A DNA stretch of 62,134 nt from an uncultured Clostridia bacterium. GTDB taxonomy: Bacteria; Bacillota; Clostridia; Oscillospirales; Acutalibacteraceae. The stretch covers positions 1 through 62,134 of the forward strand of contig CALWVN010000009.1 of NCBI GenBank assembly GCA_944384995.1, written 5' to 3'. The notes under the pieces were generated by a model. That model did no database searches. It saw only the letters and a list, made by a program, of their open reading frames with translations, and was not told the DNA's origin. Made by a program: the position numbers and the translations under genes. Of this stretch, positions 1 through 62,134 are shown piece after piece; the first letter of the stretch is position 1, and each line of letters begins with the position of its first letter.

Positions 1-101
1 CAACGTTCTTTTGAACGTCGGAATCTCGGGTTCCTTTTTCTTCGTCGTTGTTTAATTTTCAAGGTCCGTTGCTCTCGCCGATCTCTCGGGGAGGGAATTC
101 T
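1..101 (-). other. rRNA operon leader (partial, runs off left edge)
   Basis: Read on the minus strand, the DNA after the second promoter carries ACCTTGAAAATTAAACAACG (43-62), which resembles the boxA-containing leaders seen before 16S rRNA in Firmicutes. A hairpin with arms ACGTTC/GAACGT follows at the extreme edge. No mature rRNA sequence is inside the window, so the operon is inferred from the tandem promoters plus this leader. A stable tRNA or other RNA operon is the alternative. Confidence 0.6.
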
Positions 102-130
102 ATTTTAGCATTCCCGAAGCACTTTGTCAA
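102..130 (-). promoter_or_regulatory. Strong minus-strand promoter P2 (likely rrn)
   Basis: TTGACA (125-130 on the complement), a 17-bp spacer and TAAAAT (102-107) preceded by TGC, an extended -10. It drives transcription off the left edge into the leader. Confidence 0.75.
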
Positions 131-197
131 GCACTTTTTTTGAAAGCCCGTTTCGAAATTCGCTCCGGGCTCGCCCGTGTCTCGCGACAGCTTTGAT

Positions 198-226
198 ATA
201 ATAGCACACGGGAAAAGCGTTGTCAA
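198..226 (-). promoter_or_regulatory. Strong minus-strand promoter P1 (likely rrn)
   Basis: TTGACA (221-226 on the complement), a 17-bp spacer and TATTAT (198-203) with an extended TGC. It lies 96 bp upstream of P2 in the same orientation, the tandem P1/P2 layout typical of rRNA operons. Confidence 0.7.
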
Positions 227-393
227 CACCTAATTTTCGCTTTTTTTGAAAAAATTTTTCCTGCGGCAGCAGAGGGTTTTTCGGACGCCATATATTGTGC
301 ATTCGCCGTTTTACAAGCACAATTTTCGCCTGTTTTGCATAAAGCGGACACGCAAAGCCACACTATTTGCAAAACAGGGAAAAGAGGATGATC

Positions 394-1098
394 ATGGCAC
401 GCACATTTGCTTTGCGCGGAAAGCCTAAGCGTTTTCTGTCGCTCTTGCTCGCGCTGGTGCTTTTGACGGCGGCGGGCGGCGGCGCCTATTACACCCACAC
501 GCAGCAGACCGCCGAAGTGCTTTCCAAGATGGGCTCGCGCGGTGAAGAGGTTCGGCAGATCCAGCAAAAGCTGAAAAATCTGGGCTATTTCACCAGCGCG
601 GTAGACGGTATTTACGGCACGCGCACGCAGACCGCTGTGCGCAATTTCCAGCGGGACAAGGGTCTTGCGGTAGACGGCATTGCGGGTCCTAAAACACTTT
701 CGGCGCTCGGCATTTCGTCGAGTTCATCGGGCAGCGGGCAATACAGCAGCAACGACGTTTATCTGCTTGCCAAGGTGATTGCGGCGGAGGCGCGCGGTGA
801 ACCCTACACCGGGCAGGTTGCCGTGGGCGCAGTCGTGCTCAATCGCGTGTCGCACGCGTCCTTCCCCGATTCCATCCCCGGCGTGGTGTACCAGTCGGGG
901 GCATTTACCTGCGTAACGGACTCGAACTGGGGCGTGGAGCCCTCCGCCGAGGCGAAAAAGGCGGCGCGTGACGCGATCAACGGCTGGGACCCGACCGGCG
1001 GCGCGATATACTATTATAATCCCAAAAAGACTTCAAATGCGTGGATGCATTCAAGACCCGTGATCGTGACCATCGGGAGTCACAGGTTTTGTAAGTGA
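394..1098 (+). CDS. sleB: Spore cortex-lytic / cell-wall hydrolase SleB
   Basis: A 234-residue secreted peptidoglycan hydrolase. Residues 1-35 form a signal or anchor segment (basic start, then LSLLLALVLLTAAGGG). Residues 45-105 are a PG_binding_1 domain (GSRGEEVRQIQQKL, then VDGIYGTRTQTAVRNFQ). Residues 120-234 are the Hydrolase_2 lytic domain, with a likely catalytic Glu in VIAAEARGE (Glu132). In spore formers SleB depolymerises cortex peptidoglycan during germination. ATG 394 is preferred because AGAGG lies 7 nt upstream; ATG 388 and TTG 367 are in frame but worse placed. It is a single gene, convergent with the GNAT gene, and has no YpeB partner here. A general muralytic role cannot be excluded. 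Confidence 0.85.
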   Translation: MARTFALRGKPKRFLSLLLALVLLTAAGGGAYYTHTQQTAEVLSKMGSRGEEVRQIQQKLKNLGYFTSAVDGIYGTRTQTAVRNFQRDKGLAVDGIAGPKTLSALGISSSSSGSGQYSSNDVYLLAKVIAAEARGEPYTGQVAVGAVVLNRVSHASFPDSIPGVVYQSGAFTCVTDSNWGVEPSAEAKKAARDAINGWDPTGGAIYYYNPKKTSNAWMHSRPVIVTIGSHRFCK

Positions 1099-1120
1099 CT
1101 GTGTGAAAGACAAAACGAAA

Positions 1121-1148
1121 ACGCCCTTGCCGAAGCAGGGGCGTTTTT
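1121..1148 (+). terminator. Intrinsic terminator of sleB
   Basis: A 10-bp stem (ACGCCCTTGC with GCAGGGGCGT, one G-T pair), loop CGAA, then TTTT, 22 bp after the sleB stop. Confidence 0.85.
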
Positions 1149-1177
1149 GGCGTGGAGCGGGCGTGAAAGTCTGCCGT

Positions 1178-1212
1178 TCAGATATCAGAAGTCAGACGTC
1201 AGAGGTCAGATG
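1178..1212 (+). repeat. Heptad array, 5 units
   Basis: Five perfect TCAGANN units in strict register; the variable pairs are TA, AG, CG, GG, TG. It is followed by the core CGGTGCAGACAGGGTTTG. Confidence 0.85.
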
Positions 1213-1270
1213 CGGTGCAGACAGGGTTTGTGCGTTACCGCTACTGTGTGCGGAATCTCGTTGCGCCGTT

Positions 1271-1333
1271 TCTAATCTCTGACCACTGAAATCTGAATTC
1301 TGTCTGCGGGCGGGCACAGAGACCCGCCCCTAC
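1271..1333 (-). repeat. Heptad array plus GTAGGG palindrome
   Basis: Units TCTAATC, TCTGACC, ACTGAAA, TCTGAAT and TCTGTCT (1271-1305) abut a palindrome at 1307-1333. Read on the minus strand the palindrome starts GTAGGGGCGGG and ends CCCGCCCG. Confidence 0.75.
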
Positions 1334-1397
1334 ACAGGCTTGCATAGATTTTGCAGTTTGTGCACCGCCGGAAGCAGTTCCTCCCCGGCTTCTTTTT

Positions 1398-1464
1398 GCG
1401 GCGCGAGCAAGCCCGCGCCCTACGAGGACGTGCAGATTTTCTGTGGGAGCAAACACCGGCCTAC
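1398..1464 (-). repeat. Degenerate copies of the GGAGCAAGC palindrome
   Basis: Two diverged copies of the unit that is better preserved at 2216-2294: GAGCAAGC...CCTAC, then CGTGCAGATTTT and GGGAGCAAAC...CCTAC. Confidence 0.6.
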
Positions 1465-1477
1465 AGTCTCTCCCTCC

Positions 1478-1522
1478 GGGTCGGCGGCAAGCCGCCGACC
1501 CACCTCCCTCATCAGAGGGAGG
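1478..1522. repeat. Two adjacent perfect hairpins
   Basis: An 11-bp stem with loop AA (1478-1501) is followed by an 8-bp stem CCTCCCTC/GAGGGAGG with loop ATCA (1503-1522). There is no T-tract, so these do not look like ordinary terminators. Confidence 0.7.
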
Positions 1523-1579
1523 AACGAGGTCATGCAGTTTTTCTGCCACGGGAGAAGCCAAGCTGTGCACATCCACACA

Positions 1580-1614
1580 TCCAGCATCCGGTGTCTAACA
1601 CCCGGCGTCTAAGA
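1580..1614 (-). repeat. Degenerate heptad array over the 3' end of the GNAT gene
   Basis: Units TCCAGCA, TCCGGTG, TCTAACA, CCCGGCG and TCTAAGA in register. The complement of TCTAACA supplies the TAG stop of the acetyltransferase, and the last few codons of that gene fall inside the array. Confidence 0.6.
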
Positions 1615-2077
1615 CAATCTCCATATACTGCCGCTGTTTTTTCATGCCGATGGCTTCGTAAAAGCGGATGGCGTCTTCGTTGCACGCCCAGACATTCAAG
1701 TCGAGGTTGTAGCAGTGCAGCTCCTTTGCCGCTTCGACGGCACGTTCCATTAAGGCGCGCCCCACCCCCTGCCCGCGGCAAGTCTTATCCACGCACAGGT
1801 CGTCCACATACAGCGTGCGGTAAGGGCGCTGCGTATAAAAGGGCTCGTCCTTTTCTTCGAGCACGCACATGACGTAGCCGTTGACGCGGCCGTTTGCATC
1901 CACGGAGACAAAAATGCGTTCGTTCTCGTTTCGGAATTTTTCGTGCAGCGCCGCTTCGTCGTATTTCGGGCTTGCACCGGAAAAGATATCGGGTCGCCCC
2001 TCGTGGTGCAGGCGCACGATGTCCTGCAACAATTCGAGCACCCGCGGCGCGTCTTTCTCCTCTGCTTTTCGTATCAT
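1595..2077 (-). CDS. GNAT-family N-acetyltransferase
   Basis: A 160-residue single-domain GNAT protein. The acetyl-CoA binding motif A is TCRGQGVGRALMERAV, preceded by the strand LYVDDLCVD. The C-terminal part DLNVWACNEDAIRFYEAIG is motif B, and it closes with MKKQRQYMEIVL. The order matches RimI/PhnO-like acetyltransferases; the substrate is unknown. Start ATG 2077 has GGAG/GAGG just upstream. The ORF continues open farther 5', but that extension is low-complexity Arg/Pro sequence read from repeats. The stop codon and last few residues come from a heptad array, so the C terminus may have been altered by repeat insertion. Confidence 0.85.
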   Translation of the reverse strand: MIRKAEEKDAPRVLELLQDIVRLHHEGRPDIFSGASPKYDEAALHEKFRNENERIFVSVDANGRVNGYVMCVLEEKDEPFYTQRPYRTLYVDDLCVDKTCRGQGVGRALMERAVEAAKELHCYNLDLNVWACNEDAIRFYEAIGMKKQRQYMEIVLDAGC

Positions 2078-2116
2078 ATCCTCACTCCTAAGAAATGGAA
2101 ATCCTTTCAAAATAGT

Positions 2117-2157
2117 GCGGGCAGGTGTGACCCTGCCCGCTGTTTGTTTTTGTTTTT
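2117..2157 (+). terminator. Terminator-like hairpin with no upstream plus-strand gene
   Basis: A 9-bp stem GCGGGCAGG/CCTGCCCGC followed on the plus strand by a T-rich run to 2157. No plus-strand gene feeds it. On the minus strand it lies between glgA and the GNAT gene and lacks a good T-tract. Confidence 0.5.
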
Positions 2158-2186
2158 CCGCGCCGCGTCCTGCGCGATTCGATTGC

Positions 2187-2213
2187 GGACAGCCGCAAGG
2201 GCTGTCCCTACGG
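2187..2213 (-). repeat. GTAGGGACAG palindrome
   Basis: Arms GGACAGCC/GGCTGTCC around a 5-nt loop, flanked by CCTAC; the minus-strand form begins GTAGGGACAGCC. Confidence 0.8.
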
Positions 2214-2215
2214 GG

Positions 2216-2294
2216 CGTGCAGATTTTCGGCGGGAGCAAGCCCCCGCCCTACGCGGTCGTGCAAATTTTCGGCGGGAGCAAGCCCCCGCCCTAC
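2216..2294 (-). repeat. Tandem pair of GGCGGGAGC palindromic units
   Basis: Two copies (2216-2252 and 2258-2294, period 42 bp) of CGTGCAGATTTTC, GGCGGGAGCAAGC and CCCCGCCCTAC, differing by one base. Related copies lie at 1398-1464, 41676 and 41832. Confidence 0.85.
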
Positions 2295-2340
2295 ACGGTT
2301 CGTGCTGCTTTTTGGCTTTGCAGAAATATGCTGTGCCTTA

Positions 2341-2375
2341 TCTGACATCTGATTTCTGACGTCTGAAGTCTAATC
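2341..2375 (-). repeat. Heptad array, 5 units, containing the glgA stop codon
   Basis: Units TCTGACA, TCTGATT, TCTGACG, TCTGAAG and TCTAATC in perfect register. The complement of the last unit provides the TAG stop of glgA at 2370-2372. Confidence 0.85.
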
Positions 2376-3794
2376 TTTCAATACATCCTTATACAGCCGG
2401 ATATACTCGTTGGCGGATTTGCCCCAGCTGTTGTCGCATTCCATAGCGCGTTTCACGAGAATCTTCCAGCCGTCGGGCTGGGCGTAGCCCTCGAGCGCAC
2501 GGCGGATGGTATAGAGCATCTCGTGCGCGTTGTAATTCGAGAACGTGAAGCCGTTGCCCTCGCCGTCGCCGCTGTCGCGGATGCTGTCGCGCAGGCCTCC
2601 GGTCTCGCGCACGATCGGGATCGAGCCGTAGCGCAGGGCGATCATCTGCGAAAGCCCGCACGGTTCGCTCTTGGAGGGCATTAAGAACAGATCCGAGCCC
2701 GCGTAAATTTTGCGCGAAAGCGACGGCACGAAGCCCAATTTCAGCGCGAGCTTATCCGGGTGCTTTGCCGCCATCGCCTTGAAGAACTCTTCATACTGCC
2801 ATTCGCCGGAACCGAGCACGACCATTTGCACATCCGCCGTGGACAGCAGCTCGTCGAGCACGGCTTTCACGAGGTCGAGCCCTTTATGCCCGACCAAGCG
2901 CGAGACCATGCCCATCAGCGGTACGTCCGCACGCTGCGGCAGGCCCATAAGCTCCTGCAGCGCGCGCTTGTTTTCCGCTTTTGCGGAAAAGTTCTCCGCT
3001 TCGTAATGCGCAAAAATATCCTTGTCCGTCGCGGGGTCGTAATCCTCGGTATCGATGCCGTTGAGAATGCCCGACAGCTTCCACGCGCGCTCGCGCAGGA
3101 TCGTGTCAAGCCCGTGGGAATACCACGGATCCAAGATCTCGTTGGCATACGAGGGGCTGACGGTGGTGACACGGTTGGCGCACTCGATCGCGCCTTTCAT
3201 AAAGTTGACGTCGCCGTCGTATTCGACGATGCTCGTATCCTCGGGGTGAAGCCCCAAAACCTCGGAGATGAGCTCTTTGCCGTACACACCCTGGTACTGG
3301 ATATTATGGATGGTGAAGATCGTTTTGATGTTCTCATAGCCCGGCGCCTGCGCGTACATGGTGCTGTAATACACCGGCGTGAGCGCGGACTGCCAGTCGT
3401 TGCAGTGGATGATGTCGGGCTTGAATTCGATGTGCGGCAGCATTTCAAGCACGGCGCGCGCGAAGAACGCAAAGCGCTCCGCGTCGTCATAATAGCCGTA
3501 GATGCCGTCGCGCTTGAAATAATACTGGTTGTCGAGCAGATAGTAGATGACGCCGTTCGCTTTGGCTTCAAAGATGCCGCAGTACTGCCGCCGCCATGCA
3601 ACGGGCACGGTGATGCTCGTTAAGAACGTCATTTTGTCCTTGAGCTCCTGCTTGATGCCGTCGTACATGGGCATGACCACGCGGCAGCCGATCAGCCGCT
3701 TACGCAGCGCCTTGGGCAGCGAACCCGCCACATCGGCTAGCCCGCCCGACGCCATGAAGGGCAGCGCCTCGCTCGAAACATACAAAACTTTCAT
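2370..3794 (-). CDS. glgA: Glycogen synthase (ADP-glucose)
   Basis: A 474-residue GT5 glycosyltransferase that transfers glucose from ADP-glucose to the non-reducing end of alpha-1,4-glucan. The N terminus MKVLYVSSEALPFMASGGLA carries the family's (K/S)xGG-type loop (here SGGLADV). IIHCNDWQSALTPVY is the conserved HxNDW segment. The C-terminal GT-B half has SKSEPCGLSQMIALRYG with the catalytic Glu. Start ATG 3794 has AAGGAG upstream; an ATG six codons earlier is less well placed. It is the last gene of the glg operon, 56 bp after glgD. Its TAG stop lies inside a heptad array. Confidence 0.95.
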   Translation of the reverse strand: MKVLYVSSEALPFMASGGLADVAGSLPKALRKRLIGCRVVMPMYDGIKQELKDKMTFLTSITVPVAWRRQYCGIFEAKANGVIYYLLDNQYYFKRDGIYGYYDDAERFAFFARAVLEMLPHIEFKPDIIHCNDWQSALTPVYYSTMYAQAPGYENIKTIFTIHNIQYQGVYGKELISEVLGLHPEDTSIVEYDGDVNFMKGAIECANRVTTVSPSYANEILDPWYSHGLDTILRERAWKLSGILNGIDTEDYDPATDKDIFAHYEAENFSAKAENKRALQELMGLPQRADVPLMGMVSRLVGHKGLDLVKAVLDELLSTADVQMVVLGSGEWQYEEFFKAMAAKHPDKLALKLGFVPSLSRKIYAGSDLFLMPSKSEPCGLSQMIALRYGSIPIVRETGGLRDSIRDSGDGEGNGFTFSNYNAHEMLYTIRRALEGYAQPDGWKILVKRAMECDNSWGKSANEYIRLYKDVLKD

Positions 3795-3850
3795 ACGGTT
3801 TCTCCTTTTCACGGGCAGTTTTTCAACCCACCGAATCCACAGACGGTTTC

Positions 3851-4966
3851 TCAGATGACGATCCCCTTACCGACGAACACCGGGTAATTTTCCGCGCCGG
3901 AAAGCGATTTGTTCGGCGTGATCGCCACGCTTTTGTCGGTGATCGTGTAGTTGAGCGACGAGCCGGCCGCCACAAAGCTGCCCTGCATGAGGATCGAATT
4001 CTTAACGACCGCGCCTTTTTCAACACGCACGCCGCGGAACAGCACGGAATTTTCAACCTCGCCGTCGATGATACAGCCGCTGGCGATCAGGGAATTCTTG
4101 ACGCTCGAGCCAAGCCCGTAAATCGCGGGCATGTCGTCGCGCACCTTAGTATACACAGGGCGGTCGGGGTTGAACAGCTCGCCGCAGTTTTTCGGGTCAA
4201 GTAACTCCATGCTCACCTTGAAATAGCTGGCTAAGGAATCGATCGTGCGGGCAAAGCCGCCGATCTCGTAGCCGAAAATGCGCAGGCGTTCGGTATTGCG
4301 CTGCAGCACGTCGCGCTCAAAGGACTCGTGGTTGAGACTGACCGCTTCGTTGACGAGCCGCTGCAAAAGCGAGCGCTTCATTAAAATCATATTGAGCGAA
4401 TATATGACCTCGCCGGTCGTGTTCGGCTCCATGGCGATCTGCTTGACGCGCGCGTCGCCGTCGAGTTCGATCGCCATGATGTTTTCGAGCTTCGGCAAAG
4501 CGCCGCGCTTGCAGACGATGGAGATGTCGGCGTTTTTATCCGTATGGAACGCCATGAGTTCGTCCACGTCGATGTTCATCACCGAATTGCAGTCGGAGAA
4601 CAGGACGTATTCTTCATTCGAACGGGCGATGAAGCCCACGATGCCGCGCAGCATCTCAAGTCTGCCCGTGTAGTTGCCCGTGCCGCCGTAAGAGAAGGGC
4701 GGCAGGATGAACATGCCCTCGGTTTTTCTGGAAAGGTCCCACGGTTTGCCCGTGCCGAGGTGGTCCATTAAGGACTGATAATTGCTTTTGGTCACGACGC
4801 CGACTTTTTCGATACCGCTGTTCACCATGTTGGACAGCGCAAAGTCGATCAGGCGGTACCGCCCGCCGAAGGGCACGGAGCCCATGGTGCGCAGCGCCGT
4901 GATCTCGCTTAAGCACTCGTCGTATTTATTGGAATAAATGATGCCTAAAATATTGTTGCCGGTCAC
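3851..4966 (-). CDS. glgD: Glucose-1-phosphate adenylyltransferase, GlgD subunit
   Basis: A 371-residue homologue of GlgC with a nucleotidyltransferase-like half (GRYRLIDFALSNMVNSGI) and a C-terminal left-handed beta-helix of hexapeptide repeats (GCIIDGEVENSVLFRGVRV). The catalytic GGxGxRL signature is missing: the N terminus reads NNILGIIYSNKYDECLSEIT. This matches the known Firmicute arrangement in which GlgD is a non-catalytic or weakly catalytic partner that modulates GlgC in a heterotetramer. The start is GTG at 4966, 3 bp after the glgC stop, with a G-rich SD inside the glgC end, so the two are probably translationally coupled. Confidence 0.93.
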   Translation of the reverse strand: MTGNNILGIIYSNKYDECLSEITALRTMGSVPFGGRYRLIDFALSNMVNSGIEKVGVVTKSNYQSLMDHLGTGKPWDLSRKTEGMFILPPFSYGGTGNYTGRLEMLRGIVGFIARSNEEYVLFSDCNSVMNIDVDELMAFHTDKNADISIVCKRGALPKLENIMAIELDGDARVKQIAMEPNTTGEVIYSLNMILMKRSLLQRLVNEAVSLNHESFERDVLQRNTERLRIFGYEIGGFARTIDSLASYFKVSMELLDPKNCGELFNPDRPVYTKVRDDMPAIYGLGSSVKNSLIASGCIIDGEVENSVLFRGVRVEKGAVVKNSILMQGSFVAAGSSLNYTITDKSVAITPNKSLSGAENYPVFVGKGIVI

Positions 4967-4969
4967 TGC

Positions 4970-6181
4970 TTACGCCCCCTTTACATCTTCATCGACCATG
5001 GCTTTCGGCGCAACGCGCGCGCCTTTCTGCACGCACACGCCCGAACCTACGACCGCAACGCCCCAATCCTCGATATTTTCCATTGCCTCGGGGCGTTCAC
5101 CCACAACGGCACCCTCTTCGATCACGGCGTTTTCAGCGACGATCGCATACTGCACCACCGCACCGGATTTGATGACCGTGCCGGGCATGACGATCGAGTC
5201 GCGCACGACCGCGCCCTCTTCGACGGTGACATTGGAGAACAGAATGGAGAAGTCGAGATTGCCATAGACCTGCGAGCCCTCGCCGATCATGGCGTTCTGC
5301 ACCGTGGCGCAGTCGGCGACATAGTGCGGCGGGGAAACGGGGGTCTTGGAATAGATCTTCCACGTCGGGTCGGAAAGATCGAGATCCACTTTGGGATTCA
5401 GCAGGTCAAGGTTCGCTTCCCACAGGCTGTCGATGGTGCCGACATCCTTCCAATAGCCATCAAACAGGTAGGCGAACAGCCGCTCGCCCGCCGCGTGCAT
5501 GGCGGGGATGACGTTTTTGCCGAAGTCGTTGGAGGAATTCGGATTCGCTTCGTCGTCAATGAGGTACTGCCGCAGCTTGCTCCAGGTGAAGATATAAACG
5601 CCCATGGACGCCTTGTTGCTGCGCGGGTTTTTGGGCTTTTCCTCAAACTCGGTGATGCGGTTGTCGTCGTCCGTAATCATCAGCCCGAAGCGCGAAGCCT
5701 CCTCCCACGGGACCTCGAGCATCGCAATGGTGCAGGCGGCGTCCTTTTCCTTATGGTAGGCGAGCATTTTGGAGTAATCCATTTTATAAATGTGGTCGCC
5801 CGAAAGCACCGCGACATACTCGGGGTTGTAGCGGTCAATAAACGTGATGTTCTGGTAAATGGCGTTCGCCGTGCCCTTGTACCACTCCGAGCCCTTGATC
5901 TGCTGATAGGGCGAGAGGATATGTACCCCGCCGTTGGCGCGGTCGAGATCCCACGGCTGGCCGTTGCCGATGTAGTCGTTGAGCTCAAGCGGCTGGTACT
6001 GCGTGAGCACACCCACCGTCGAGATCCCGGAGTTTACACAGTTGGACAGCGGGAAGTCGATGATCCTGTATTTCCCGCCGTAGGGAACAGCGGGCTTTGC
6101 AATGTTCTTGGTCAGAATGCCCAGACGCGACCCCTGCCCGCCGGCGAGCAGCATCGCGATGCATTCCATTTTGCGTGCCAT
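4970..6181 (-). CDS. glgC: Glucose-1-phosphate adenylyltransferase, catalytic subunit
   Basis: A 403-residue ADP-glucose pyrophosphorylase making ADP-glucose from ATP and glucose-1-phosphate, the committed step of glycogen synthesis. The pyrophosphorylase loop [20 protein letters not shown] is intact. [27 protein letters not shown] and [16 protein letters not shown] are further signatures, and a hexapeptide beta-helix fills the last third. Start ATG 6181 follows AAAGGAGG; the longer reading frame lacks a better site. Second gene of the operon, 84 bp after glgB, coupled to glgD. Confidence 0.96.
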
Positions 6182-6265
6182 TGTCTTTGCCTCCTTTTGT
6201 CTTGTATCGGTGATGATCACCAAACCGGGCGGCTGCCGAACGTGCGGCGGCATACCGGCAATAGT

Positions 6266-8173
<1,908 letters not shown>

Positions 8174-8204
8174 ACAGACTACCTCACTGTGCATTGTTGT
8201 GATT

Positions 8205-8233
8205 ATTGTAGCAAATCTTTCCTGCTTTTGCAA
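8205..8233 (-). promoter_or_regulatory. Promoter of the glgBCDA operon
   Basis: On the complement, TTGCAA (8228-8233), 17 bp, then TACAAT (8205-8210) with an extended TGC, 32 bp before the glgB start. No obvious operator was seen. Confidence 0.75.
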
Positions 8234-8417
8234 GTACTTTTTGACAATTTTATCAAAAACTCACGAAGCCGTTCCAGCGTGGTTTGTGCAGTTTGTCAAA
8301 AAGTCGTTGCGGGTCGAAGCGAGTTGAAGCATGAAAGATTATGCAAGTGCGATTTTTCCGGTTTTCAGCCCTGCGGGCTTCGCCCACAGCTAAAGCGCTA
8401 ACCCCGAAAGCGCCCCT

Positions 8418-8460
8418 AAAATCAAAACAGCCTGTGCGGAAACCCACACAGGCTGTTGCT
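8418..8460 (-). terminator. Terminator of the tyrosine kinase gene
   Basis: Perfect 11-bp stem AACAGCCTGTG/CACAGGCTGTT (8426-8436 and 8447-8457). On the minus strand it is followed by TTTGATTTTA. The plus side has a short GCTTTT run, so it may act weakly both ways. Confidence 0.85.
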
Positions 8461-8467
8461 TTTAGAT

Positions 8468-9943
8468 TCAGCGTGACGAACGCTTTTTTTCATGCTCCGC
8501 GCCGTAGCCGTAGCCATACCCGTAGCCGTAGCCGTATTTGCCGTAGCCGCCGCGCTGGACAAAGCCCATTTTTGCATCGTTGTACACGCAGCCGATGACC
8601 TCGGTGCCGGAGTTGTCCAGATTCTCCAGCCCGCGCAAAATACGGCGGATGGGCGCGGTGTCCTGCCGCACGACCATGACGATAGCGTCGGAATAGCCCG
8701 CCAGAATCGCCGCATCCGCGACCTCGCCGCAGGGGGCGGTGTCGATGATGATGTAGTCAAATTCCTTTTTGGCGGATTCTATGATCTCACCCATTTTTTC
8801 GGAGGAGAGCAGCTCCGCAGAATCAACCGTCGCAGGACCGCTTAAAAGCAGATAGAGGTTGTATTTTTCGGAATACCGGATCGCGTCGGAAAGCTGGCGG
8901 CTGCCGGAGATGACCTCGGCAAGGCCTGCCGCATCGCCCGCAGGAAGGCTGAGTGCTTTTGCGACGGCGGGCTTGCGCAGGTCGCCGTCAATGAGCAGCA
9001 CCTCCTTGCCGTTTTTGGCGAGTGCAAGCGCAATGTTGATCGCCGTGGTGGTCTTACCCTCATTTTCGAGCGTACTGGTAACAACGATTGCCTTCTGCCC
9101 CTTACGCAGGACGATATTGTTGAGCTTGGTGCGGATCATCTTGAACGCTTCGATAAAGGCGAAGCCGCTGCGCCGGTCCGTGATCAAAATGCTGCGTTTT
9201 TCGCCTTTTTTACCCTTAATAGGCACATGCGATACGTTGCCGATGATCTTCAGCCCCAGCTTCTGACGGATATCGTCGGCGTTGAGGACGGTATCCTTGA
9301 ACATCATGGAAAGCAGCAGCAGAGCCGCCGAAAGCAGCGCCCCCGCAAGGAAGCCGAGTGCGGTGTACAGGAGCTTGGAATTATCGCCGTTCGGCGCGGC
9401 GGGCAGCAGAGGCGGGTCGATGGCTTTCAGCGTCGTCGCCGGGAAAGCATCGGTGATTGCTTCTTCATAATACTGCATATAGGTGTTGGCGATCGCGTAC
9501 GAAACTTCGGCGTCGGTCGTCGTTACCGTCAGATACAAAATGGTCGTGTCTTCGACCGCCTCAACGGAAATAAAGCTTTTGATCTCCTCGGCGGTGATGT
9601 TTTTATATCCGCAGTTGTCCGCAACGCGCTGGGACAGCTCCGTTGTGGTAAACACATATTGGTAGTTCGCCGCCAACGTCTGTGCCGCGAGGATATCCGA
9701 CGAGCTCTGACCGGAGGTGACAAGCGAAGAATTTCGGTTGCTCGCAACGAACATGATTTGGGAAGAATAGGTCGGCACATAGGTCAGCTGCGCGATAGTA
9801 AACCCGACCGCCGCGAGCACGATCGCCGACAGCAGAATGACCCACCAGCGTTTGAGCAGCTTGCGCGTATAGACCATTACGGTTTCGGCGCTGATGCCCT
9901 CCGTATTTTCCTTCTTTTGCCCGGAGGCGTATTCATAATCCAT
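8468..9943 (-). CDS. Wzz/Wzc-type polysaccharide co-polymerase with BY-kinase domain
   Basis: A 491-residue fusion of a chain-length regulator and a bacterial tyrosine kinase. TM1 is about residues 33-53 and TM2 about 192-215, flanking an extracytoplasmic loop. The cytoplasmic kinase has Walker A STLENEGKT (290-298), Walker A' VLLIDGD (about 315-321) and Walker B IIIDTAP. The tail holds seven tyrosines in a GY repeat (residues 467-480), the usual autophosphorylation cluster. Such proteins control export and length of capsule or exopolysaccharide at the membrane. Most Firmicutes split the two halves; here they are fused as in proteobacteria. No glycosyltransferases or flippase are adjacent. 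Confidence 0.9.
   Translation of the reverse strand: MDYEYASGQKKENTEGISAETVMVYTRKLLKRWWVILLSAIVLAAVGFTIAQLTYVPTYSSQIMFVASNRNSSLVTSGQSSSDILAAQTLAANYQYVFTTTELSQRVADNCGYKNITAEEIKSFISVEAVEDTTILYLTVTTTDAEVSYAIANTYMQYYEEAITDAFPATTLKAIDPPLLPAAPNGDNSKLLYTALGFLAGALLSAALLLLSMMFKDTVLNADDIRQKLGLKIIGNVSHVPIKGKKGEKRSILITDRRSGFAFIEAFKMIRTKLNNIVLRKGQKAIVVTSTLENEGKTTTAINIALALAKNGKEVLLIDGDLRKPAVAKALSLPAGDAAGLAEVISGSRQLSDAIRYSEKYNLYLLLSGPATVDSAELLSSEKMGEIIESAKKEFDYIIIDTAPCGEVADAAILAGYSDAIVMVVRQDTAPIRRILRGLENLDNSGTEVIGCVYNDAKMGFVQRGGYGKYGYGYGYGYGYGAEHEKKRSSR
8501..8546 (-). repeat. Hexanucleotide repeat encoding the tyrosine tail
   Basis: Repeated CCGTAG (complement CTACGG, read GGC TAC) encodes alternating Gly-Tyr in the kinase C terminus. 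Loss or gain of one unit keeps the frame and changes the number of tyrosines. Confidence 0.85.
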
Positions 9944-9996
9944 TGATAAAATTCCCCTTCTCGCTCCGCAGCCAATGCAGAGCCATATACGGTCAT

Positions 9997-10025
9997 ATTA
10001 TAGCAAATGTTTATATATTACGCAA
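9997..10025 (-). promoter_or_regulatory. Promoter of the Wzc-like kinase gene
   Basis: On the complement, TTGCGT (10020-10025), 17 bp, then a perfect TATAAT (9997-10002) with extended TGC, 53 bp before the start codon. Confidence 0.75.
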
Positions 10026-10062
10026 TAGAAAATTTACGCATTTGCGGCTGCCCGCCGAACGG

Positions 10063-11724
10063 TCAGCGCACAGACAGAACCCGACCCTCGCGCAGTTCCA
10101 GAACACGGTCGCACACATCAAATGCCGCTGTTTTATGTGAGATAAGCAGACAGGTTTTGCCGGGCAGGGCTTTTAGGTTTTGCAAAAGCCGGCGCTCGGT
10201 CTGCGTGTCCAGCGCAGAGGTCGCCTCGTCCAAAAGCAGCACGGGCGCGTCGGTCAATACGGCGCGGGCAACGGCAAGGCGCTGCATCTGCCCCTCCGAA
10301 AGCCCCCTGCCGCCCTCACCGAGCAAGGTATCGAGCCCTTCGGGCAGCTCGCGCAGGAACTCGTCGGCGCAGCTCACGCGCACGGCTCGCTCAATTTCTT
10401 CCTCGGTTGCATCCGCCTTCACAAAGCAGAGATTGTCGCGCACCGTGCCCGAAAACAGCAGATTGCCCTGCGGGACATACGAAAACAGCGCACGTGTCGT
10501 TTTGTCCGCCGAAAGCGCGCCTGCGGTCGTTTCGATCTCCACCGCACCCGCATCGGGCTTGAGCACGCCCAAAAGCAGCTTAAAAAGCGTGCTTTTACCG
10601 ATGCCGGAAATGCCCGAGAGCACCGTGAATTCCCCGCGCGAAAGCGAAAGCTGCACATTTTTGAGCACGGGATTCCTGCCGTAGGAAAACGACACGTCCC
10701 GCAAATGCAGCCCCGTGAACGAATCCCAAAGCGCCTGCTTCTCACACGGCGGGTTCAGCGCCGTGTCGTCGGGAAGCGAAGAAAGCTCCATGAGTCGTTC
10801 AGCGGAGGCGAGCATGGCGTAATATTTCGGCATAGTGCCCGAAAGATTGGAAACGGGCATCTGCACCTGATTGACAAGCTGCAAAAGCGCGGTCAGCGTG
10901 CCGAAGGTGATGGACCCCGTGCAAAGGCGCACGCCGCTCCACAACAGCGCAAACAAAAACCCACCCGAAAACACGGCGGAAAAGCCCGTGTTCGCCAAGA
11001 TCGACCAGCGGTTGCGTTTAAGCTTCGCGGTGTAATTCTCTTCGCCGCGCGCCCCTGCTTCGGCGTTCGTTTTATCATACGCACCGAAGACCTGCACGGC
11101 AAGCAGGTTTTCGAGCGCCTCCTGCAAAAACGAGCGCAGCCGCCCGTCGCTTTCCTGCACGGCACGGTGCATTTTTTTGATTTTTCCGCGGAACAGCCGC
11201 GTGCACAAAAACAAGACAAGCCCTGCCGCAGCGAGCACGCATGCAAAGCGGAAGTCGAGCGCCGTGATCACGGCGAACGCGCACACGAGCCGTGCGAGCA
11301 TGGCGGCAACAGACGGCAGCAGCGTTGCAAAATTGTCGCTCACAACGGTCACATCCGCCGTCAGGCGTGTCATCAGCTCGCCCGAATGATGGTCGGAAAC
11401 AGCGCTGTACGCTTTTTCGAGAAGTGTTGCAAACGCCGTATTTTTCAGCCGCATCTCTAAGCGCCCCGCTATGCGCACCTGCAGATCTTTGTTGAGCATA
11501 TGGAGCGCAAGATGCAATAAGATCACCGCAGCAGCAGCCGCACCCGCACGAAGAAGCGCCGCCATATCGCCGCGCTCTGCGGCGTCGATGACATATTTCG
11601 CACAAAGCGAAAGCGACACGGCGCACACGGAATCAACGGCGCTACTCAAAACAGACAGCACCAATAGCCCCCGCACTTTAGCGGCGCTTTTCCATATCCA
11701 TTTACGCGCGTCTTCCCGTTTCAT
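10063..11724 (-). CDS. ABC transporter, fused permease and ATPase
   Basis: A 553-residue half-transporter: six predicted membrane segments in residues 1-300, then an ATPase with Walker A SGISGIGKST, signature LSEGQMQRLAVARAV, Walker B PVLLLDEATSALD and H-loop LISHKTAAF. There is no N-terminal C39 peptidase domain. Start ATG 11724 overlaps the stop of the S24/S26 peptidase gene (ATGA), so the two are translationally coupled. The cassette (HPrK-like, PqqD-like, signal-peptidase-like, ABC) suggests export of a peptide processed in trans by the neighbouring peptidase. A lipid or drug exporter remains possible. Confidence 0.87.
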   Translation of the reverse strand: MKREDARKWIWKSAAKVRGLLVLSVLSSAVDSVCAVSLSLCAKYVIDAAERGDMAALLRAGAAAAAVILLHLALHMLNKDLQVRIAGRLEMRLKNTAFATLLEKAYSAVSDHHSGELMTRLTADVTVVSDNFATLLPSVAAMLARLVCAFAVITALDFRFACVLAAAGLVLFLCTRLFRGKIKKMHRAVQESDGRLRSFLQEALENLLAVQVFGAYDKTNAEAGARGEENYTAKLKRNRWSILANTGFSAVFSGGFLFALLWSGVRLCTGSITFGTLTALLQLVNQVQMPVSNLSGTMPKYYAMLASAERLMELSSLPDDTALNPPCEKQALWDSFTGLHLRDVSFSYGRNPVLKNVQLSLSRGEFTVLSGISGIGKSTLFKLLLGVLKPDAGAVEIETTAGALSADKTTRALFSYVPQGNLLFSGTVRDNLCFVKADATEEEIERAVRVSCADEFLRELPEGLDTLLGEGGRGLSEGQMQRLAVARAVLTDAPVLLLDEATSALDTQTERRLLQNLKALPGKTCLLISHKTAAFDVCDRVLELREGRVLSVR

Positions 11725-12170
11725 TTTCGTAATTTCCCTCGCAATGCCACAAGATACCGCCGAACAGGGAACAAAAGCGCCCACGCGCGCACATACAGCC
11801 GATAGCGCCTTGCCGTGACGGGGAATTCCCTGCCCTTGCGGCAGATGCGCGCGACCACGCCGATGAACTGCTCTTTTCGGATCCCCGGCTCTTTGACCCA
11901 TTGGTTGTCCCCGCAGCAGATATAGGTGCCGTCCTCTGCCACGCCGACCACGCGGTGCAGCACGAACGCGCCGTTTGCGCGGCGGTACAGCGGCAGGTCA
12001 TAGATTTGAAGCGTGCCGTGTATCGGCGCGAGCACCACCGTGTCGCGCCCCGCGACTAAGAGCGGCAGCATGCTCGTGCCCGTGATGGGCAGACGCACCG
12101 TGCCGCCGGAAGCGAGCGTTTCCTCGATCACGGGCAGCAGCTCTTCGAGCCGAACCTGCTTTTTTTCCAT
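11721..12170 (-). CDS. S24/S26-family (signal-peptidase-like) protein
   Basis: A 149-residue protein with the signal peptidase fold motifs GTSMLPLL (Ser33) and FVLHRVVG (His72), plus CCGDNQ. The Ser-His arrangement resembles SipW or ER-type signal peptidases rather than the Ser-Lys dyad of classical Lep. Only a hydrophobic C-terminal stretch (residues 129-142) could contact the membrane, and there is no clear N-terminal anchor. It overlaps the ABC gene by 4 bp and follows the PqqD-like gene by 4 bp. It may cleave a leader or signal from a secreted peptide; the substrate is unknown. Confidence 0.8.
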   Translation of the reverse strand: MEKKQVRLEELLPVIEETLASGGTVRLPITGTSMLPLLVAGRDTVVLAPIHGTLQIYDLPLYRRANGAFVLHRVVGVAEDGTYICCGDNQWVKEPGIRKEQFIGVVARICRKGREFPVTARRYRLYVRAWALLFPVRRYLVALRGKLRK

Positions 12171-12174
12171 CGCG

Positions 12175-12441
12175 TCAGCCCTCTAAAAGCCCCGCTGCGC
12201 GCAATTTTTCAAGGAAAGCATGCGTATCGCGGCGTGCGGTTGGCTCGTCCACCTCATATTCGGAAAGCACGGCTTGTACGATTTTCTCTTCCGTCGTGTC
12301 CGCTTCCAAGCATTTCCAAATAAATGCCCCCACAGGCGTTAAGGTCAGCATGCCGCCGAAATCCACCTGCGCCGCCCCCAACGGCACGGCGACAAAGCTG
12401 CCGGCGACCTCGTGCAGCACAAAGCCTTCTTTGATCTTCAT
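12175..12441 (-). CDS. PqqD-family protein (RRE-like)
   Basis: An 88-residue PqqD-type winged-helix domain. The family pattern is visible: KEGFVLHEVAGSFVAVPLG, then TLTPVGAFIWKCLEADTTEE and VLSEYEVDEPTARRDTHAFL. PqqD proteins are RiPP recognition elements that bind leader peptides and present them to modifying enzymes. Start ATG 12441 is 4 bp after the HPrK-like stop. No precursor peptide gene was recognised nearby, so the bound substrate is unknown. Confidence 0.83.
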   Translation of the reverse strand: MKIKEGFVLHEVAGSFVAVPLGAAQVDFGGMLTLTPVGAFIWKCLEADTTEEKIVQAVLSEYEVDEPTARRDTHAFLEKLRAAGLLEG

Positions 12442-12445
12442 CGGA

Positions 12446-13168
12446 TTACCCCTTTTCCTGTTTACCGTAATATGCCTCGATCCCTGCAAGCGCTGTTTCG
12501 GCGGCGGAAAGGTCCATATTGCACCGCAGGCGGAACACAGGGACGGCTTCAATCAGCTTCCCGAGCAGGGTGAGCATCGTTTCCATGGCCGCTTTTTTCG
12601 GCGGGCGCAGCGTCTGCGACATAAACAGCGGGACCGCCACCGCCGGTGGGATGGGCTCGATCGAATTTTCCGTCCCGCGCTCTATAAATACGATCGCGCG
12701 TATAGGCACCTGCACATTGATGTTTTCATCCGTTTTGCCCGAAAACGGTGTGCCGCAGGCGTAAAACGTACCGTCCATGCGGCGCACAGCGGGCTTGTCG
12801 TCATTGATGATGCGGCTGCCCGGAAAGGCGCGCAGCCACAAATGCGTATGCGTGGACTTGCCCGTGCCGCTTTTCGCGGAAAACAAATAGGCCTTCCCGT
12901 CCTTTTCGACGCACGAAGCGTGCAGCAGCATGCCGTCATATTGCAAAAGCCGCGCATAAAACGCCTCGCCCACCCACATGTACCGGCACTCGTCAAGTGT
13001 GAGCTGCGGGTACTGCTCATGCTTGCGCGCGAAGAATTCCTCCGACAGGTCAATGGTGAAATCCGCTTCGGCGCCGTCTTTTGCAAGATACGCACGCGTG
13101 CGGGAATGCAGCAGCTCACCGCGCGCATCAAAGCGCACATGCAGGTTTGCGATCTCAAATGTTTCCAA
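12446..13168 (-). CDS. HPr kinase-like (PEPCK-fold) protein
   Basis: A 240-residue ATP-binding protein with P-loop FSAKSGTGKSTHTHLW at about residue 115 and the acidic segment IINDDKPAVRR, as in HPr kinase C-terminal domains. It lacks the HPrK N-terminal domain. Such stand-alone proteins occur with PqqD-like partners, and one (PadeK of the paeninodin lasso cluster) phosphorylates the precursor peptide. By context a kinase acting on a peptide is likely; activity on HPr is unlikely. It lies 21 bp after tatD and 4 bp before the PqqD-like gene. Confidence 0.8.
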   Translation of the reverse strand: METFEIANLHVRFDARGELLHSRTRAYLAKDGAEADFTIDLSEEFFARKHEQYPQLTLDECRYMWVGEAFYARLLQYDGMLLHASCVEKDGKAYLFSAKSGTGKSTHTHLWLRAFPGSRIINDDKPAVRRMDGTFYACGTPFSGKTDENINVQVPIRAIVFIERGTENSIEPIPPAVAVPLFMSQTLRPPKKAAMETMLTLLGKLIEAVPVFRLRCNMDLSAAETALAGIEAYYGKQEKG

Positions 13169-13189
13169 ATTCCGCGTCCTCCGACTGTC

Positions 13190-13966
13190 TTATTTTTCCG
13201 CGCGAAGCCCAAACAATGCACGCGCGTTGCGCGCCGTCTCCTGCAAAAGATCCTGCGCATCCACCCCGCGGATCTCCGCCAGGCGTTCGGCGGTGTAGGC
13301 GATCATACGCGAATCACACCGCTTGCCCCGGCACGGCACAGGCGCCATATACGGCGCGTCCGTTTCGACCAAAAGGCGGTCTGCGGGAACCATTTTTGCG
13401 ACCTCGACGGGCTTGACGGCGTTTTTGAACGTCACCGCCCCGCCAAGGCCGATATACATACCGAGTTTCAACACCTCGCGCGCCGTTTCGGCAGAGCCCG
13501 AAAAGCAGTGCACCACCCCGCGCGGGCGGTATTTCTGCAAAAGCCGCAGCGTGTCCTCGTGCGCTTCGCGGTCGTGTACGATCACGGGAAGGTCGCGTTC
13601 TTTTGCAAACGCAAGCTGCGCTTCAAACAGCGCCAGCTGCTGTAAGCGGCTTTCCTTTTCATAATGGTAGTCGAGCCCGATCTCCCCGACGGCGACGGTT
13701 TTTGCGTCTTTGAAAAAGGGCGCGAGCGCCGCGATGGGGTCTTTGGGCACATCCTCTAAATTGAGCGGGTGAAAGCCCGCCGCCGCCCAAACAAAATCAT
13801 AGCGATGCGAAAGCCCCTGTGCAAAGCGTGTTGTTTCAACATTCACCCCGCAGGACACGACACCCGAAATGCCGCTTTGCGGGAAGCTGTCCAAAAGCGC
13901 ATAAACATCTTCCGCAAAGCGCGGGTCGTCGTAGTGCGCGTGGGAATCGAAAATATCGGTCAGCAT
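13190..13966 (-). CDS. tatD: TatD-family metal-dependent DNase
   Basis: A 258-residue amidohydrolase-fold nuclease. Metal ligands are visible in order: DSHAHYDD (two His), GEIGLDYHYE (Glu), VIVHDREAHEDT (His), VVHCFSG (His) and LLVETDAPYM (Asp). The family hydrolyses DNA 3' ends and may act in repair; D-aminoacyl-tRNA deacylase activity has also been reported. Its ATG shares one base with the metG stop (TGATG), a coupling often seen in Firmicutes. Confidence 0.92.
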   Translation of the reverse strand: MLTDIFDSHAHYDDPRFAEDVYALLDSFPQSGISGVVSCGVNVETTRFAQGLSHRYDFVWAAAGFHPLNLEDVPKDPIAALAPFFKDAKTVAVGEIGLDYHYEKESRLQQLALFEAQLAFAKERDLPVIVHDREAHEDTLRLLQKYRPRGVVHCFSGSAETAREVLKLGMYIGLGGAVTFKNAVKPVEVAKMVPADRLLVETDAPYMAPVPCRGKRCDSRMIAYTAERLAEIRGVDAQDLLQETARNARALFGLRAEK

Positions 13967-15915
13967 CAGCGAATGCGCGCCCCGTTCGGCATGGACTTGT
14001 CCACGAACACGACCTGCACGTTATCCTCCGCGCAGTCCGCCGCCAGGATCATGCCGCAGCTTTCCACGCCGCAAAGCTTCGCAGGTTTCAGGTTCGCCAC
14101 GAGCACGACCTTTTTGCCGATAAGGTCTTCCGGCTTGTACCACGGCGCAATGCCGCTTGCCACCGTGCGTTCCTGCCCTGAGCCGTCGTCGAGCGTCAAT
14201 TTGAGGAGCTTCTTCGAGCGCTTGACCGGCTCGCACGCAATGATCTCCGCCACGCGCAGCTCGGTTTTCATAAAGTCGTCGATGTTTATGGGCGCAAGCC
14301 CCGCCGCCGCTTCGGCTGCTTTCTTTTCGGCCTCCTGCTCCTTTTTCTGCTGTTCGAGGAGTTCTGCGATCAGCTTTTCGCCGTCGATGCGCGAAAACAG
14401 CGGTGTGGGCGTGCCGACCTTTGTGCCGGCTTGAAGTCCGCCGAAGGTCTTTAACGAATCGTAACCGCGCACATCCGTGCCCAGCTGCGCGAAGATCGCG
14501 TCGGCGGTGTCGGGCATGTAGGGCGAGAGCAGCACGCCGAGGTAACGGATGCCCTCCAAAAGGTTGTAAAGCACCGTGCCGAGCCGCGCGCGCTTGGTCT
14601 CATCCTTCGCGAGCGCCCAGGGCATCGTCTCGTCGATGTATTTGTTCAAGCGCCGTGCGAGCGCGAGCACGCAGGCGGTGCTGTCGGCGATCTTGTATTC
14701 GTTAAAGCAGCGGTCCACCTGCTTTACGGTATCCAGCGCGAGCGCGCGGACGTCGTCGTCAAATTCGCCGGGTTCCTCGGGCGCTTGCACCACGCCGTCG
14801 AAATACTTCTGCTGCATGGCGACGGTGCGGTTGACGAGGTTGCCGATCGTATTCGCAAGGTCCGTGTTGTAGCGCTCGATGAGCGTTTCATAGGTAATGG
14901 AGCCATCCTGCGCGTGCGGCATTTCCGCAAGCAGGTAATAGCGCACCGCGTCCACGCCGAACACTTTTATGAGGTCGTCGGCATAGATCACGTTGCCGCG
15001 GGATTTCGACATTTTATCCTCGCCGAACAGCAGCCACGGATGCCCGTAGACCTGTTTCGGCAGCGGCTCGCCGAGCGCCATGAGCATGATGGGCCAGTAG
15101 ATCGTGTGGAAGCGCACGATGTCCTTACCGATGATGTGCACATCGGCGGGCCAGTATTTTTTGTAAAGCGCGCCGGGCTCGTCGGGGTCATAGCCGAGGG
15201 CGGTGATGTAGTTGGAAAGCGCGTCGATCCAGACGTAGATCACATGCTTATCGTCAAACGACACGGGCACGCCCCATTTAAAGGAGGTGCGCGAGACGCA
15301 CAGGTCTTGAAGACCCGGCTTTATGAAGTTGTTGAGCATTTCCTTTTTGCGCGCTTCGGGGTAGATGAAATCCTCGTGGCTTTCGATAAAGTCCTCCAGC
15401 TGCTTCTGGTATTTGGACAGGCGCAGAAAATACGCTTCCTCTTTCGCCTTTTTGACAGGGCGGTGGCAGTCGGGGCAGCAGCCGTTTTCGTCGAGCTGGC
15501 TTTCCGTCCAGAAAGACTCGCACGGCGTGCAGTAGAGTCCCTCGTATTCGCCCTTGTAAATGTCCCCCTGGTCGTAGAGCTTTTTGAAGATCTTCTGCAC
15601 CGCCTTTTCGTGGTAGTCGTCGGTGGTGCGGATGAATTTGTCGTACGTGGTATGAAGCGCGTCGCAGATGCCGCGAATCTCCCCCGCGACCTTATCGACA
15701 TACGCCTTGGGGCTGACGTTTGCCGCCTTGGCGTATTCCTCGATCTTCTGCCCGTGCTCGTCAGTGCCCGTCAGGAAGAATACGTCATAGCCCTGCATTC
15801 GCTTGTAGCGCGCGATCGCGTCGGTCAGCACAATCTCATAGCTGTTGCCGATGTGCGGCTTGCGCGACGTGTAGGCAATGGCGGTGGTGATGTAGAATTT
15901 CGGTTTGTCACCCAT
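13966..15915 (-). CDS. metG: Methionine--tRNA ligase
   Basis: A 649-residue class I synthetase. The HIGH-type motif is PHIGNSYE; the zinc knuckle is CTPCESFW plus CCPDC; KMSKSRGN is the KMSKS loop. The anticodon-binding helical domain follows, and the last ~100 residues are a Trbp111-type tRNA-binding OB fold (DFMKTELRVAEIIACEPVKR). AAAGGA is 8 nt before ATG 15915; ATG 15921 is also possible but too close to the SD. The 55-bp gap to aroQ has no room for a T-box, so it is transcribed with the shikimate genes. Confidence 0.95.
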   Translation of the reverse strand: MGDKPKFYITTAIAYTSRKPHIGNSYEIVLTDAIARYKRMQGYDVFFLTGTDEHGQKIEEYAKAANVSPKAYVDKVAGEIRGICDALHTTYDKFIRTTDDYHEKAVQKIFKKLYDQGDIYKGEYEGLYCTPCESFWTESQLDENGCCPDCHRPVKKAKEEAYFLRLSKYQKQLEDFIESHEDFIYPEARKKEMLNNFIKPGLQDLCVSRTSFKWGVPVSFDDKHVIYVWIDALSNYITALGYDPDEPGALYKKYWPADVHIIGKDIVRFHTIYWPIMLMALGEPLPKQVYGHPWLLFGEDKMSKSRGNVIYADDLIKVFGVDAVRYYLLAEMPHAQDGSITYETLIERYNTDLANTIGNLVNRTVAMQQKYFDGVVQAPEEPGEFDDDVRALALDTVKQVDRCFNEYKIADSTACVLALARRLNKYIDETMPWALAKDETKRARLGTVLYNLLEGIRYLGVLLSPYMPDTADAIFAQLGTDVRGYDSLKTFGGLQAGTKVGTPTPLFSRIDGEKLIAELLEQQKKEQEAEKKAAEAAAGLAPINIDDFMKTELRVAEIIACEPVKRSKKLLKLTLDDGSGQERTVASGIAPWYKPEDLIGKKVVLVANLKPAKLCGVESCGMILAADCAEDNVQVVFVDKSMPNGARIR

Positions 15916-15970
15916 GTTCATCTTCCTTTCTTTTTGGGACATTTTATTGTAGCAGATTTGCGTGCGGATT

Positions 15971-16408
15971 TCAACCGTTCGTACCATCCCGCACGAGATA
16001 TTCGAGCGCCTGACGGTAGCCGTCGAAGCCAAGCCCGATGAAATGCGCCGCACACGCCATCCCTGCATAGGAAACGTGACGGAATTTCTCGCGCGCGTTC
16101 ACGTCGGAGATATGCACCTCGGCGGCGGGCAGCCCCACCGCTTTGAGCGCGTCAAGAATGGCGACGCTTGTGTGCGTGTAGGCGGCGGGGTTGATAACGA
16201 TGCCGTCAAACACGCCGTAAGCCGCCTGAATTTTATCGACGATATCGCCCTCGTGGTTCGACTGGTAGCACTCGACCTCTGCCCCGAGTCTTTGCGCCCA
16301 AGCTTCGATCTGCTCTACAAGCGACGCATAGGTCTGTTTGCCGTAAATATCGGGCTCGCGGATGCCGAGCATATTAAGGTTTGGGCCGTTGATAACAAGG
16401 ATCTTCAT
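15971..16408 (-). CDS. aroQ: 3-dehydroquinate dehydratase, type II
   Basis: A 145-residue dodecameric-type dehydroquinase converting 3-dehydroquinate to 3-dehydroshikimate. Signatures are ILVINGPNLNMLGIREPDIY (with the catalytic Tyr), the Arg/Asn region ECYQSNHEGDIVDKI, INPAAYTHTSVAILDAL, and VHISDVNAREKFRHVS. The ATG overlaps the aroE-aroK stop by 4 bp (ATGA). Confidence 0.96.
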   Translation of the reverse strand: MKILVINGPNLNMLGIREPDIYGKQTYASLVEQIEAWAQRLGAEVECYQSNHEGDIVDKIQAAYGVFDGIVINPAAYTHTSVAILDALKAVGLPAAEVHISDVNAREKFRHVSYAGMACAAHFIGLGFDGYRQALEYLVRDGTNG

Positions 16409-17622
16409 TGTATTGCCTCCAAAATGCGCTGTACGACTGTCTCTATCGCGTCGTTCGCGTCAATCTCATAATCGCACACCGCGCGGTACAGCGGCAGCCG
16501 CCGCTGATAGATCGCCTGCACGCCGTCGCGCTGCGAAACGGGTCTGCCGACGGTCGGGAGCGCAGACGGGTCGCGGTTCAGAAACAGCACGATGCTGTTC
16601 TGCCGCAAAATATCGATGTTTTCGGGAATTGTTACCGCGCCGCCGCCCGTGGCGATGACCGCGCCGCTTTGGCGGCATATATCGGCGAGCGCCGCCGTTT
16701 CGCGTGCGCGAAAACCCGCTTCGCCCTCGGCTTCAAAGATTTCGGGAATCGTTTGCCCCGCGCGGCGTTCGATCTCGGTGTCTGCGTCGCAAAACGGGCG
16801 GGAAAGCACCTTTGCGATCGCTTGCCCCACCGTGGTCTTGCCGCAGCCGGGCATGCCGACGAGCACAAGGTTCTGCATTTCGCGTTCCAGCGAGGAGAGA
16901 ATTTCATCCGTGCGCGCGTCGGGGATATTCTCGCCCAAAAACAGCTCGGCGGCGCGCTTCGCCTGCGCGACGAGCATCGAAAGCCCCGTGAACGCGGGGA
17001 TGCCGCGCCGTTCGGCGTCGAGCGTGAGCGCGGTTCTGTGGGGATTGTAGATGATGTCGAGCACGCACGAAAGCTTTCGGAAGCCCGCCAGAGAAAGCGG
17101 CGCTTTCCCGTTGTTCGGGTACATGCCGACGGGCGTGGTGTTAACGAGGATGTCCGCGTCGAAATGGCGGGAAATGTTTTCGTAGTTATTCTCCCCGCTT
17201 CGGGAGATTTTTATGACTTCGCGCGCGCCGAGGTCCGAAAGCACTGCCGCAACGGGTGCGCTCGCGCCGCCCGTGCCGAGCACGAGCGCTTTTTTCCCTT
17301 GGATCTCCGCCGAACTTCGGCGCACCATATAAAGAAAGCCGTCGTAATCGGTGTTGTCGCCCCAAAGCGTGCCGTCCGCGCGCTTTAAAATCGTATTGAC
17401 CGCGCCGATGCGCCGCGCGTTGTCGGAAAGCCCCGCAAGATACGGGATGACTGCCTTTTTATAGGGGATGGTGACGTTGAGCCCATTGAAGTTTTTCGTC
17501 TGTAAAAACGCCGGCAGATCGTCCGGCGCGGCCTCGAACAATTTGTAGTCATAATCGCCCAGCCGCGCGTGGATCTGCGGGGAGAAGCTGTGCGAAAGAT
17601 GTTCACCCAAAAGTCCGTACAT
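16405..17622 (-). CDS. aroE-aroK: Shikimate dehydrogenase / shikimate kinase fusion
   Basis: A 405-residue bifunctional protein. Residues 1-250 are shikimate dehydrogenase: SHSFSPQIHARLG, LNVTIPYKKAV (catalytic Lys), the NADP loop LGTGGASAPV and NTTPVGMYPN. From about residue 255 it is shikimate kinase: P-loop LVGMPGCGKTTVGQA, FCDADTEIE, FRARETAALADI and ATGGGAV. Together with AroQ it covers three consecutive pathway steps. Start ATG 17622 has AGGTG upstream. A heptad array sits 8-10 bp upstream of that SD. The fusion has no internal stop or frameshift. Confidence 0.93.
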   Translation of the reverse strand: MYGLLGEHLSHSFSPQIHARLGDYDYKLFEAAPDDLPAFLQTKNFNGLNVTIPYKKAVIPYLAGLSDNARRIGAVNTILKRADGTLWGDNTDYDGFLYMVRRSSAEIQGKKALVLGTGGASAPVAAVLSDLGAREVIKISRSGENNYENISRHFDADILVNTTPVGMYPNNGKAPLSLAGFRKLSCVLDIIYNPHRTALTLDAERRGIPAFTGLSMLVAQAKRAAELFLGENIPDARTDEILSSLEREMQNLVLVGMPGCGKTTVGQAIAKVLSRPFCDADTEIERRAGQTIPEIFEAEGEAGFRARETAALADICRQSGAVIATGGGAVTIPENIDILRQNSIVLFLNRDPSALPTVGRPVSQRDGVQAIYQRRLPLYRAVCDYEIDANDAIETVVQRILEAIQ

Positions 17623-17638
17623 AGGTTTCACCTGCAAA

Positions 17639-17673
17639 TTAGATTTTAGATTATAGATGTTAGAAATCAGATG
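17639..17673 (+). repeat. Heptad array, 5 units, directly 5' of the aroE-aroK SD
   Basis: Units TTAGATT, TTAGATT, ATAGATG, TTAGAAA and TCAGATG, then core CGGCATGGGCAGG. It separates the aroE-aroK ribosome-binding site from any upstream promoter. Confidence 0.85.
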
Positions 17674-17730
17674 CGGCATGGGCAGGATTCAGCAAAACTA
17701 CGGCTCCGCAGGAACAATTTGTTTACAGCT

Positions 17731-17757
17731 GTAGGGGCGGGTCTCTGTGCCCGCCCG
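17731..17757 (+). repeat. GTAGGGGCGGG palindrome
   Basis: GTAGGGGCGGG, an 8-nt loop region, then CCCGCCCG. It ends the composite repeat that begins at 17639. Confidence 0.85.
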
Positions 17758-17847
17758 AGCAGAGTGCGAAAAAAAGCAACCTGCGTCTGTTATAAAAACC
17801 GTGATTCTGTTTTTCGCCGCAACAAGCAACAAAATTCGACTTCCTTG

Positions 17848-17874
17848 CGGGCGGGCACGGAGACCCGCCCCTAC
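17848..17874 (-). repeat. GTAGGGGCGGG palindrome, inverted copy
   Basis: The same palindrome in the opposite orientation (CGGGCGGG...CCCGCCCCTAC), about 120 bp from the 17731 copy. Confidence 0.85.
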
Positions 17875-17919
17875 AAGTGGAGCTCTTTTCATTTCTGCGT
17901 AGCCGCGGCAATGTGTAAA

Positions 17920-17955
17920 TCTAACATCTGATTTTCTAACTTCTGCTGTCTGAGC
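17920..17955 (-). repeat. Heptad array with a 1-nt slip
   Basis: TCTAACA and TCTGATT, then after one extra T, TCTAACT, TCTGCTG and TCTGAGC. Confidence 0.65.
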
Positions 17956-17960
17956 AGAGC

Positions 17961-18133
17961 CCCGCCCCGCTTCCGCGGGACGGCGGAGAACCCCCGGCGA
18001 GGGTTCTCCGGAGGAAACAGCCCACCGGGCTGTTTCCTCTCCTCTCCTGCGCTTTTGACAAAAAAGTTTCGCGTCCTGCGGGACGCGACCAAAGGCTCTG
18101 CCTTTGGGAACCGCGATTTTTTGTAAAAAATCG
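17961..18133. repeat. Cluster of consecutive hairpins
   Basis: Five perfect inverted repeats within about 150 bp: 9-bp arms 17985-18009, 11-bp arms 18013-18037, 7-bp arms 18070-18087, 7-bp arms 18089-18107 and 9-bp arms 18114-18133. An imperfect one is at 17961-17985. The region holds no gene and is not a simple terminator. Confidence 0.8.
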
Positions 18134-18165
18134 AGTAAAACTTTTGCGCCGATCAACAAAAGCGA

Positions 18166-18209
18166 CAGAAAAAAACTGCCTTTCTGCTATCATAGCACAA
18201 AAGCAGTTT
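18166..18209 (-). terminator. Terminator of the hrcA-dnaJ operon
   Basis: A 17-bp stem with two mismatches (18173-18189 with 18193-18209) followed on the minus strand by a run of T's, 20 bp after the dnaJ stop. Confidence 0.85.
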
Positions 18210-18228
18210 GTTTGAAAGCGTTTCCCGC

Positions 18229-19392
18229 TTATTTTTTCTTTTTGCCGAAGAAGCCTTTTTTCTCTTCCCCGCGCCCGAGGTGAGACGTCTCGTTGCCGAG
18301 CGCCGCATCTAACTTTCGCAGCAGGTCTTTCTGCTCGTCGTTGAGCTCGCGCGGGACGTCCACCACAATGCGCACGAGCTCGTCGCCGCGCCCGCGGTTG
18401 TTGAGGCTTTGGATGCCCTTGCCCTTCAGTTTGAACACATCGCCCGCCTGCGTGCCGGCGGGGACGGTATACTGCACCTTGCCGTCGAGCGTGGGCACCT
18501 GCACGGTGCAGCCGAGCGCCGCGGCGGCGTAGCTGATGTGCATTTCGACCCAGACGTTATAGCCCTCGCGCTCAAAGATCGGGTGCGGGCGCACATTGAC
18601 CGCGACGCGCAGATCGCCCGCAGGGCCGCCGTTGATACCCTTGTTGCCCTGCCCGCGCGCGTTGATGACCTGGCGGTCATCGATACCGGCAGGGATTTTG
18701 ACCGTGATGGTGACCGGCTTGCGCACGCGCCCAGCGCCGCGGCATTTGCGGCAGGGGTTGTCGATGATCGTGCCCTTGCCGCCGCAGCGCGAGCACGCTT
18801 TCTGTGTCTGGATCACGCCGAATGCCGTGCGCTGCTGGGTCGTGACCTGCCCGCGCCCGTGGCATTCGGGACAGGTTTTCGGCGAAGAGCCGGGTGCGGC
18901 GCCCGAGCCGTGACATTCGTCACAGACCTCGATACGGTTGGTTGTGACCTCACGCTCGCAGCCCTTTGCCGCCTCTTCAAACGAAATGGTCACGCTTGCC
19001 TGCGTATCTGAGCCGCGCTGCGGCGCGTTGGGATTCGCCCCGCCGCCGAAACCGCCGCCGAAGCCGCCGCCGAATATGTTGCTGAAGATGTCGCCGAGGT
19101 CAAAGTCAAAACCGCCGCCGAAGCCCCCGCCGTAGCCGCCGCCCTGGCCTGCATTATAGGTAGGGTCCACGCCCGCGTGGCCGAAGCGGTCGTATTTCGC
19201 CTTTTTCTCGGCGTCGGACAGCACTTCGTACGCCTCGTTTGCCTCCTTGAACTTCGCTTCCGCATCCTTGTCGTCGGGGTGCAGATCGGGATGATATTGT
19301 TTCGCCAGCTTGCGGTATGCTTTTTTGATCTCATCCTCCGAGGCGTTGCGGTCTACGCCGAGCACCTCGTAATAATCGCGTTTTTCTGCCAT
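18229..19392 (-). CDS. dnaJ: Chaperone DnaJ
   Basis: A 387-residue type I J-protein. J domain residues 1-70 ([20 protein letters not shown], then HPD in YHPDLHPDD). A Gly/Phe-rich linker includes [11 protein letters not shown]. The zinc domain has four CxxCxGxG motifs ([32 protein letters not shown]). C-terminal substrate-binding domains follow. It stimulates DnaK ATPase and delivers clients. Start ATG 19392 has GGGAGAG upstream. Last gene of the operon, 99 bp after dnaK. Confidence 0.96.
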
Positions 19393-19491
19393 GTACGTTC
19401 TCTCCCGGACGGGCGGCGGCTGCCCGCCCATATGAAATCGGATGGCGGCAGAGCCCCTTTTCGGAGCTCTGCCGTACTCTCCTTACCGTTG

Positions 19492-21342
19492 TTATTTGTT
19501 GCCGTCTTCCACGTCGGTGTAATCCGCTTCGTAGTAGCCGTCGTCGCCCTTGCCGGCGTTCTGTGCGCCCGCGTCGGTCGGGCCGCCCTGTGCGCCCTGC
19601 GCCTGTGCGGCAGCCGCACGGTACATCTCTTCGGCGACCTTGTTGAATTTCTCGGTCAGCTCGTCTTTCTTCGCCTTGATGGCGTCGATGTCCTCGCCCT
19701 TGAGCGCCTCTTTGAGCGCATCCACCTTGCTTTGGATCTCGGTCTTGTCGGCTTCGGCGATCTTATCGCCGTTTTCCTTCAAAATCTTTTCGCACTGGTA
19801 GACCATCTGATCCGCTTCGTTGCGGGTGTCGATGCCCTCCTTGCGCTTCTTATCCTCCGCGGCGAACTGCTCGGCCTCCTTGACCGCCTTTTCGACGTCC
19901 TCTTTGGACATATTCGACGACGCGGTGATGGAAATGGACTGCTCCTTCTGCGTGCCGAGGTCTTTTGCAGAGACGTGGACGATGCCGTTGGTATCGATGT
20001 CGAAGGTGACCTCGATCTGCGGCACGCCGCGCGGTGCGGGCATGATGCCGTCGAGATGGAACACGCCGAGCGTCTTGTTGTCGCGCGCAAATTCACGTTC
20101 GCCCTGCAAAACATGGACTTCTACGGACGTCTGGTTGTCTGCGGCGGTCGAGAAGATCTGGCTCTTTTTCACGGGGATGGTCGTGTTGCGCTCGATGATC
20201 TTGGTCGAAACGCCGCCCATCGTCTCTATCCCTAACGACAGCGGAGTGACGTCCAGAAGCAGGATGCCTTCGACGTCACCGCCGAGCACGCCGCCCTGGA
20301 TCGCCGCGCCGACCGCGACACATTCATCCGGGTTGATGCCCTTGAAGGGTTCGAGCCCCGTGAACGTCTTGATCGCCTCCTGCACGGCGGGGATACGCGA
20401 AGAACCGCCCACCATCAGAACCTTATTGATCTCGGAGGTCTTAAGCCCGGAGTCCTGCAAAGCCTGACGGACGGGCCCCATGGTCGCTTCCACAAGATCT
20501 GCGGTCATTTCATTGAATTTCGCACGCGTAAGCGTGGTCTCCAAGTGCTTCGGACCCGTGGCATCCGCCGTGATGAAAGGCAGGCTGATGTTCGAAGTCG
20601 TGACGCTCGAAAGCTCGATCTTCGCCTTTTCCGCCGCTTCCTTCAGGCGCTGCATTGCCATTTTGTCCTGCCGCAGGTCGATGCCCTGCTCCTTTTTGAA
20701 TTCCTCCGCCAGCCAGTCGATGATGCGCTGGTCGAAGTCGTCGCCGCCAAGGCGGTTGTTACCGGCGGTAGCAAGCACCTCCTGCACGCCGTCGCCCATC
20801 TCGATGATGGAAACGTCGAACGTGCCGCCGCCGAGGTCATAGACCATGACCTTCTGGTCGTCTTCCTTATCGATGCCGTAGGCAAGCGCCGCCGCCGTCG
20901 GCTCGTTGATGATACGCTTGACGTCCAGACCCGCAATCTTGCCCGCATCCTTGGTTGCCTGGCGCTGTGCGTCGGTGAAGTACGCGGGGACGGTGATGAC
21001 CGCCTCGGTCACCGTGCCGCCGAGGTAGCTTTCCGCGTCAGCTTTCAGCTTTTGCAGGATCATCGCGGAAATCTCCTGCGGGGTGTATTTCTTGTCGTCG
21101 ATCGTCACACGGTAATCCGAGCCCATGTGCCGTTTGATGGACGAAACGGTGCGGTCGGGGTTGGTGATCGCCTGCCGTTTTGCGACCTGACCGACCATGC
21201 GTTCGCCCGTTTTAGAAAACGCGACCACCGACGGGGTGGTGCGCGCACCCTCCGCGTTGGCGATGACGACGGGCTCGCCGCCCTCGATCACCGCGACGCA
21301 GGAGTTTGTTGTACCTAAGTCAATGCCGATAACCTTTGCCAT
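19492..21342 (-). CDS. dnaK: Chaperone DnaK (Hsp70)
   Basis: A 616-residue Hsp70. The ATPase starts [20 protein letters not shown] and has [28 protein letters not shown] and [14 protein letters not shown]. The substrate-binding domain and helical lid follow, ending in a Gly/Ala/Gln-rich tail with an acidic end ([10 protein letters not shown]). Start ATG 21342 follows GGAGG; five codons farther 5' are open but lack an SD. It works with DnaJ and GrpE, encoded alongside. Confidence 0.97.
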
Positions 21343-21398
21343 TGTAAATGCCTCCAAATTGAAATAGTTCTATCTGAAATAAACTGTGGATAGCCGAT

Positions 21399-21980
21399 TT
21401 AATTGACGACCTGCACCACGGCGGGGCGCAGGATCTTGTCGCCCAACTTATAGCCCTTGGAAAAGACCTGCGCGATCGTGTTTTCTTCAGCGGATTCGTC
21501 CTCCGTATGCATAACCGCGTTGTGGATGTTCGGGTCGAACACATCACCGACCTCGCCGAAGCTCTCCGCACCAAGCTTTTCGAAGCAGGCGGCAAGCTGG
21601 CTGAAGATCATCTCCACGCCTTTGCGGTAGTCCTCGTAAGAAGCGTCCGTCCCGGCCTGCGCGCGCTCGAAATTGTCAAGCACGGGCAAAAATTCAGTGA
21701 GCACCGCTGCCTTGCTGTCGGCGTACGCCTGCTCCTTTTCGCGCACGGAGCGCTTGCGGTAGTTGTCGTACTCGGCAAGCGTGCGCAGGAATTTATCGTT
21801 CGCCTGCAAAAGCTGCGCTTCGAGCTCCTGCAAGCGCGCATCCGGCGCGCCGTCATCCGGCTGTTTGTCCGGCGCCTGTGCTTCGGCAGCCGCCGTCTCC
21901 GTGTCGGGCGTTTCGGCCTGCGGCTCGGCGTTCTTTTTCGCTTCCTGTTCGGGCTTTGCCTTTTTCTCTGTCTTTGCCAT
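21399..21980 (-). CDS. grpE: Nucleotide exchange factor GrpE
   Basis: A 193-residue GrpE. Residues 1-60 are a disordered Lys/Glu/Ala/Pro-rich segment, longer than usual. A long coiled coil follows (RLQELEAQLLQANDKFLRTL, then AEYDNYRKRSVREKEQ). The beta domain has GVEMIFSQL, FDPNIHNAVMH and FSKGYKLGDKILRPAVVQV. It releases ADP from DnaK. GGAGGAATAACC precedes the ATG; the hrcA stop is 2 bp upstream. Confidence 0.95.
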   Translation of the reverse strand: MAKTEKKAKPEQEAKKNAEPQAETPDTETAAAEAQAPDKQPDDGAPDARLQELEAQLLQANDKFLRTLAEYDNYRKRSVREKEQAYADSKAAVLTEFLPVLDNFERAQAGTDASYEDYRKGVEMIFSQLAACFEKLGAESFGEVGDVFDPNIHNAVMHTEDESAEENTIAQVFSKGYKLGDKILRPAVVQVVN

Positions 21981-21982
21981 GG

Positions 21983-23020
21983 TTATTCCTCCACGTTGTC
22001 GGAAAGGACTTTCCCGACGATCTCGGTCAGATATTGCAAACTCGGGATCAGCCGCGCATAGTCCATGCGCGTGGGGCCGATGAGCCCGAGCGTCCCGCTC
22101 TCATGCCCCGCAATGGCATATTTCCCGAAGATCATGCTCGAATTCTGCAATTCGCGGTAGGGGTTTTCCCTGCCGATGACCACGCTTGGTTCCCCGTTCG
22201 GCGCGTGCGGCGTTTCCGAAAACACACGGTCCAGCGGTTCTGCGTGCCGCAGGAAATCCATCAGCTCAAAAGCATTCTGGGCGTATTCGCGGTAGCCGAG
22301 CAGGTTGCTCTGTCCTTCCAAAAGCATCTGTGTGCGTTCGGTCGTAGCGGCGAGTTGGGCGAGCGTCACGAGCAGCGGCGTCATCAGCAGCGCCTTTTCG
22401 CCTAAAGAGACGGCAAGCGTCTGGATCTTCGCCACCGTTACGGCGGCGGTGGGCTTGCCGAGGAAATTGTCGTTGACGAGATTATAAAACGTCTCCGCCA
22501 TGTCCACGGTGATCTCGCTGTCCGTGCGGCAGACGCGGCTTTTGATGAGTCCCGACGAGGTGAGCACCACGACCATCGCCGTGCGCGCGCCGATGGGCAC
22601 GAGCTCCACACGCCGCACCACGGCCGATGCGTCCGACGGGGTGGTAGAGACCGCCGCGCAGTGCGTCAATTCGGCGAGCAGGCTGCTTGCCGTTTCAAGC
22701 ACCTGCCGTGAATCACCCGAGGCGGTGCGCAGCTTGGCATCCAAAATGCGCTTTTCGACGGGCGAAAGGTCATATTGCTTCATCAAATGATCGACATAAT
22801 AGCGGTAGCCCGCGCCGGAGGGGACGCGCCCCGCCGAGGTGTGGGGCTGCTCAAGAAGCCCCTTGGCGGTCAGCGCCGCCATTTCATTGCGCACGGTCGC
22901 AGGCGAAACGGGCATGCCGAGCGCGTCCACAAGCGTTTTGGAGCCGACAGGCTCGCCCGTGGCGATATAGCGCTCCACAATTGCAGCCAGGAGCTTTTTC
23001 TGCCGTTCCGACAGTTCCAC
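21983..23020 (-). CDS. hrcA: Heat-inducible transcription repressor HrcA
   Basis: A 345-residue repressor. The N-terminal winged helix (LSERQKKLLAAIVERYIATG, then SPATVRNEMAALTAKGLLEQ) binds CIRCE. A GAF-like dimerisation domain follows and ends with GLIGPTRMDYARLIPSLQYL. The start is GTG at 23020 with AAAGGAGG upstream. As first gene of the operon behind a CIRCE element it is autoregulated, with GroEL usually needed for its folding; groESL is not in this window. Confidence 0.95.
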   Translation of the reverse strand: MELSERQKKLLAAIVERYIATGEPVGSKTLVDALGMPVSPATVRNEMAALTAKGLLEQPHTSAGRVPSGAGYRYYVDHLMKQYDLSPVEKRILDAKLRTASGDSRQVLETASSLLAELTHCAAVSTTPSDASAVVRRVELVPIGARTAMVVVLTSSGLIKSRVCRTDSEITVDMAETFYNLVNDNFLGKPTAAVTVAKIQTLAVSLGEKALLMTPLLVTLAQLAATTERTQMLLEGQSNLLGYREYAQNAFELMDFLRHAEPLDRVFSETPHAPNGEPSVVIGRENPYRELQNSSMIFGKYAIAGHESGTLGLIGPTRMDYARLIPSLQYLTEIVGKVLSDNVEE

Positions 23021-23150
23021 GCGTTCCGCCTCCTTTTCCGCCGGTTTTCGCCGTTCTTTTCGATGATTTCTTTCGGCTTCTCGTGCCGCTTCCGCTTGCG
23101 GCGCCGCGCAGCGCTCGCACGCAGAGACTGCGCAGCCGGGTTTTGCTGTG

Positions 23151-23177
23151 TTAGCACTCTAAACATCAGAGTGCTAA
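23151..23177. promoter_or_regulatory. CIRCE operator
   Basis: Perfect consensus TTAGCACTC, 9 bp, GAGTGCTAA, placed 12-38 bp downstream of the -10 of the hrcA promoter. Confidence 0.97.
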
Positions 23178-23188
23178 TTTCAATATAT

Positions 23189-23217
23189 ACTATACCTTTA
23201 GCTTGCCGTTTTGTCAA
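23189..23217 (-). promoter_or_regulatory. Promoter of the hrcA-grpE-dnaK-dnaJ operon
   Basis: On the complement TTGACA (23212-23217), 17 bp, TATAGT (23189-23194), directly before CIRCE. Confidence 0.88.
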
Positions 23218-23279
23218 GAATTTATTTGTAAACAATTTGTTAAAGCGGAAAAATTCGGAAGAGGGGCGAGGTACAGGGG

Positions 23280-23328
23280 TCAGACGTCAGAGGGCAGAAA
23301 TCAGAATGCAGAGATTGGAAGTCAGAAA
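23280..23328 (+). repeat. Heptad array, 7 units
   Basis: Seven units in one register: TCAGACG, TCAGAGG, GCAGAAA, TCAGAAT, GCAGAGA, TTGGAAG, TCAGAAA. Then GGGCACAGGAAGTTTTT. Confidence 0.8.
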
Positions 23329-23409
23329 GGGCACAGGAAGTTTTTAGGAAAGCCGAAAGATTGCGCACTTTTTCGGCTACGAAAAGCAACGAAAAATCCG
23401 TACATCCCT

Positions 23410-23495
23410 GTAGGGGCGGGTGATTCCCCTGTCAGGGGAAATGTCGCGAAGCGACAAAAGGGTGCCGGAATCCGGAGGATTTCCGTGCCCGCCCG
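23410..23495 (+). repeat. Large GTAGGG palindrome with three internal hairpins
   Basis: The outer arms GGGGCGGG and CCCGCCC enclose TTCCCCTGTCAGGGGAA, TGTCGC-GAA-GCGACA and CCGGAATCCGG. A close relative lies at 58021-58109 with a compensated arm. Confidence 0.8.
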
Positions 23496-23500
23496 CGTAC

Positions 23501-23535
23501 AGAGATCAGAATACAGAGATTAGAAGTCAGAAGCG
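23501..23535 (+). repeat. Heptad array, 5 units
   Basis: ACAGAGA, TCAGAAT, ACAGAGA, TTAGAAG and TCAGAAG, then core CGGCGCAGGAAGTTTTT. It follows the 23410 palindrome by 5 bp. A truncated GTAGGGGCGGGG palindrome arm is at 23614-23632. Confidence 0.8.
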
Positions 23536-23652
23536 GCGCAGGAAGTTTTTATGAAAACCGAAAGATTGCGCACTTTTTCGGCTACGAAAAGAACGAAAAA
23601 TCCGTACAGTCCTGTAGGGGCGGGGCTTTGCGTAAACCTCGCCTGCACCGCA

Positions 23653-23687
23653 TCTGATTCCTGATTTTTAACGTCTGATATCTGAAA
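23653..23687 (-). repeat. Heptad array, 5 units
   Basis: TCTGATT, CCTGATT, TTTAACG, TCTGATA and TCTGAAA; the core on the complement is CGGTGCAGGCGAGGTTTACG. It abuts the rplQ terminator. Confidence 0.75.
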
Positions 23688-23730
23688 AAGCCGCCCCGGT
23701 GCACAGGACCTGTGCACCGGGACGGCTTTT
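23686..23730 (-). terminator. Terminator of the S10-spc-alpha operon
   Basis: A stem of about 21 bp with one mismatch (AAAAGCC...CACAG and CTGTGC...GGCTTTT), GA loop, flanked by A's and T's on both sides, 48 bp after the rplQ stop. It can act in both directions. Confidence 0.9.
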
Positions 23731-23777
23731 GTTGGTTATCGTTGCGCTTCAGCGTATTGCCGACGCGTACCTTCGGC

Positions 23778-24383
23778 TTATTCCGCCTTTGCTTCTTCTG
23801 CTTCCGCAGGCGCATCTGCCTTGGCTTCTTCTGCCGCTTCTGCGGGCGCTTCCTCAGCTTTTGCTTCTTCCGCAGCCTCCGCTTTGGGCTCTGCCGTTGC
23901 TTCTTCCGCTGCGGGTTCCGCCTTGGGCGCTTCGGCTGCTTCCGCTTTCGGCGCAGCCTTGGCTTCCGCCTTGGGCGCGGCTTTCGCCGTTCTTCTGCCG
24001 GCGCGGCGGGCGGGCTTCTTCGCAGCCTCTGCATCCTCTTTCTTCACAAGCTCGATGATGCACATTTCCGCTGCGTCGCCGCGGCGCGTACCGGTCTTGA
24101 TGATGCGCGTATAGCCGCCGTTCACGTCCGCATACTGCGGGGCGATCTCGTCAAACAGCTTTTTGACGACTGTATCCTTGGTGATATACGCAAACGCCTG
24201 ACGCTTCGCGTGCAGGGTGTTATCCTTCGCGACGGTAATCATTTTTTCCGCCATGGCACGGACTTCTTTCGCTCTTGTCACGGTGGTTTCCACCTTGCCG
24301 TTTTCCAGCAGGTAGGTCACCATGCCGCGCAGCATCGCCTTGCGGTGATCCGTGGTTCTGCCGAGCTTTCTGGTTCCGGGCAT
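23778..24383 (-). CDS. rplQ: 50S ribosomal protein L17 with acidic tail
   Basis: A 201-residue L17. Residues 1-113 are the normal protein ([20 protein letters not shown], then [20 protein letters not shown]). Residues about 117-201 form an extension of Lys/Ala/Arg then Ala/Glu/Pro repeats, nearly doubling the usual length. L17 lies near the polypeptide exit tunnel, so the tail could reach the cytoplasm or nascent-chain factors; this is inference. Last gene of the operon, 19 bp after rpoA, with AAAGGAG before ATG. Confidence 0.95.
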
Positions 24384-24402
24384 CTAAATCACTCCTTTAT
24401 CC

Positions 24403-25353
24403 TTATTCGTCGTCCTTGCGGAGCGTGAAGTTCAGCGACTCCAACTTGGCGATCACTTCTTCAAGCGATTTTCTGCCAAGGTTGCGCACCTTCATCATGT
24501 CCTCCTCGGACTTGCTGATCAGATCTTCCACCGTGTTGATGCCTGCGCGTTTCAGGCAGTTGAACGAACGCACGGACAGGTCAAGCTCCTCAATGGTCAT
24601 CTCGAGGGCCTTTTCTTTGCCGTCGTCATCCTTGACGACCATGACCTCGGTGTTGCCCGCTTCATCAGAGAGCTCCACAAAGAGGTTGAGGTGCTCAGTG
24701 AGGATCTTGGCGCCGAGCGAGACGGCTTCCTTTGCGGAGATCGTCCCGTTCGTCCAGGCTTCGAGCGTGAGCTTGTCGAAGTCGGTGATCTGCCCCACAC
24801 GGGTGTTCTCGACCGTGTAGTTCACTTTCAGCACGGGGGTATAGATGGAATCAATGGAGATCACGCCGATGACCGGCTGCATCATCTGCTTGTTGCGCTC
24901 CGCAGACACATACCCGCGTCCGCGGTCGGCGGTCAGCTCCATATTGAGCGTTGCGCCCTCGGAAAGCGTCGCAATGAGATGATCGGGGTTGAGGATCTCC
25001 ACCTCGGAATCCGTTTTAATGTCGCCGGCACGCACTTCGCACTTGCCGGAAGCCTCGACATACAGCGTCTTGGGGCCGTCGCCCTGGATCTTCAGGATGA
25101 CGCCTTTTAAGTTCAGCACGATCTCGGTGACGTCCTCTTTCACACCGGGGACGGTGGAGAACTCGTGCAGCACGCCGTCAATCTTGACGGACGTGATCGC
25201 GTAGCCGGGCAATGAGGAAAGCAGCACGCGGCGAAGCGAGTTGCCGATCGTCGTGCCGTAGCCGCGCTCGAGGGGTTCCATAGTGAACTTGCCGTAGGTG
25301 CCGTCCTCGGAAAGCTCGAGCACTTCCACGCTGGGCTTGTCAATTCCTATCAT
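24403..25353 (-). CDS. rpoA: RNA polymerase alpha subunit
   Basis: A 316-residue alpha subunit. The N-terminal assembly domain has [20 protein letters not shown] and [16 protein letters not shown]. The C-terminal domain that contacts UP elements and activators has [19 protein letters not shown] and [11 protein letters not shown]. It nucleates assembly of RNA polymerase. It is separated from rpsD by an 80-bp gap without an obvious promoter. Confidence 0.97.
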
Positions 25354-25433
25354 TCAAAACCCTCCTATCGTTGGGTTCGGGCAGATGCCCGAAAAACATA
25401 TATTCTGTGTCAGAAACCTTTCGCTCTAACCGA

Positions 25434-26060
25434 TTATTTCGAATAGAACTCGACGATAAGATGTTCTTCAACAGGAACTTCGATCTGCTCGCGGTCGGGC
25501 AGCTTGACGACTTTTGCGGAAAGCGCCTCGGCGTTTTTGTCCAGCCATTCCGGCACGGGACGGGAAGCGTTCGCTTCAAGGACCGCCTTGAACTTTTCGC
25601 TGTCGCGGCTCTTCTGGCGGATGGAGACCTCGTCGCCCGCCTTCAACAGGTAGGAGGGGATATCCACCTTTTTGCCGTTGACGAGATAGTGGCCGTGCGT
25701 GGTCAGCTGACGCGCTTCGGCACGCGAGGACGCCCAGCCGAGCAGATAGACGACGTTGTCGAGCCGGCTTTCGCAGATGCGAAGCAGGTTTTCGCCCGTC
25801 ATGCCCTGGCGGCGTTCCGCCATGAGGAAATATTTGTGGAACTGACCTTCCTGAATGCCGTAGTAACGGCGGGCCTGCTGCTTCGCGCGAAGCTGCATGC
25901 CGTATTCGGAAGTCTTTTTGCGGCTCTGGCCGTGCTGGCCGGGGGCATAGCTGCGGCGGTCGACCGCGCATTTGTTGGTGTAGCAGCGCTCACCCTTCAA
26001 AAAGAGCTTTTTGCCCTCGCGGCGGCAGAGCTTGCAAGCCGCGCCTGTATATCTTGCCAT
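25434..26060 (-). CDS. rpsD: 30S ribosomal protein S4
   Basis: A 208-residue S4 of the zinc-binding type, with Cys9, Cys12, Cys26 and Cys31 in CKLC and CYTNKC. The S4 RNA-binding domain is in the middle ([20 protein letters not shown]). S4 binds the 5' domain of 16S rRNA and starts 30S assembly. Unlike Bacillus, where rpsD is unlinked, it sits in the alpha operon here, where it could autoregulate. Confidence 0.96.
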
Positions 26061-26077
26061 AATTGCACCTCCGAAAC

Positions 26078-26476
26078 TCAGACTCTTCTTCTTTTGGGCG
26101 GACGGCAGCCGTTGTGGGGGATGGGCGTGACGTCCTTGATCATCGTGACCTCAAGACCCGCGGTCTGCAGCGCGCGGATCGCAGCCTCACGTCCCGAGCC
26201 GGGGCCCTTGACGTAAACTTCGACGGTCTTCATGCCGTGCTCGATGGCGATCTTCGCCGCGGTCTCGGCAGCGGTCTGCGCGGCAAAGGGCGTGGACTTT
26301 TTGGAGCCGCGGAAGCCCATTTCGCCGGCAGAAGCCCACGAAACAGCGTTGCCCTGCACGTCGGTGATGGTGACGATGGTATTGTTGAAGGTCGATTGAA
26401 TGTGCGCGGCGCCCTTGTCGATGTTCTTGCGCTCGCGGCGGCGGCGGGTGGTCGCGCCTTTTTTAGCAGTAGCCAT
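26078..26476 (-). CDS. rpsK: 30S ribosomal protein S11
   Basis: A 132-residue S11 with a basic N terminus, [15 protein letters not shown], the conserved [14 protein letters not shown] and the C-terminal [17 protein letters not shown]. It forms part of the platform of the small subunit near the E-site mRNA. It is 15 bp downstream of rpsM. Confidence 0.96.
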
Positions 26477-26491
26477 TTACGAAGCCCTCCC

Positions 26492-26860
26492 TTATTTCTT
26501 CTTGTTCGCGATGGTCTTCTTCGGGCCCTTGCGGGTGCGCGCATTGTTCTTGGAAGTCTGCCCGCGCACAGGAAGCCCCTTGCGGTGTCTTGTGCCGCGG
26601 TAGCTGCCGATCTCGATCAAACGCTTGATGTCGAACGCCACGTCGCGGCGCAGGTCGCCCTCCACCTTGACATTGTGGTCGATGTATTCACGAAGTTTCG
26701 CAACATCCTCTTCGGTCAAATCCTTGACGCGCGTGTCGGGGTTGACCCCGGTGGCGGCGATGATGTCGCTTGCCGTCTTTCTGCCGATGCCGTAGATATA
26801 GGTAAGGCCGATCTCGACCCGCTTATCTCTCGGTAAATCAACGCCTGAAATACGTGCCAT
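26492..26860 (-). CDS. rpsM: 30S ribosomal protein S13
   Basis: A 122-residue S13: [31 protein letters not shown] (helix-hairpin-helix-like), [16 protein letters not shown] and the tail [15 protein letters not shown]. It lies in the head of the 30S subunit and contacts L5 and P-site tRNA. It is preceded by a 122-bp gap that may hold a regulatory leader. Confidence 0.96.
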
Positions 26861-26982
26861 TTACAGTTGCACCTCCATTTTTGATGCCAATACTTACAAT
26901 CCGTTCGGTTTGTGAAACGCACGGTTTCCGGAATGCACGGTATCGTTGCTTAGATCTTTAACAACGATACATCACAGCCCAA
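26861..26982 (-). promoter_or_regulatory. Possible alpha-operon leader between rpmJ and rpsM
   Basis: This gap is long for the operon and carries a hairpin, TATCGTTG with CAACGATA (26941-26948 and 26962-26969), plus partly complementary CCGTTCGG and CGCACGG segments before the rpsM SD. In other bacteria S4 represses this operon through a structured leader. No consensus was matched here, so the role is inference. Confidence 0.35.
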
Positions 26983-27096
26983 TTAACCCTGGCGCTGCTT
27001 GTGCTTCGGATTCTCGCAGATCACCATGACTTTGCCCTTGCGCTTGATGATCTTGCACTTTTCACAAATCTTTTTCACAGAAGGTCTGACTTTCAT
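26983..27096 (-). CDS. rpmJ: 50S ribosomal protein L36
   Basis: A 37-residue protein, [20 protein letters not shown] followed by [17 protein letters not shown]. The zinc ligands Cys11, Cys14, Cys27 and His32 are present, so it is the zinc-containing type. The smallest protein of the large subunit, it helps organise 23S rRNA near the L7/L12 stalk base. AAGGAGG precedes the ATG. It lies 38 bp after infA. Confidence 0.96.
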
Positions 27097-27134
27097 TGTG
27101 TTACCTCCTTAAAAACTGCATAGCCCTGCGGCTC

Positions 27135-27353
27135 TTATTTGGTTCGCCATGTGATGCGCCCGCGCGTGAGGTCATATGGCGACATTTCGACCGTCACTTT
27201 GTCGCCCGGCAGGATGCGGATGTAATTCATACGCAGTTTGCCGGAAATATGGGCTAAAATTTGATGACCGTTGGAAAGCTCTACCTGAAACTGCGCGTTG
27301 GGCAGCGCTTCAACGACCGTACCTTCAATTTCAATCATGTCCTGCTTTGACAT
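27135..27353 (-). CDS. infA: Translation initiation factor IF-1
   Basis: A 72-residue single OB-fold protein: [20 protein letters not shown], then [20 protein letters not shown] and the conserved [13 protein letters not shown] end. IF-1 occupies the 30S A site during initiation. Its start overlaps the KOW-protein gene by 23 bp, implying coupled translation. Confidence 0.96.
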
Positions 27354-27603
27354 AAGCTTTCGCCTCCGAAAAATCCTTCAACGCTTGCTTGAGTGCCCGG
27401 TTGGACTGCATCTGCCGTTCGCTGAGAACGTGCCCGATGACCGTCAAATGCTTCGGGTTCTTCGCCTTGGGGCGGGAAAGCGGGCGTTCCTTGCCGTCGC
27501 ACAACAGCACGCGGTTTTCCGCCTGCCCCACGACACACAATATTCTGCCCTTTTCGCGCCCGCGCTCGGCGCGCACAAGCCTGCCTCGCTTCCATTCCGC
27601 CAT
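27331..27603 (-). CDS. KOW-domain RNA-binding protein (L14e-like)
   Basis: A 90-residue protein with an N-terminal KOW/SH3-like fold ([40 protein letters not shown]). This family, often annotated as L14E/L6E/L27E-like, is found in Firmicutes between map and infA and is thought to bind RNA. ATG 27603 is chosen, 11 bp after the map stop; an in-frame TTG five codons earlier overlaps map. No functional assignment beyond RNA binding is safe. Confidence 0.85.
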
Positions 27604-27614
27604 AAACGCCACCG

Positions 27615-28364
27615 TCAAATCTTTGTGAGGATCTGCGGGCCGTCGGCGGTGATGGCGACGGTATGCTCAAAATGCGCGGCAAGCTTACCGTCCCGGGTCT
27701 TGACCGTCCAGCCGTCGGGCAGCTGTCGGATCGCCTTATCCCCTTCGGTGATCATGGGTTCAATGGCGATGACCATGCCCGGCAACAGGCGCACACCCCT
27801 GCCGGGGGTGCCGAAATTCGGTACGCTGGGGTCTTCATGCAGCTTGGCGCCGACGCCGTGCCCGGTGTATTCCCGGACGACGCCGTAGCCGCGCTCCTCG
27901 CAGTATGTCTGCACCGCCGAACCGATATCGCCGATCCTGCCGCCTGCGACCGCCTTTTCGATGCCTTTATAAAGGCTCTCTTCGGTCGTGTCGCACAGCC
28001 GCTTCGCCGCTTCGGAAATGTTGCCCGCAGCGAAAGTGGCGGCGTTGTCGCCGTTGTATCCGTCCACCTTGGCGCCAAGGTCGATGCTGACGATGTCCCC
28101 CTCGCGGACGACACGTTTTTTGCTCGGAATGCCGTGAATGACCTCGTCATTTATGGAAATGCACGCGGTAGCGGGAAAGCCGTACAAGTGCAGAAAGTTG
28201 GGCTCGGCGCCCTGCTTTTTGATGTACTCGTAGGCGATGCGGTCGATTTCATAGGTCGTGACCCCGGGCTTTACAGCCTCGCCCGCCACCTGCAATGCTT
28301 CCGCGGAAATAATGCAAGCCTTTCGGATGAGCTCGATCTCCCGTGCCGTTTTCAGCACAATCAT
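27615..28364 (-). CDS. map: Methionine aminopeptidase, type I
   Basis: A 249-residue enzyme removing the initiator methionine from nascent proteins. Metal ligands are visible in IVSIDLGAKVDGYNGDNAAT (two Asp), GHGVGAKLHEDP (His), AIEPMITEG (Glu) and HFEHTVAITADG (Glu). It lacks the N-terminal zinc finger of long forms. Start ATG 28364 is 2 bp after the adk stop with GGAGG in the adk end. The open frame continues 5' in shadow sequence. Confidence 0.96.
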   Translation of the reverse strand: MIVLKTAREIELIRKACIISAEALQVAGEAVKPGVTTYEIDRIAYEYIKKQGAEPNFLHLYGFPATACISINDEVIHGIPSKKRVVREGDIVSIDLGAKVDGYNGDNAATFAAGNISEAAKRLCDTTEESLYKGIEKAVAGGRIGDIGSAVQTYCEERGYGVVREYTGHGVGAKLHEDPSVPNFGTPGRGVRLLPGMVIAIEPMITEGDKAIRQLPDGWTVKTRDGKLAAHFEHTVAITADGPQILTKI

Positions 28365-28366
28365 GC

Positions 28367-28999
28367 TCAGTCCTCCAGCGCTTTCATGGTGAGCGCGGTC
28401 GTATCGGCGACCGCCTCCTGCCCTTCTACCACGCGCAGGTTGCCCTTTTTCGCGTAATAGTCTTTCAGCGGCTCGGTCTGCTCGTGATAGGTCTTGAGCC
28501 GGTCGAGCACCGTTTCGGGCATATCGTCTTTTCTCTGCACCAGCTTGTCGCCGCAGACGTCGCAGACGCCCTCGGTCTTCGGCTGTTTGTACTCGGTGTG
28601 ATAGGTCGCGCCGCATTTTAAGCATACGCGTCTGCCGGAAAGGCGGGCAGCGATCTTTTCGTCGGGTACTTCGATGTCGATGACGCGGTCGATGCGCACG
28701 CCCATTTGGTCGAGCGCCTCCGCCTGCGGGATGGTGCGCGGGAAGCCGTCGAGGATGAAGCCGTTTTTGCAGTCATCCGCCTGCAAACGCTCGCGGATGA
28801 TGCCGATGACGACCTCGTCGGGGACAAGCTTGCCCGCATCGATAAAGGATTTTGCTTTAAGCCCCATTTCGGTACCGTTCGCCATGGCCTCGCGCAGCAT
28901 GTTGCCCGTCGAGATAGCGGGAATGCCGAGCTTTTCGCAGATCTTTTCGGCCTGCGTGCCCTTGCCCGCGCCCGGCGCGCCGAGTAAAATCAGGTTCAT
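28367..28999 (-). CDS. adk: Adenylate kinase (zinc-lid type)
   Basis: A 210-residue kinase interconverting ATP+AMP and 2 ADP. P-loop GAPGAGKGTQ (residues 7-16), AMP site STGNMLR, GFPRTIPQAEAL. The LID domain has Cys126, Cys129, Cys146 and Cys149 (CLKC...CDVC), which bind structural zinc as in many Gram-positives. It lies in the usual secY-adk-map order, 18 bp after secY. Confidence 0.97.
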   Translation of the reverse strand: MNLILLGAPGAGKGTQAEKICEKLGIPAISTGNMLREAMANGTEMGLKAKSFIDAGKLVPDEVVIGIIRERLQADDCKNGFILDGFPRTIPQAEALDQMGVRIDRVIDIEVPDEKIAARLSGRRVCLKCGATYHTEYKQPKTEGVCDVCGDKLVQRKDDMPETVLDRLKTYHEQTEPLKDYYAKKGNLRVVEGQEAVADTTALTMKALED

Positions 29000-29017
29000 A
29001 AAGTGTCTTTCCTTTCG

Positions 29018-30346
29018 TTAATCCAAGAAGCCCTTGTAATGGCGCATCATCATCTGGCTCTCGAGCTGCTTGACCGTTTCAAGCGCGACGCCGACCATAA
29101 TGATGATGGACGTGCCGCCCATGGTCAGGTTGACCTGCTTGTCAAAGAGCGCCGTGATCTGCGAGAACAGCAGCGGGTACAGCGCCACGACACTAAGCAG
29201 CAGCGCGCCGAGCAGCGTGATCCGGGAAAGGATCTTCGTGATGTAATCCGAAGTGGGCTTGCCGGGACGGATGCCCGGGATCGCCCCGCTGTTGCGGCGG
29301 ATGTTGTTTGCCATTTCAATGGGATTGTACTGGATCGCCGCATAGAAGTATGCGAAGAAGATGATCAGTACGAAATACATGAGGGTGTATGCCCAGTGGT
29401 CCGTGCTGAAGATGCCGAAGAAGCCGTCCCAGAACCGGCCCCAGCCGGTCGTGGTGTCGAGCGTCACGAACATTTCGACCGTGGGCGGCAGCGACAAAAT
29501 CGACGAAGCGAAAATGACGGGGAGCACGCCGCACATGTTGACCTTGATCGGGATGTGCGTGTTCTGGCCGCCGTACATTTTGCGCCCGACGACGCGCTTG
29601 GCATACTGCACGGGGATGCGGCGCTCGGCGTTGTCCATCCAGACGATGAAAGCGATCATCAGAAGCATGGAGACGAACGCGATCGGGATAAGCGCGAAAT
29701 ACGCGCCGCCGCGGTCCACATAGGTATACAGGTTGTAAAGGGTGGTGGGCATGCGCGAGACGATACCTGCGAACAGGATGATCGAAATACCGTTGCCGAT
29801 GCCCTTTTCATTGATCTGCTCGCCGAGCCACATCAGAAGCGATGCGCCCGCCGTGTAGCAGAGGATGATGACGACGGCCTGGAACACAGCCCAGAAGCCC
29901 GTGTAGGCAGCACCGTTTGCATCGACGGTGAGGTAGCCCTGCGCACGGATGTAGAAGTAATACGCCGTGCTTTGCAATGCGGCGAGCCCCACAGCGGTGT
30001 ACCGCGTGATCGCCGACATCTTTTTGCGGCCCTCTTCGCCCTCTTTTGCCAGCCGTTCGAGCGCCGGGATGGCGACCGTCAGCAGCTGGATGATGATGGA
30101 GGCGTTGATGTAGGGCGTGATGGACATGGCGAACAGCGTACCGTAGTTGAACGCATCGCCGGTCATCATACTCAGATACGTCATGAAGTTATTGGCGTTC
30201 TGATCCGTGATGATACCGTCCGTGATGTTGACGAAGGGAATGGGCAGCGCAGCGCCGATGCGGAAGATCAGGATGATCAGCGCCGTATACAGCAGCTTTT
30301 TACGAAGATCCGCAATCTTCCAGGCGTTGATGAACGTCCGAAACAT
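29018..30346 (-). CDS. secY: Protein translocase subunit SecY
   Basis: A 442-residue channel protein with ten membrane segments; it starts [20 protein letters not shown]. Family signatures include YINASIIIQLLTVAIPALE (plug and TM2 region), LMWLGEQINEKGIGNGIS and the cytosolic loop RRNSGAIPGIRPGKPTSDYI. It forms the protein-conducting channel with SecE and SecG. Its ATG shares one base with the rplO stop. Confidence 0.97.
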   Translation of the reverse strand: MFRTFINAWKIADLRKKLLYTALIILIFRIGAALPIPFVNITDGIITDQNANNFMTYLSMMTGDAFNYGTLFAMSITPYINASIIIQLLTVAIPALERLAKEGEEGRKKMSAITRYTAVGLAALQSTAYYFYIRAQGYLTVDANGAAYTGFWAVFQAVVIILCYTAGASLLMWLGEQINEKGIGNGISIILFAGIVSRMPTTLYNLYTYVDRGGAYFALIPIAFVSMLLMIAFIVWMDNAERRIPVQYAKRVVGRKMYGGQNTHIPIKVNMCGVLPVIFASSILSLPPTVEMFVTLDTTTGWGRFWDGFFGIFSTDHWAYTLMYFVLIIFFAYFYAAIQYNPIEMANNIRRNSGAIPGIRPGKPTSDYITKILSRITLLGALLLSVVALYPLLFSQITALFDKQVNLTMGGTSIIIMVGVALETVKQLESQMMMRHYKGFLD

Positions 30347-30792
30347 CAGCCAATCACCTCGGCCTTTCCGCCTGCCGCCTCAATTTTCTGCTTGGCAGCT
30401 TCCGAATATGCGTGCACGCTGACGTTCAGCTTTTTCGTCAGTTCGCCGTTTCCGAGGATCTTCACACCGTCCTTTGCCTTTTTCACAAGGCCCTTTTCCA
30501 CGAGGGATTCGACGGTGACGGTCGCACCGTCCTCGAACGCTTTATCCAGCGCCGCGACGTTGACCGCGGAGATCTCCTTGGCGAAGATGTTGTTGAAGCC
30601 TCTTTTCGGGACACGTCTTTGCAGGGGCATCTGGCCGCCTTCAAAGCCGGCGCGCACGCCCTTGCCCGCGCGGGCTTTCTGGCCCTTATGGCCCTTGCCT
30701 GCGGTTTTGCCCTGGCCGGAGGCTGCGCCTCTGCCGATACGCTTGGAGGCTTTCTTGGAGCCTTCTGCGGGAGAAAGTTCATGCAGTTTCAT
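30346..30792 (-). CDS. rplO: 50S ribosomal protein L15
   Basis: A 148-residue L15: [20 protein letters not shown], the Gly/Arg/Lys-rich loop [20 protein letters not shown] that threads 23S r[21 protein letters not shown], and a globular C-terminal half. It is a late-binding protein in 50S assembly. The stop overlaps secY by one base. Confidence 0.96.
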
Positions 30793-30804
30793 GTTCGCAC
30801 CTCC

Positions 30805-30984
30805 TTACGCTTTCGTGACCTCTACAAGATGGGCGATCTTTCGGATCTTGCCCTGTGTCTGCGGGTTGTCGGGCTGTACGGCCGTATCCCCGATTTTCTT
30901 AAGACCGAGTGCGCGGGCGGTGGCAATCTGGTCTTTTTTGCTGCCGATCAGGCTTTTTTTCAGCGTAACCGTAACGTTTGCCAT
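30805..30984 (-). CDS. rpmD: 50S ribosomal protein L30
   Basis: A 59-residue protein, [20 protein letters not shown] followed by [20 protein letters not shown] and an end in HLVEVTKA. This is the short bacterial L30 fold, contacting 23S rRNA domain II. It lies 12 bp after both neighbours' boundaries, and GGAGG precedes the ATG. Confidence 0.94.
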
Positions 30985-30996
30985 AATTGCCCCTCC

Positions 30997-31500
30997 TTAC
31001 TCTAAAATCTCTTTGACGGTCTTGCCGCGCACAGCAGCGACCGTGTCGGCGTTGCGCAGTTTGGAAAGTCCGTCGATTGTGGCGCGCACGACATTGCAGG
31101 GGTTGTTGGAACGCAGCGCCTTGGAACGGATGTCCTTGATGCCGACCGTTTCAACGACCGCACGCACGGGGCCGCCGGCGATAACGCCGGTACCGGGGGC
31201 GGCGGGCTTCATAAGCACAACGCCCGCGCCGTATTTGCCGATGATCTCGTGCGGGATGGTGGTCCCCTTGAGTGCGACCGTGATCATATTCTTTTTGGCG
31301 TTTTCAATGCCCTTGCGAATGGCGTCCGGCACTTCGCCCGATTTGCCGAGGCCGAAGCCCACGGTGCCGTTTTTATCGCCGACAACGACCAGTGCGGAGA
31401 ACTTCATGATGCGGCCGCCCTTGACGGTTTTGGAAACACGGTTGATCGCAACGACTCTTTCTTCGAGTTCCATTGCGGATGCGTCGATTCTTTTTGCCAT
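30997..31500 (-). CDS. rpsE: 30S ribosomal protein S5
   Basis: A 167-residue S5 with the double-stranded RNA-binding-like N domain ([20 protein letters not shown]) and the conserved loop [20 protein letters not shown]. The C-terminal half has [20 protein letters not shown]5 shapes decoding accuracy and mRNA entry together with S4. Confidence 0.96.
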
Positions 31501-31516
31501 TTCCGTTTCTCCTTTC

Positions 31517-31876
31517 TTAGAAGTTCAGACCGCCCTCACGGGCACCCTCGGCGAGCGCGGCAACTCTGCCGTGATAGACATAGCCGCCTCTGTCGAAAAC
31601 ACAGTCCTTGATGTTCTTTTCGGCGGCGCGCTCGGCGAGCAGCTTGCCGACCGCACGCGCGGCTTCGACGTTTCCGCCGTAAGCCGTGAAATCCTTTTCG
31701 GTCGTGGATGCCGCGACCAGCGTTACACCGGCGACATCGTCAATAAGCTGTGCATAAATGTGCTGGAGTGAGCGAAAAACATCCAGGCGCGGGCACGCGG
31801 CGGTGCCGGAAATCTTCGCGCGGACTCTCTTATGGCGCTTTTGACGCGCCTTGTTGGTGTCGGGTCTGTTAACCAT
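31517..31876 (-). CDS. rplR: 50S ribosomal protein L18
   Basis: A 119-residue L18: basic N terminus [20 protein letters not shown], then [20 protein letters not shown], and the end [20 protein letters not shown]. It binds 5S rRNA together with L5 in the central protuberance. Confidence 0.96.
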
Positions 31877-31890
31877 TTGCTTTCACTCCT

Positions 31891-32436
31891 TTACTTGCCG
31901 CCCTTGCCGGCCTTGCCCTCTTTGCGGCGGATGTGCTCGTCGGCGTACTTGATGCCCTTGCCCTTATACGGCTCCGGCGGACGCTTCTCGCGCACCTCGG
32001 CGGCAAACTGACCGACCTTCTGCTTGTCGGGGCCGGAAATGATGATCTTGTTCGGCGCGGGCACTTCGATGGTGATGTCGTCCGTTTCGGACATCGTCAC
32101 CTGGTGCGAGAAGCCGATGTTCATGACCAGATCCTTGCCTTGCTTTGCGACACGGTAACCGACGCCGTTGACTTCGAGCTCCTTCTTGAAGCCCTCGGTC
32201 ACGCCGACGACCATGTTGTGCAGCAGCGTGCGGGTAAGCCCGTGCAGGGATTTGTTGAGATTGCTGTCATCGGGACGGGAGACGGTCAAAGCGCCGTCCT
32301 CCATCGCCACTTGCATATTGCTGTGTACCGTTCTGGTAAGGGTGCCCTTGGGGCCCTTGACGGTAATCGTGCTGCCGTCGATCTTGACATCGACGCCCGC
32401 CGGAACAGCAATAGGCTGTCTTCCGATTCTGGACAT
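31891..32436 (-). CDS. rplF: 50S ribosomal protein L6
   Basis: A 181-residue L6 of two homologous domains; it starts [20 protein letters not shown]. The C-terminal signature is [20 protein letters not shown]. It binds 23S rRNA near the sarcin-ricin loop and the factor-binding site. It is 14 bp after rpsH. Confidence 0.96.
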
Positions 32437-32450
32437 ACCGATTTACCTCC

Positions 32451-32849
32451 TTACCAGATATACGCGAGAACCTCGCCGCCGACGTTGGCCTTGCGAGCTT
32501 CGCGATCCGTCATAACGCCCTTGGATGTGGAGAGGATCGCAACACCAAGGCCGCGCATGACCTTCGGCATATCCTCGCAGTTTGTATAAATACGAAGACC
32601 GGGCTTGGACACTCTGCGCAGGCCCGTGATGACGGAAGCGCGGTTGGCGCCGTACTTGAGGGTGATCTCGATCATCCCCTGCTTGCCGTCCTCTTCCACC
32701 TTGAAATCCTTGATATAGCCCTCGTCCTTGAGGATCTGCGCGATTGCCTTCTTCATGTTGGACGCAGGGACTTTCACCGTGTCATGCTTTGCGGAACTCG
32801 CATTGCGAATTCTTGTGAGCATATCACCGATGGAATCCGTGATTTGCAT
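32451..32849 (-). CDS. rpsH: 30S ribosomal protein S8
   Basis: A 132-residue S8: [35 protein letters not shown] and the C-terminal [20 protein letters not shown]. It binds the central domain of 16S rRNA and in E. coli represses the spc operon by binding near rplE. The same site was not recognised here. Confidence 0.96.
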
Positions 32850-32874
32850 ACTGTTGCCTCCTTTGCTTGCTAAC

Positions 32875-33060
32875 TTACCAGCTGGCTTTCTTTACACCGG
32901 GGATCTGGCCCTTGTGCGCCAATTCCCGGAAGCAGATGCGGCATACGCCGTATTTGCGGAGATAGGCATGCGGCCGACCACAGATCTTGCATCTGTTATA
33001 CGCTCTGGTCGAATACTTTGCAGGGCGAGCCTGCTTGACTTTCATAGATGTTTTGGCCAC
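32875..33060 (-). CDS. rpsN: 30S ribosomal protein S14, type Z
   Basis: A 61-residue zinc-binding S14 with Cys24, Cys27, Cys40 and Cys43 (CKIC...CRIC); it ends [11 protein letters not shown]. It lies in the 30S head. The short zinc form is normal for Gram-positives. Confidence 0.97.
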
Positions 33061-33072
33061 GATAATCCCTCC

Positions 33073-33615
33073 TTATCTCGCAAACGGCGCGCCGAGAAGC
33101 GTCAGCAGCTCGCGTGCTTCTTCGTCCGTGTTGGCAGTGGTAACAAAGCAAATATCCATACCGCGCACCGCGTCGATCTTGTCGTACTCGATCTCCGGGA
33201 AGATCAGCTGCTCGCGGACGCCCATGGAGTAGTTGCCCCTGCCGTCGAACGAGTCGGGATTGATCCCGCGGAAGTCGCGCACGCGCGGAAGCGCAAGATT
33301 GAAGAAGCGGTCGAGGAACTCATACATCCTGTCGCCGCGCAGCGTCACCTTTGCGCCGATGGTCATGCCCTCGCGCAGCTTGAAGTTCGCAACGGACTTC
33401 TTCGCCTTGCAGGCAACGGGCTTCTGACCCGTGATCTGCGAAAGATCCTTCATGACCGCGTCGAGCACCTTGGAGTTGTCGCGTGCCTCGCCGCAACCGA
33501 CGTTGATGACGATCTTGTCGAGCTTCGGGATTTGCATAACGCTTTTGTAGCCGAACTTCTTCTGCAGCGCCGGAGCGATCTCAGAAGTGTACTTTTCTTT
33601 CATTCTTGCTGCCAT
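33073..33615 (-). CDS. rplE: 50S ribosomal protein L5
   Basis: A 180-residue L5: [40 protein letters not shown] and the C-terminal [19 protein letters not shown]. It binds 5S rRNA and touches P-site tRNA and S13 in the intersubunit bridge. It is 17 bp after rplX. Confidence 0.96.
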
Positions 33616-33632
33616 TGTGTTATGTCCCTCCC

Positions 33633-33950
33633 TTATTCAAATTGTGCGCCGCACTTTTTGCAGACGCGTTTTTTGTCCTTGCCCGTGCCCTCGTGGCCGA
33701 CGCGCGTAGGCTTGCCGCACTTCGGGCAGACGAGCTGGACCTTATCGGCATACAGGGCGCTTTCCGCCTTGATGAGCCCGCCGGGTTCGCCGACCTTGCG
33801 GGGCTTGACGTGCTTCGTGACGACGTTGACGCCCTCGACGATCACCTTGCCCTCAGACGGGGAAACCTGCATGACCTTGCCCTGCTTGCCGCGGTTCTTG
33901 CCGTTTAAGACGACCACGGTATCGCCGGTTTTCACATGTACTTTACTCAT
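33633..33950 (-). CDS. rplX: 50S ribosomal protein L24
   Basis: A 105-residue L24 with an N-terminal KOW motif ([20 protein letters not shown]) and a C-terminal CPKCGKPTR plus CKKCGAQ. The two CxxC pairs suggest zinc binding. It initiates 50S assembly at the 5' end of 23S rRNA and sits at the tunnel exit. Confidence 0.96.
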
Positions 33951-33964
33951 CTTTCGTTCCTCCC

Positions 33965-34333
33965 TTACAGCACTTCGGGAGCAAGAGACAGGATCTTCAT
34001 GTAATCCTTGTCACGAAGCTCTCTTGCAACCGGCCCAAAGATACGGGTGCCTCTGGGGTTTTTGTCTTCTTTAATGAGGACGGCGGCGTTTTCGTCGAAA
34101 CGAATATACGTCCCGTCATCTCTGCGCACGCCGCTGGCCGAGCGAACGACCACGGCCTTGACAACGTCGCCTTTTTTCACAACGCCGCCGGGTGCTGCCT
34201 TTTTAACGGAAGCGACGATCACGTCGCCGATATTGGCATACCTTCTGCCGGAACCGCCGAGCACGCGAATGCACATAATTTCTTTCGCGCCGGTGTTGTC
34301 CGCCACTTTGAGGTAAGTCTGTTGTTGGATCAC
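33965..34333 (-). CDS. rplN: 50S ribosomal protein L14
   Basis: A 122-residue L14: [40 protein letters not shown], and [20 protein letters not shown]. It lies at the subunit interface and contacts 16S helix 14. It is 19 bp after rpsQ. Confidence 0.97.
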
Positions 34334-34352
34334 AGGAAACCCTCCTTAGAAA

Positions 34353-34610
34353 TTACTTCGCTTTCTCGATGATCTCGACCACGCGCCATCTCTTGTCCTT
34401 CGAGAGGGGGCGCGTTTCCATGACGAGGACTCTGTCGCCCACGCCGCACTCGTTTTTCTCGTCGTGCGCCTTGATCTTGACCGTGCGGTTGACGATCTTT
34501 TTATACAGCGGGTGCTGGACTCTGTCTTTGATGGAGACCACAACGGTTTTGTCCATTTTGTCGCTGGTCACAAGACCGACCTGCGTTTTTCTCAGGTTTC
34601 TTTCGCTCAT
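34353..34610 (-). CDS. rpsQ: 30S ribosomal protein S17
   Basis: An 85-residue OB-fold protein: [20 protein letters not shown], the signature [20 protein letters not shown] and [20 protein letters not shown]. It binds the 5' domain of 16S rRNA. Confidence 0.96.
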
Positions 34611-34628
34611 TTCGTGTGCCCTCCTTCG

Positions 34629-34832
34629 TTAAGACTGCGCGCCGTGCAGTTCGACGTCGCGCTGGATCGTTTTCACGCGCGCGATGTCCTTTTTGACGGC
34701 GCTGATACGCATCGGGTTATCGAGCTGGTTGACCGCCTGCTGAAAGCGCAGCTTGAACAGCTCATCCTTGAGCTCCGCGAGCTTCTTGTCAAGCTCCGAA
34801 GGGGAGAGTTTTCTCAGTTCACTTGCTTTCAT
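34629..34832 (-). CDS. rpmC: 50S ribosomal protein L29
   Basis: A 67-residue helical hairpin, [20 protein letters not shown] then [20 protein letters not shown]. It lies at the tunnel exit near L23, where SRP and trigger factor dock. Its ATG overlaps the rplP stop by 4 bp. Confidence 0.96.
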
Positions 34833-35263
34833 GCCTGCTCACCTTCCTCTTCCTGCTGTGCCTTGGTGACAAACTTGCATTTCACGGGGAGCTTGTTGGC
34901 GGCAAGGCGCATAGCCTCACGCGCGGTCTCCTCGGGAACGCCTGCGATTTCGAACATAACGCGGCCGGGTTTCACGACCGCCACCCAGTATTCGGGCGAG
35001 CCTTTACCGGAACCCATGCGGGTCTCGGCGGGCTTTTCCGTGATGGGCTTGTCGGGGAAGATCTTGATCCAAACCTGACCGCCGCGCTTGATGTAACGCG
35101 TCATCGCGATACGGGCGGCTTCGATCTGGTTGGAGGTGATCCATGCGGGTTCCAGAGACACAAGGCCGTAATCGCCGTAGCTGACTTTGGTGCCTCTGGC
35201 AGCTTTACCGGTCAGACGCCCTCTGTGGACTCTGCGGTATTTGACTCTCTTGGGCAGCAGCAT
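34829..35263 (-). CDS. rplP: 50S ribosomal protein L16
   Basis: A 144-residue L16: [40 protein letters not shown], and [20 protein letters not shown]. It organises the A-site tRNA region of the large subunit. Coupled both to rpsC (TAATG) and rpmC (ATGA). Confidence 0.97.
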
Positions 35264-35934
35264 TATTTTGTGCCTCCTTCCTTGCGGGTTCTGCGGGTGT
35301 CGTGCAGGACCTCGCCCTTATAGATCCAAACTTTCACGCCGATGCGGCCGTAGGTCGTTTTCGCTTCGGCAAAGCCGTAGTCGATGTCGGCGCGGATGGT
35401 CTGCAGCGGGATCGTACCTTCATGGTAATGCTCGGTGCGCGCGATTTCCGCGCCGCCCAAGCGCCCGCTGACCTGTGTTTTGATGCCCTTTGCGCCGAGC
35501 TTCATGGTGCGGCCGATGCTCTGTTTGAGCGCACGGCGGAACGAGATGCGGCGCTCGAGCTGCGAAGCGATGTTCTCCGCGACGAGCTGCGCATTCAGGT
35601 CGGGCTGTTTGATCTCAACGATGTTGATATAAACATCCTTTTCGCCGCCGAGCATCTTCTTGCAGGTCGCTTTGAGCTTTTCAATCTCCGAGCCGCCCTT
35701 ACCGATGACCATGCCGGGCTTGGCGCAGTGGATGTTGATGCGCACACGCTTCGAGTCACGCTCGATCTCTACCTTCGGAACGCCCGCCGGAGCGAGGGTT
35801 TTCAACAGGTAGGTGCGCAGCTTGTTGTCGGAAATGAGCGTGTCGCCGAAATCCTTTTTATCGGCGTACCAGCGCGATTCCCAGTTCTTGATGACACCGA
35901 TGCGAAGACCGGTGGGATTCACTTTCTGTCCCAT
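35263..35934 (-). CDS. rpsC: 30S ribosomal protein S3
   Basis: A 223-residue S3: [20 protein letters not shown], the KH domain ([20 protein letters not shown]) and the C-terminal [23 protein letters not shown] region. It forms the mRNA entry tunnel with S4 and S5. Confidence 0.97.
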
Positions 35935-35949
35935 AGTGTACCTCCCCGC

Positions 35950-36282
35950 TTATTCCGCTTCCTTCAGCACAAGCGTAATGTGCGAAGTCTTCTTGTTGAT
36001 TCTGTATGCGCGGCCCTGCGCTCTCGGACGGATGCGCTTGAGGGTCGGGCCCTGATCGACACGGCACGCGGCGACATACAGGCGCGAGGTGTCCATATCC
36101 TTCATTTCAGCGTTCGCCATGGCGGATTTCAGCAGCTTTCCAAGCGGTTCACACGCAGCCTTGGGTGTGTACTTGAGGATCGCCGCCGCCTCGTCGCAGG
36201 GCTTGTTCCGAATGAGATCCAGAACGATCTTTACCTTGCGGGGCGCAATGCGCACATGGTTCGCTTTTGCAATTGCTTCCAT
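35950..36282 (-). CDS. rplV: 50S ribosomal protein L22
   Basis: A 110-residue L22: [20 protein letters not shown], then the beta-hairpin region [20 protein letters not shown] that lines the exit tunnel constriction. Macrolide-resistance changes map to this hairpin in other species; nothing unusual is seen here. Confidence 0.96.
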
Positions 36283-36301
36283 TCGTTACACTCCTTTCGG
36301 C

Positions 36302-36583
36302 TTATTTGCCGTTGTTCGAGGTCTTAGACCCCGCATGGCCGCGGAACGTCCGCGTCGGCGCGAATTCGCCGAGCTTGTGACCGACCATGTCCTCCGTAAC
36401 GTACACCGGCACATGCTTGCGCCCGTCATGGACGGCAAAGGTGTGGCCGACAAAGTCCGGGAATATAGTCGAGCTGCGGCTCCATGTCTTCAGAACGATC
36501 TTTTCGCCGTTCTCGTTCATTTTCTGCACTCTGGCTAACAGCTTCGGTGCAACGTAAGGTCCTTTTTTAACGCTTCTGCTCAT
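36302..36583 (-). CDS. rpsS: 30S ribosomal protein S19
   Basis: A 93-residue S19: [40 protein letters not shown], and [18 protein letters not shown]. It lies in the 30S head near S13. Confidence 0.97.
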
Positions 36584-36602
36584 ACTCTACACTCCTTTCG
36601 GC

Positions 36603-37436
36603 TTATTTGCCGTTACGGCGCTTGACAATAAACTTGTCGGAACGGTTCTTCTTGGCTCTGGTCTTGTAGCCGAGGGCGGGCTTGCCCCACGGCGTGCACG
36701 GACCGGGACGGCCGACAGGCGATTTGCCCTCGCCGCCGCCGTGCGGGTGGTCGTTCGGGTTCATGACCGAACCGCGGACGGTCGGGCGCACGCCCATGTG
36801 GCGCGTTCTGCCGGCTTTGCCGATCTTGACGTTCTCGTGGTCGGCGTTGCCGACGGTGCCGACGGTCGCGAAGCACTGTGCCGAAACGTTGCGAAGCTCC
36901 CCGGAGGGCAGACGAAGCAGCGCATAGGCGCCCTCTTTCGCCATAAGCTGTGCGGCGTTGCCCGCAGCACGGGCAAGCTGGCCGCCGCGGCCGGGATACA
37001 GCTCGACGTTGTGGACCATGGTGCCGGTGGGGATCGCCGACAGCGGCAGGGCGTTGCCGACCTTGATATCGGCGCTCTCGCCGGCCTCGATCTTGTCGCC
37101 GACCTTTAAGCCCGCGGGCGCGAGGATGTATCTCTTTTCGCCGTCCTCATACTGCACAAGCGCGATGTGCGCGGAACGGTTGGGGTCGTACTCTAAGGTG
37201 AGCACGGTTGCAGGCATATCGACCTTGTCGCGCTTGAAGTCGATGATGCGGTATTTTCTGCGGTTGCCGCCGCCTCTGTGGCGGACGGTGATGCGGCCGT
37301 AGCTGTTGCGCCCTGCCTTCTTGTTGAGGGGGGCGAGCAGGCTTCTTTCGGGGCCGTTCTTTGAAAGCTCGGAATAATCCGTAACCGACATATTGCGTCG
37401 TGCGTTGGTTGTCGGTTTGTAGACTTTGATCGACAT
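36603..37436 (-). CDS. rplB: 50S ribosomal protein L2
   Basis: A 277-residue L2: [20 protein letters not shown], the SH3-like core, and the C-terminal [20 protein letters not shown] with the His linked to peptidyl-transferase assembly. ATG 37436 is preferred because GGAGAG lies 8 nt upstream; the in-frame GTG three codons earlier overlaps that SD. Confidence 0.97.
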
Positions 37437-37528
37437 TTTGTTCACTCTCCTTGGAACGATTTAGCGGAGCATGTCGGGCTCCATACATTATCGTCGGGAT
37501 TTGGATGCACGCGGATGTGCGCCGCGCC

Positions 37529-37822
37529 TTACATCATCCCGTCGAAGAACTCGATGGTCTTGGAGTCCTCGGTCAGGGTGACGACCGCCTTTTTCCACGA
37601 AGCGGTGTAGCCTTCATACCGGCCGTATCTTCTCAGGTGGCCGCGGACGTTGATCGTGTTGACCTTCTGCACCTTGACGCCGAACAGCTGTTCCACAGCC
37701 GCCTTGATCTCGGGCTTTGTCGCGTTTTTGTCCACCTTGAAGGTGTATTTTTTCAGCGCCTGACCCGCCATGCTCTCTTCGGTGATGACGGGGCGCAGGA
37801 TGATGTCCTGAGCAAGTTTCAT
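37529..37822 (-). CDS. rplW: 50S ribosomal protein L23
   Basis: A 97-residue L23: [40 protein letters not shown] and [20 protein letters not shown]. It is the docking site for trigger factor and SRP at the tunnel exit. TAATG overlap with rplD. Confidence 0.96.
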
Positions 37823-38445
37823 TATGCGTAAACCTCCTCGATCTTTGCCACGGCGTCCTTGAGCACCACGATGGTGTTGCAGTTGAGGATGTCGTAGACA
37901 TTCAGCGTGCTGACGAGGGTGACGTTCGTCTTGTCAAGGTTGCGTGCGCTCTTGTAAACGACGTCGTCCTTTTCGGGCAGGACGATGAGCGTTTTCTTGT
38001 CCGCCTTGACGGCTGCGAGCACCGCGGCGACGTCCTTCGTTTTGATCGCGTCCAGGCCGAAATCGTCGAGCACGATCATCTCGTTTGCCGCGACCTTCGC
38101 AGAAAGCGCGGATTTCATCGCAAGGCGCTTGACCTTTTTGTTCACATCGATGCCGTATTCACGGGGCTTCGGGCCCAGCGCGATACCGCCGTGCGTCCAC
38201 TGAGGCGCTCTCGTGGAGCCCTGACGGGCACGACCCGTGCCCTTCTGGCGCCACGGCTTTTTGCCGCCGCCGGAAACCTCGGAACGAGTGCGGGTTGACT
38301 GCGTGCCCTGGCGCTGGTTGGCGAGATAGCTGACAACCATCAGGTGCATGGCAGATTCGTTGGGCTCGATCGCAAAAATGCTTTCGTTGAGCTCGAGGTC
38401 GGAAACCTTCTTGCCGGCCTTGTCGAGTACTGCAAGTTTCGTCAT
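37822..38445 (-). CDS. rplD: 50S ribosomal protein L4
   Basis: A 207-residue L4 with the extended loop [20 protein letters not shown] and [20 protein letters not shown] that reaches the exit tunnel. In E. coli L4 also represses the S10 operon through its leader; the long leader here makes similar autoregulation plausible but unproven. Confidence 0.97.
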
Positions 38446-38461
38446 TTAAAACACTCCTTCC

Positions 38462-39094
38462 TTATTTTTTCACCGTATCGGCGAGCACCACGATCCCGCC
38501 CTTGGGGCCGGGGATGGCGCCTTTGACGGCGATCAGGTTGTTTTCGGCGTCCACCTTGACGACGTCGAGGTTCTGGATGGTGACCCGTTCGGCACCGAGG
38601 TGACCGGCGAGCTTCTTGCCCTTGTAAACGCGGGAGGGGTCGGAGCACGCGCCCAGAGACCCTGCGTGCCGCGCGACGGGGCCGGTACCGTGGGATTCCT
38701 TCAGGCGGCCGAAGTTCCAGCGCTTGATCGCGCCTGCGGTGCCCTTACCCTTGCTGGTGCCGACAACGTCCACACGGTCGCCGACCGCGAACACGTCTGC
38801 CTTGAGGATGTCGCCGACGTTCACGCTCGCGGTGTCCGCAAGGCGGAATTCCTTGAGCACCTTTTTCGGGGCGACGTCCGCTTTCTTGAAGTGCCCGGCG
38901 AGGGGCTTGTTGACGCGCGTGACTTTCACGTCGCCGAAGCCGACCTGCACGGCCTCATAACCGTCGTTTTCCATCGTCTTTTTCTGGACGACGACGCAGG
39001 GACCTGCCTCTACGACAGTCACGGGGATGACCTTACCGCTCTCGTCAAAGAGCTGTGTCATGCCGATTTTCTTACCGATAAGACCTTTTTGCAT
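38462..39094 (-). CDS. rplC: 50S ribosomal protein L3
   Basis: A 210-residue L3: [40 protein letters not shown] and the loop [20 protein letters not shown] that reaches the peptidyl-transferase centre. It is an early 50S assembly protein. Confidence 0.97.
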
Positions 39095-39161
39095 TGTTTT
39101 TTCCTCCTTTGGTTATTGGTTGGCTTTCGCCAACATGACCTTTGGGCGTACACGCAAGAAA

Positions 39162-39479
39162 TCAAAGCTTGATTTCGATGTCTACGCCTGCGGGAAGCTC
39201 AAGGTTCGTCAGCGCTTCAACGGTCTTATTTGAAGGTCTGAGAATGTCGATGAGCCTTTTGTGCGTTCTCTGCTCGAACTGCTCGCGGCTGTCCTTATAC
39301 TTATGGACGGCGCGCAGGATGGTTACGACTTCCTTTTCGGTGGGCAGCGGAACGGGACCGGAGACCTGTGCGCCGGTGCGCTTGGCGGTCTCGACGATTC
39401 TTTCCGCAGCTCTGTCCACAAGGTCGTGGTCGTAGCCCTTCAAGCGGATACGGATCTTCTTGCCTTTTGTTGCAGCCAT
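39162..39479 (-). CDS. rpsJ: 30S ribosomal protein S10
   Basis: A 105-residue S10: [20 protein letters not shown], the loop [20 protein letters not shown] and the end [20 protein letters not shown]. First gene of the operon (it also binds NusB in antitermination in other bacteria). ATG 39479 follows AAGGAGG. The reading frame stays open through the leader to 39791, but that stretch is Arg/Cys-rich, lacks a good SD and is not proposed as coding. Confidence 0.96.
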
Positions 39480-39768
39480 GTTTTTTGCCTCCTTGAAAGT
39501 TAGGGCAAACGCTTTTTTGCAACGTTGCCGGGTGTTTGCAAACTCCCGAACAAAAAACCGAAAAACCGCGGTTTTTCGGACGGCGCAGAAAAGCGCACAG
39601 TCCCCTTGCGAACGCGCCTTCGCGCGCCCAAAAGCGGACAGTATGGGTCGCCCGGTTTGGAATCGGACATACTCCGCGGTAATTCCCTGCATCGAAGTGC
39701 AGCCACCTACCGCATCATCGCATATCGGTCGCATAAAAAAGGGCATGGCTCGCCCTTTTCCACGCGTG
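39480..39768 (-). promoter_or_regulatory. Structured leader of the S10 operon
   Basis: About 290 nt between the promoter and rpsJ. Two terminator-like hairpins are visible on the minus strand: 39735-39759 (AAAAGGGC/GCCCTTTT then TT) and a perfect 22-bp palindrome at 39558-39579 followed by six T's. A small stem CTGCA-TCGAAG-TGCAG is at 39687-39702. The combination suggests attenuation control by a ribosomal protein. No named leader family was assigned. Confidence 0.65.
39552..39579 (-). terminator. Intrinsic terminator inside the S10 leader
   Basis: A self-complementary 22-bp sequence (CCGAAAAACCG and its reverse complement) followed on the minus strand by TTTTTTG, about 75 nt before the rpsJ ATG. 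Read-through would be required for operon expression. Confidence 0.75.
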
Positions 39769-39775
39769 CCTTGGT

Positions 39776-39804
39776 ATTCTATCACACCCATTTGGAAAAT
39801 GCAA
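39776..39804 (-). promoter_or_regulatory. Promoter of the S10-spc-alpha operon
   Basis: On the complement, TTGCAT (39799-39804), 17 bp, TAGAAT (39776-39781) with extended TGA. It is the only convincing promoter seen upstream of rpsJ. Confidence 0.65.
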
Positions 39805-39912
39805 CAAGTTTTTTCAAAAAAGTTCGTGAAAAAAGCCGAAAATCCAAACTTTTTTCTGCGAATCGGTTTCGGTGAATTTTCGACCGCAAGATGTTGTGGG
39901 TGGGCGGCGCAT

Positions 39913-39947
39913 CCAGATGTCAGAAATTAGAAGTCAGAAATCAGATG
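39913..39947 (+). repeat. Heptad array, 5 units
   Basis: CCAGATG, TCAGAAA, TTAGAAG, TCAGAAA and TCAGATG, then core CGGTGTGGGCAGGTTTTC. Confidence 0.85.
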
Positions 39948-39991
39948 CGGTGTGGGCAGGTTTTCCCGAAGCCGAAAGGCAGCAGAAAACC

Positions 39992-40017
39992 GTAGGGACA
40001 GCCCTTGCGGCTGTCCG
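39992..40017 (+). repeat. GTAGGGACAG palindrome
   Basis: GTAGGGACAGCC, CTTGC, GGCTGTCCG. It ends the composite repeat begun at 39913 and is followed within 4 bp by another heptad array. Confidence 0.85.
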
Positions 40018-40020
40018 TTA

Positions 40021-40055
40021 TTAGATTTCAGACGTTAGACATCAGAAATCTGATG
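40021..40055 (+). repeat. Heptad array, 5 units
   Basis: TTAGATT, TCAGACG, TTAGACA, TCAGAAA and TCTGATG, then CAGTGCGGACAGGTTTTACG. Confidence 0.8.
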
Positions 40056-40106
40056 CAGTGCGGACAGGTTTTACGCATTGCCGCGGCTGCGCGCCAATTC
40101 ACCCAA

Positions 40107-40141
40107 AAACAGGGGACGGTTCTAAAAACCGTCCCCTGTTT
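40107..40141. repeat. Perfect 15-bp inverted repeat (REP-like)
   Basis: Arms AAACAGGGGACGGTT and AACCGTCCCCTGTTT around CTAAA. The ACAGGGGACGGTTCT motif resembles palindromes that accompany IS200-like REP transposases in clostridia. A bidirectional terminator is the alternative, but no gene ends nearby on either strand. Confidence 0.6.
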
Positions 40142-40369
40142 CCGGCTATCAAAGCCATTTTTGTGCGTGAGCTTTTTTCGGACGCACAAGCCGAGCCGCT
40201 GCGCGAGCAGCGTTCTTCAAATACCCGAAGCGGAATATGAAATCTGCACTTCCCATTTGCAAGAGATCTATGGCACTGCGGAAAAATAAAGTTTTCTGCC
40301 TCGCGCAGTGACCCGGCTTGTGCGCCCAAAGATTTTGCATCTGCTTTGCCCGCGAAGCCGAACCGTAAA
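40142..40369 (+). other. Gene-free stretch, possible coding remnant
   Basis: Between the palindrome and the zinc-ribbon gene. A frame on the plus strand ending at 40289 reads VLQIPEAEYEICTSHLQEIY and looks protein-like, and another frame just upstream reads FVRELFSDAQAEPLREQR. This could be a frameshifted remnant of a small gene. The family was not recognised. Confidence 0.3.
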
Positions 40370-40948
40370 TCACCGGTCGGGCGGCAGAGAAAGCACAATC
40401 TTCTTCGTGTTGCGTACCGCATAACAAGCATAGGTCTGCACCGCATACAGCGGCAACGCAGGCGATAACGTCAACAGAAAATTGAGAATCAAAAGCAATA
40501 AAATTCGCCCATCCTTTACCTCCGAAAAACGGTCGCGAACGGTTTGTGCGCTTATCTGATTCGTCGCCCACAGTGCCTCTATTCTCTCCATTCTTTTTTG
40601 GAGCTTCCACAGCATGATCGCCGTAAAAACACTGACAACAAAATTCAAAAGGACACAAATAGAGATTGCTATAGAAAACTCCTTCTCATCATAGCTGTTC
40701 ATATAAGTTTCGTCTAGGATATAAACACCAAACGTTCGGATTGCAATCGTGCCGCCGATACACGCCACGATCGCAGCGATTGCACCTGCTAACGCAGCTT
40801 TTTTGGTCGCCTTTATCTTTTCCTGCATGACGCTGTGCGAGGTCTGTGTCTGCGGCGGCGCGACGGTTGCCCCCGCAAGTCTGCATCCGCACTGTGTGCA
40901 GAATGCAGCGGTATCCGGCTGCTGCGTGCCGCAATTCGGACAAAACAT
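40370..40948 (-). CDS. Zinc-ribbon membrane protein, unknown function
   Basis: A 192-residue protein. The N terminus MFCPNCGTQQPDTAAFCTQC is a zinc ribbon with two CxxCG knuckles, then a Gln/Thr-rich linker. Three hydrophobic segments lie at about residues 50-70 (AALAGAIAAIVACIGGTIAI), 93-113 (ISICVLLNFVVSVFTAIMLW) and 149-170 (ILLLLILNFLLTLSPALPLY). ATG 40948 is 8 nt after AAAGGA; ATG 40954 is closer than usual to it. It is divergent from an XRE regulator with shared operator palindromes, so it is probably the regulator's target. Function unknown. Confidence 0.75.
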   Translation of the reverse strand: MFCPNCGTQQPDTAAFCTQCGCRLAGATVAPPQTQTSHSVMQEKIKATKKAALAGAIAAIVACIGGTIAIRTFGVYILDETYMNSYDEKEFSIAISICVLLNFVVSVFTAIMLWKLQKRMERIEALWATNQISAQTVRDRFSEVKDGRILLLLILNFLLTLSPALPLYAVQTYACYAVRNTKKIVLSLPPDR

Positions 40949-40984
40949 AGGCATCTTCCTTTCGTAAAAGCATCTTACAACATC

Positions 40985-41014
40985 ATTTTAGCGGATTTTC
41001 CGCTAAAAGTCAAT
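40985..41014 (-). promoter_or_regulatory. Promoter and palindromic operator of the zinc-ribbon gene
   Basis: TTGACT (41009-41014 complement), 18 bp, TAAAAT (40985-40990). A perfect palindrome TTTTAGCGGA-TTT-TCCGCTAAAA (40986-41008) fills the spacer and -10, so a bound dimer would block the promoter. Confidence 0.7.
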
Positions 41015-41020
41015 AGTGTG

Positions 41021-41040
41021 TTATCCGCTAAATCTATAAT
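41021..41040 (+). promoter_or_regulatory. XRE gene -10 with an operator half-site
   Basis: A perfect TATAAT (41035-41040) lies 30 bp before the XRE start; no clear -35 was found. The half-site TCCGCTAAA (41024-41032) repeats one arm of the 40986-41008 palindrome directly upstream, consistent with autoregulation. Confidence 0.6.
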
Positions 41041-41070
41041 TGGGGCAAAGTATTTTCGGGCGGTGTTTGT

Positions 41071-41295
41071 ATGCTTTATCGACGGATTCGAGATTTGCGC
41101 GAGGATCGCGATTTGACCCAGCGGGAAATGGGGGAAATTTTGATGTGCAGCCAGCGCGTATACAGCGATTACGAACGGGGCGTATTGGATATCCCGACGG
41201 AGATTCTGATCCGTTTGGCGGATTTCTATAACGTTTCCACCGATTACATTTTGGGGCGCACGGATGACCCAACCGCGCCAAAGGAAAAAAACTGA
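41071..41295 (+). CDS. XRE-family transcriptional regulator
   Basis: A 74-residue protein that is nearly all helix-turn-helix: MLYRRIRDLREDRDLTQREM, then EILMCSQRVYSDYERGVLDI and LIRLADFYNVSTDYILGRTD. This is the Cro/CI-type DNA-binding domain without a sensing domain. It is divergent from the zinc-ribbon gene. The palindrome AGCGGA/TCCGCT between the genes is its likely binding site. It may be a stand-alone repressor of phage-like origin. Confidence 0.88.
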   Translation: MLYRRIRDLREDRDLTQREMGEILMCSQRVYSDYERGVLDIPTEILIRLADFYNVSTDYILGRTDDPTAPKEKN

Positions 41296-41397
41296 ACAAA
41301 GCAACAACGACAACACGCGAGTGGGTGCTGTTTGCTTGGTCGCTGTGTTCCTCCCGGCGCGAACAAGCCCGTGAAACGATGTAAGCTCTGTTTGCGC

Positions 41398-41462
41398 GTA
41401 GTGGCAGGCTTCCACGCCTGTCCGCAGACAGAAGGCAGATTTCAGAGGACAGAGAGCAGAAG
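41398..41462 (+). repeat. Palindrome followed by heptad array
   Basis: GTAGTGGCAGGC...GCCTGTCCG (41398-41424), then ACAGAAG, GCAGATT, TCAGAGG, ACAGAGA and GCAGAAG (41428-41462), then CGGGAGGGGCAAGTTC. Confidence 0.75.
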
Positions 41463-41504
41463 CGGGAGGGGCAAGTTCTTCCGAAGCCGAAAGACGGCAA
41501 ACCC

Positions 41505-41530
41505 GTAGGGACAGCCCTTGCGGCTGTCCG
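41505..41530 (+). repeat. GTAGGGACAG palindrome
   Basis: Identical to the 39992 copy: GTAGGGACAGCC, CTTGC, GGCTGTCCG. It closes the composite repeat that began at 41428. A related inverted copy with arms GGACAAGC/GCTTGTCC is at 41590-41614. Confidence 0.85.
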
Positions 41531-41675
41531 CGGTTCACGATTTTTTATATGCTTCACCGAAAGCGTGCGCAGTCGGCGACAAAGCATACGGACAAGCGCA
41601 AGGCTTGTCCCTACGGTGCATACAGAATTTCCATTTCCTTTGCAGCCGTCGGTTTTTTTCTTTCGCGCTCTCCTT

Positions 41676-41808
41676 GGCGGGAGCAAGCCCCCGCCCTACA
41701 GAGCGTGCGGATTTTTGACTTTGTACAAATCTCCTCGTCCCATGTCTAACCTCTAATATCTAACATCTAAAATCTAATACGGTCAGCCGCAAGGGCTGTC
41801 CCTACGGG
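41676..41808 (-). repeat. 133-bp direct repeat, copy 1 (contains heptad array 41745-41779)
   Basis: Contains a GGCGGGAGCAAGC palindrome, the text GTGCGGATTTTTGACTTTG, five perfect TCTAANN units and a GGTCAGCCGC/GGCTGTCC palindrome. The next copy lies exactly 156 bp on. Confidence 0.9.
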
Positions 41809-41831
41809 TTTTGCGGTTCGCACAGTAGTTC

Positions 41832-41964
41832 GGCGGGAGCAAGCCCCCGCCCTACAGAGCGTGCGGATTTTTGACTTTGTACAAATCTCCTCGTCCCATG
41901 TCTAACCTCTAATATCTAACATCTAAAATCTAATACGGACAGCCGCAAGGGCTGTCCGTACGGG
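41832..41964 (-). repeat. 133-bp direct repeat, copy 2 (contains heptad array 41901-41935)
   Basis: Differs from copy 1 at only a few positions near the distal end (GGA for GGT, CCG for CCC). It is a recent tandem duplication with 23 bp between copies. Confidence 0.9.
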
Positions 41965-42199
41965 CTTGTGAAAAGCCGTCCCCTGTCTCCTCCTATAGTA
42001 TATATAATAGTATACCGCCGTTGCGGCCGTCTGCCGGTTTGCGGCGGCTTTTCTTTGTCTGCTTTGCCGGATGCGGGCATAACTTTTGCTGCATTACTCC
42101 GTTTGAATTTGGCGTTTTGCATAAAAAACGCGGAAGAATCACACGCAGCCTGTTGCATATTCCCGTTTTTGTGTCCCGTTTGCATAAATCTTATAAAAG
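41965..42199. other. Gene-free stretch before the glutamate synthase promoter
   Basis: No convincing coding region. A short GCCGTTGCGGCC-rich segment and AT-rich sequence lead into the promoter; short open frames here lack ribosome-binding sites and family similarity. Confidence 0.5.
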
Positions 42200-42202
42200 A
42201 AC

Positions 42203-42231
42203 TTGCAAAAAAATTGATTTTCCTATAGAAT
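42203..42231 (+). promoter_or_regulatory. Promoter of the glutamate synthase operon
   Basis: TTGCAA (42203-42208), 17 bp, TAGAAT (42226-42231). The -35 lies in one arm of an inverted repeat AACTTGCAA (42200-42208) and TTGCAAGTT (42253-42261). A leader of about 165 nt follows. Confidence 0.65.
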
Positions 42232-42403
42232 AAGGAACATATTTTTTAAAAATTGCAAGTTTTCTTCGTAAATCCTGCAATTTGTCCGGGGCGGCGTGCA
42301 GGATACGTGCACGACAGCACGGCGCGGGCACGTTGCTTGCGGCGGCCGGTTCCGCACACGGCTTTCCCGTCCCGAAAATCCACAGCACAGGGTGTGAGGC
42401 AAC

Positions 42404-43498
42404 ATGTTAAAACGCGAAGGCGAGGTACGCATCCCCTCCGGGTGCGCCATTTCGGCGATCATCGACCGCGGCGGCGCGCGCTTTTCGGGGGCGGACATCA
42501 TCGAGAGCATCGCGCTCATGCACGACCGCTCCAACGGCCTGGGCGGGGGCTTTGCCGCCTACGGCATCTACCCCGAGCACAAGGAGTATTATGCGTTCCA
42601 CATCTTCTACGACGACAACGACGCGCGTGTGCGCACGGAGGAATTCCTCTTCCGCCACTTCGACATCGAGACGTTCGAGCAGATCCCGACACGCAAGGTG
42701 AAATCCATCCGCCATGCGCCGCTCATTTGGCGCTATTTCGGCATGGTGCCGCAAAGCAAGATGCGCAAAAACGACTACGACGCGGACGAATACACCGCGC
42801 GGTGCGTCATCCGCATCAATAACACCATAACAGGCGCGTTCGTCTTTTCGAGCGGCAAGAACATGGGCGCGTTCAAGGCGGTCGGCTACCCTGAGGACGT
42901 CGGCGAATACTATATGCTCGACGAATACAAGGCGCACACCTGGACCGCGCACGGGCGCTTCCCGACGAACACCCCCGGCTGGTGGGGCGGTGCGCACCCG
43001 TTCACACTGCTTGACTGGTCGATCGTGCACAACGGCGAAATCTCGAGCTACGATGCGAACCGCCGCTATGTCGAGCAGTTCGGCTACAAATGCAACTTGC
43101 AGACCGACACCGAGGTCATCACTTACCTGTTTGACCTGCTGGTGCGCCGGCAGGGGCTGACGCTCGAAACGGCGGCGAAGGTGCTCGCTGCGCCCGAGTG
43201 GGATGTGATCGACCGCATGCCCGACGAGGAACGTGAGATCTGCACCGCGCTGCGGGCGGTGTACTCCGGGGCGCTCATCAACGGGCCGTTCTCGATCTTA
43301 GTCGGCTTCAAGCAGGGCATCCTTGCGCTCAATGACCGGCTGAAGCTGCGCTCGCTCATCCAAGCGACAAAGGGCAGCAAGACCTATTTTGCGTCGGAGG
43401 AGTCCGCCATTCGCGTGATCTGCCCCGACCCCGAATCCATTGCGGCGGTGGACGGCGGCACGCCCGTCTTCATCCCGTTTGCGGAGGTGGCGGAATGA
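42404..43498 (+). CDS. Glutamate synthase, glutaminase (GATase II) subunit
   Basis: A 364-residue class II glutamine amidotransferase corresponding to the N-terminal domain of GltB. A 13-residue propeptide (MLKREGEVRIPSG) precedes the nucleophile Cys14 in GCAISAIIDRGG. Other glutaminase motifs are AHGRFPTNTPGWW, WSIVHNGEISSYDANRRY and TDTEVITYLFDLL. It releases ammonia from glutamine for the synthase subunit. It overlaps the next gene by 4 bp. GAGG precedes the ATG. Confidence 0.9.
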   Translation: MLKREGEVRIPSGCAISAIIDRGGARFSGADIIESIALMHDRSNGLGGGFAAYGIYPEHKEYYAFHIFYDDNDARVRTEEFLFRHFDIETFEQIPTRKVKSIRHAPLIWRYFGMVPQSKMRKNDYDADEYTARCVIRINNTITGAFVFSSGKNMGAFKAVGYPEDVGEYYMLDEYKAHTWTAHGRFPTNTPGWWGGAHPFTLLDWSIVHNGEISSYDANRRYVEQFGYKCNLQTDTEVITYLFDLLVRRQGLTLETAAKVLAAPEWDVIDRMPDEEREICTALRAVYSGALINGPFSILVGFKQGILALNDRLKLRSLIQATKGSKTYFASEESAIRVICPDPESIAAVDGGTPVFIPFAEVAE

Positions 43499-44997
43499 TG
43501 GATTACAGAACGCCCGAATTTGAAGTCGAGCGCAACACGTCGCGCTGCATCTCCTGCGGCGCATGCGTGCGGCAATGCTCGTATGAGGTACACTATTTCG
43601 ACGAAGACGGCAAGACCGTGCTCGCCGACGAGCGCAAATGCGTCGCCTGCCACCGCTGCGCGACCATCTGCCCGACACACGCCATTAAGATCAAGGCGTA
43701 CGAGATGGCGTATAAAACACATCACAACTGGACGCCGCAGGCGCAGCAGGAGATCCTCAAGCAGGCCGAAACGGGCGGCGTGCTGCTTTCGGGCATGTCC
43801 AACAACAAGCCGTACCCGATCTATTGGGATCACATCCTGTTGAACGCGAGCCAAGTGACGAACCCCTCCATCGACCCGCTGCGCGAGCCCATGGAGATCC
43901 GCACCTATCTCGGAAGAAAGCCGAAAAAGCTGGAATTCCATAAAGACGGGAAGCTCAAAACCAAGCTCGAGCCGCAGATCAAGCTGGAAACGCCCATTCT
44001 ATTTTCCGCGATGTCGTTCGGCTCGATCTCCTTTAACGCACAGAAGTCGCTTGCCATGGCGGCAAAGAAGCTCGGCACGCTGTTCAACACCGGTGAGGGC
44101 GGCATGCACCCGGGGCTGCGGGAATACAGCGACTGCGCCGTCGTGCAGGTCGCATCCGGCAGATTTGGCGTGTACAAGGATTATTTGGAGAATTCCCGCT
44201 TTATCGAGATCAAGATCGGCCAGGGCGCAAAGCCCGGCATCGGCGGGCACCTGCCCGGCGAAAAAGTGACGGTCGAGGTCAGCAACGCGCGTATGATCCC
44301 CGAAGGGTCGGACGCCATTTCCCCCGCGCCGCACCATGATATTTACTCCATCGAGGATCTGCGCCAGCTCATCTGGTCGCTCAAGGAAGCGACGCAGTAC
44401 AAAAAGCCCGTGGCAGTCAAGATCGCGGCGGTGCACAACTGCGCCGCCATCGTCTCCGGTGTGGCGCGCGCGGGCGCGGACATTGTGGTAATGGACGGCT
44501 TCCGCGGCGGCACGGGCGCGGCGCCTACGCGCATCCGCGACAATGTGGGTATCCCCATCGAGCTTGCGCTCGCAGCAGCCGACCAGCGATTGCGCGACGA
44601 GAGCATCCGCGGCACGGTCTCGCTCGTGGCGGCGGGCTCGTTCCGCAATTCGGCAGACATCGTCAAAGCCATCGCGCTGGGCGCGGACGCGGTATATGTC
44701 GCCTCCGCCCCGCTGATCGCCATGGGCTGCCACATGTGTCAGCAGTGCCACACAGGCAAATGCAACTGGGGCATCGCGACCCAGCGGCCCGACCTCGTCA
44801 AGCGCCTGAACCCCGAGATCATGCATGAGCGCGTGGTGAACCTCATCAACGCATGGAACCACGAGATCAAGGAGATGCTCGGCGGGATGGGGCTCAACTC
44901 CATCGATTCCCTGCGCGGCAACCGTTTGATGCTGCGCGGCATCGGGCTTTCCGACCGCGAGCTTTCGATCCTCGGCATTGCTCACGCCGGCGAATAA
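43495..44997 (+). CDS. Glutamate synthase, FMN / synthase subunit with ferredoxin domain
   Basis: A 500-residue archaeal-type GltB core. Residues 15-70 carry two 4Fe-4S motifs (CISCGACVRQC, CVACHRCATIC). The FMN-binding barrel includes FSAMSFGSISFNAQKSLAMA, GEGGMHPGLREYSDCAVVQ, MDGFRGGTGAAPTRIRDNVG and the iron-sulphur Cys cluster CHMCQQCHTGKCNWG. It condenses 2-oxoglutarate with ammonia and reduces the product to glutamate. The order glutaminase, synthase, ferredoxin, reductase, GXGXG is the split GOGAT known from archaea and clostridia. Confidence 0.93.
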   Translation: MMDYRTPEFEVERNTSRCISCGACVRQCSYEVHYFDEDGKTVLADERKCVACHRCATICPTHAIKIKAYEMAYKTHHNWTPQAQQEILKQAETGGVLLSGMSNNKPYPIYWDHILLNASQVTNPSIDPLREPMEIRTYLGRKPKKLEFHKDGKLKTKLEPQIKLETPILFSAMSFGSISFNAQKSLAMAAKKLGTLFNTGEGGMHPGLREYSDCAVVQVASGRFGVYKDYLENSRFIEIKIGQGAKPGIGGHLPGEKVTVEVSNARMIPEGSDAISPAPHHDIYSIEDLRQLIWSLKEATQYKKPVAVKIAAVHNCAAIVSGVARAGADIVVMDGFRGGTGAAPTRIRDNVGIPIELALAAADQRLRDESIRGTVSLVAAGSFRNSADIVKAIALGADAVYVASAPLIAMGCHMCQQCHTGKCNWGIATQRPDLVKRLNPEIMHERVVNLINAWNHEIKEMLGGMGLNSIDSLRGNRLMLRGIGLSDRELSILGIAHAGE

Positions 44998-45012
44998 GGG
45001 AGGGAACAGGCC

Positions 45013-45456
45013 ATGAAAAAAGTGATCGCCAGAGAAGACTTTTGTCTCGACTGCAAGCTGTGCGAGGTGTTTTGCCGCACCGCGCATTCCAAATCCAAGG
45101 ACGTGGTGCGCGCGCATCTGTATGAAGACCCTGCCCCCGTTTCGCGCATCACCGTAGAGGGCGACACGTTCGATTCGGTGGCGGTCAACTGCCGCCACTG
45201 CGACGACCCGGCATGCGTTGCAGCTTGCATCACGGGCGCGATGCAGAAAGACCCCGAAACGGGCGTCGTCTTTTGCGATGAATCGCGCTGTATCGGGTGC
45301 ATGACCTGCCTTGCGGTCTGCCCCGTAGGCTGCATCAAGGCGGGGCGCACCGCCGTAAAATGCGACCTGTGCCGGGAGACGGGCGAGCCCGCGTGCGTGA
45401 AGAACTGCCCGAACCGTGCGCTCGTCTATGTGGAAGTCGGAGGTGAGGCGAAATGA
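45013..45456 (+). CDS. 4Fe-4S electron-transfer protein of glutamate synthase
   Basis: A 147-residue HycB/DmsB-like ferredoxin with four cysteine groups: CLDCKLCEVFC, CRHCDDPACVAAC, CIGCMTCLAVC and CDLCRETGEPACVKNC. It likely carries electrons between the flavin reductase encoded next and the synthase subunit. GGGAGGG precedes the ATG. It overlaps the next gene by 4 bp. Confidence 0.88.
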   Translation: MKKVIAREDFCLDCKLCEVFCRTAHSKSKDVVRAHLYEDPAPVSRITVEGDTFDSVAVNCRHCDDPACVAACITGAMQKDPETGVVFCDESRCIGCMTCLAVCPVGCIKAGRTAVKCDLCRETGEPACVKNCPNRALVYVEVGGEAK

Positions 45457-46706
45457 AACGGTATGCGATCGTCGGCGCGTCGGCGGCGGGGCTTTCCTGC
45501 GCAAAGACCCTGCGCACGCTGGATCCCGACTGCGAGATCACCCTGTTTGCGGAGGAAGCGTATCTCCCGTATTCCAGACCGATCATTTCTTACTATTTAA
45601 AGGATAAGGTCAGCGCAGACCGGATTTATTTGCAGGACGCTGCCTTTTACGAGAAAAACCGTATCACGGTGCGCACAAACACGCGCGTTGCCGCCGTGCA
45701 GGCGGGTGCGCTTACGACCGAGGGCGGCGAAGCTTACGAATTCGATAAAATTCTGCTTGCCACCGGCTCCGTGCCCTTCGTGCCGCCGATGGAAAACGTC
45801 GGCGCGCAGGAAAATGTGTTCACGTTTCTGACCATGCGCGAGTCCGAACGGCTCAAAGCCTTTGCCAAGCCAAAGATGCACGCGGTTATCATCGGCGCGG
45901 GGCTCATCGGTTTAAAAGCCGCCGAAGGGCTGCGGCCGCTTGTCGAAAGCGTGACGGTCGTGGAGCTTGCCGACAAGGTGCTGCCCTCCATTTTGGATGA
46001 CGAAGCGGCAAAGACGGTGCGTGCGCACTTAAACGCAAACGGTGTGGAAACGCTGCTCGGCGACACGGTGGTGCGCGCCGAGGGGGAAAAGAGCATCACC
46101 TCCGTGATGCTCAAAAGCGGCAAGACGCTGCCGTGCGACCTGTTGGTGCTCGCCGTGGGCGTGCGCCCGAACACGGCGCTTGCCGAAAGCGCGGGCGCGG
46201 ATGTGAACCGCGGCATCACCGTAAACCACGAGACCATGGAGACCACCGTCCCCGGTATTTTCGCCGCGGGCGACTGCGTGCGAAGCTACGACATTTTGGA
46301 CGGGCAGGAAAAAATCATCGCCCTGTGGCCCAACGCCGTGCGCGAGGGCAAGACCGCCGCATACAACATGGTAGGTCTGGAGCACAAGGACGCGGGCAGC
46401 TTTGCGGTCAACGCGATCGACTTTTTCGGGCTTCGCATCTATACCTGCGGGCTTATCCGCGCCGAGGGCGCGACCGTGCTTTCGCGCGAAGGCGAAAATT
46501 CCGGCAAACGGCTTCTCATCAAAGATAACCGGCTGGTCGGCTTCGTGCTGTTAAATGCCTCCGAGCGCGCAGGCATCTACACGGCGCTGATTCAAAACAG
46601 GGTGGATCTGAACACGCTTTCGGGGGATCTTTTGGACGAACCGGGGCTGATGCTCTATGCGCGGGACATCCGCACCGAAAAACTGACAGGAGGTGTGCGC
46701 GTATGA
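45453..46706 (+). CDS. FAD/NAD(P)-dependent oxidoreductase
   Basis: A 417-residue two-dinucleotide-fold flavoprotein. The FAD motif is AIVGASAAGLSCAKTLRTL; the NAD(P) motif is VIIGAGLIGLKAAEGLRPL; the second FAD motif is TVPGIFAAGDCV. It is the electron-input subunit of the split glutamate synthase and resembles rubredoxin or nitrite-type reductases. It overlaps both neighbours by 4 bp. Confidence 0.88.
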   Translation: MKRYAIVGASAAGLSCAKTLRTLDPDCEITLFAEEAYLPYSRPIISYYLKDKVSADRIYLQDAAFYEKNRITVRTNTRVAAVQAGALTTEGGEAYEFDKILLATGSVPFVPPMENVGAQENVFTFLTMRESERLKAFAKPKMHAVIIGAGLIGLKAAEGLRPLVESVTVVELADKVLPSILDDEAAKTVRAHLNANGVETLLGDTVVRAEGEKSITSVMLKSGKTLPCDLLVLAVGVRPNTALAESAGADVNRGITVNHETMETTVPGIFAAGDCVRSYDILDGQEKIIALWPNAVREGKTAAYNMVGLEHKDAGSFAVNAIDFFGLRIYTCGLIRAEGATVLSREGENSGKRLLIKDNRLVGFVLLNASERAGIYTALIQNRVDLNTLSGDLLDEPGLMLYARDIRTEKLTGGVRV

Positions 46707-47440
46707 AGATCGTTACGGCAGGCAAGCGCGGCTTCCGCACGCTGAACGCCGAGGTGCGCGAGGCGCTGGAAACGGAAAACGAGGTACGCATTGAAGACGT
46801 GAACGGGCAGCGCTACATCGGCGCGGGGCTCGACTGCGGCAAACGCCTTGAAGTCCATGGCACGCCCGGCAACGACATGGGCGCATACCTGAACGGCGGC
46901 ACGATCGAGGTCTTCGGCAACGGGCAGGAGGCGGTCGGCAACACCATGGGCGGCGGTTCCGTCACCGTGCACGGGCATGTAGGCGACACGCTCGGCTACG
47001 CCATGCGCGACGGTGAAATTTACGTCGAAAAGCGCGCCGGCTCGCGCGCCGGCATCCACATGAAGGAATTCCGCGAGATGCAGCCGGTTGTCGTTATCGG
47101 CGGCACGGTCGGGGCGTTCCTCGGCGAATATATGGCGGGCGGGACGCTCGTCGTTTTAGGGCTCGACCGCGCGGACACGCACCCGATCGTCGGCGCGCAC
47201 TGTGCCACGGGCATGCACGGCGGCCGCATTTTCGTGCGCGGTGAAGTCCCGCAGGAGAATCTCAGCGAACACATTGCCGTGCTTGCGCCCGATGAAAAGG
47301 ATCTTACGGACTTGGACCGCTTTGTACATGAATACTGCGCGCGCTTCGGCGGGGACGCGGCGGAAATTTTAAAAGTCCCGTTCCAAAAGCTCGTACCGAC
47401 CACCTCGCGGCCGTATGCGAATCTGTACACACCGAATTAG
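46703..47440 (+). CDS. Glutamate synthase GXGXG subunit
   Basis: A 245-residue right-handed beta-helix protein, matching the C-terminal domain of GltB. Repeats such as GNDMGAYLNGGTIEVFGNGQ, NTMGGGSVTVHGHVGDTLGY and GTVGAFLGEYMAGGTLVVLG show the G-X-G-X-G pattern. It holds the domains of the enzyme together. The stop codon TAG at 47438-47440 lies inside a heptad repeat unit, so the repeat array begins at the gene's end. Confidence 0.9.
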   Translation: MKIVTAGKRGFRTLNAEVREALETENEVRIEDVNGQRYIGAGLDCGKRLEVHGTPGNDMGAYLNGGTIEVFGNGQEAVGNTMGGGSVTVHGHVGDTLGYAMRDGEIYVEKRAGSRAGIHMKEFREMQPVVVIGGTVGAFLGEYMAGGTLVVLGLDRADTHPIVGAHCATGMHGGRIFVRGEVPQENLSEHIAVLAPDEKDLTDLDRFVHEYCARFGGDAAEILKVPFQKLVPTTSRPYANLYTPN

Positions 47441-47478
47441 ATTTTAGACACTGAACGCCGGATGCCGGATGTGCAACG
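47437..47478 (+). repeat. Heptad array starting at a stop codon
   Basis: TTAGATT, TTAGACA, CTGAACG, CCGGATG, CCGGATG and TGCAACG, then GGCAGGTTTGCGC. The first unit supplies TAG of the GXGXG subunit gene. Confidence 0.7.
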
Positions 47479-47509
47479 GGCAGGTTTGCGCACAGCCGAA
47501 AAGTTGTAA

Positions 47510-47549
47510 AGACTCCCCTTTCCCCACGCAGGGAAAGGGGAGTCTTATT
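47510..47549 (+). terminator. Terminator of the glutamate synthase operon
   Basis: A perfect 15-bp stem (AGACTCCCCTTTCCC with GGGAAAGGGGAGTCT), loop CACGCA, then TATTT. Confidence 0.85.
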
Positions 47550-47570
47550 TGGCGGGTTTTGTATCTGCGG

Positions 47571-47612
47571 ACAGAGTTCCGATTTCAGTGGTCAGAAGTC
47601 AGAAATCAGATG
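47571..47612 (+). repeat. Heptad array, 6 units
   Basis: ACAGAGT, TCCGATT, TCAGTGG, TCAGAAG, TCAGAAA and TCAGATG, then core CGGTGTAGGCAGGTTTCACG. Confidence 0.85.
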
Positions 47613-47660
47613 CGGTGTAGGCAGGTTTCACGCAAAACTGCGGCTGCACAGACTCCCCCG

Positions 47661-47688
47661 CTCCACATCTAACATCTACCATCTAAAA
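47661..47688 (-). repeat. Short heptad array, 3-4 units
   Basis: CTCCACA, TCTAACA, TCTACCA and TCTAAAA, abutting the next terminator. Confidence 0.65.
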
Positions 47689-47726
47689 CGGGCTTCCGTT
47701 CCAAATGGAACGGAAGCCCGTTTTTT
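47685..47726 (-). terminator. Terminator of the ABC exporter operon
   Basis: A perfect 18-bp stem (AAAACGGGCTTCCGTTCC with its complement), loop AAAT. T-rich on the plus side and flanked by A's, so it is bidirectional. It touches the stop of the exporter gene. Confidence 0.88.
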
Positions 47727-49666
47727 CAGGTCAATTCAAACTGCCCGGTATACAGCTGGTAATACCTGCCTTTTTGCGCAAGCAGGCTTTCATGGTCGCC
47801 GCGCTCGATGATCCTGCCGTGTTCGAGCACCATGATCGCGTCTGCATTGCGTACGGTGGACAGGCGATGCGCGATAACGAAGGTCGTGCGCCCCTGCATG
47901 AGTTTGTCCATGCCCTGTTCCACAAGACTTTCCGTGCGCGTGTCGATGGAGCTGGTCGCTTCGTCGAGCACGAGCACCGGCGGGTCTGCTACGGCGGCGC
48001 GCGCAATGGCGAGCAGCTGCCGCTGCCCCTGCGACAGGTTTGCCCCGTCGCCCGTGATCACGGTATCATAGCCCTGCGGCAGACGCGTGATAAAATCATC
48101 GGCGTTGGCAAGCTTTGCCGCCGCCACCACCTGCTCATGCGTGGCGTCTAAGTTGCCGTAGCGGATGTTGTCCTCCACGGTACCGGTAAACAGGTGCGTA
48201 TCCTGCAACACCATGGCAAGCGAACGGCGCAGATCCGCCTTTTTGATCTTCTGGATGTTGATGCCGTCGTAACGGATCTTACCCTCCCGGATCTCGTAAA
48301 ACCGGTTGAGCAGGTTTGTGATGGTGGTCTTGCCCGCGCCCGTCGAGCCGACGAACGCGATCTTCTGTCCGGGCTTTGCGTACAGCGAAACATCGTCGAG
48401 CACGGTCTTTTTGCCGTCGTAGCTGAAGGACACATGCTCGAACACCACGTCGCCCTCCAATTTCCGGTATGTGACCGAGCCGTCCGCCGTGTGGGTATGC
48501 TTCCACGCCCAAAGCCCGGTGTGCGCGTCACATTCCATAAGCTGCCCGTTTTTGTCGTATGCCGCGTTGACGAGCCGCACATAGCCGTCGTCCGCTTCGG
48601 GCTTTTCATCGAGCACCTCGAAAATGCGTTCCGCGCCCGCAAGCGCGGACAAAATATTGTTGAACTGCTGCGAAAGGTTCGTCAGCGGCTGTGTAAACGA
48701 GCGCGTATACTGCAAAAACGACAGCGCCGTACCAACCGAAAGCGTTCCGCCGATCACGAACGCGCCGCCGGCTGCCGCAATGACTGCGTAGACGACGTGC
48801 GAGAAATTGCCCATGATGGGCATCAGGGCGCTCGCATATGTGTTCGCAGATGTCGCCGCGTGCTGAAGCCCGTCGTTAAGCTCGCCGAACTCGGCGAGCA
48901 CCTTTTCCTCATGGTTGAATATTTTGACGACCTTCTGCCCTTCGATGGTCTCCTCGATAAAGCCGTTTGCCGCGCCCAGCGCCTTTTGCTGCGCGCGGAA
49001 ATACTTGCCGCTCTTACTCCCCATGGCGCGGATGATGAGCAGCATGATCGCGATAAACACGACCATGATCGCCGTCAGCCGCAGGCTTAAAAACAGCATC
49101 ATGCCGAACGTTGCAACGACCGACACGAGCGACGAAATGGTTTGCACAAAGCCCATGCTCAGGAAATTGCGGACGGTATCCACATCGTTGGTGTAGCGGC
49201 TCATGAGCTCGCCGTGCGTGTGCTTGTCAAAATACGAGATCGGTAGGTCCTGCATCGCGTCGAACAGGTCGCGCCGCAGGATATTGACCGTAGACTGCGA
49301 AAGCGTGAGCATGATGCGCGCGTAGCCGAACGACGCGAGGGAGCTTGCGATAAACAGGGCAGCCATGCGCGCAAGCATCCGTATCAGCGGACCGAAATCC
49401 GCGTTTTCAGGTCCCGCCGCGATGAGGGGCATCAAATAGTCATCCGTGAGCACACGGATAAAATACGCCGCCGCGACCATGCCGAGGGTGCTGGCAAGCA
49501 CCAGAAGGAGCACGAGCACCAAAAGCCATTTGCGTTTGGAGATATAGCCGAACAGCCGCCGCAGCGTTTTTCCCGTGTTTTTCGGGCGGGCGGCGGGCCT
49601 GCCGCCGCGCGGACCGCCGGGGCCGCCGTGCGCGGGCCTTGCGAAATTCGTTCTTTTCTCTGCCAT
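47726..49666 (-). CDS. Heterodimeric ABC exporter, catalytic-site half
   Basis: A 646-residue permease-ATPase. A Gly/Pro/Arg-rich N terminus precedes six membrane segments. The ATPase has Walker A FVGSTGAGKTTITN, Walker B VLVLDEATSSID with the catalytic Glu, and H-loop FVIAHRLSTV, but a non-consensus signature LSQGQRQ. An insert of about 35 residues (DKNGQLMECDAHTGLWAWKH and after) precedes the ATPase. It pairs with the upstream half: its own Walker site plus the partner's VSGGQ form the competent ATP site. Likely a multidrug or lipid exporter. TGATG overlap with its partner. Confidence 0.9.
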   Translation of the reverse strand: MAEKRTNFARPAHGGPGGPRGGRPAARPKNTGKTLRRLFGYISKRKWLLVLVLLLVLASTLGMVAAAYFIRVLTDDYLMPLIAAGPENADFGPLIRMLARMAALFIASSLASFGYARIMLTLSQSTVNILRRDLFDAMQDLPISYFDKHTHGELMSRYTNDVDTVRNFLSMGFVQTISSLVSVVATFGMMLFLSLRLTAIMVVFIAIMLLIIRAMGSKSGKYFRAQQKALGAANGFIEETIEGQKVVKIFNHEEKVLAEFGELNDGLQHAATSANTYASALMPIMGNFSHVVYAVIAAAGGAFVIGGTLSVGTALSFLQYTRSFTQPLTNLSQQFNNILSALAGAERIFEVLDEKPEADDGYVRLVNAAYDKNGQLMECDAHTGLWAWKHTHTADGSVTYRKLEGDVVFEHVSFSYDGKKTVLDDVSLYAKPGQKIAFVGSTGAGKTTITNLLNRFYEIREGKIRYDGINIQKIKKADLRRSLAMVLQDTHLFTGTVEDNIRYGNLDATHEQVVAAAKLANADDFITRLPQGYDTVITGDGANLSQGQRQLLAIARAAVADPPVLVLDEATSSIDTRTESLVEQGMDKLMQGRTTFVIAHRLSTVRNADAIMVLEHGRIIERGDHESLLAQKGRYYQLYTGQFELT

Positions 49667-51408
49667 CAGTCCGCCTCCCCTAACGCCGCGCCGCCTTTTT
49701 GCTGGCTGTGATAGACCTCGCTGTAGATCGGGCTGCGCTCGAGTAGCTCTTCATGCGTGCCGACGTCGGAAATTTTACCGCCGTCGAGCACCACGATCTT
49801 GTCCGCGTCTTCTACAGAGCTGATGCGCTGCGCGATGATGATCCTGGTCGTATCCGGGATCTGCGTACGGAACGCCTCGCGGATCTTGCTGTCGGTCACG
49901 GTATCCACCGCGCTCGTGGAGTCGTCAAGAATCAGGATCTTCGGCTTTTTGAGGAGCGCGCGCGCAATGCACAAGCGCTGCTTCTGCCCGCCGGAGACAT
50001 TCACGCCGCCTTGTCCCAAATCTGTATGGTAGCCGTCGGGGAACGCGCGGATAAAGTCGTCCGCCTGCGCGGCCTTGCACGCTTCAACGATCTCCTCTTC
50101 CGTTGCGTTTTCATCGCCCCAGCGCAGGTTGTCGAGGATCGAGCCCGAAAACAGCACGTTGTTTTGCAGCACCATGCTCACGCTTTCGCGCAGCTCGTAG
50201 ATGGTGTAGTCCTTGACGTTGCGCCCGTCCACGAGCACCTCGCCCGCCGTCACGTCGTAAAGGCGGGGGATGAGGCTGACGAGCGTGGTCTTGGCGCTGC
50301 CCGTGCCGCCGATGACGCCGACCGTCTCGCCCGCCGCGATGTGCAGGTTCACGGAATCGACAACGTTGCGTTTGCCCTCCGCATTGTATTTGAAGCTGAC
50401 GTTTTTGAATTCGATGTCGCCCTTTTCGACGTGCAGATCGGGATCGGCTTCGTTGTCGTTGATATCGGGCCTTTCGACGATGACCTCCCAAATGCGCGAA
50501 GCCGCAGCGCGGGACATGACGTAGCTGACGAAGATCATGGCGATCATAATGACCGACATCAAAATCTGCATGACATAGGTCAGCACCGTTGCAAAGGCGC
50601 CGATCTCAAGCGTACCCGCCACGATGTCGGTAGAACTGATATAAGCGATCGCAAGGATGGTGCCGAACATTGTGAGCATCATCAACGGCTGTGCCGCGAC
50701 CATGAGCTTTTCGGCGGAAACAGCCGCCGCCATCAGGTCGTCGTTGGCCTTTTTGAATTTCTTTTTCTCATAGTCCCCGCGCACGAACGCCTTGACCACG
50801 CGGATGGCGATCAAATTTTCCTGCACTGAGGCATTCAAGCCGTCGAACATTTTGAGCATCTTCTTAAAGCGCCGCATGGCGATGGGCCCGAAGATCGCAA
50901 GCGTCACGAGGATAAGCGGGATTACGACCAGAAACACGTCGCCGACCGTCGGGTTGAGCCGGAAGCTCAGGAACATGGCGCAGACGAATTGCAGCGGCGC
51001 ACGAAAGAACATGCGCAGCATCATCTGGTACATGTTCTGCACGGTGGTCACGTCGGTGGTCATGCGCGTGACGAGCGACGCGGTACTGAACTTGTCGATA
51101 TTCGAGAACGAAAAGGTCTGGATGTTTTTATACATCGCCTCGCGTACGCGCGCGCCGAGCCCCATGCTCGCCACCGCCGCGAGCCGCGCCGCAAGCCCGC
51201 CGCACATCAGCGAGACGCCCGCCATCAGGATCATCATGCCGCCTGTGCGCAGCACATACTGCATATCGCCGTTCGGGATGCCTACGTCCACGATCCTGCC
51301 CATGTAGTAGGGTATGAGCAGTTCGAGCACAACTTCCCCGATCATCAAAATCGGGCAGATCACGGACTGGATCCAATAGGGCTTTGCATAGCGGATCAGC
51401 TTTCCCAA
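49666..51408 (-). CDS. Heterodimeric ABC exporter, degenerate-site half
   Basis: A 580-residue permease-ATPase with six membrane segments and an ATPase: Walker A VIGGTGSAKTTLVS, intact signature VSGGQKQRLCIARAL, but Asp for the catalytic Glu (ILILDDSTSAVD) and Gln for the switch His (RIIIAQRISSV). This is the pattern of the non-hydrolysing half in LmrCD, BmrCD and TM287/288. The start is TTG at 51408 with GGAGGTGAG 7 nt upstream. First gene of the two-gene operon. Confidence 0.9.
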   Translation of the reverse strand: MGKLIRYAKPYWIQSVICPILMIGEVVLELLIPYYMGRIVDVGIPNGDMQYVLRTGGMMILMAGVSLMCGGLAARLAAVASMGLGARVREAMYKNIQTFSFSNIDKFSTASLVTRMTTDVTTVQNMYQMMLRMFFRAPLQFVCAMFLSFRLNPTVGDVFLVVIPLILVTLAIFGPIAMRRFKKMLKMFDGLNASVQENLIAIRVVKAFVRGDYEKKKFKKANDDLMAAAVSAEKLMVAAQPLMMLTMFGTILAIAYISSTDIVAGTLEIGAFATVLTYVMQILMSVIMIAMIFVSYVMSRAAASRIWEVIVERPDINDNEADPDLHVEKGDIEFKNVSFKYNAEGKRNVVDSVNLHIAAGETVGVIGGTGSAKTTLVSLIPRLYDVTAGEVLVDGRNVKDYTIYELRESVSMVLQNNVLFSGSILDNLRWGDENATEEEIVEACKAAQADDFIRAFPDGYHTDLGQGGVNVSGGQKQRLCIARALLKKPKILILDDSTSAVDTVTDSKIREAFRTQIPDTTRIIIAQRISSVEDADKIVVLDGGKISDVGTHEELLERSPIYSEVYHSQQKGGAALGEAD

Positions 51409-51460
51409 GGCAGCTCACCTCCGTTTTGCTTCAGATTCAAATGCAGTCATACCAAGTCTT

Positions 51461-51490
51461 ATTGTAAGCCGACACGCAGGGATTTGTCAA
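51461..51490 (-). promoter_or_regulatory. Promoter of the ABC exporter operon
   Basis: On the complement, TTGACA (51485-51490), 18 bp, TACAAT (51461-51466), about 53 bp before the TTG start. Confidence 0.7.
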
Positions 51491-51501
51491 CCGAAAACGG
51501 C

Positions 51502-51527
51502 TCGACAAACCATGCGTCTTTTGTCGA
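51502..51527. promoter_or_regulatory. Inverted repeat in the exporter / phage-module gap
   Basis: TCGACAAA, 10 bp, TTTGTCGA. It lies just upstream of the exporter -35 and between two divergent transcripts, where an operator would be expected. No regulator gene adjoins it. Confidence 0.5.
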
Positions 51528-51664
51528 AAATCGGCAAGCGTGTGAGATAATCAACAAGTTTTCTTTTTGTGTTGCATGGAAAAGCCGACATTCCCGCCCG
51601 CTTCGGACTATGGATGAAAGGGACTTTTCAAGAGACCTTTATTATATGAAAAGGAGAGAAAACC

Positions 51665-52150
51665 ATGCGTTCTGCTCTTTCCGCAAAGCAGCTTTCGTTC
51701 TGCCGCCACTTCGTGCGCACACGCAACGGACGGGAGGCGGCGGCAGCGGCGGGCTTTGCGCTGTTCCCCGAGCGCGCGGCACAGCGGCTGCTTGCAGACA
51801 AACGTGTACGCACGCAGATCGAAACGCTTGAAAAGGACGTCGCCGCCTCGCGCGCGGAGCTCGTGGCGGGCTACCGGCGGCTCGCGTTCGGAAGCGTCTC
51901 GGACGCGGTGCGGCTGCTGCTGTATGAAGCGGGCAACGAACCACTCGACCTCGACCGCCTCGACTTGTTTTTGGTGTCCGACATCAAGCGCCCGAAGGGC
52001 GGCGGCATGGAGATCAAATTCTTTGACCGCCAAAAGGCGCTTGAACGGCTCGAGGAATTGCAGTCGGGCGCTTCGGACGGCGCGCTGCCGTTTTACCGTG
52101 CACTGGAGCGTTCGGCGGCACTGTTTTCGCCGGAAGGCGGCGAGGACTGA
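51665..52150 (+). CDS. Phage terminase small subunit
   Basis: A 161-residue DNA-recognition subunit. It starts MRSALSAKQLSFCRHFVRTR with an HTH-like repeat region (NGREAAAAAGFALFPERAAQ) and has a coiled segment TQIETLEKDVAASRAELVAG before an oligomerisation part. This matches PBSX/P27-type small terminases. GGAGAG precedes the ATG. First gene of the head module; its stop overlaps terL by one base (TGATG). Confidence 0.85.
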   Translation: MRSALSAKQLSFCRHFVRTRNGREAAAAAGFALFPERAAQRLLADKRVRTQIETLEKDVAASRAELVAGYRRLAFGSVSDAVRLLLYEAGNEPLDLDRLDLFLVSDIKRPKGGGMEIKFFDRQKALERLEELQSGASDGALPFYRALERSAALFSPEGGED

Positions 52151-53412
52151 TGCAGCTTTCCGATTTCCATGCATTTTCCCAAAAGCAGCTCGAGCTGCTT
52201 TCGTGGTGGTGCGAAGAAAGCCCCTTTCATTCGTATGACGCCGTCATCTGCGACGGGGCGGTGCGCAGCGGCAAGACCGTGTGTATGTCGCTTTCGTTCG
52301 TGCTGTGGGCGTTCTACCGCTTTTGTGACCAGTCCTTTGCGCTGTGCGGCAAGACCGTGACGGGGCTGCGGCGCAACGTCGTCACGCCGCTGCTGCCGCT
52401 GCTACATGATCTCGGCTTTACCTGCCGCGACTTAAAAAGCCGCAATATGCTTGAGATCACGCGCGGGACGCGGCGCAACCGCTTTTACCTGTTCGGCGGC
52501 AAGGACGAATCCTCCGCCGCGCTCATCCAGGGGCTGACGCTTGCGGGCGTGATGCTCGATGAGGTCGCGCTCATGCCGCGCTCGTTCTGCGAGCAGGCGG
52601 TGGCGCGCTGCTCGGTGGAGGGCTCGCGGCTCTGGTTCAACTGCAACCCCGAGCACCCTGCGCACTGGTTCTACCGCGAATGGATCTTAAAGTGTGCGGA
52701 AAAGAACGGTTTGTACCTGCATTTCACGATGGAGGACAACCCCGCCCTCTCGCGCGCCATGCGCGAGCGATACCGTTCGCTTTACAGCGGGGCATTTTAC
52801 AAGCGCTTTATAGAGGGCAAGTGGACAGCGTGCGACGGGCTGGTGTACCCGTTTTTCGACGAAACGTTCGTGTGCGATGTACCGGAAGGCTTTTCGCGCT
52901 TCACAGTCTCGTGTGACTACGGAACAGTCAACCCCACCTCGATGGGGCTTTGGGGACTGCATGACGGCTGCTGGTACCGCATCGACGAGTTCTACCACGA
53001 TTCAAAGCAGAAAGGCTTTCAGATGACCGACGAGGAATATTACGGTTCGCTTTGCAAGCTCGTCGGCGACAGACCTGTGGATCGTGTCATTGTAGACCCG
53101 TCGGCGGCGTCGTTTCTCGAGTGCATCCGCCGCCACGGCAAATTCAACGTCGCGCGCGCGCAAAACGACGTGCTCGCAGGCATCCGCCGCACGTCGGACG
53201 CCCTGAAATCGGGACGCATCCGCATCTGCCGCACCTGCCCGAATATCCTGCGCGAATTTTCGCTCTACCGATGGGATGAGAGCGCACGGGGCGACGCCGT
53301 GAAAAAGGAGAACGACCACGCCATGGATGACATGCGTTATTTTGTTTCCACGGCGCTCGGCGAGCCGTCCTTGGACGGCTTCGCCGTCGCCATACCCAGA
53401 GAAAGGGGGTGA
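52150..53412 (+). CDS. Phage terminase large subunit
   Basis: A 420-residue packaging motor of the PBSX/terminase_3 type. The ATPase has Walker A-like CDGAVRSGKTVCMSLSF, Walker B AGVMLDEVALM and coupling motif RLWFNCNPEHP. The nuclease has Asp residues in FTVSCDYGTVNPTS, VDRVIVDPSAASFLEC and NDHAMDDMRYFV. All key residues look intact. It cuts and packages DNA into proheads through the portal. Confidence 0.93.
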   Translation: MQLSDFHAFSQKQLELLSWWCEESPFHSYDAVICDGAVRSGKTVCMSLSFVLWAFYRFCDQSFALCGKTVTGLRRNVVTPLLPLLHDLGFTCRDLKSRNMLEITRGTRRNRFYLFGGKDESSAALIQGLTLAGVMLDEVALMPRSFCEQAVARCSVEGSRLWFNCNPEHPAHWFYREWILKCAEKNGLYLHFTMEDNPALSRAMRERYRSLYSGAFYKRFIEGKWTACDGLVYPFFDETFVCDVPEGFSRFTVSCDYGTVNPTSMGLWGLHDGCWYRIDEFYHDSKQKGFQMTDEEYYGSLCKLVGDRPVDRVIVDPSAASFLECIRRHGKFNVARAQNDVLAGIRRTSDALKSGRIRICRTCPNILREFSLYRWDESARGDAVKKENDHAMDDMRYFVSTALGEPSLDGFAVAIPRERG

Positions 53413-53416
53413 CTTT

Positions 53417-54610
53417 TTGCCGATATTCAAAAAGCGTACCGAAGCCTTCTCCGCACCGGTCGGCACGCCCGCCCTCGCGGCGCCGAGCCGCGGCGAAGTG
53501 CAAAACAGGCTGTTTGCCGTACCGCCGCCTACGCTTGCCGGTGATTTGTATCGCGCACTGCGCGAGGCGGTGCCCGTCATCGACGCTGCGATCTATAAGC
53601 TCGTGCGGCTGACGGGCGGCTTTCGGGTGGTGTGCGAAAACGAACGGTTCCAGCCGCTGTTGGACGATTTTTCGGCGGAGGTGCCCACAGACTGCGGCAG
53701 CCACTCGCTGCAGGCCTTTGCCGACTGCTTTTTTGAGCAGCTTCTGACCTACGGCACGGCGGTCGCCGAACTCGTACCCGACGAAACGGGCGCGGTGCGT
53801 TACCTTTACAACGCACCGCAGTCGGATTACCTGCTTCGCCGCGCAAAGGACGATTTTTCGGCGGTGGAGATCTTGCGCAACGACGGCACGCAGGGCGTAC
53901 CGCTGCCGCAGCAGAAAAACCTGCTGTACGTCGCACTCAACGCCCCGCCCGGATCGCTGTACGGCACGTCTGTGCTCCACGGGCTGCCGTTCGTCAGCTC
54001 TGTATTGATGAAAATTTTTAACGCCGTCGGGCAGAATTGGGAGCGCGTCGGGAACGTCCGCTTTGCCGTGACCTATAAGCCGTCGGACGAGGCGGGGTCG
54101 CGTGCCTACGCCAAGGACCGCGCCATGCAGATCGCCGAGCAGTGGAGCGAGGCGATGCGCAGCCGTGATGTGCGGGATTTTGTCGCCGTGGGCGACGTGG
54201 ATATCAAGGTCATCGGCGCGGACAACCAGATTTTAGACAGCGACGTGCCTGTGCGCCAGATGCTCGAACAGATCGTCGCAAAGCTCGGCCTGCCGCCGTT
54301 CATGCTGGGGCTTTCGTGGTCCACGACCGAGCGTATGGCATCCGAGCAGGCGGACATCCTCACCACGGAGATCGAATTTTACCGCCGCGTGCTCACGCCC
54401 GTGCTGTTAAAAATCTGCCGCACGCATCTGCGCGCGTTCGGCTGCACGGACCGCGTGGAGATCGTCTGGGACGATATCACGCTTAAGGACACCGTGGACG
54501 AGGCGACCGCCCGCCACCTTGACGCGCAGACCGACGAGATCCGTGCCGCGCTCGAAAACACGGACGGCAAAACAGACGGAAAGGAGGGAAACCATGCAGA
54601 AAAGCTTTGA
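53417..54610 (+). CDS. Phage portal protein
   Basis: A 397-residue portal (SPP1 gp6/HK97 type). Recognisable parts are LREAVPVIDAAIYKLVRLTG, GTSVLHGLPFVSSVLMKIFN, QMLEQIVAKLGLPPFMLGLS and WSTTERMASEQADILTTEIE. The start is TTG 53417, preceded by AGGGGG within the end of terL; the longer open frame inside terL has no SD. It forms the dodecameric DNA channel of the capsid. It overlaps the protease gene by 17 bp. Confidence 0.88.
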   Translation: MPIFKKRTEAFSAPVGTPALAAPSRGEVQNRLFAVPPPTLAGDLYRALREAVPVIDAAIYKLVRLTGGFRVVCENERFQPLLDDFSAEVPTDCGSHSLQAFADCFFEQLLTYGTAVAELVPDETGAVRYLYNAPQSDYLLRRAKDDFSAVEILRNDGTQGVPLPQQKNLLYVALNAPPGSLYGTSVLHGLPFVSSVLMKIFNAVGQNWERVGNVRFAVTYKPSDEAGSRAYAKDRAMQIAEQWSEAMRSRDVRDFVAVGDVDIKVIGADNQILDSDVPVRQMLEQIVAKLGLPPFMLGLSWSTTERMASEQADILTTEIEFYRRVLTPVLLKICRTHLRAFGCTDRVEIVWDDITLKDTVDEATARHLDAQTDEIRAALENTDGKTDGKEGNHAEKL

Positions 54611-55535
54611 AACCCGGCCCGCAAACCGGGGCGTGACGGACGAAATGCTCCGGGAGATCAACAAATACACCCAGCAGGACCTTACGGCGGATGACGTATT
54701 TGTCTTTTCCGTCCTCCTGTGCGACAACGAGGTCGATCGCGATTTTGAACGGTTTTCGCAAAAAAGCCTGCGCACGCTCGCCGAGCTGTTCCGCGGGAAG
54801 ACCGCCATTCAAAACCACAGCATGGACAGCGCCGACCAGAGCGCGCGCACCTTTTTGACAGAGGTGGTCACGGATGAAACAAAGCGCACATCGCTCGGCG
54901 AGCCGTATACCTATTTAAAAGCGTACTGCTACATGCCGCGCATCGAGAAAAACGAAGCGCGCATCGCCGAGATCAACGCGGGCATTAAAAAGGAGGTCTC
55001 TGTGGGCTGCGCGGTGCGTTCGAGTGTGTGCTCGATCTGCGGCGCGGACGAGCGTGTCTCGCCCTGCAAGCACCGGCGCGGCAAGACCTATAACGGCAAG
55101 GTCTGCCACTACGTGCTTGAAGACCCGACGGATGCCTACGAATGGTCGTTCGTCGCCGTGCCCGCACAGAAAAACGCGGGCGTGACCAAGCACTTCGAAG
55201 CGGCGGCGCAAAAGCTCGGCACGGCGCAAAAGGGCGTAACGCTCACCGCCGCCGAGGCGCGTGCGCTGCGCGATTCGCTCGAGCGCCTGCAAAAGGACGC
55301 CAAGGCGGGCGAACAATACCGCAGCGACCTTTGCGAGACCGCTTCGCGCGGGCTGCTGCGCGCGCTGCCGGCGCTTGACGCATCGCTTGCCAAATCGCTT
55401 TGCGAAGGGCTTGACTGCTCGCAGCTTCGTGCGCTTTCTTGTGCCCTCGCCGAGAAAAACGCGCCGCGCACACCGCAGCTGGCGAGGCCCGCCGACACAC
55501 ACCGCAAAGCGAAAAACGAACGCTTTAAGTTTTAA
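54594..55535 (+). CDS. Prohead protease / scaffold-like protein
   Basis: A 313-residue protein in the position of the prohead protease. The N-terminal half has AIQNHSMDSADQSARTFLTE (possible catalytic His), KKEVSVGCAV (possible Ser) and YEWSFVAVPAQKNAGV, similar to the end of HK97-type proteases. An unusual insert CSICGADERVSPCKHRRGKT could bind a metal. The C-terminal 120 residues are helical and charged, as in a fused scaffold. AAGGAGGG precedes ATG 54594. The protease assignment rests on position and partial motifs. Confidence 0.68.
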   Translation: MQKSFETRPANRGVTDEMLREINKYTQQDLTADDVFVFSVLLCDNEVDRDFERFSQKSLRTLAELFRGKTAIQNHSMDSADQSARTFLTEVVTDETKRTSLGEPYTYLKAYCYMPRIEKNEARIAEINAGIKKEVSVGCAVRSSVCSICGADERVSPCKHRRGKTYNGKVCHYVLEDPTDAYEWSFVAVPAQKNAGVTKHFEAAAQKLGTAQKGVTLTAAEARALRDSLERLQKDAKAGEQYRSDLCETASRGLLRALPALDASLAKSLCEGLDCSQLRALSCALAEKNAPRTPQLARPADTHRKAKNERFKF

Positions 55536-55552
55536 GGAAGGAGAAAAACCCT

Positions 55553-56554
55553 ATGGAAAATTTTGAGACCATCCGCCTGGACAAGGGGCTTTACAGCTCC
55601 CGCAAGGGCTTTACCGCCGAGCTCGAATCCATTGACCCCTCGGAAAACTACAAGGGCACGGAGCTGGAGGGCTTAGACGCCTTTGAGCGTCAGCTCAAGC
55701 GCTTTGACATTCAGATCCACGGCGCGGCAAGCGACTGCGTGGAAAAATTCTTCGCGACGACCGACTCCGCCGCCCTCTTCCCCGAATACATCGCCCGCGC
55801 GGTGCGCAAGGGGCTGGAGGAAGCCGACCTGCTGCCGTACATCGTCGCAACGAAGACCGACATCAACGGCCTCGACTACCGCACCATCACCTCCATTCCT
55901 ACGGAGGATGAAAAGGAGCTCAAGGAAACCGAAGAGGGCGCGGCGATCCCCGAAACCGTCGTACACACGCAGGAAAACCTTGTCACGCTCAAAAAGCGCG
56001 GCAGGATGCTGGTTGCCTCGTACGAGGCGCTGCGCTTCCAGCGGCTCGACCTGTTCACCGTCACGCTGCGCCAGATCGGCGCGTACATCGCCCGCACACA
56101 GCTGAAAGACGCGGTAGACGTACTGCAAAACGGCGACGGCAACTCGAACCCCGCGCCGACGTCCTCGCTTGCAGGCGACAGCGTGACCTACGCCGACCTT
56201 GTGGACTTCTGGAATGAATTTGACCCGTACGGGCTCAACACGATGGTCGCCGCGCCCGACATGGCGGCGGCGATTTTGAAGCTCTCCGAGATGCGCGACG
56301 CGGCGGCGGGGCTTACCTTCCACGGCAGCGGCAAGAGTGTGACACCCCTTGGCGCGACACTTCTCAAAAGCAGTGCTGTCCCTGCCGGCAAGCTCATCGG
56401 TCTCGACCGTACCTGCGCGCTCGAAATGGTGCAGGCGGGCGGCGTGACGACCGAATACGACAAGCTCATCGACCGTCAGCTCGAACGCGCCGCGATCACG
56501 CAGATCTCGGGCTTTGCCAAGATCTACACCGACGCTTCGCGCGTACTCTCGTAA
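55553..56554 (+). CDS. Phage major capsid protein (HK97-like)
   Basis: A 333-residue capsid protein: MENFETIRLDKGLYSSRKGF, an N-terminal delta-like segment up to about residue 60, then LFPEYIARAVRKGLEEADLL, ENLVTLKKRGRMLVASYEAL, the A-domain NTMVAAPDMAAAILKLSEMR and an end in QISGFAKIYTDASRVLS. Order after portal and protease supports the HK97 fold. AAGGAGG precedes the ATG. Confidence 0.85.
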   Translation: MENFETIRLDKGLYSSRKGFTAELESIDPSENYKGTELEGLDAFERQLKRFDIQIHGAASDCVEKFFATTDSAALFPEYIARAVRKGLEEADLLPYIVATKTDINGLDYRTITSIPTEDEKELKETEEGAAIPETVVHTQENLVTLKKRGRMLVASYEALRFQRLDLFTVTLRQIGAYIARTQLKDAVDVLQNGDGNSNPAPTSSLAGDSVTYADLVDFWNEFDPYGLNTMVAAPDMAAAILKLSEMRDAAAGLTFHGSGKSVTPLGATLLKSSAVPAGKLIGLDRTCALEMVQAGGVTTEYDKLIDRQLERAAITQISGFAKIYTDASRVLS

Positions 56555-56572
56555 GAAAAAGGAGGCGGGACG

Positions 56573-56938
56573 ATGGATGAAGTGGAAGTCCTGCGGCAGC
56601 TTCAGACCGTGTACGGCCACGAGCCCGCCGCGCTGCAAACCGCATGCTCAACGGTTGAGGCGGCGTGCATCGAATTGGCGGCGCGCCTGAAAAAGCCCGA
56701 ATACGGCGCACACCCCGCCGTAGTCAGTGCCGCCGCAGCGGTGTGTCATTTCCGCCTGCTGCTGCAAAGCGAGCAGTTCCGCGACGGCACGACCGTCTTT
56801 AAGGCAGGCGACGTCTCGGTGCAGATGAGCCGCGCCGCCATGCTGGAAGCCGCTGAGTACATGCGTGCGCAAGCACTCGCGGCGGCCGCGCCCTATCTTT
56901 ACGACGACGGCTTTTTGTTTGCGCAGGTGACGGCATGA
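56573..56938 (+). CDS. Putative head-tail connector
   Basis: A 121-residue, mainly helical protein (MDEVEVLRQLQTVYGHEPAA, HPAVVSAAAAVCHFRLLLQS, RAAMLEAAEYMRAQALAAAA). Its size, helical character and place right after the capsid gene match gp6/gp15-type adaptors that sit under the portal. Recognition is by position rather than sequence. It overlaps the next gene by 4 bp. Confidence 0.6.
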   Translation: MDEVEVLRQLQTVYGHEPAALQTACSTVEAACIELAARLKKPEYGAHPAVVSAAAAVCHFRLLLQSEQFRDGTTVFKAGDVSVQMSRAAMLEAAEYMRAQALAAAAPYLYDDGFLFAQVTA

Positions 56939-57270
56939 ACGCCTGCTTTGAAAAGTTCGGAATCTCCGTTCGCCTGACGGACGGCGCGGGGTGGTATTCG
57001 CCCGTATACAAGGCGTTTTTGCAGCCGCTGCGCTACAAAAACAAAATGTACTTGGAGGGCACCTACACGCCCATCGGGCGCGACAATACGGGGCTGTATC
57101 TCTATATCGGCCCCGCTTCGCACAATGTGACGCGGCTGCCCGAAACAGCGCGCATCACGGATGGGGACGGCAGGAAATACGTCATCCAGCGTGCGGAGGA
57201 AGTCAAGCTTTCGGACAAGCCCTTTTATTATTGGGCGGTCGTCAAAGAAGTAAGCGAGGTGAATTTATGA
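56935..57270 (+). CDS. Putative head-closure protein
   Basis: A 111-residue beta-rich protein (MNACFEKFGISVRLTDGAGW, YLYIGPASHNVTRLPETARI, KYVIQRAEEVKLSDKPFYYW). It fits the head-closure or stopper slot between connector and tail-terminator genes of siphophages. No firm family match by eye. ATGA overlap with the next gene. Confidence 0.55.
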   Translation: MNACFEKFGISVRLTDGAGWYSPVYKAFLQPLRYKNKMYLEGTYTPIGRDNTGLYLYIGPASHNVTRLPETARITDGDGRKYVIQRAEEVKLSDKPFYYWAVVKEVSEVNL

Positions 57271-57710
57271 CAAGCGTACACGAACGTGTCGAGCTGATCG
57301 TGCAGAACCTGTCGGCAAGCGGGCTGATGCCGGAGGAGTGCAGCATGGTGATCGCCTATGAAAACGACATCAAGCCCTACCCCGTGACAAAGCCGATCGT
57401 CGCCTTTGCCGTGGACAAGATCACCATCGGCGAACGGCTGGTCTCGATCGGCGAGGACGGCTCGCAGACCCAGACCAAAAACCGCACGGTGGACAGCGTG
57501 ATCAAAGCGAGCTTTTTCGTCCCATATGCTTCCGGGCCGGAAACGTGCTTTTCGCTGTTCAACAGCCTGTCCTCCGCGCTGATGTTCAACACGTCCTTGC
57601 ATGAAGCGGAAATTACCGGCTTTCATTGTTATGACTGCAACTATGTGCGCGACTGCGGCGCGCTGGTGCTGGAATCGGATTTCACGCTGCAATTTACCGC
57701 CACGCCGTAA
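57267..57710 (+). CDS. Putative tail-completion/terminator-type protein
   Basis: A 147-residue protein (MTSVHERVELIVQNLSASGL, ITIGERLVSIGEDGSQTQTK, FFVPYASGPETCFSLFNSLS, ALVLESDFTLQFTATP). Its place after a head-closure candidate is that of the tail-terminator gene. It is the last gene: no tail tube, tape measure or fibre gene follows, and a terminator lies 118 bp on. Function inferred from order only. Confidence 0.5.
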   Translation: MTSVHERVELIVQNLSASGLMPEECSMVIAYENDIKPYPVTKPIVAFAVDKITIGERLVSIGEDGSQTQTKNRTVDSVIKASFFVPYASGPETCFSLFNSLSSALMFNTSLHEAEITGFHCYDCNYVRDCGALVLESDFTLQFTATP

Positions 57711-57827
57711 TACGGGGTAAAACGGCGGAAGCCTCGCCCGGTATTCGCCGCCTTTCGATCGGTTTGCACGGTCTTTCGGTAGACTTGCACAGCTTATCGG
57801 CTGCGCGTAACCTGTAAACACACCCTG

Positions 57828-57861
57828 CGCCCTGCGGTTAAAAACCGCAGGGCGCTTTTCA
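57828..57861 (+). terminator. Terminator of the phage head module
   Basis: A perfect 13-bp stem (GCGCCCTGCGGTT with AACCGCAGGGCGC), loop AAA, then TTTT. It closes the head-gene transcript. Confidence 0.88.
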
Positions 57862-57937
57862 GTGGGCAGACTTCCGTGGGCAGAGAGCAGAAGCACAATG
57901 GGGAACTTTACAGAAAAGCAAAAATCCGATCAGACGC

Positions 57938-57962
57938 GTAGTGGCGGACTTCCACGTCCGCC
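57938..57962 (+). repeat. GTAGTGGCGG palindrome
   Basis: GTAGTGGCGGAC, TTCCAC, GTCCGCC; a variant of the GTAGGG family. Confidence 0.75.
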
Positions 57963-58020
57963 AAAGGAAATAGTATCCCCCTTACTCTACGTCTATGCTG
58001 AAAACTGAATGTTTCATGCC

Positions 58021-58109
58021 GTAGGGGCGGGTGATTCCCCTGTTAGGGGAAATGTCCGCGTAAGCGGACAAAAGGGTGCCGGAATCCGGAGGATTTCTGC
58101 GCCCGTCCG
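58021..58109 (+). repeat. Large GTAGGG palindrome with three internal hairpins, copy 2
   Basis: Closely related to 23410-23495. The second internal stem is TGTCCGC-GTAA-GCGGACA here versus TGTCGC-GAA-GCGACA there, so both arms changed together. Confidence 0.8.
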
Positions 58110-58200
58110 AGCAGAGTGCGGAAAGGAAAAAGTTTGTGTCTGTTATGAAAGTTGTAATTCTGATATTCGCCGTAACCGATTACAAAATCCAGCTTCCTTG

Positions 58201-58228
58201 CGGGCGGGCACTTAAGCCCCGCCCCTAC
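58201..58228 (-). repeat. GTAGGGGCGGG palindrome
   Basis: CGGGCGGGC...GCCCCGCCCCTAC. It belongs to the composite repeat whose heptad array is at 58289-58323 (minus orientation). Confidence 0.8.
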
Positions 58229-58288
58229 GGTTTCAGATTTTATATTTTTTGCACAGCCGCGGCTTTGCGTAAACCTCCCTGTGCCGCA

Positions 58289-58349
58289 TCTAATCTCTAA
58301 TCTCTAATATCTAACATCTAAAACGGCCAGCCGCAAGGGCTGTCCCTAC
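58289..58349 (-). repeat. Heptad array, 5 units, then GTAGGGACAG palindrome
   Basis: Units TCTAATC, TCTAATC, TCTAATA, TCTAACA and TCTAAAA (58289-58323). The complement-strand core after the array is CGGCACAGGGAGGTTTACGC. A palindrome at 58325-58349 ends CCTAC. Confidence 0.85.
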
Positions 58350-58393
58350 GGATTGCGCGTATTTCGGCTTTACTGCAACTTACCACTCCCGCG

Positions 58394-58428
58394 TCTGATA
58401 TCTAATGTCTAACATCTAAAATCTAAAG
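58394..58428 (-). repeat. Heptad array, 5 units
   Basis: TCTGATA, TCTAATG, TCTAACA, TCTAAAA and TCTAAAG, abutting the galU terminator stem. Confidence 0.85.
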
Positions 58429-58459
58429 AGCGCCCTGTGCGAATGCACGGGGCGCTTTG
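58425..58459 (-). terminator. Terminator of galU
   Basis: A 12-bp stem (AGCGCCCTGTGC with GCACGGGGCGCT, one G-T pair), loop GAAT, followed on the minus strand by a CTTTAGATTTT run that belongs to a heptad array. Confidence 0.75.
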
Positions 58460-58486
58460 TTATGATGCTTCTGTTGTATCGTCCGC

Positions 58487-59362
58487 TTACAGCGTGGCGG
58501 CGAGCTTTTTGAGATAAGCCTTGAAGTCCTCGCCGATCTCAGGGTGCGTGAGCGCCACCTCGCAGTTCGCCTGCATAATGCCGAGCTTGTTGCCCATATC
58601 GTAGCGCGTGCCGACAAAATCCACGGCGTTGAGCTTGCCGCGGCGCGCAAGGTCGAGCATCGCGTCGGTGAAATAGACCTCGCCGCTCTTCGGGTCGGCG
58701 GGCGTCTTTTCAATAAGGTCGAAGATCTCAGGCGGCATGACCACGCGGCCTAAGATCGAGTAGCAGGACATGATCTGCTCCGGGGTGGGCTTTTCGATGA
58801 TGTTATGTACCTGCATGACGCGATCCTCCAAAGGCGTCACGTCGAGCGTGCAGTACTTCGGCACGTCCTTGCGCGGGACTTCCTTGACGCCGACCGCACC
58901 GCAGCCGTATTTTTCATACGCGCGGCAAAGCTGCCCGACGACCGGGTCTTCGGAGATGATGACGTCGTCGCCGTACATGACCGCGAACGGCTCGTTGCCG
59001 ACAAAGCTCTTGGCGCACAGCACCGCATGGCCGAGGCCCTTCGTCTCCTTCTGACGGACATAGTAAATGTTTGCCAGATTCGCGCAGGCTTCCACCTGCT
59101 CTAAGATATGTGCCTTCGACGGATTGCCCTGCAGCTTTGCTTCAAGCTCAAAGGAGTGGTCGAAGTGGTCTTCGATAACGCCCTTGCCGCGGTTGGTGAC
59201 AATGAGGATATCCGTGATGCCTGCGGCGACCGCTTCCTCCACGATGTATTGGATGGCGGGTTTGTCCACGATGTTGAGCATTTCCTTCGGGACAGCCTTC
59301 GATGCAGGCAGCACACGCGTGCCAAGCCCGGCGGCAGGGATAACAGCTTTTGTGATTTTCAT
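58487..59362 (-). CDS. galU: UTP--glucose-1-phosphate uridylyltransferase
   Basis: A 291-residue enzyme making UDP-glucose for cell-envelope glycans. The nucleotide loop is AAGLGTRVLPASKAVPKEML; VDKPAIQYIVEEAVAAG, VMYGDDVIISEDPVVGQL and HNIIEKPTPEQIM are further signatures. The C terminus is EDFKAYLKKLAATL. Start ATG 59362 has GAGGA upstream. It competes with GlgC for glucose-1-phosphate. Confidence 0.95.
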   Translation of the reverse strand: MKITKAVIPAAGLGTRVLPASKAVPKEMLNIVDKPAIQYIVEEAVAAGITDILIVTNRGKGVIEDHFDHSFELEAKLQGNPSKAHILEQVEACANLANIYYVRQKETKGLGHAVLCAKSFVGNEPFAVMYGDDVIISEDPVVGQLCRAYEKYGCGAVGVKEVPRKDVPKYCTLDVTPLEDRVMQVHNIIEKPTPEQIMSCYSILGRVVMPPEIFDLIEKTPADPKSGEVYFTDAMLDLARRGKLNAVDFVGTRYDMGNKLGIMQANCEVALTHPEIGEDFKAYLKKLAATL

Positions 59363-59420
59363 GCGCTTTTCCTCGTTTCCGATTAGATTCTTTTTTGAAA
59401 GAAACGTGTCTTACACGCTC

Positions 59421-59449
59421 ATTTTACGACAGAAGATTCAAAATTGCAA
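59421..59449 (-). promoter_or_regulatory. Promoter of galU
   Basis: On the complement, TTGCAA (59444-59449), 17 bp, TAAAAT (59421-59426). It lies within the last codons of the upstream gene. Confidence 0.7.
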
Positions 59450-60434
59450 CCCCAAGAAGCTGCTGCGCCGCAGAATAAATAAAAATTGCGGCGACACACA
59501 GCAGTGCGGATACGCCCCCGCGCCGCAAAAGCCCCAGCCGATAGCGTTCGGGGGATTCGGCGTGCGCGCGCAGATCGGCGATATCCTTTTGCACCTTGCG
59601 CTTGTAAAAATAATTCGCGCAAAGCCCCGCCGCGATATGCAGCACGACGCCGCCCGCAAAAAAGCCGATGGTCTCGGGAAGGGTGTAAAACGCCTGCGCC
59701 TGTGCGAGATACGAAGCCTCATCCAGCGTGCCGGCAAGGTACTGCTGCTGCGCGTCGTAGATCGCCGCAAACGACTCCTGGAAGCGCGGCGTGGCGGTGC
59801 ACAGGCTCAAAAGCACCCCAAGCACCAAAAAAACGGCGCCCGCGGCATAGACCTTGCGGTAAAAGAACCAGTATGGCGTAAACAGGAACGCCGCCCAATT
59901 CCAGCGCACCTTTTTGCGCGTTTTTTCCATTTCATAAAACTTCGGGACATAGCGGCCCGCGCCCATCTGCACATACGCCGCCGTATCCGCGACCGTGTTG
60001 CCGCCGATCGTCTCGTCCGGCGGGATGACGGTGGGCTGCGGTATGCCGTAAGGGGGCTGCTGTGCGCCGTAAGGGGGCTGCATCCCATAAGGCGGCTGTG
60101 CACCGAACGGCGGCTGCTGTGCATTTGGCGCGTGATAAAGCCGTTCGCCGCAGATCGTGCACACGGGCTCTTCTGCGGGGTTTTGGGCGCCGCAGCGCGG
60201 GCAGGTTACCGTGGGCTGCGCGCCATTACGTTTCGCCGACGGCAACGCCTGTTCGGCAGGCTTTTCGGGCTGCCACGCATACCCTTCCTTATGGCGCGCT
60301 TCGTTCGCGCACGCGCCCTTTTCCGCATAGCAAGCGCGGTGGTGCGGCGTGCCGCACACGGGGCAGACAACGATGTCGTCCGTTTCGGTGAACGCTTTGC
60401 CGCAGACCGGGCAGTGCGCGCCTGTATAATTCAT
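59424..60434 (-). CDS. RING/zinc-ribbon membrane protein, DUF2628-like
   Basis: A 336-residue protein of unknown function. Residues 1-45 are a RING-like finger (CPVCGKAFTETDDIVVCPVC then HHRACYAEKGAC). Residues 78-98 are a zinc ribbon (CPRCGAQNPAEEPVCTIC). A Pro/Gln/Tyr/Gly-rich linker has QPPFG and QPPYG repeats. The C-terminal half resembles DUF2628: NWAAFLFTPYWFFYRKVY then hydrophobic segments, ending AALLCVAA-type helices. ATG 60434 (MNYTGAHCPVCG) with AAGG upstream is chosen. A heptad array lies directly 5' of that SD. Confidence 0.78.
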   Translation of the reverse strand: MNYTGAHCPVCGKAFTETDDIVVCPVCGTPHHRACYAEKGACANEARHKEGYAWQPEKPAEQALPSAKRNGAQPTVTCPRCGAQNPAEEPVCTICGERLYHAPNAQQPPFGAQPPYGMQPPYGAQQPPYGIPQPTVIPPDETIGGNTVADTAAYVQMGAGRYVPKFYEMEKTRKKVRWNWAAFLFTPYWFFYRKVYAAGAVFLVLGVLLSLCTATPRFQESFAAIYDAQQQYLAGTLDEASYLAQAQAFYTLPETIGFFAGGVVLHIAAGLCANYFYKRKVQKDIADLRAHAESPERYRLGLLRRGGVSALLCVAAIFIYSAAQQLLGVAILNLLS

Positions 60435-60456
60435 AGGGAAACCTTCTTTCACCTGG

Positions 60457-60491
60457 ACAGAGTTCAGAGGGTAGAAATCAGAGGTTAGACC
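60457..60491 (+). repeat. Heptad array, 5 units, 5' of the RING/DUF2628 gene
   Basis: ACAGAGT, TCAGAGG, GTAGAAA, TCAGAGG and TTAGACC in register, between purB and the SD of the next gene. Confidence 0.75.
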
Positions 60492-60546
60492 ATGTTTTTC
60501 GATCCCCGAGTGCCGGGTTTCGAAACTATGAAAATTTCTTCCCGCT

Positions 60547-60588
60547 TCTGACTTCTGGCTTCTGATTTCTGAATACTGAAATCAGACC
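60547..60588 (-). repeat. Heptad array, 6 units, at the purB stop codon
   Basis: TCTGACT, TCTGGCT, TCTGATT, TCTGAAT, ACTGAAA and TCAGACC. The TGA stop of purB (60582-60584) is in the last unit. Confidence 0.75.
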
Positions 60589-62015
60589 TTGATTTCGACT
60601 TCCAAGCCCAAAAGGTCGCGGTAGCGGTCTAAAATCGGCTGCACGTCGTTTTGCAAAAACTGTGCGACCTGCTGCGGGGCGCGGCCCACAAAGTTCTGCG
60701 GCACAAGCTCGGCGCGCAGTTCCTCGATCGTCATGCCGAACGCGGGGTCGGCGGCAATGCGCTCCAAAAGGTCGTTAGGGCGTCCCTCGACCTTGACAAC
60801 TTTTCCCGCCGCCATGGAGTGTTGGCGGATCCTTTCGTGCAGCTCCTGGCGGTCACCGCCCTTTTTGACGGCAGCCATGAGGATATTTTCGGTTGCCATG
60901 AACGGCAGTTCATCATTTAAGCGTTTTTCGATCATCTTCGGGTAGACGACCAGCCCGCTGACGATGTTGATATACAGTTCTAAGATCGCATCGGTCGCCA
61001 AGAATGCCTCCGGGATGCTGATGCGCTTGTTGGCGGAGTCGTCGAGCGTGCGCTCGAACCACTGGGTCGCCGCGGTGACGGCGGGGTTCGTGGTGTCGGC
61101 GATCACATACCGTGCCAAAGAGGCGATGCGCTCACTGCGCATGGGGTTGCGCTTATACGCCATCGCGGACGAGCCGATCTGATGCGCTTCAAACGGCTCC
61201 TCGATCTCTTTTAAATGCTGCAAAAGCCGCAGGTCGTTCGAGAATTTATGCGCGGACTGTGCGATGCCCGAAAGGACGAACAGCACCTGGCTGTCGAGTT
61301 TTCGCGGATAGGTCTGCCCCGAGACGGGGAAGACGCTCGAAAAGCCCATTTTTTCGGCAATCTTGCGGTCGAGCGCGACGACCTTTTCGGTGTCGCCCTC
61401 GAAAAGCTCCATAAAGCTCGCCTGCGTGCCCGTCGTGCCCTTTGAGCCCAAAAGCCGCATCTGCGAAAGCTGGAACTCAAGCGCGGAGAAGTCCATCAGC
61501 AGATCCATCAGCCACAAGCTTGCGCGCTTGCCGACGGTCGTGGGCTGCGCGGGCTGGAAATGCGTGAACGCAAGGCAGGGCATGGTTTTGTATTCGTCGG
61601 CGAATTTTGCCAGACGGTCTATGAGGTTGACCATCTTTTTGCGGATCAGCCGCAGGCCCTCGGTCATGATGATCACGTCGGTATTGTCGCCGACGTAGCA
61701 CGAGGTTGCCCCTAAGTGGATGATGCCCTTCGCCTTCGGGCACTGCACGCCGTAGGCATACACGTGGCTCATCACGTCGTGGCGCACCTCGCGCTCGCGC
61801 GCTTCTGCAACGTCATAATTGATGTCGTCGGCGTGTGCTTTGAGCTCGGCGATCTGCTCGTCGGTGATGGGCAGCCCCAATTCCTGCTCGCTTTCGGCAA
61901 GGGCGATCCAGAGCTTGCGCCAGGTGCGGAATTTGAAGTCGGGCGAGAAGATGTATTTCATCTCGCGGCTCGCGTAACGCGAATTCAACGGGCTTTCGTA
62001 AACGTCTTTGGACAT
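60582..62015 (-). CDS. purB: Adenylosuccinate lyase
   Basis: A 477-residue fumarase/aspartase-superfamily enzyme acting twice in purine synthesis (SAICAR and adenylosuccinate cleavage). Signatures: KGIIHLGATSCYVGDNTDVI, AFTHFQPAQPTTVGKRASLW (catalytic His) and the family loop IGSSAMAYKRNPMRSERIAS (catalytic Ser). Start ATG 62015 with GGAGG upstream. Heptad arrays bracket the gene: one ends 5 bp from its SD and one contains its stop codon. No other pur genes are nearby. Confidence 0.95.
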   Translation of the reverse strand: MSKDVYESPLNSRYASREMKYIFSPDFKFRTWRKLWIALAESEQELGLPITDEQIAELKAHADDINYDVAEAREREVRHDVMSHVYAYGVQCPKAKGIIHLGATSCYVGDNTDVIIMTEGLRLIRKKMVNLIDRLAKFADEYKTMPCLAFTHFQPAQPTTVGKRASLWLMDLLMDFSALEFQLSQMRLLGSKGTTGTQASFMELFEGDTEKVVALDRKIAEKMGFSSVFPVSGQTYPRKLDSQVLFVLSGIAQSAHKFSNDLRLLQHLKEIEEPFEAHQIGSSAMAYKRNPMRSERIASLARYVIADTTNPAVTAATQWFERTLDDSANKRISIPEAFLATDAILELYINIVSGLVVYPKMIEKRLNDELPFMATENILMAAVKKGGDRQELHERIRQHSMAAGKVVKVEGRPNDLLERIAADPAFGMTIEELRAELVPQNFVGRAPQQVAQFLQNDVQPILDRYRDLLGLEVEIKV

Positions 62016-62030
62016 GGTATTCCTCCGCTT

Positions 62031-62065
62031 TCAGATGTTAGATATTAGACGGTAGAAGTTAGATG
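62031..62065 (+). repeat. Heptad array, 5 units, 5' of the purB SD
   Basis: TCAGATG, TTAGATA, TTAGACG, GTAGAAG and TTAGATG, then core CGGGATGGGCGGGTTTTCGG. A GTAGGGACAG palindrome starts at 62125 and is cut by the window edge. Confidence 0.85.
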
Positions 62066-62134
62066 CGGGATGGGCGGGTTTTCGGCGTTGCTGCGGGTGC
62101 GCAGAATATGAAAAATCTGTAGCCGTAGGGACAG

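What the first reader, a model, noticed from the sequence alone, without database searches (positions are those of the whole stretch)
1178..62065. Dispersed heptamer arrays, usually exactly five units of YYRGANN
Twenty-two arrays sit in the intergenic regions. Five positions of each seven are constrained (TCAGA, TTAGA, sometimes CCGGA or GCAGA) and two vary freely between units. Most arrays are five units (35 bp): for example 1178, 2341, 17639, 23501, 39913, 40021, 41745, 41901, 58289, 58394, 60457 and 62031. The register is strict even where units are degenerate (seven units at 23280). Free dinucleotides at fixed spacing argue against simple slippage and for recognition every seven bases by a protein or RNA, or a templated addition process.
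Basis: seen in the sequence. Interest (0 to 1): 0.8.

Follow-up and report, generated by a model that had tools for sequence, protein, structure and literature searches.

The report
Seven-base repeat borders of intergenic elements
Short blocks of about five seven-base units, each with five fixed and two free positions, border the inserts that fill gaps between genes in this bacterial genome; the same layout with other motifs surrounds a known rRNA-insert gene elsewhere, which points to an overlooked kind of repeat element.

Summary
My scan finds 19 arrays in the window; Markov sequences average 0.07 and the reversed motif gives 0. The genome has 101 four-unit matches and no control match. Five units is the mode. 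Neighbouring units share no extra identity, against slippage. Between sister species the GA of each unit changed at 2.9%, NN at 17%, fourfold sites at 13.6%.

The arrays are outer borders of inserts filling gaps between genes: gene | (YYRGANN)5 → core, hairpins, REPs ← array | gene. Of 59 neighbouring same-gap pairs, 18 converge and 1 diverges. At ten loci the array supplies a gene's stop codon; eight of those genes have Pfam matches.

The grammar recurs in another dialect (GCNNAAT, four units). Period-7 arrays flank S23/PF05635 genes 11-fold above other non-ORF sequence. In a same-class genome, YYRGANN arrays border a 23S rRNA insert with an S23 gene.

Best reading: borders of S23/IVS-like repeat elements, here without S23. 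The mover and the recogniser are unknown. Heterogeneous heptamers of Xanthomonas are the closest precedent.

The parts
1178..1212 (+). heptad array, 5 units, TCAGA dialect
1269..1303 (-). degenerate heptad array, 5 units, convergent with 1178
1578..1612 (-). heptad array, 5 units, TTAGA/CCGGA dialect; supplies the stop codon of the acetyltransferase-like ORF 1595-2239; orthologous array in G019
2339..2373 (-). heptad array, 5 units; supplies the stop codon of the starch synthase-like gene 2370-3812; identical in sister species G019
17632..17673 (+). heptad array (5 units plus one border unit); conserved in G019 into the fifth unit, sequence beyond it differs
23280..23328 (+). seven-unit degenerate array, conserved in G019
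23499..23533 (+). heptad array, 5 degenerate units, convergent with 23651
23651..23685 (-). degenerate heptad array, 5 units
39913..39947 (+). heptad array, 5 units, TCAGA dialect
39992..40016 (+). GTAG-tagged palindromic REP between two arrays
40021..40055 (+). heptad array, 5 units, directly after the REP
41736..41777 (-). heptad array (5 units plus one border unit), copy 1 of a 156-bp tandem duplication
41892..41933 (-). heptad array (5 units plus one border unit), copy 2 of the duplication
47437..47471 (+). degenerate heptad array, 5 units
47571..47612 (+). heptad array, 6 units, 3 mismatches
58287..58321 (-). heptad array, 5 units, TTAGA dialect
58385..58426 (-). heptad array (5 units plus one border unit), abutting a terminator-like hairpin
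60457..60491 (+). left arm of a compact element, just upstream of the zinc-ribbon/RING-like gene 59424-60452 (-)
60457..60586 (+). compact element: array, short hairpin, inverted array; folds as one imperfect stem (-47.9 kcal/mol, z -4.9)
60538..60586 (-). right arm (7 units, 3 mismatches), overlapping the 3' end of the adenylosuccinate lyase-like gene 60582-62015 (-)
62031..62072 (+). heptad array (5 units plus one border unit) 16 nt upstream of the gene 60582-62015 (-)

Best explanation
The arrays are the outer borders (arms) of inverted-repeat elements that fill gaps between genes. Each border is a fixed-length block of about five heptads read from the gene inward, followed by a short core, hairpins and often REP palindromes; the opposite border, where present, is in inverse orientation. 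Such elements copy themselves into gene-flanking sites. Their transcripts can fold into an imperfect stem of five-base-pair steps separated by free pairs, and a factor that reads the GA step (or the stem) keeps the units in register. They belong with S23/23S-rRNA intervening-sequence elements, which can have the same heptad borders with an S23 gene inside; in the window's species I found only S23-less forms. Shown: layout, orientation, mode of five, GA constraint, period-7 flanks of S23 genes, YYRGANN borders of a 23S insert. Inferred: mobility, the moving enzyme, stem formation and processing in the cell, common descent of the dialects.
For: Orientation: neighbouring arrays in one gap are ++ 24, -- 16, convergent 18, divergent 1; the array start is nearer a predicted ORF than its end in 97 of 120. 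Gene ends: 15 of 29 abutting predicted 3' ends in two species take their stop codon from the array (10 at offset +4, 5 at +18); 14 of 28 abutting 5' ends lie 14-17 nt from the array, that is, up to the ribosome-binding region. The 15 are ten distinct loci, eight with Pfam matches, among them rRNA dimethylase and diaminopimelate epimerase. Constraint: GA 6/204 against fourfold sites 566/4170. Copies: three identical and two near-identical arrays at separate places in G000; 7 identical copies of a GCNNAAT-dialect array in congener G030. S23 link: 34 period-7 hits in the 11.0 kb of non-ORF sequence beside the gene against 4 in 14.5 kb elsewhere, 39 loci; periods 5, 8, 10, 11 and 13 give 0-2 hits near. 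In G055 both an S23 gene between two inverted arrays and an array pair without S23 occur. 23S rRNA insert with YYRGANN borders in G277, three of four fetched copies with an S23 ORF. Compact element 60457-60586 folds with z -4.9.
Against: G000, G012, G019, G025 and G032 have no PF05635 match, and across 291 class genomes YYRGANN arrays and PF05635 go together only weakly (15 of 37 array genomes, 74 of 254 others; hand count). No clean empty site or target duplication was established. NN pairs of the two arms are not complementary in this genus (mean z -0.05, 18 pairs; elsewhere -0.51, 16 pairs), and cognate arms pair little better than foreign ones (-28.0 against -26.5 kcal/mol). YYR positions changed at about the neutral rate (40/306). 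Many arrays have no detected partner: same-strand neighbours (40 pairs) outnumber convergent ones (18).
Confidence: 0.5

Rival explanations
1. Host regulatory sites: a cellular protein or RNA-binding factor reads the GA step every seven bases at gene ends (a terminator, insulator or stability element), and the arrays are kept for the host.
For: GA constraint; arrays at gene 3' ends and just upstream of starts; arrays beside terminator-like hairpins; published proposal of a translational role for TAACTGA heptamers (PMC4679880, abstract and passages).
Against: Found in 7 of 35 congeners and very uneven among them; dialects differ between species of one genus; one gap carries arrays of different dialect in the two sister species (L050:18355); equal use at 3' and 5' gene ends (29 and 28); no candidate protein.
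Confidence: 0.27
2. Ordinary heptanucleotide microsatellites made by slippage and then mutated.
For: Orthologous arrays that differ by 7 and by 14 bases; heptanucleotides reported as the most abundant class of long repeats in most genomes, with polymerase slippage proposed (cited inside PMC4679880; passages); 131 of 240 TTAGANN arrays in other genomes and viral contigs repeat a single free pair (hand count).
Against: Mode at five units and at four in another dialect; no adjacent-unit homogenisation; GA constrained; strict inward orientation.
Confidence: 0.08
3. Templated addition: an enzyme (reverse transcriptase or similar) adds seven-base units at gene or element ends.
For: Fixed seven-base step with free pairs; dialects differ by lineage.
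Against: Arrays are inherited as blocks between sister species and occur as identical blocks within a genome. No such enzyme was searched for.
Confidence: 0.05
4. REP-associated transposition: arrays ride passively on GTAG-tagged REP/RAYT elements.
For: Arrays often lie next to GTAG REPs, with three array + core + REP units spaced 108 bp.
Against: G031 has 35 such REPs and no array match, G032 has array matches and no such REP; no Y1_Tnp match in G012, G019, G025 and G032.
Confidence: 0.1

Closest known systems
Xanthomonas heterogeneous heptamer repeats (GGGANTN)n and Nostoc GGGGAYT (PMC4692102; abstract start, passages and section 10 seen)
   Same: Mostly intergenic, seven-base units with free positions, most often four units, 70 and 75 convergent pairs in two genomes, close to the ORF on one side (mean 28 nt) and far on the other (160 nt), sequence and length variation between related species.
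   Different: Other motif (G-tract; G-quadruplex proposed); unit number there ranges from 2 to 26. No link to S23 or 23S inserts in the parts I saw.
23S rRNA intervening sequences with S23 protein (PMC4990558 and PMC2672173, passages seen)
   Same: Inverted borders around a short insert or an S23 ORF; [quoted passage not shown]
   Different: Window elements are intergenic, lack S23, and often have REP-rich interiors.
TAACTGA direct repeats of Beggiatoaceae, Cyanobacteria and Bacteroidetes (PMC4679880; abstract and passages seen)
   Different: One invariant unit; one inverted repeat against 169 direct sets in the main genome.
GTAG-tagged REPs (PMC3733652; listing, start of abstract and a search for taxon names only)
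   Same: REPs with this tag occur inside the same inserts.
   Different: Palindromes, not heptads; distributed independently of arrays.

Membership tests
23S IVS / S23 element | lies in a 23S rRNA helix | tested here: not met
   no Rfam family reached its gathering score in the window. The G277 insert does lie in the LSU rRNA gene.
23S IVS / S23 element | encodes S23/PF05635 protein (some members) | tested here: not met
   0 matches in G000, an 86% complete assembly; an optional feature, absent in the L323 insert too.
23S IVS / S23 element | complementary terminal arms forming a stem | tested here: inconclusive
   compact element z -4.9; 20 arm pairs pair better than shuffled arms (-28.0 against -11.5) but hardly better than foreign arms (-26.5); NN not complementary.
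23S IVS / S23 element | excision by RNase III | not testable with these tools
   needs RNA.
heterogeneous heptamer arrays (Xanthomonas type) | heptad units with fixed and free positions, narrow unit number, intergenic | tested here: met
   (136 of 146 outside predicted ORFs)
heterogeneous heptamer arrays (Xanthomonas type) | convergent pairs near gene ends | tested here: met
   18 convergent, 1 divergent
heterogeneous heptamer arrays (Xanthomonas type) | G-tracts able to form quadruplexes | tested here: not met
   TTAGA and TCAGA make 552 of 702 units and have a single G; the others in the list have at most GG apart from 3 CCGGG
microsatellite | broad unit-number distribution and neighbour homogenisation | tested here: not met
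REP/RAYT | palindrome with GTAG tag, and a Y1 transposase in the genome | tested here: not met
   the unit is not a palindrome; no Y1_Tnp match in four array genomes, one weak match in G000; REP counts independent of arrays

The most novel reading that the evidence does not exclude
A widespread, unnamed class of bacterial mobile elements has ends written in a seven-base grammar (a fixed number of units, five fixed plus two free positions, dialects by lineage). S23-bearing rRNA intervening sequences are its gene-carrying members, and the intergenic arrays here, and perhaps those of Xanthomonas, are gene-less members; the seven-base step reflects the architecture of one recognising machine.
Probability: 0.3. 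Interest if true: 0.85.

Novelty: new variant of a known kind. Interest (0 to 1): 0.62.

Why it matters
Heptamer repeats have been reported as over-represented in many bacterial genomes, and the explanation offered is polymerase slippage (passages of PMC4679880 and PMC4692102). Evidence that one set of them is of near-fixed length, oriented, partly constrained, borders inserts and supplies gene stop codons, and that period-7 arrays surround S23 genes, gives a different hypothesis. It would join three puzzles: heptamer arrays, S23/23S intervening sequences and fast-changing intergenic mosaics. It makes the question of why seven bases testable.

Tried and rejected
Tested and not supported: simple slippage, S23 as a required mover in this genus, RAYT/REP as carrier, NN pairing between arms and a clear cognate-arm preference. 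A strict search for clean insertions between G000 and G019 printed nothing; of 34 looser gap comparisons I read three in full and others, and saw only complex changes; one G019 insert in a REP might carry a short duplication but is ambiguous. A tblastn for S23 in the loci then held hit four, three beside arrays (G277) and one 4.7 kb away. IMG/VR scan: 101 stretches with TTAGANNx4, used in the pooled counts and for two arm pairs. Considered without a test: Rho utilisation (a TC every seven bases on the other strand; its published spacing is recalled) and CsrA. Paper searches: 'intervening sequence' + '23S rRNA' with 'heptanucleotide' 0 papers and with 'heptameric' 2; 'four helix bundle protein' with IVS and inverted repeats 0; 'heptamer' with 'four-helix bundle' and others 0. 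So in that library and with those terms I found one paper that mentions heptamers in an S23 insert and none that ties them to S23 genes in general.

Full report
CHECK. In the window, 19 arrays pass a degenerate scan; Markov sequences average 0.07 and the backward motif gives 0. A strict four-unit search of the whole assembly (1.89 Mb, 22 contigs, 86% complete) finds 55 + 46 matches, control 0. A motif-free scan of 343 kb of this genome (stretches chosen because they hold array matches) finds 42 arrays of period 7; the other periods from 4 to 14 give 0 to 5, with 5 at period 12 and 3 at period 14; G019 gives 53 in 320 kb, others 0 to 4. Unit numbers: G000 3:6, 4:16, 5:43, 6:3, 7:4 (72 arrays); G019 41 of 74 with five. 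The taxon is not shown by any search; the best named DNA match to a 3.9-kb stretch is a Subdoligranulum record at 70% over 31%, so it is probably Clostridia.

UNIT GRAMMAR. Over 702 units from both species, G4 and A5 are nearly invariant (701 and 697), positions 1-3 are YYR, position 6 takes any base and position 7 is almost never C (3). Positions 1 and 3 go together as T..A or C..G. The first three bases are alike within an array at all distances, while adjacent free pairs are no more alike than in within-array shuffles (G000 44/247 against 40.9 +- 3.9; G019 54/257 against 49.3 +- 4.3). That does not fit stepwise slippage.

EVOLUTION. G019 is syntenic, most blocks at 90-98% identity. Of 72 arrays in G000, 48 have an upstream-anchored alignment that comes to within five bases of the array or enters it in the G019 stretches fetched; over all of these, positions 1 to 7 changed at 14, 9, 10.5, 3, 2.5, 25 and 17%. 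I then dropped 7 short, 10 gapped and 10 REP-anchored pairs, none for low identity. In the 21 left, GA changed at 6/204, YYR at 40/306 and NN at 34/199; fourfold sites in 18 window genes changed at 566/4170 (GA against fourfold p 6e-7; NN against fourfold p 0.17). The G000 arrays were picked for intact units, which should inflate decay at YYR and GA alike, so the low GA rate is conservative; gene conversion between copies is not excluded. Two arrays are identical over five and seven units, one pair differs by 7 bases and one by 14, three have single-base gaps and one is ragged. Interiors of the gaps are often replaced while a border array is kept.

LAYOUT. Of 59 neighbouring same-gap pairs in the two species, 24 are ++, 16 --, 18 convergent and 1 divergent; the array start is nearer to a predicted ORF than the array end in 97 of 120 cases; 10 of 146 arrays lie in ORFs (mechanical ORFs of at least 120 aa, some not genes). 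Of 29 predicted 3' ends abutting an array, 15 take their stop codon from it, at offset +4 (10) or +18 (5), that is TAG of unit 1 or 3; of 28 predicted 5' ends, 14 lie 14-17 nt away and 2 inside (ORFs of at least 150 aa). Any open frame entering a TTAGA array would stop there, so I checked the genes: the 15 are ten distinct loci, and eight have Pfam matches (starch synthase, acetyltransferase, 2-hydroxyacid dehydrogenase, rRNA dimethylase, diaminopimelate epimerase, alpha-amylase, MgtC, GXGXG); two have none. After the array comes a core (YGG..., GGTTT, an AGCCG-type hairpin) and often GTAG-tagged REPs; in L055 three arrays are spaced 108 bp apart. The window holds one compact element, 60457-60586: array, small hairpin, inverted array, between the 5' end of a zinc-ribbon/RING-like gene and the 3' end of an adenylosuccinate lyase-like gene. 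As RNA it folds at -47.9 kcal/mol, z -4.9. Across 20 convergent pairs, arms pair at -28.0 kcal/mol against -11.5 for shuffled arms, but foreign arms do nearly as well (-26.5), and permuting free pairs does not weaken folding in this genus. Generic pairing potential is shown, cognate pairing is not.

DISTRIBUTION. 7 of 35 congeners have four-unit matches, from 2 to 117; the reversed control hits one of the 59 genomes searched (G052, 5 matches). The richest, G019 and G012, are the closest by metG (96 and 93%). Of those at 83-86%, G003, G014, G024 and G031 have none, G007 has 2 and G025 has 9 (G346 was not in the array search); G032, with 9, is at 76%. In the class, 37 of 291 genomes (G000 included) have matches, in 30 of 181 genera; the reversed control hits 16 (hand count), so some hits outside the genus are other repeats.

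OTHER DIALECTS. Congener G030 has no YYRGANN match but 19 matches of ATTNNGC (inward: GCNNAAT), with 8 matches of the reversed control, which may be a further heptad family (AATTACG-like arrays were seen there); G055 of the same order has 24 with control 0; two other genomes have 3 and 1. In 20 loci fetched around them, arrays have four units in 8 of 10 (G030) and 8 of 12 (G055), the rest five with a mismatch allowed; arrays under three units could not be seen. Seven G030 arrays are identical. A grammar of five fixed plus two free positions thus recurs with another motif and another typical number.

S23 AND 23S INSERTS. In G277, four fetched copies of one site carry a YYRGANN array, an insert and an inverted array (degenerate in three); three inserts hold an S23-like ORF and one is short. 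Rfam places the short one, and one with the ORF, inside the large-subunit rRNA gene (the other two were not scanned). From PF05635 loci were fetched (the best-scoring ones); 11 were truncated and dropped. Of 39, 19 have a period-7 array within 300 bp and 10 on both sides; 34 hits lie near against 4 far (long arrays can count more than once); at a stricter cut-off 15 of 39, 25 against 4; other periods give 0-2 near. Per non-ORF kb the excess is 11-fold; 20 of 30 metG loci used as a control give 0. Most of these S23 arrays have motifs other than YYRGANN. Literature passages fit: one IVS has heptameric repeats in front of its S23 ORF with an RNase III site at the first repeat (PMC4990558, passages), and Xanthomonas heptamers form convergent pairs near ORFs, most often of four units (PMC4692102, section 10).

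WHAT SPEAKS AGAINST. The array-rich species have no PF05635 match; the class-wide link between YYRGANN and PF05635 is weak (15 of 37 against 74 of 254; hand count); no empty site with a clear target duplication was seen; no moving enzyme was found, and Y1_Tnp does not track the arrays; same-strand neighbours outnumber convergent pairs.

VERDICT. Real, strongly non-random and partly constrained. As a kind of sequence it is a new variant of published heterogeneous heptamer arrays. The points I did not find in print are the inward-facing border layout with stop codons inside, the typical number per dialect, the GA constraint, and the general link of heptads to S23 genes (searches). The mechanism (mobile inverted-repeat element with a heptad-read border) is the most likely reading but rests on inference for movement and recognition.

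Noticed in passing
G000 contigs C1-C3 against C8, C9, C14, C16, C19 (capped list): Listed array matches cluster on some contigs and none lies on C1-C3; the capped list for G019 is also uneven. This may mark a chromosomal region; contig order is unknown.
   Followed up: no
window 2187-2211, 39992-40016, 41505-41529, 41781-41805, 41937-41961, 58325-58349: GTAG-tagged palindromic REP (GTAGGGACAGCCCTTGCGGCTGTCC, up to 2 mismatches), 41 copies in the genome and 35 in array-free congener G031.
   Followed up: partly
window 41676-41964: 156-bp tandem duplication (98% matches) that includes a heptad array and a hairpin repeat.
   Followed up: no
window 52150-56554: Phage terminase-like and capsid-like genes, so perhaps a prophage or remnant.
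   Followed up: no
G000:C6:12833-13144: Weak Y1 transposase-like match (E 6.4e-6) overlapping one REP copy and near another; possible RAYT-like gene.
   Followed up: no
L462-L471 (G055): GCNNAAT arrays sit beside hairpins of differing sequence that look like terminators, often one on each side (by eye).
   Followed up: partly
units of the G000 and G019 arrays: Positions 1 and 3 of the unit covary (T..A or C..G), with few T..G or C..A; unexplained.
   Followed up: partly
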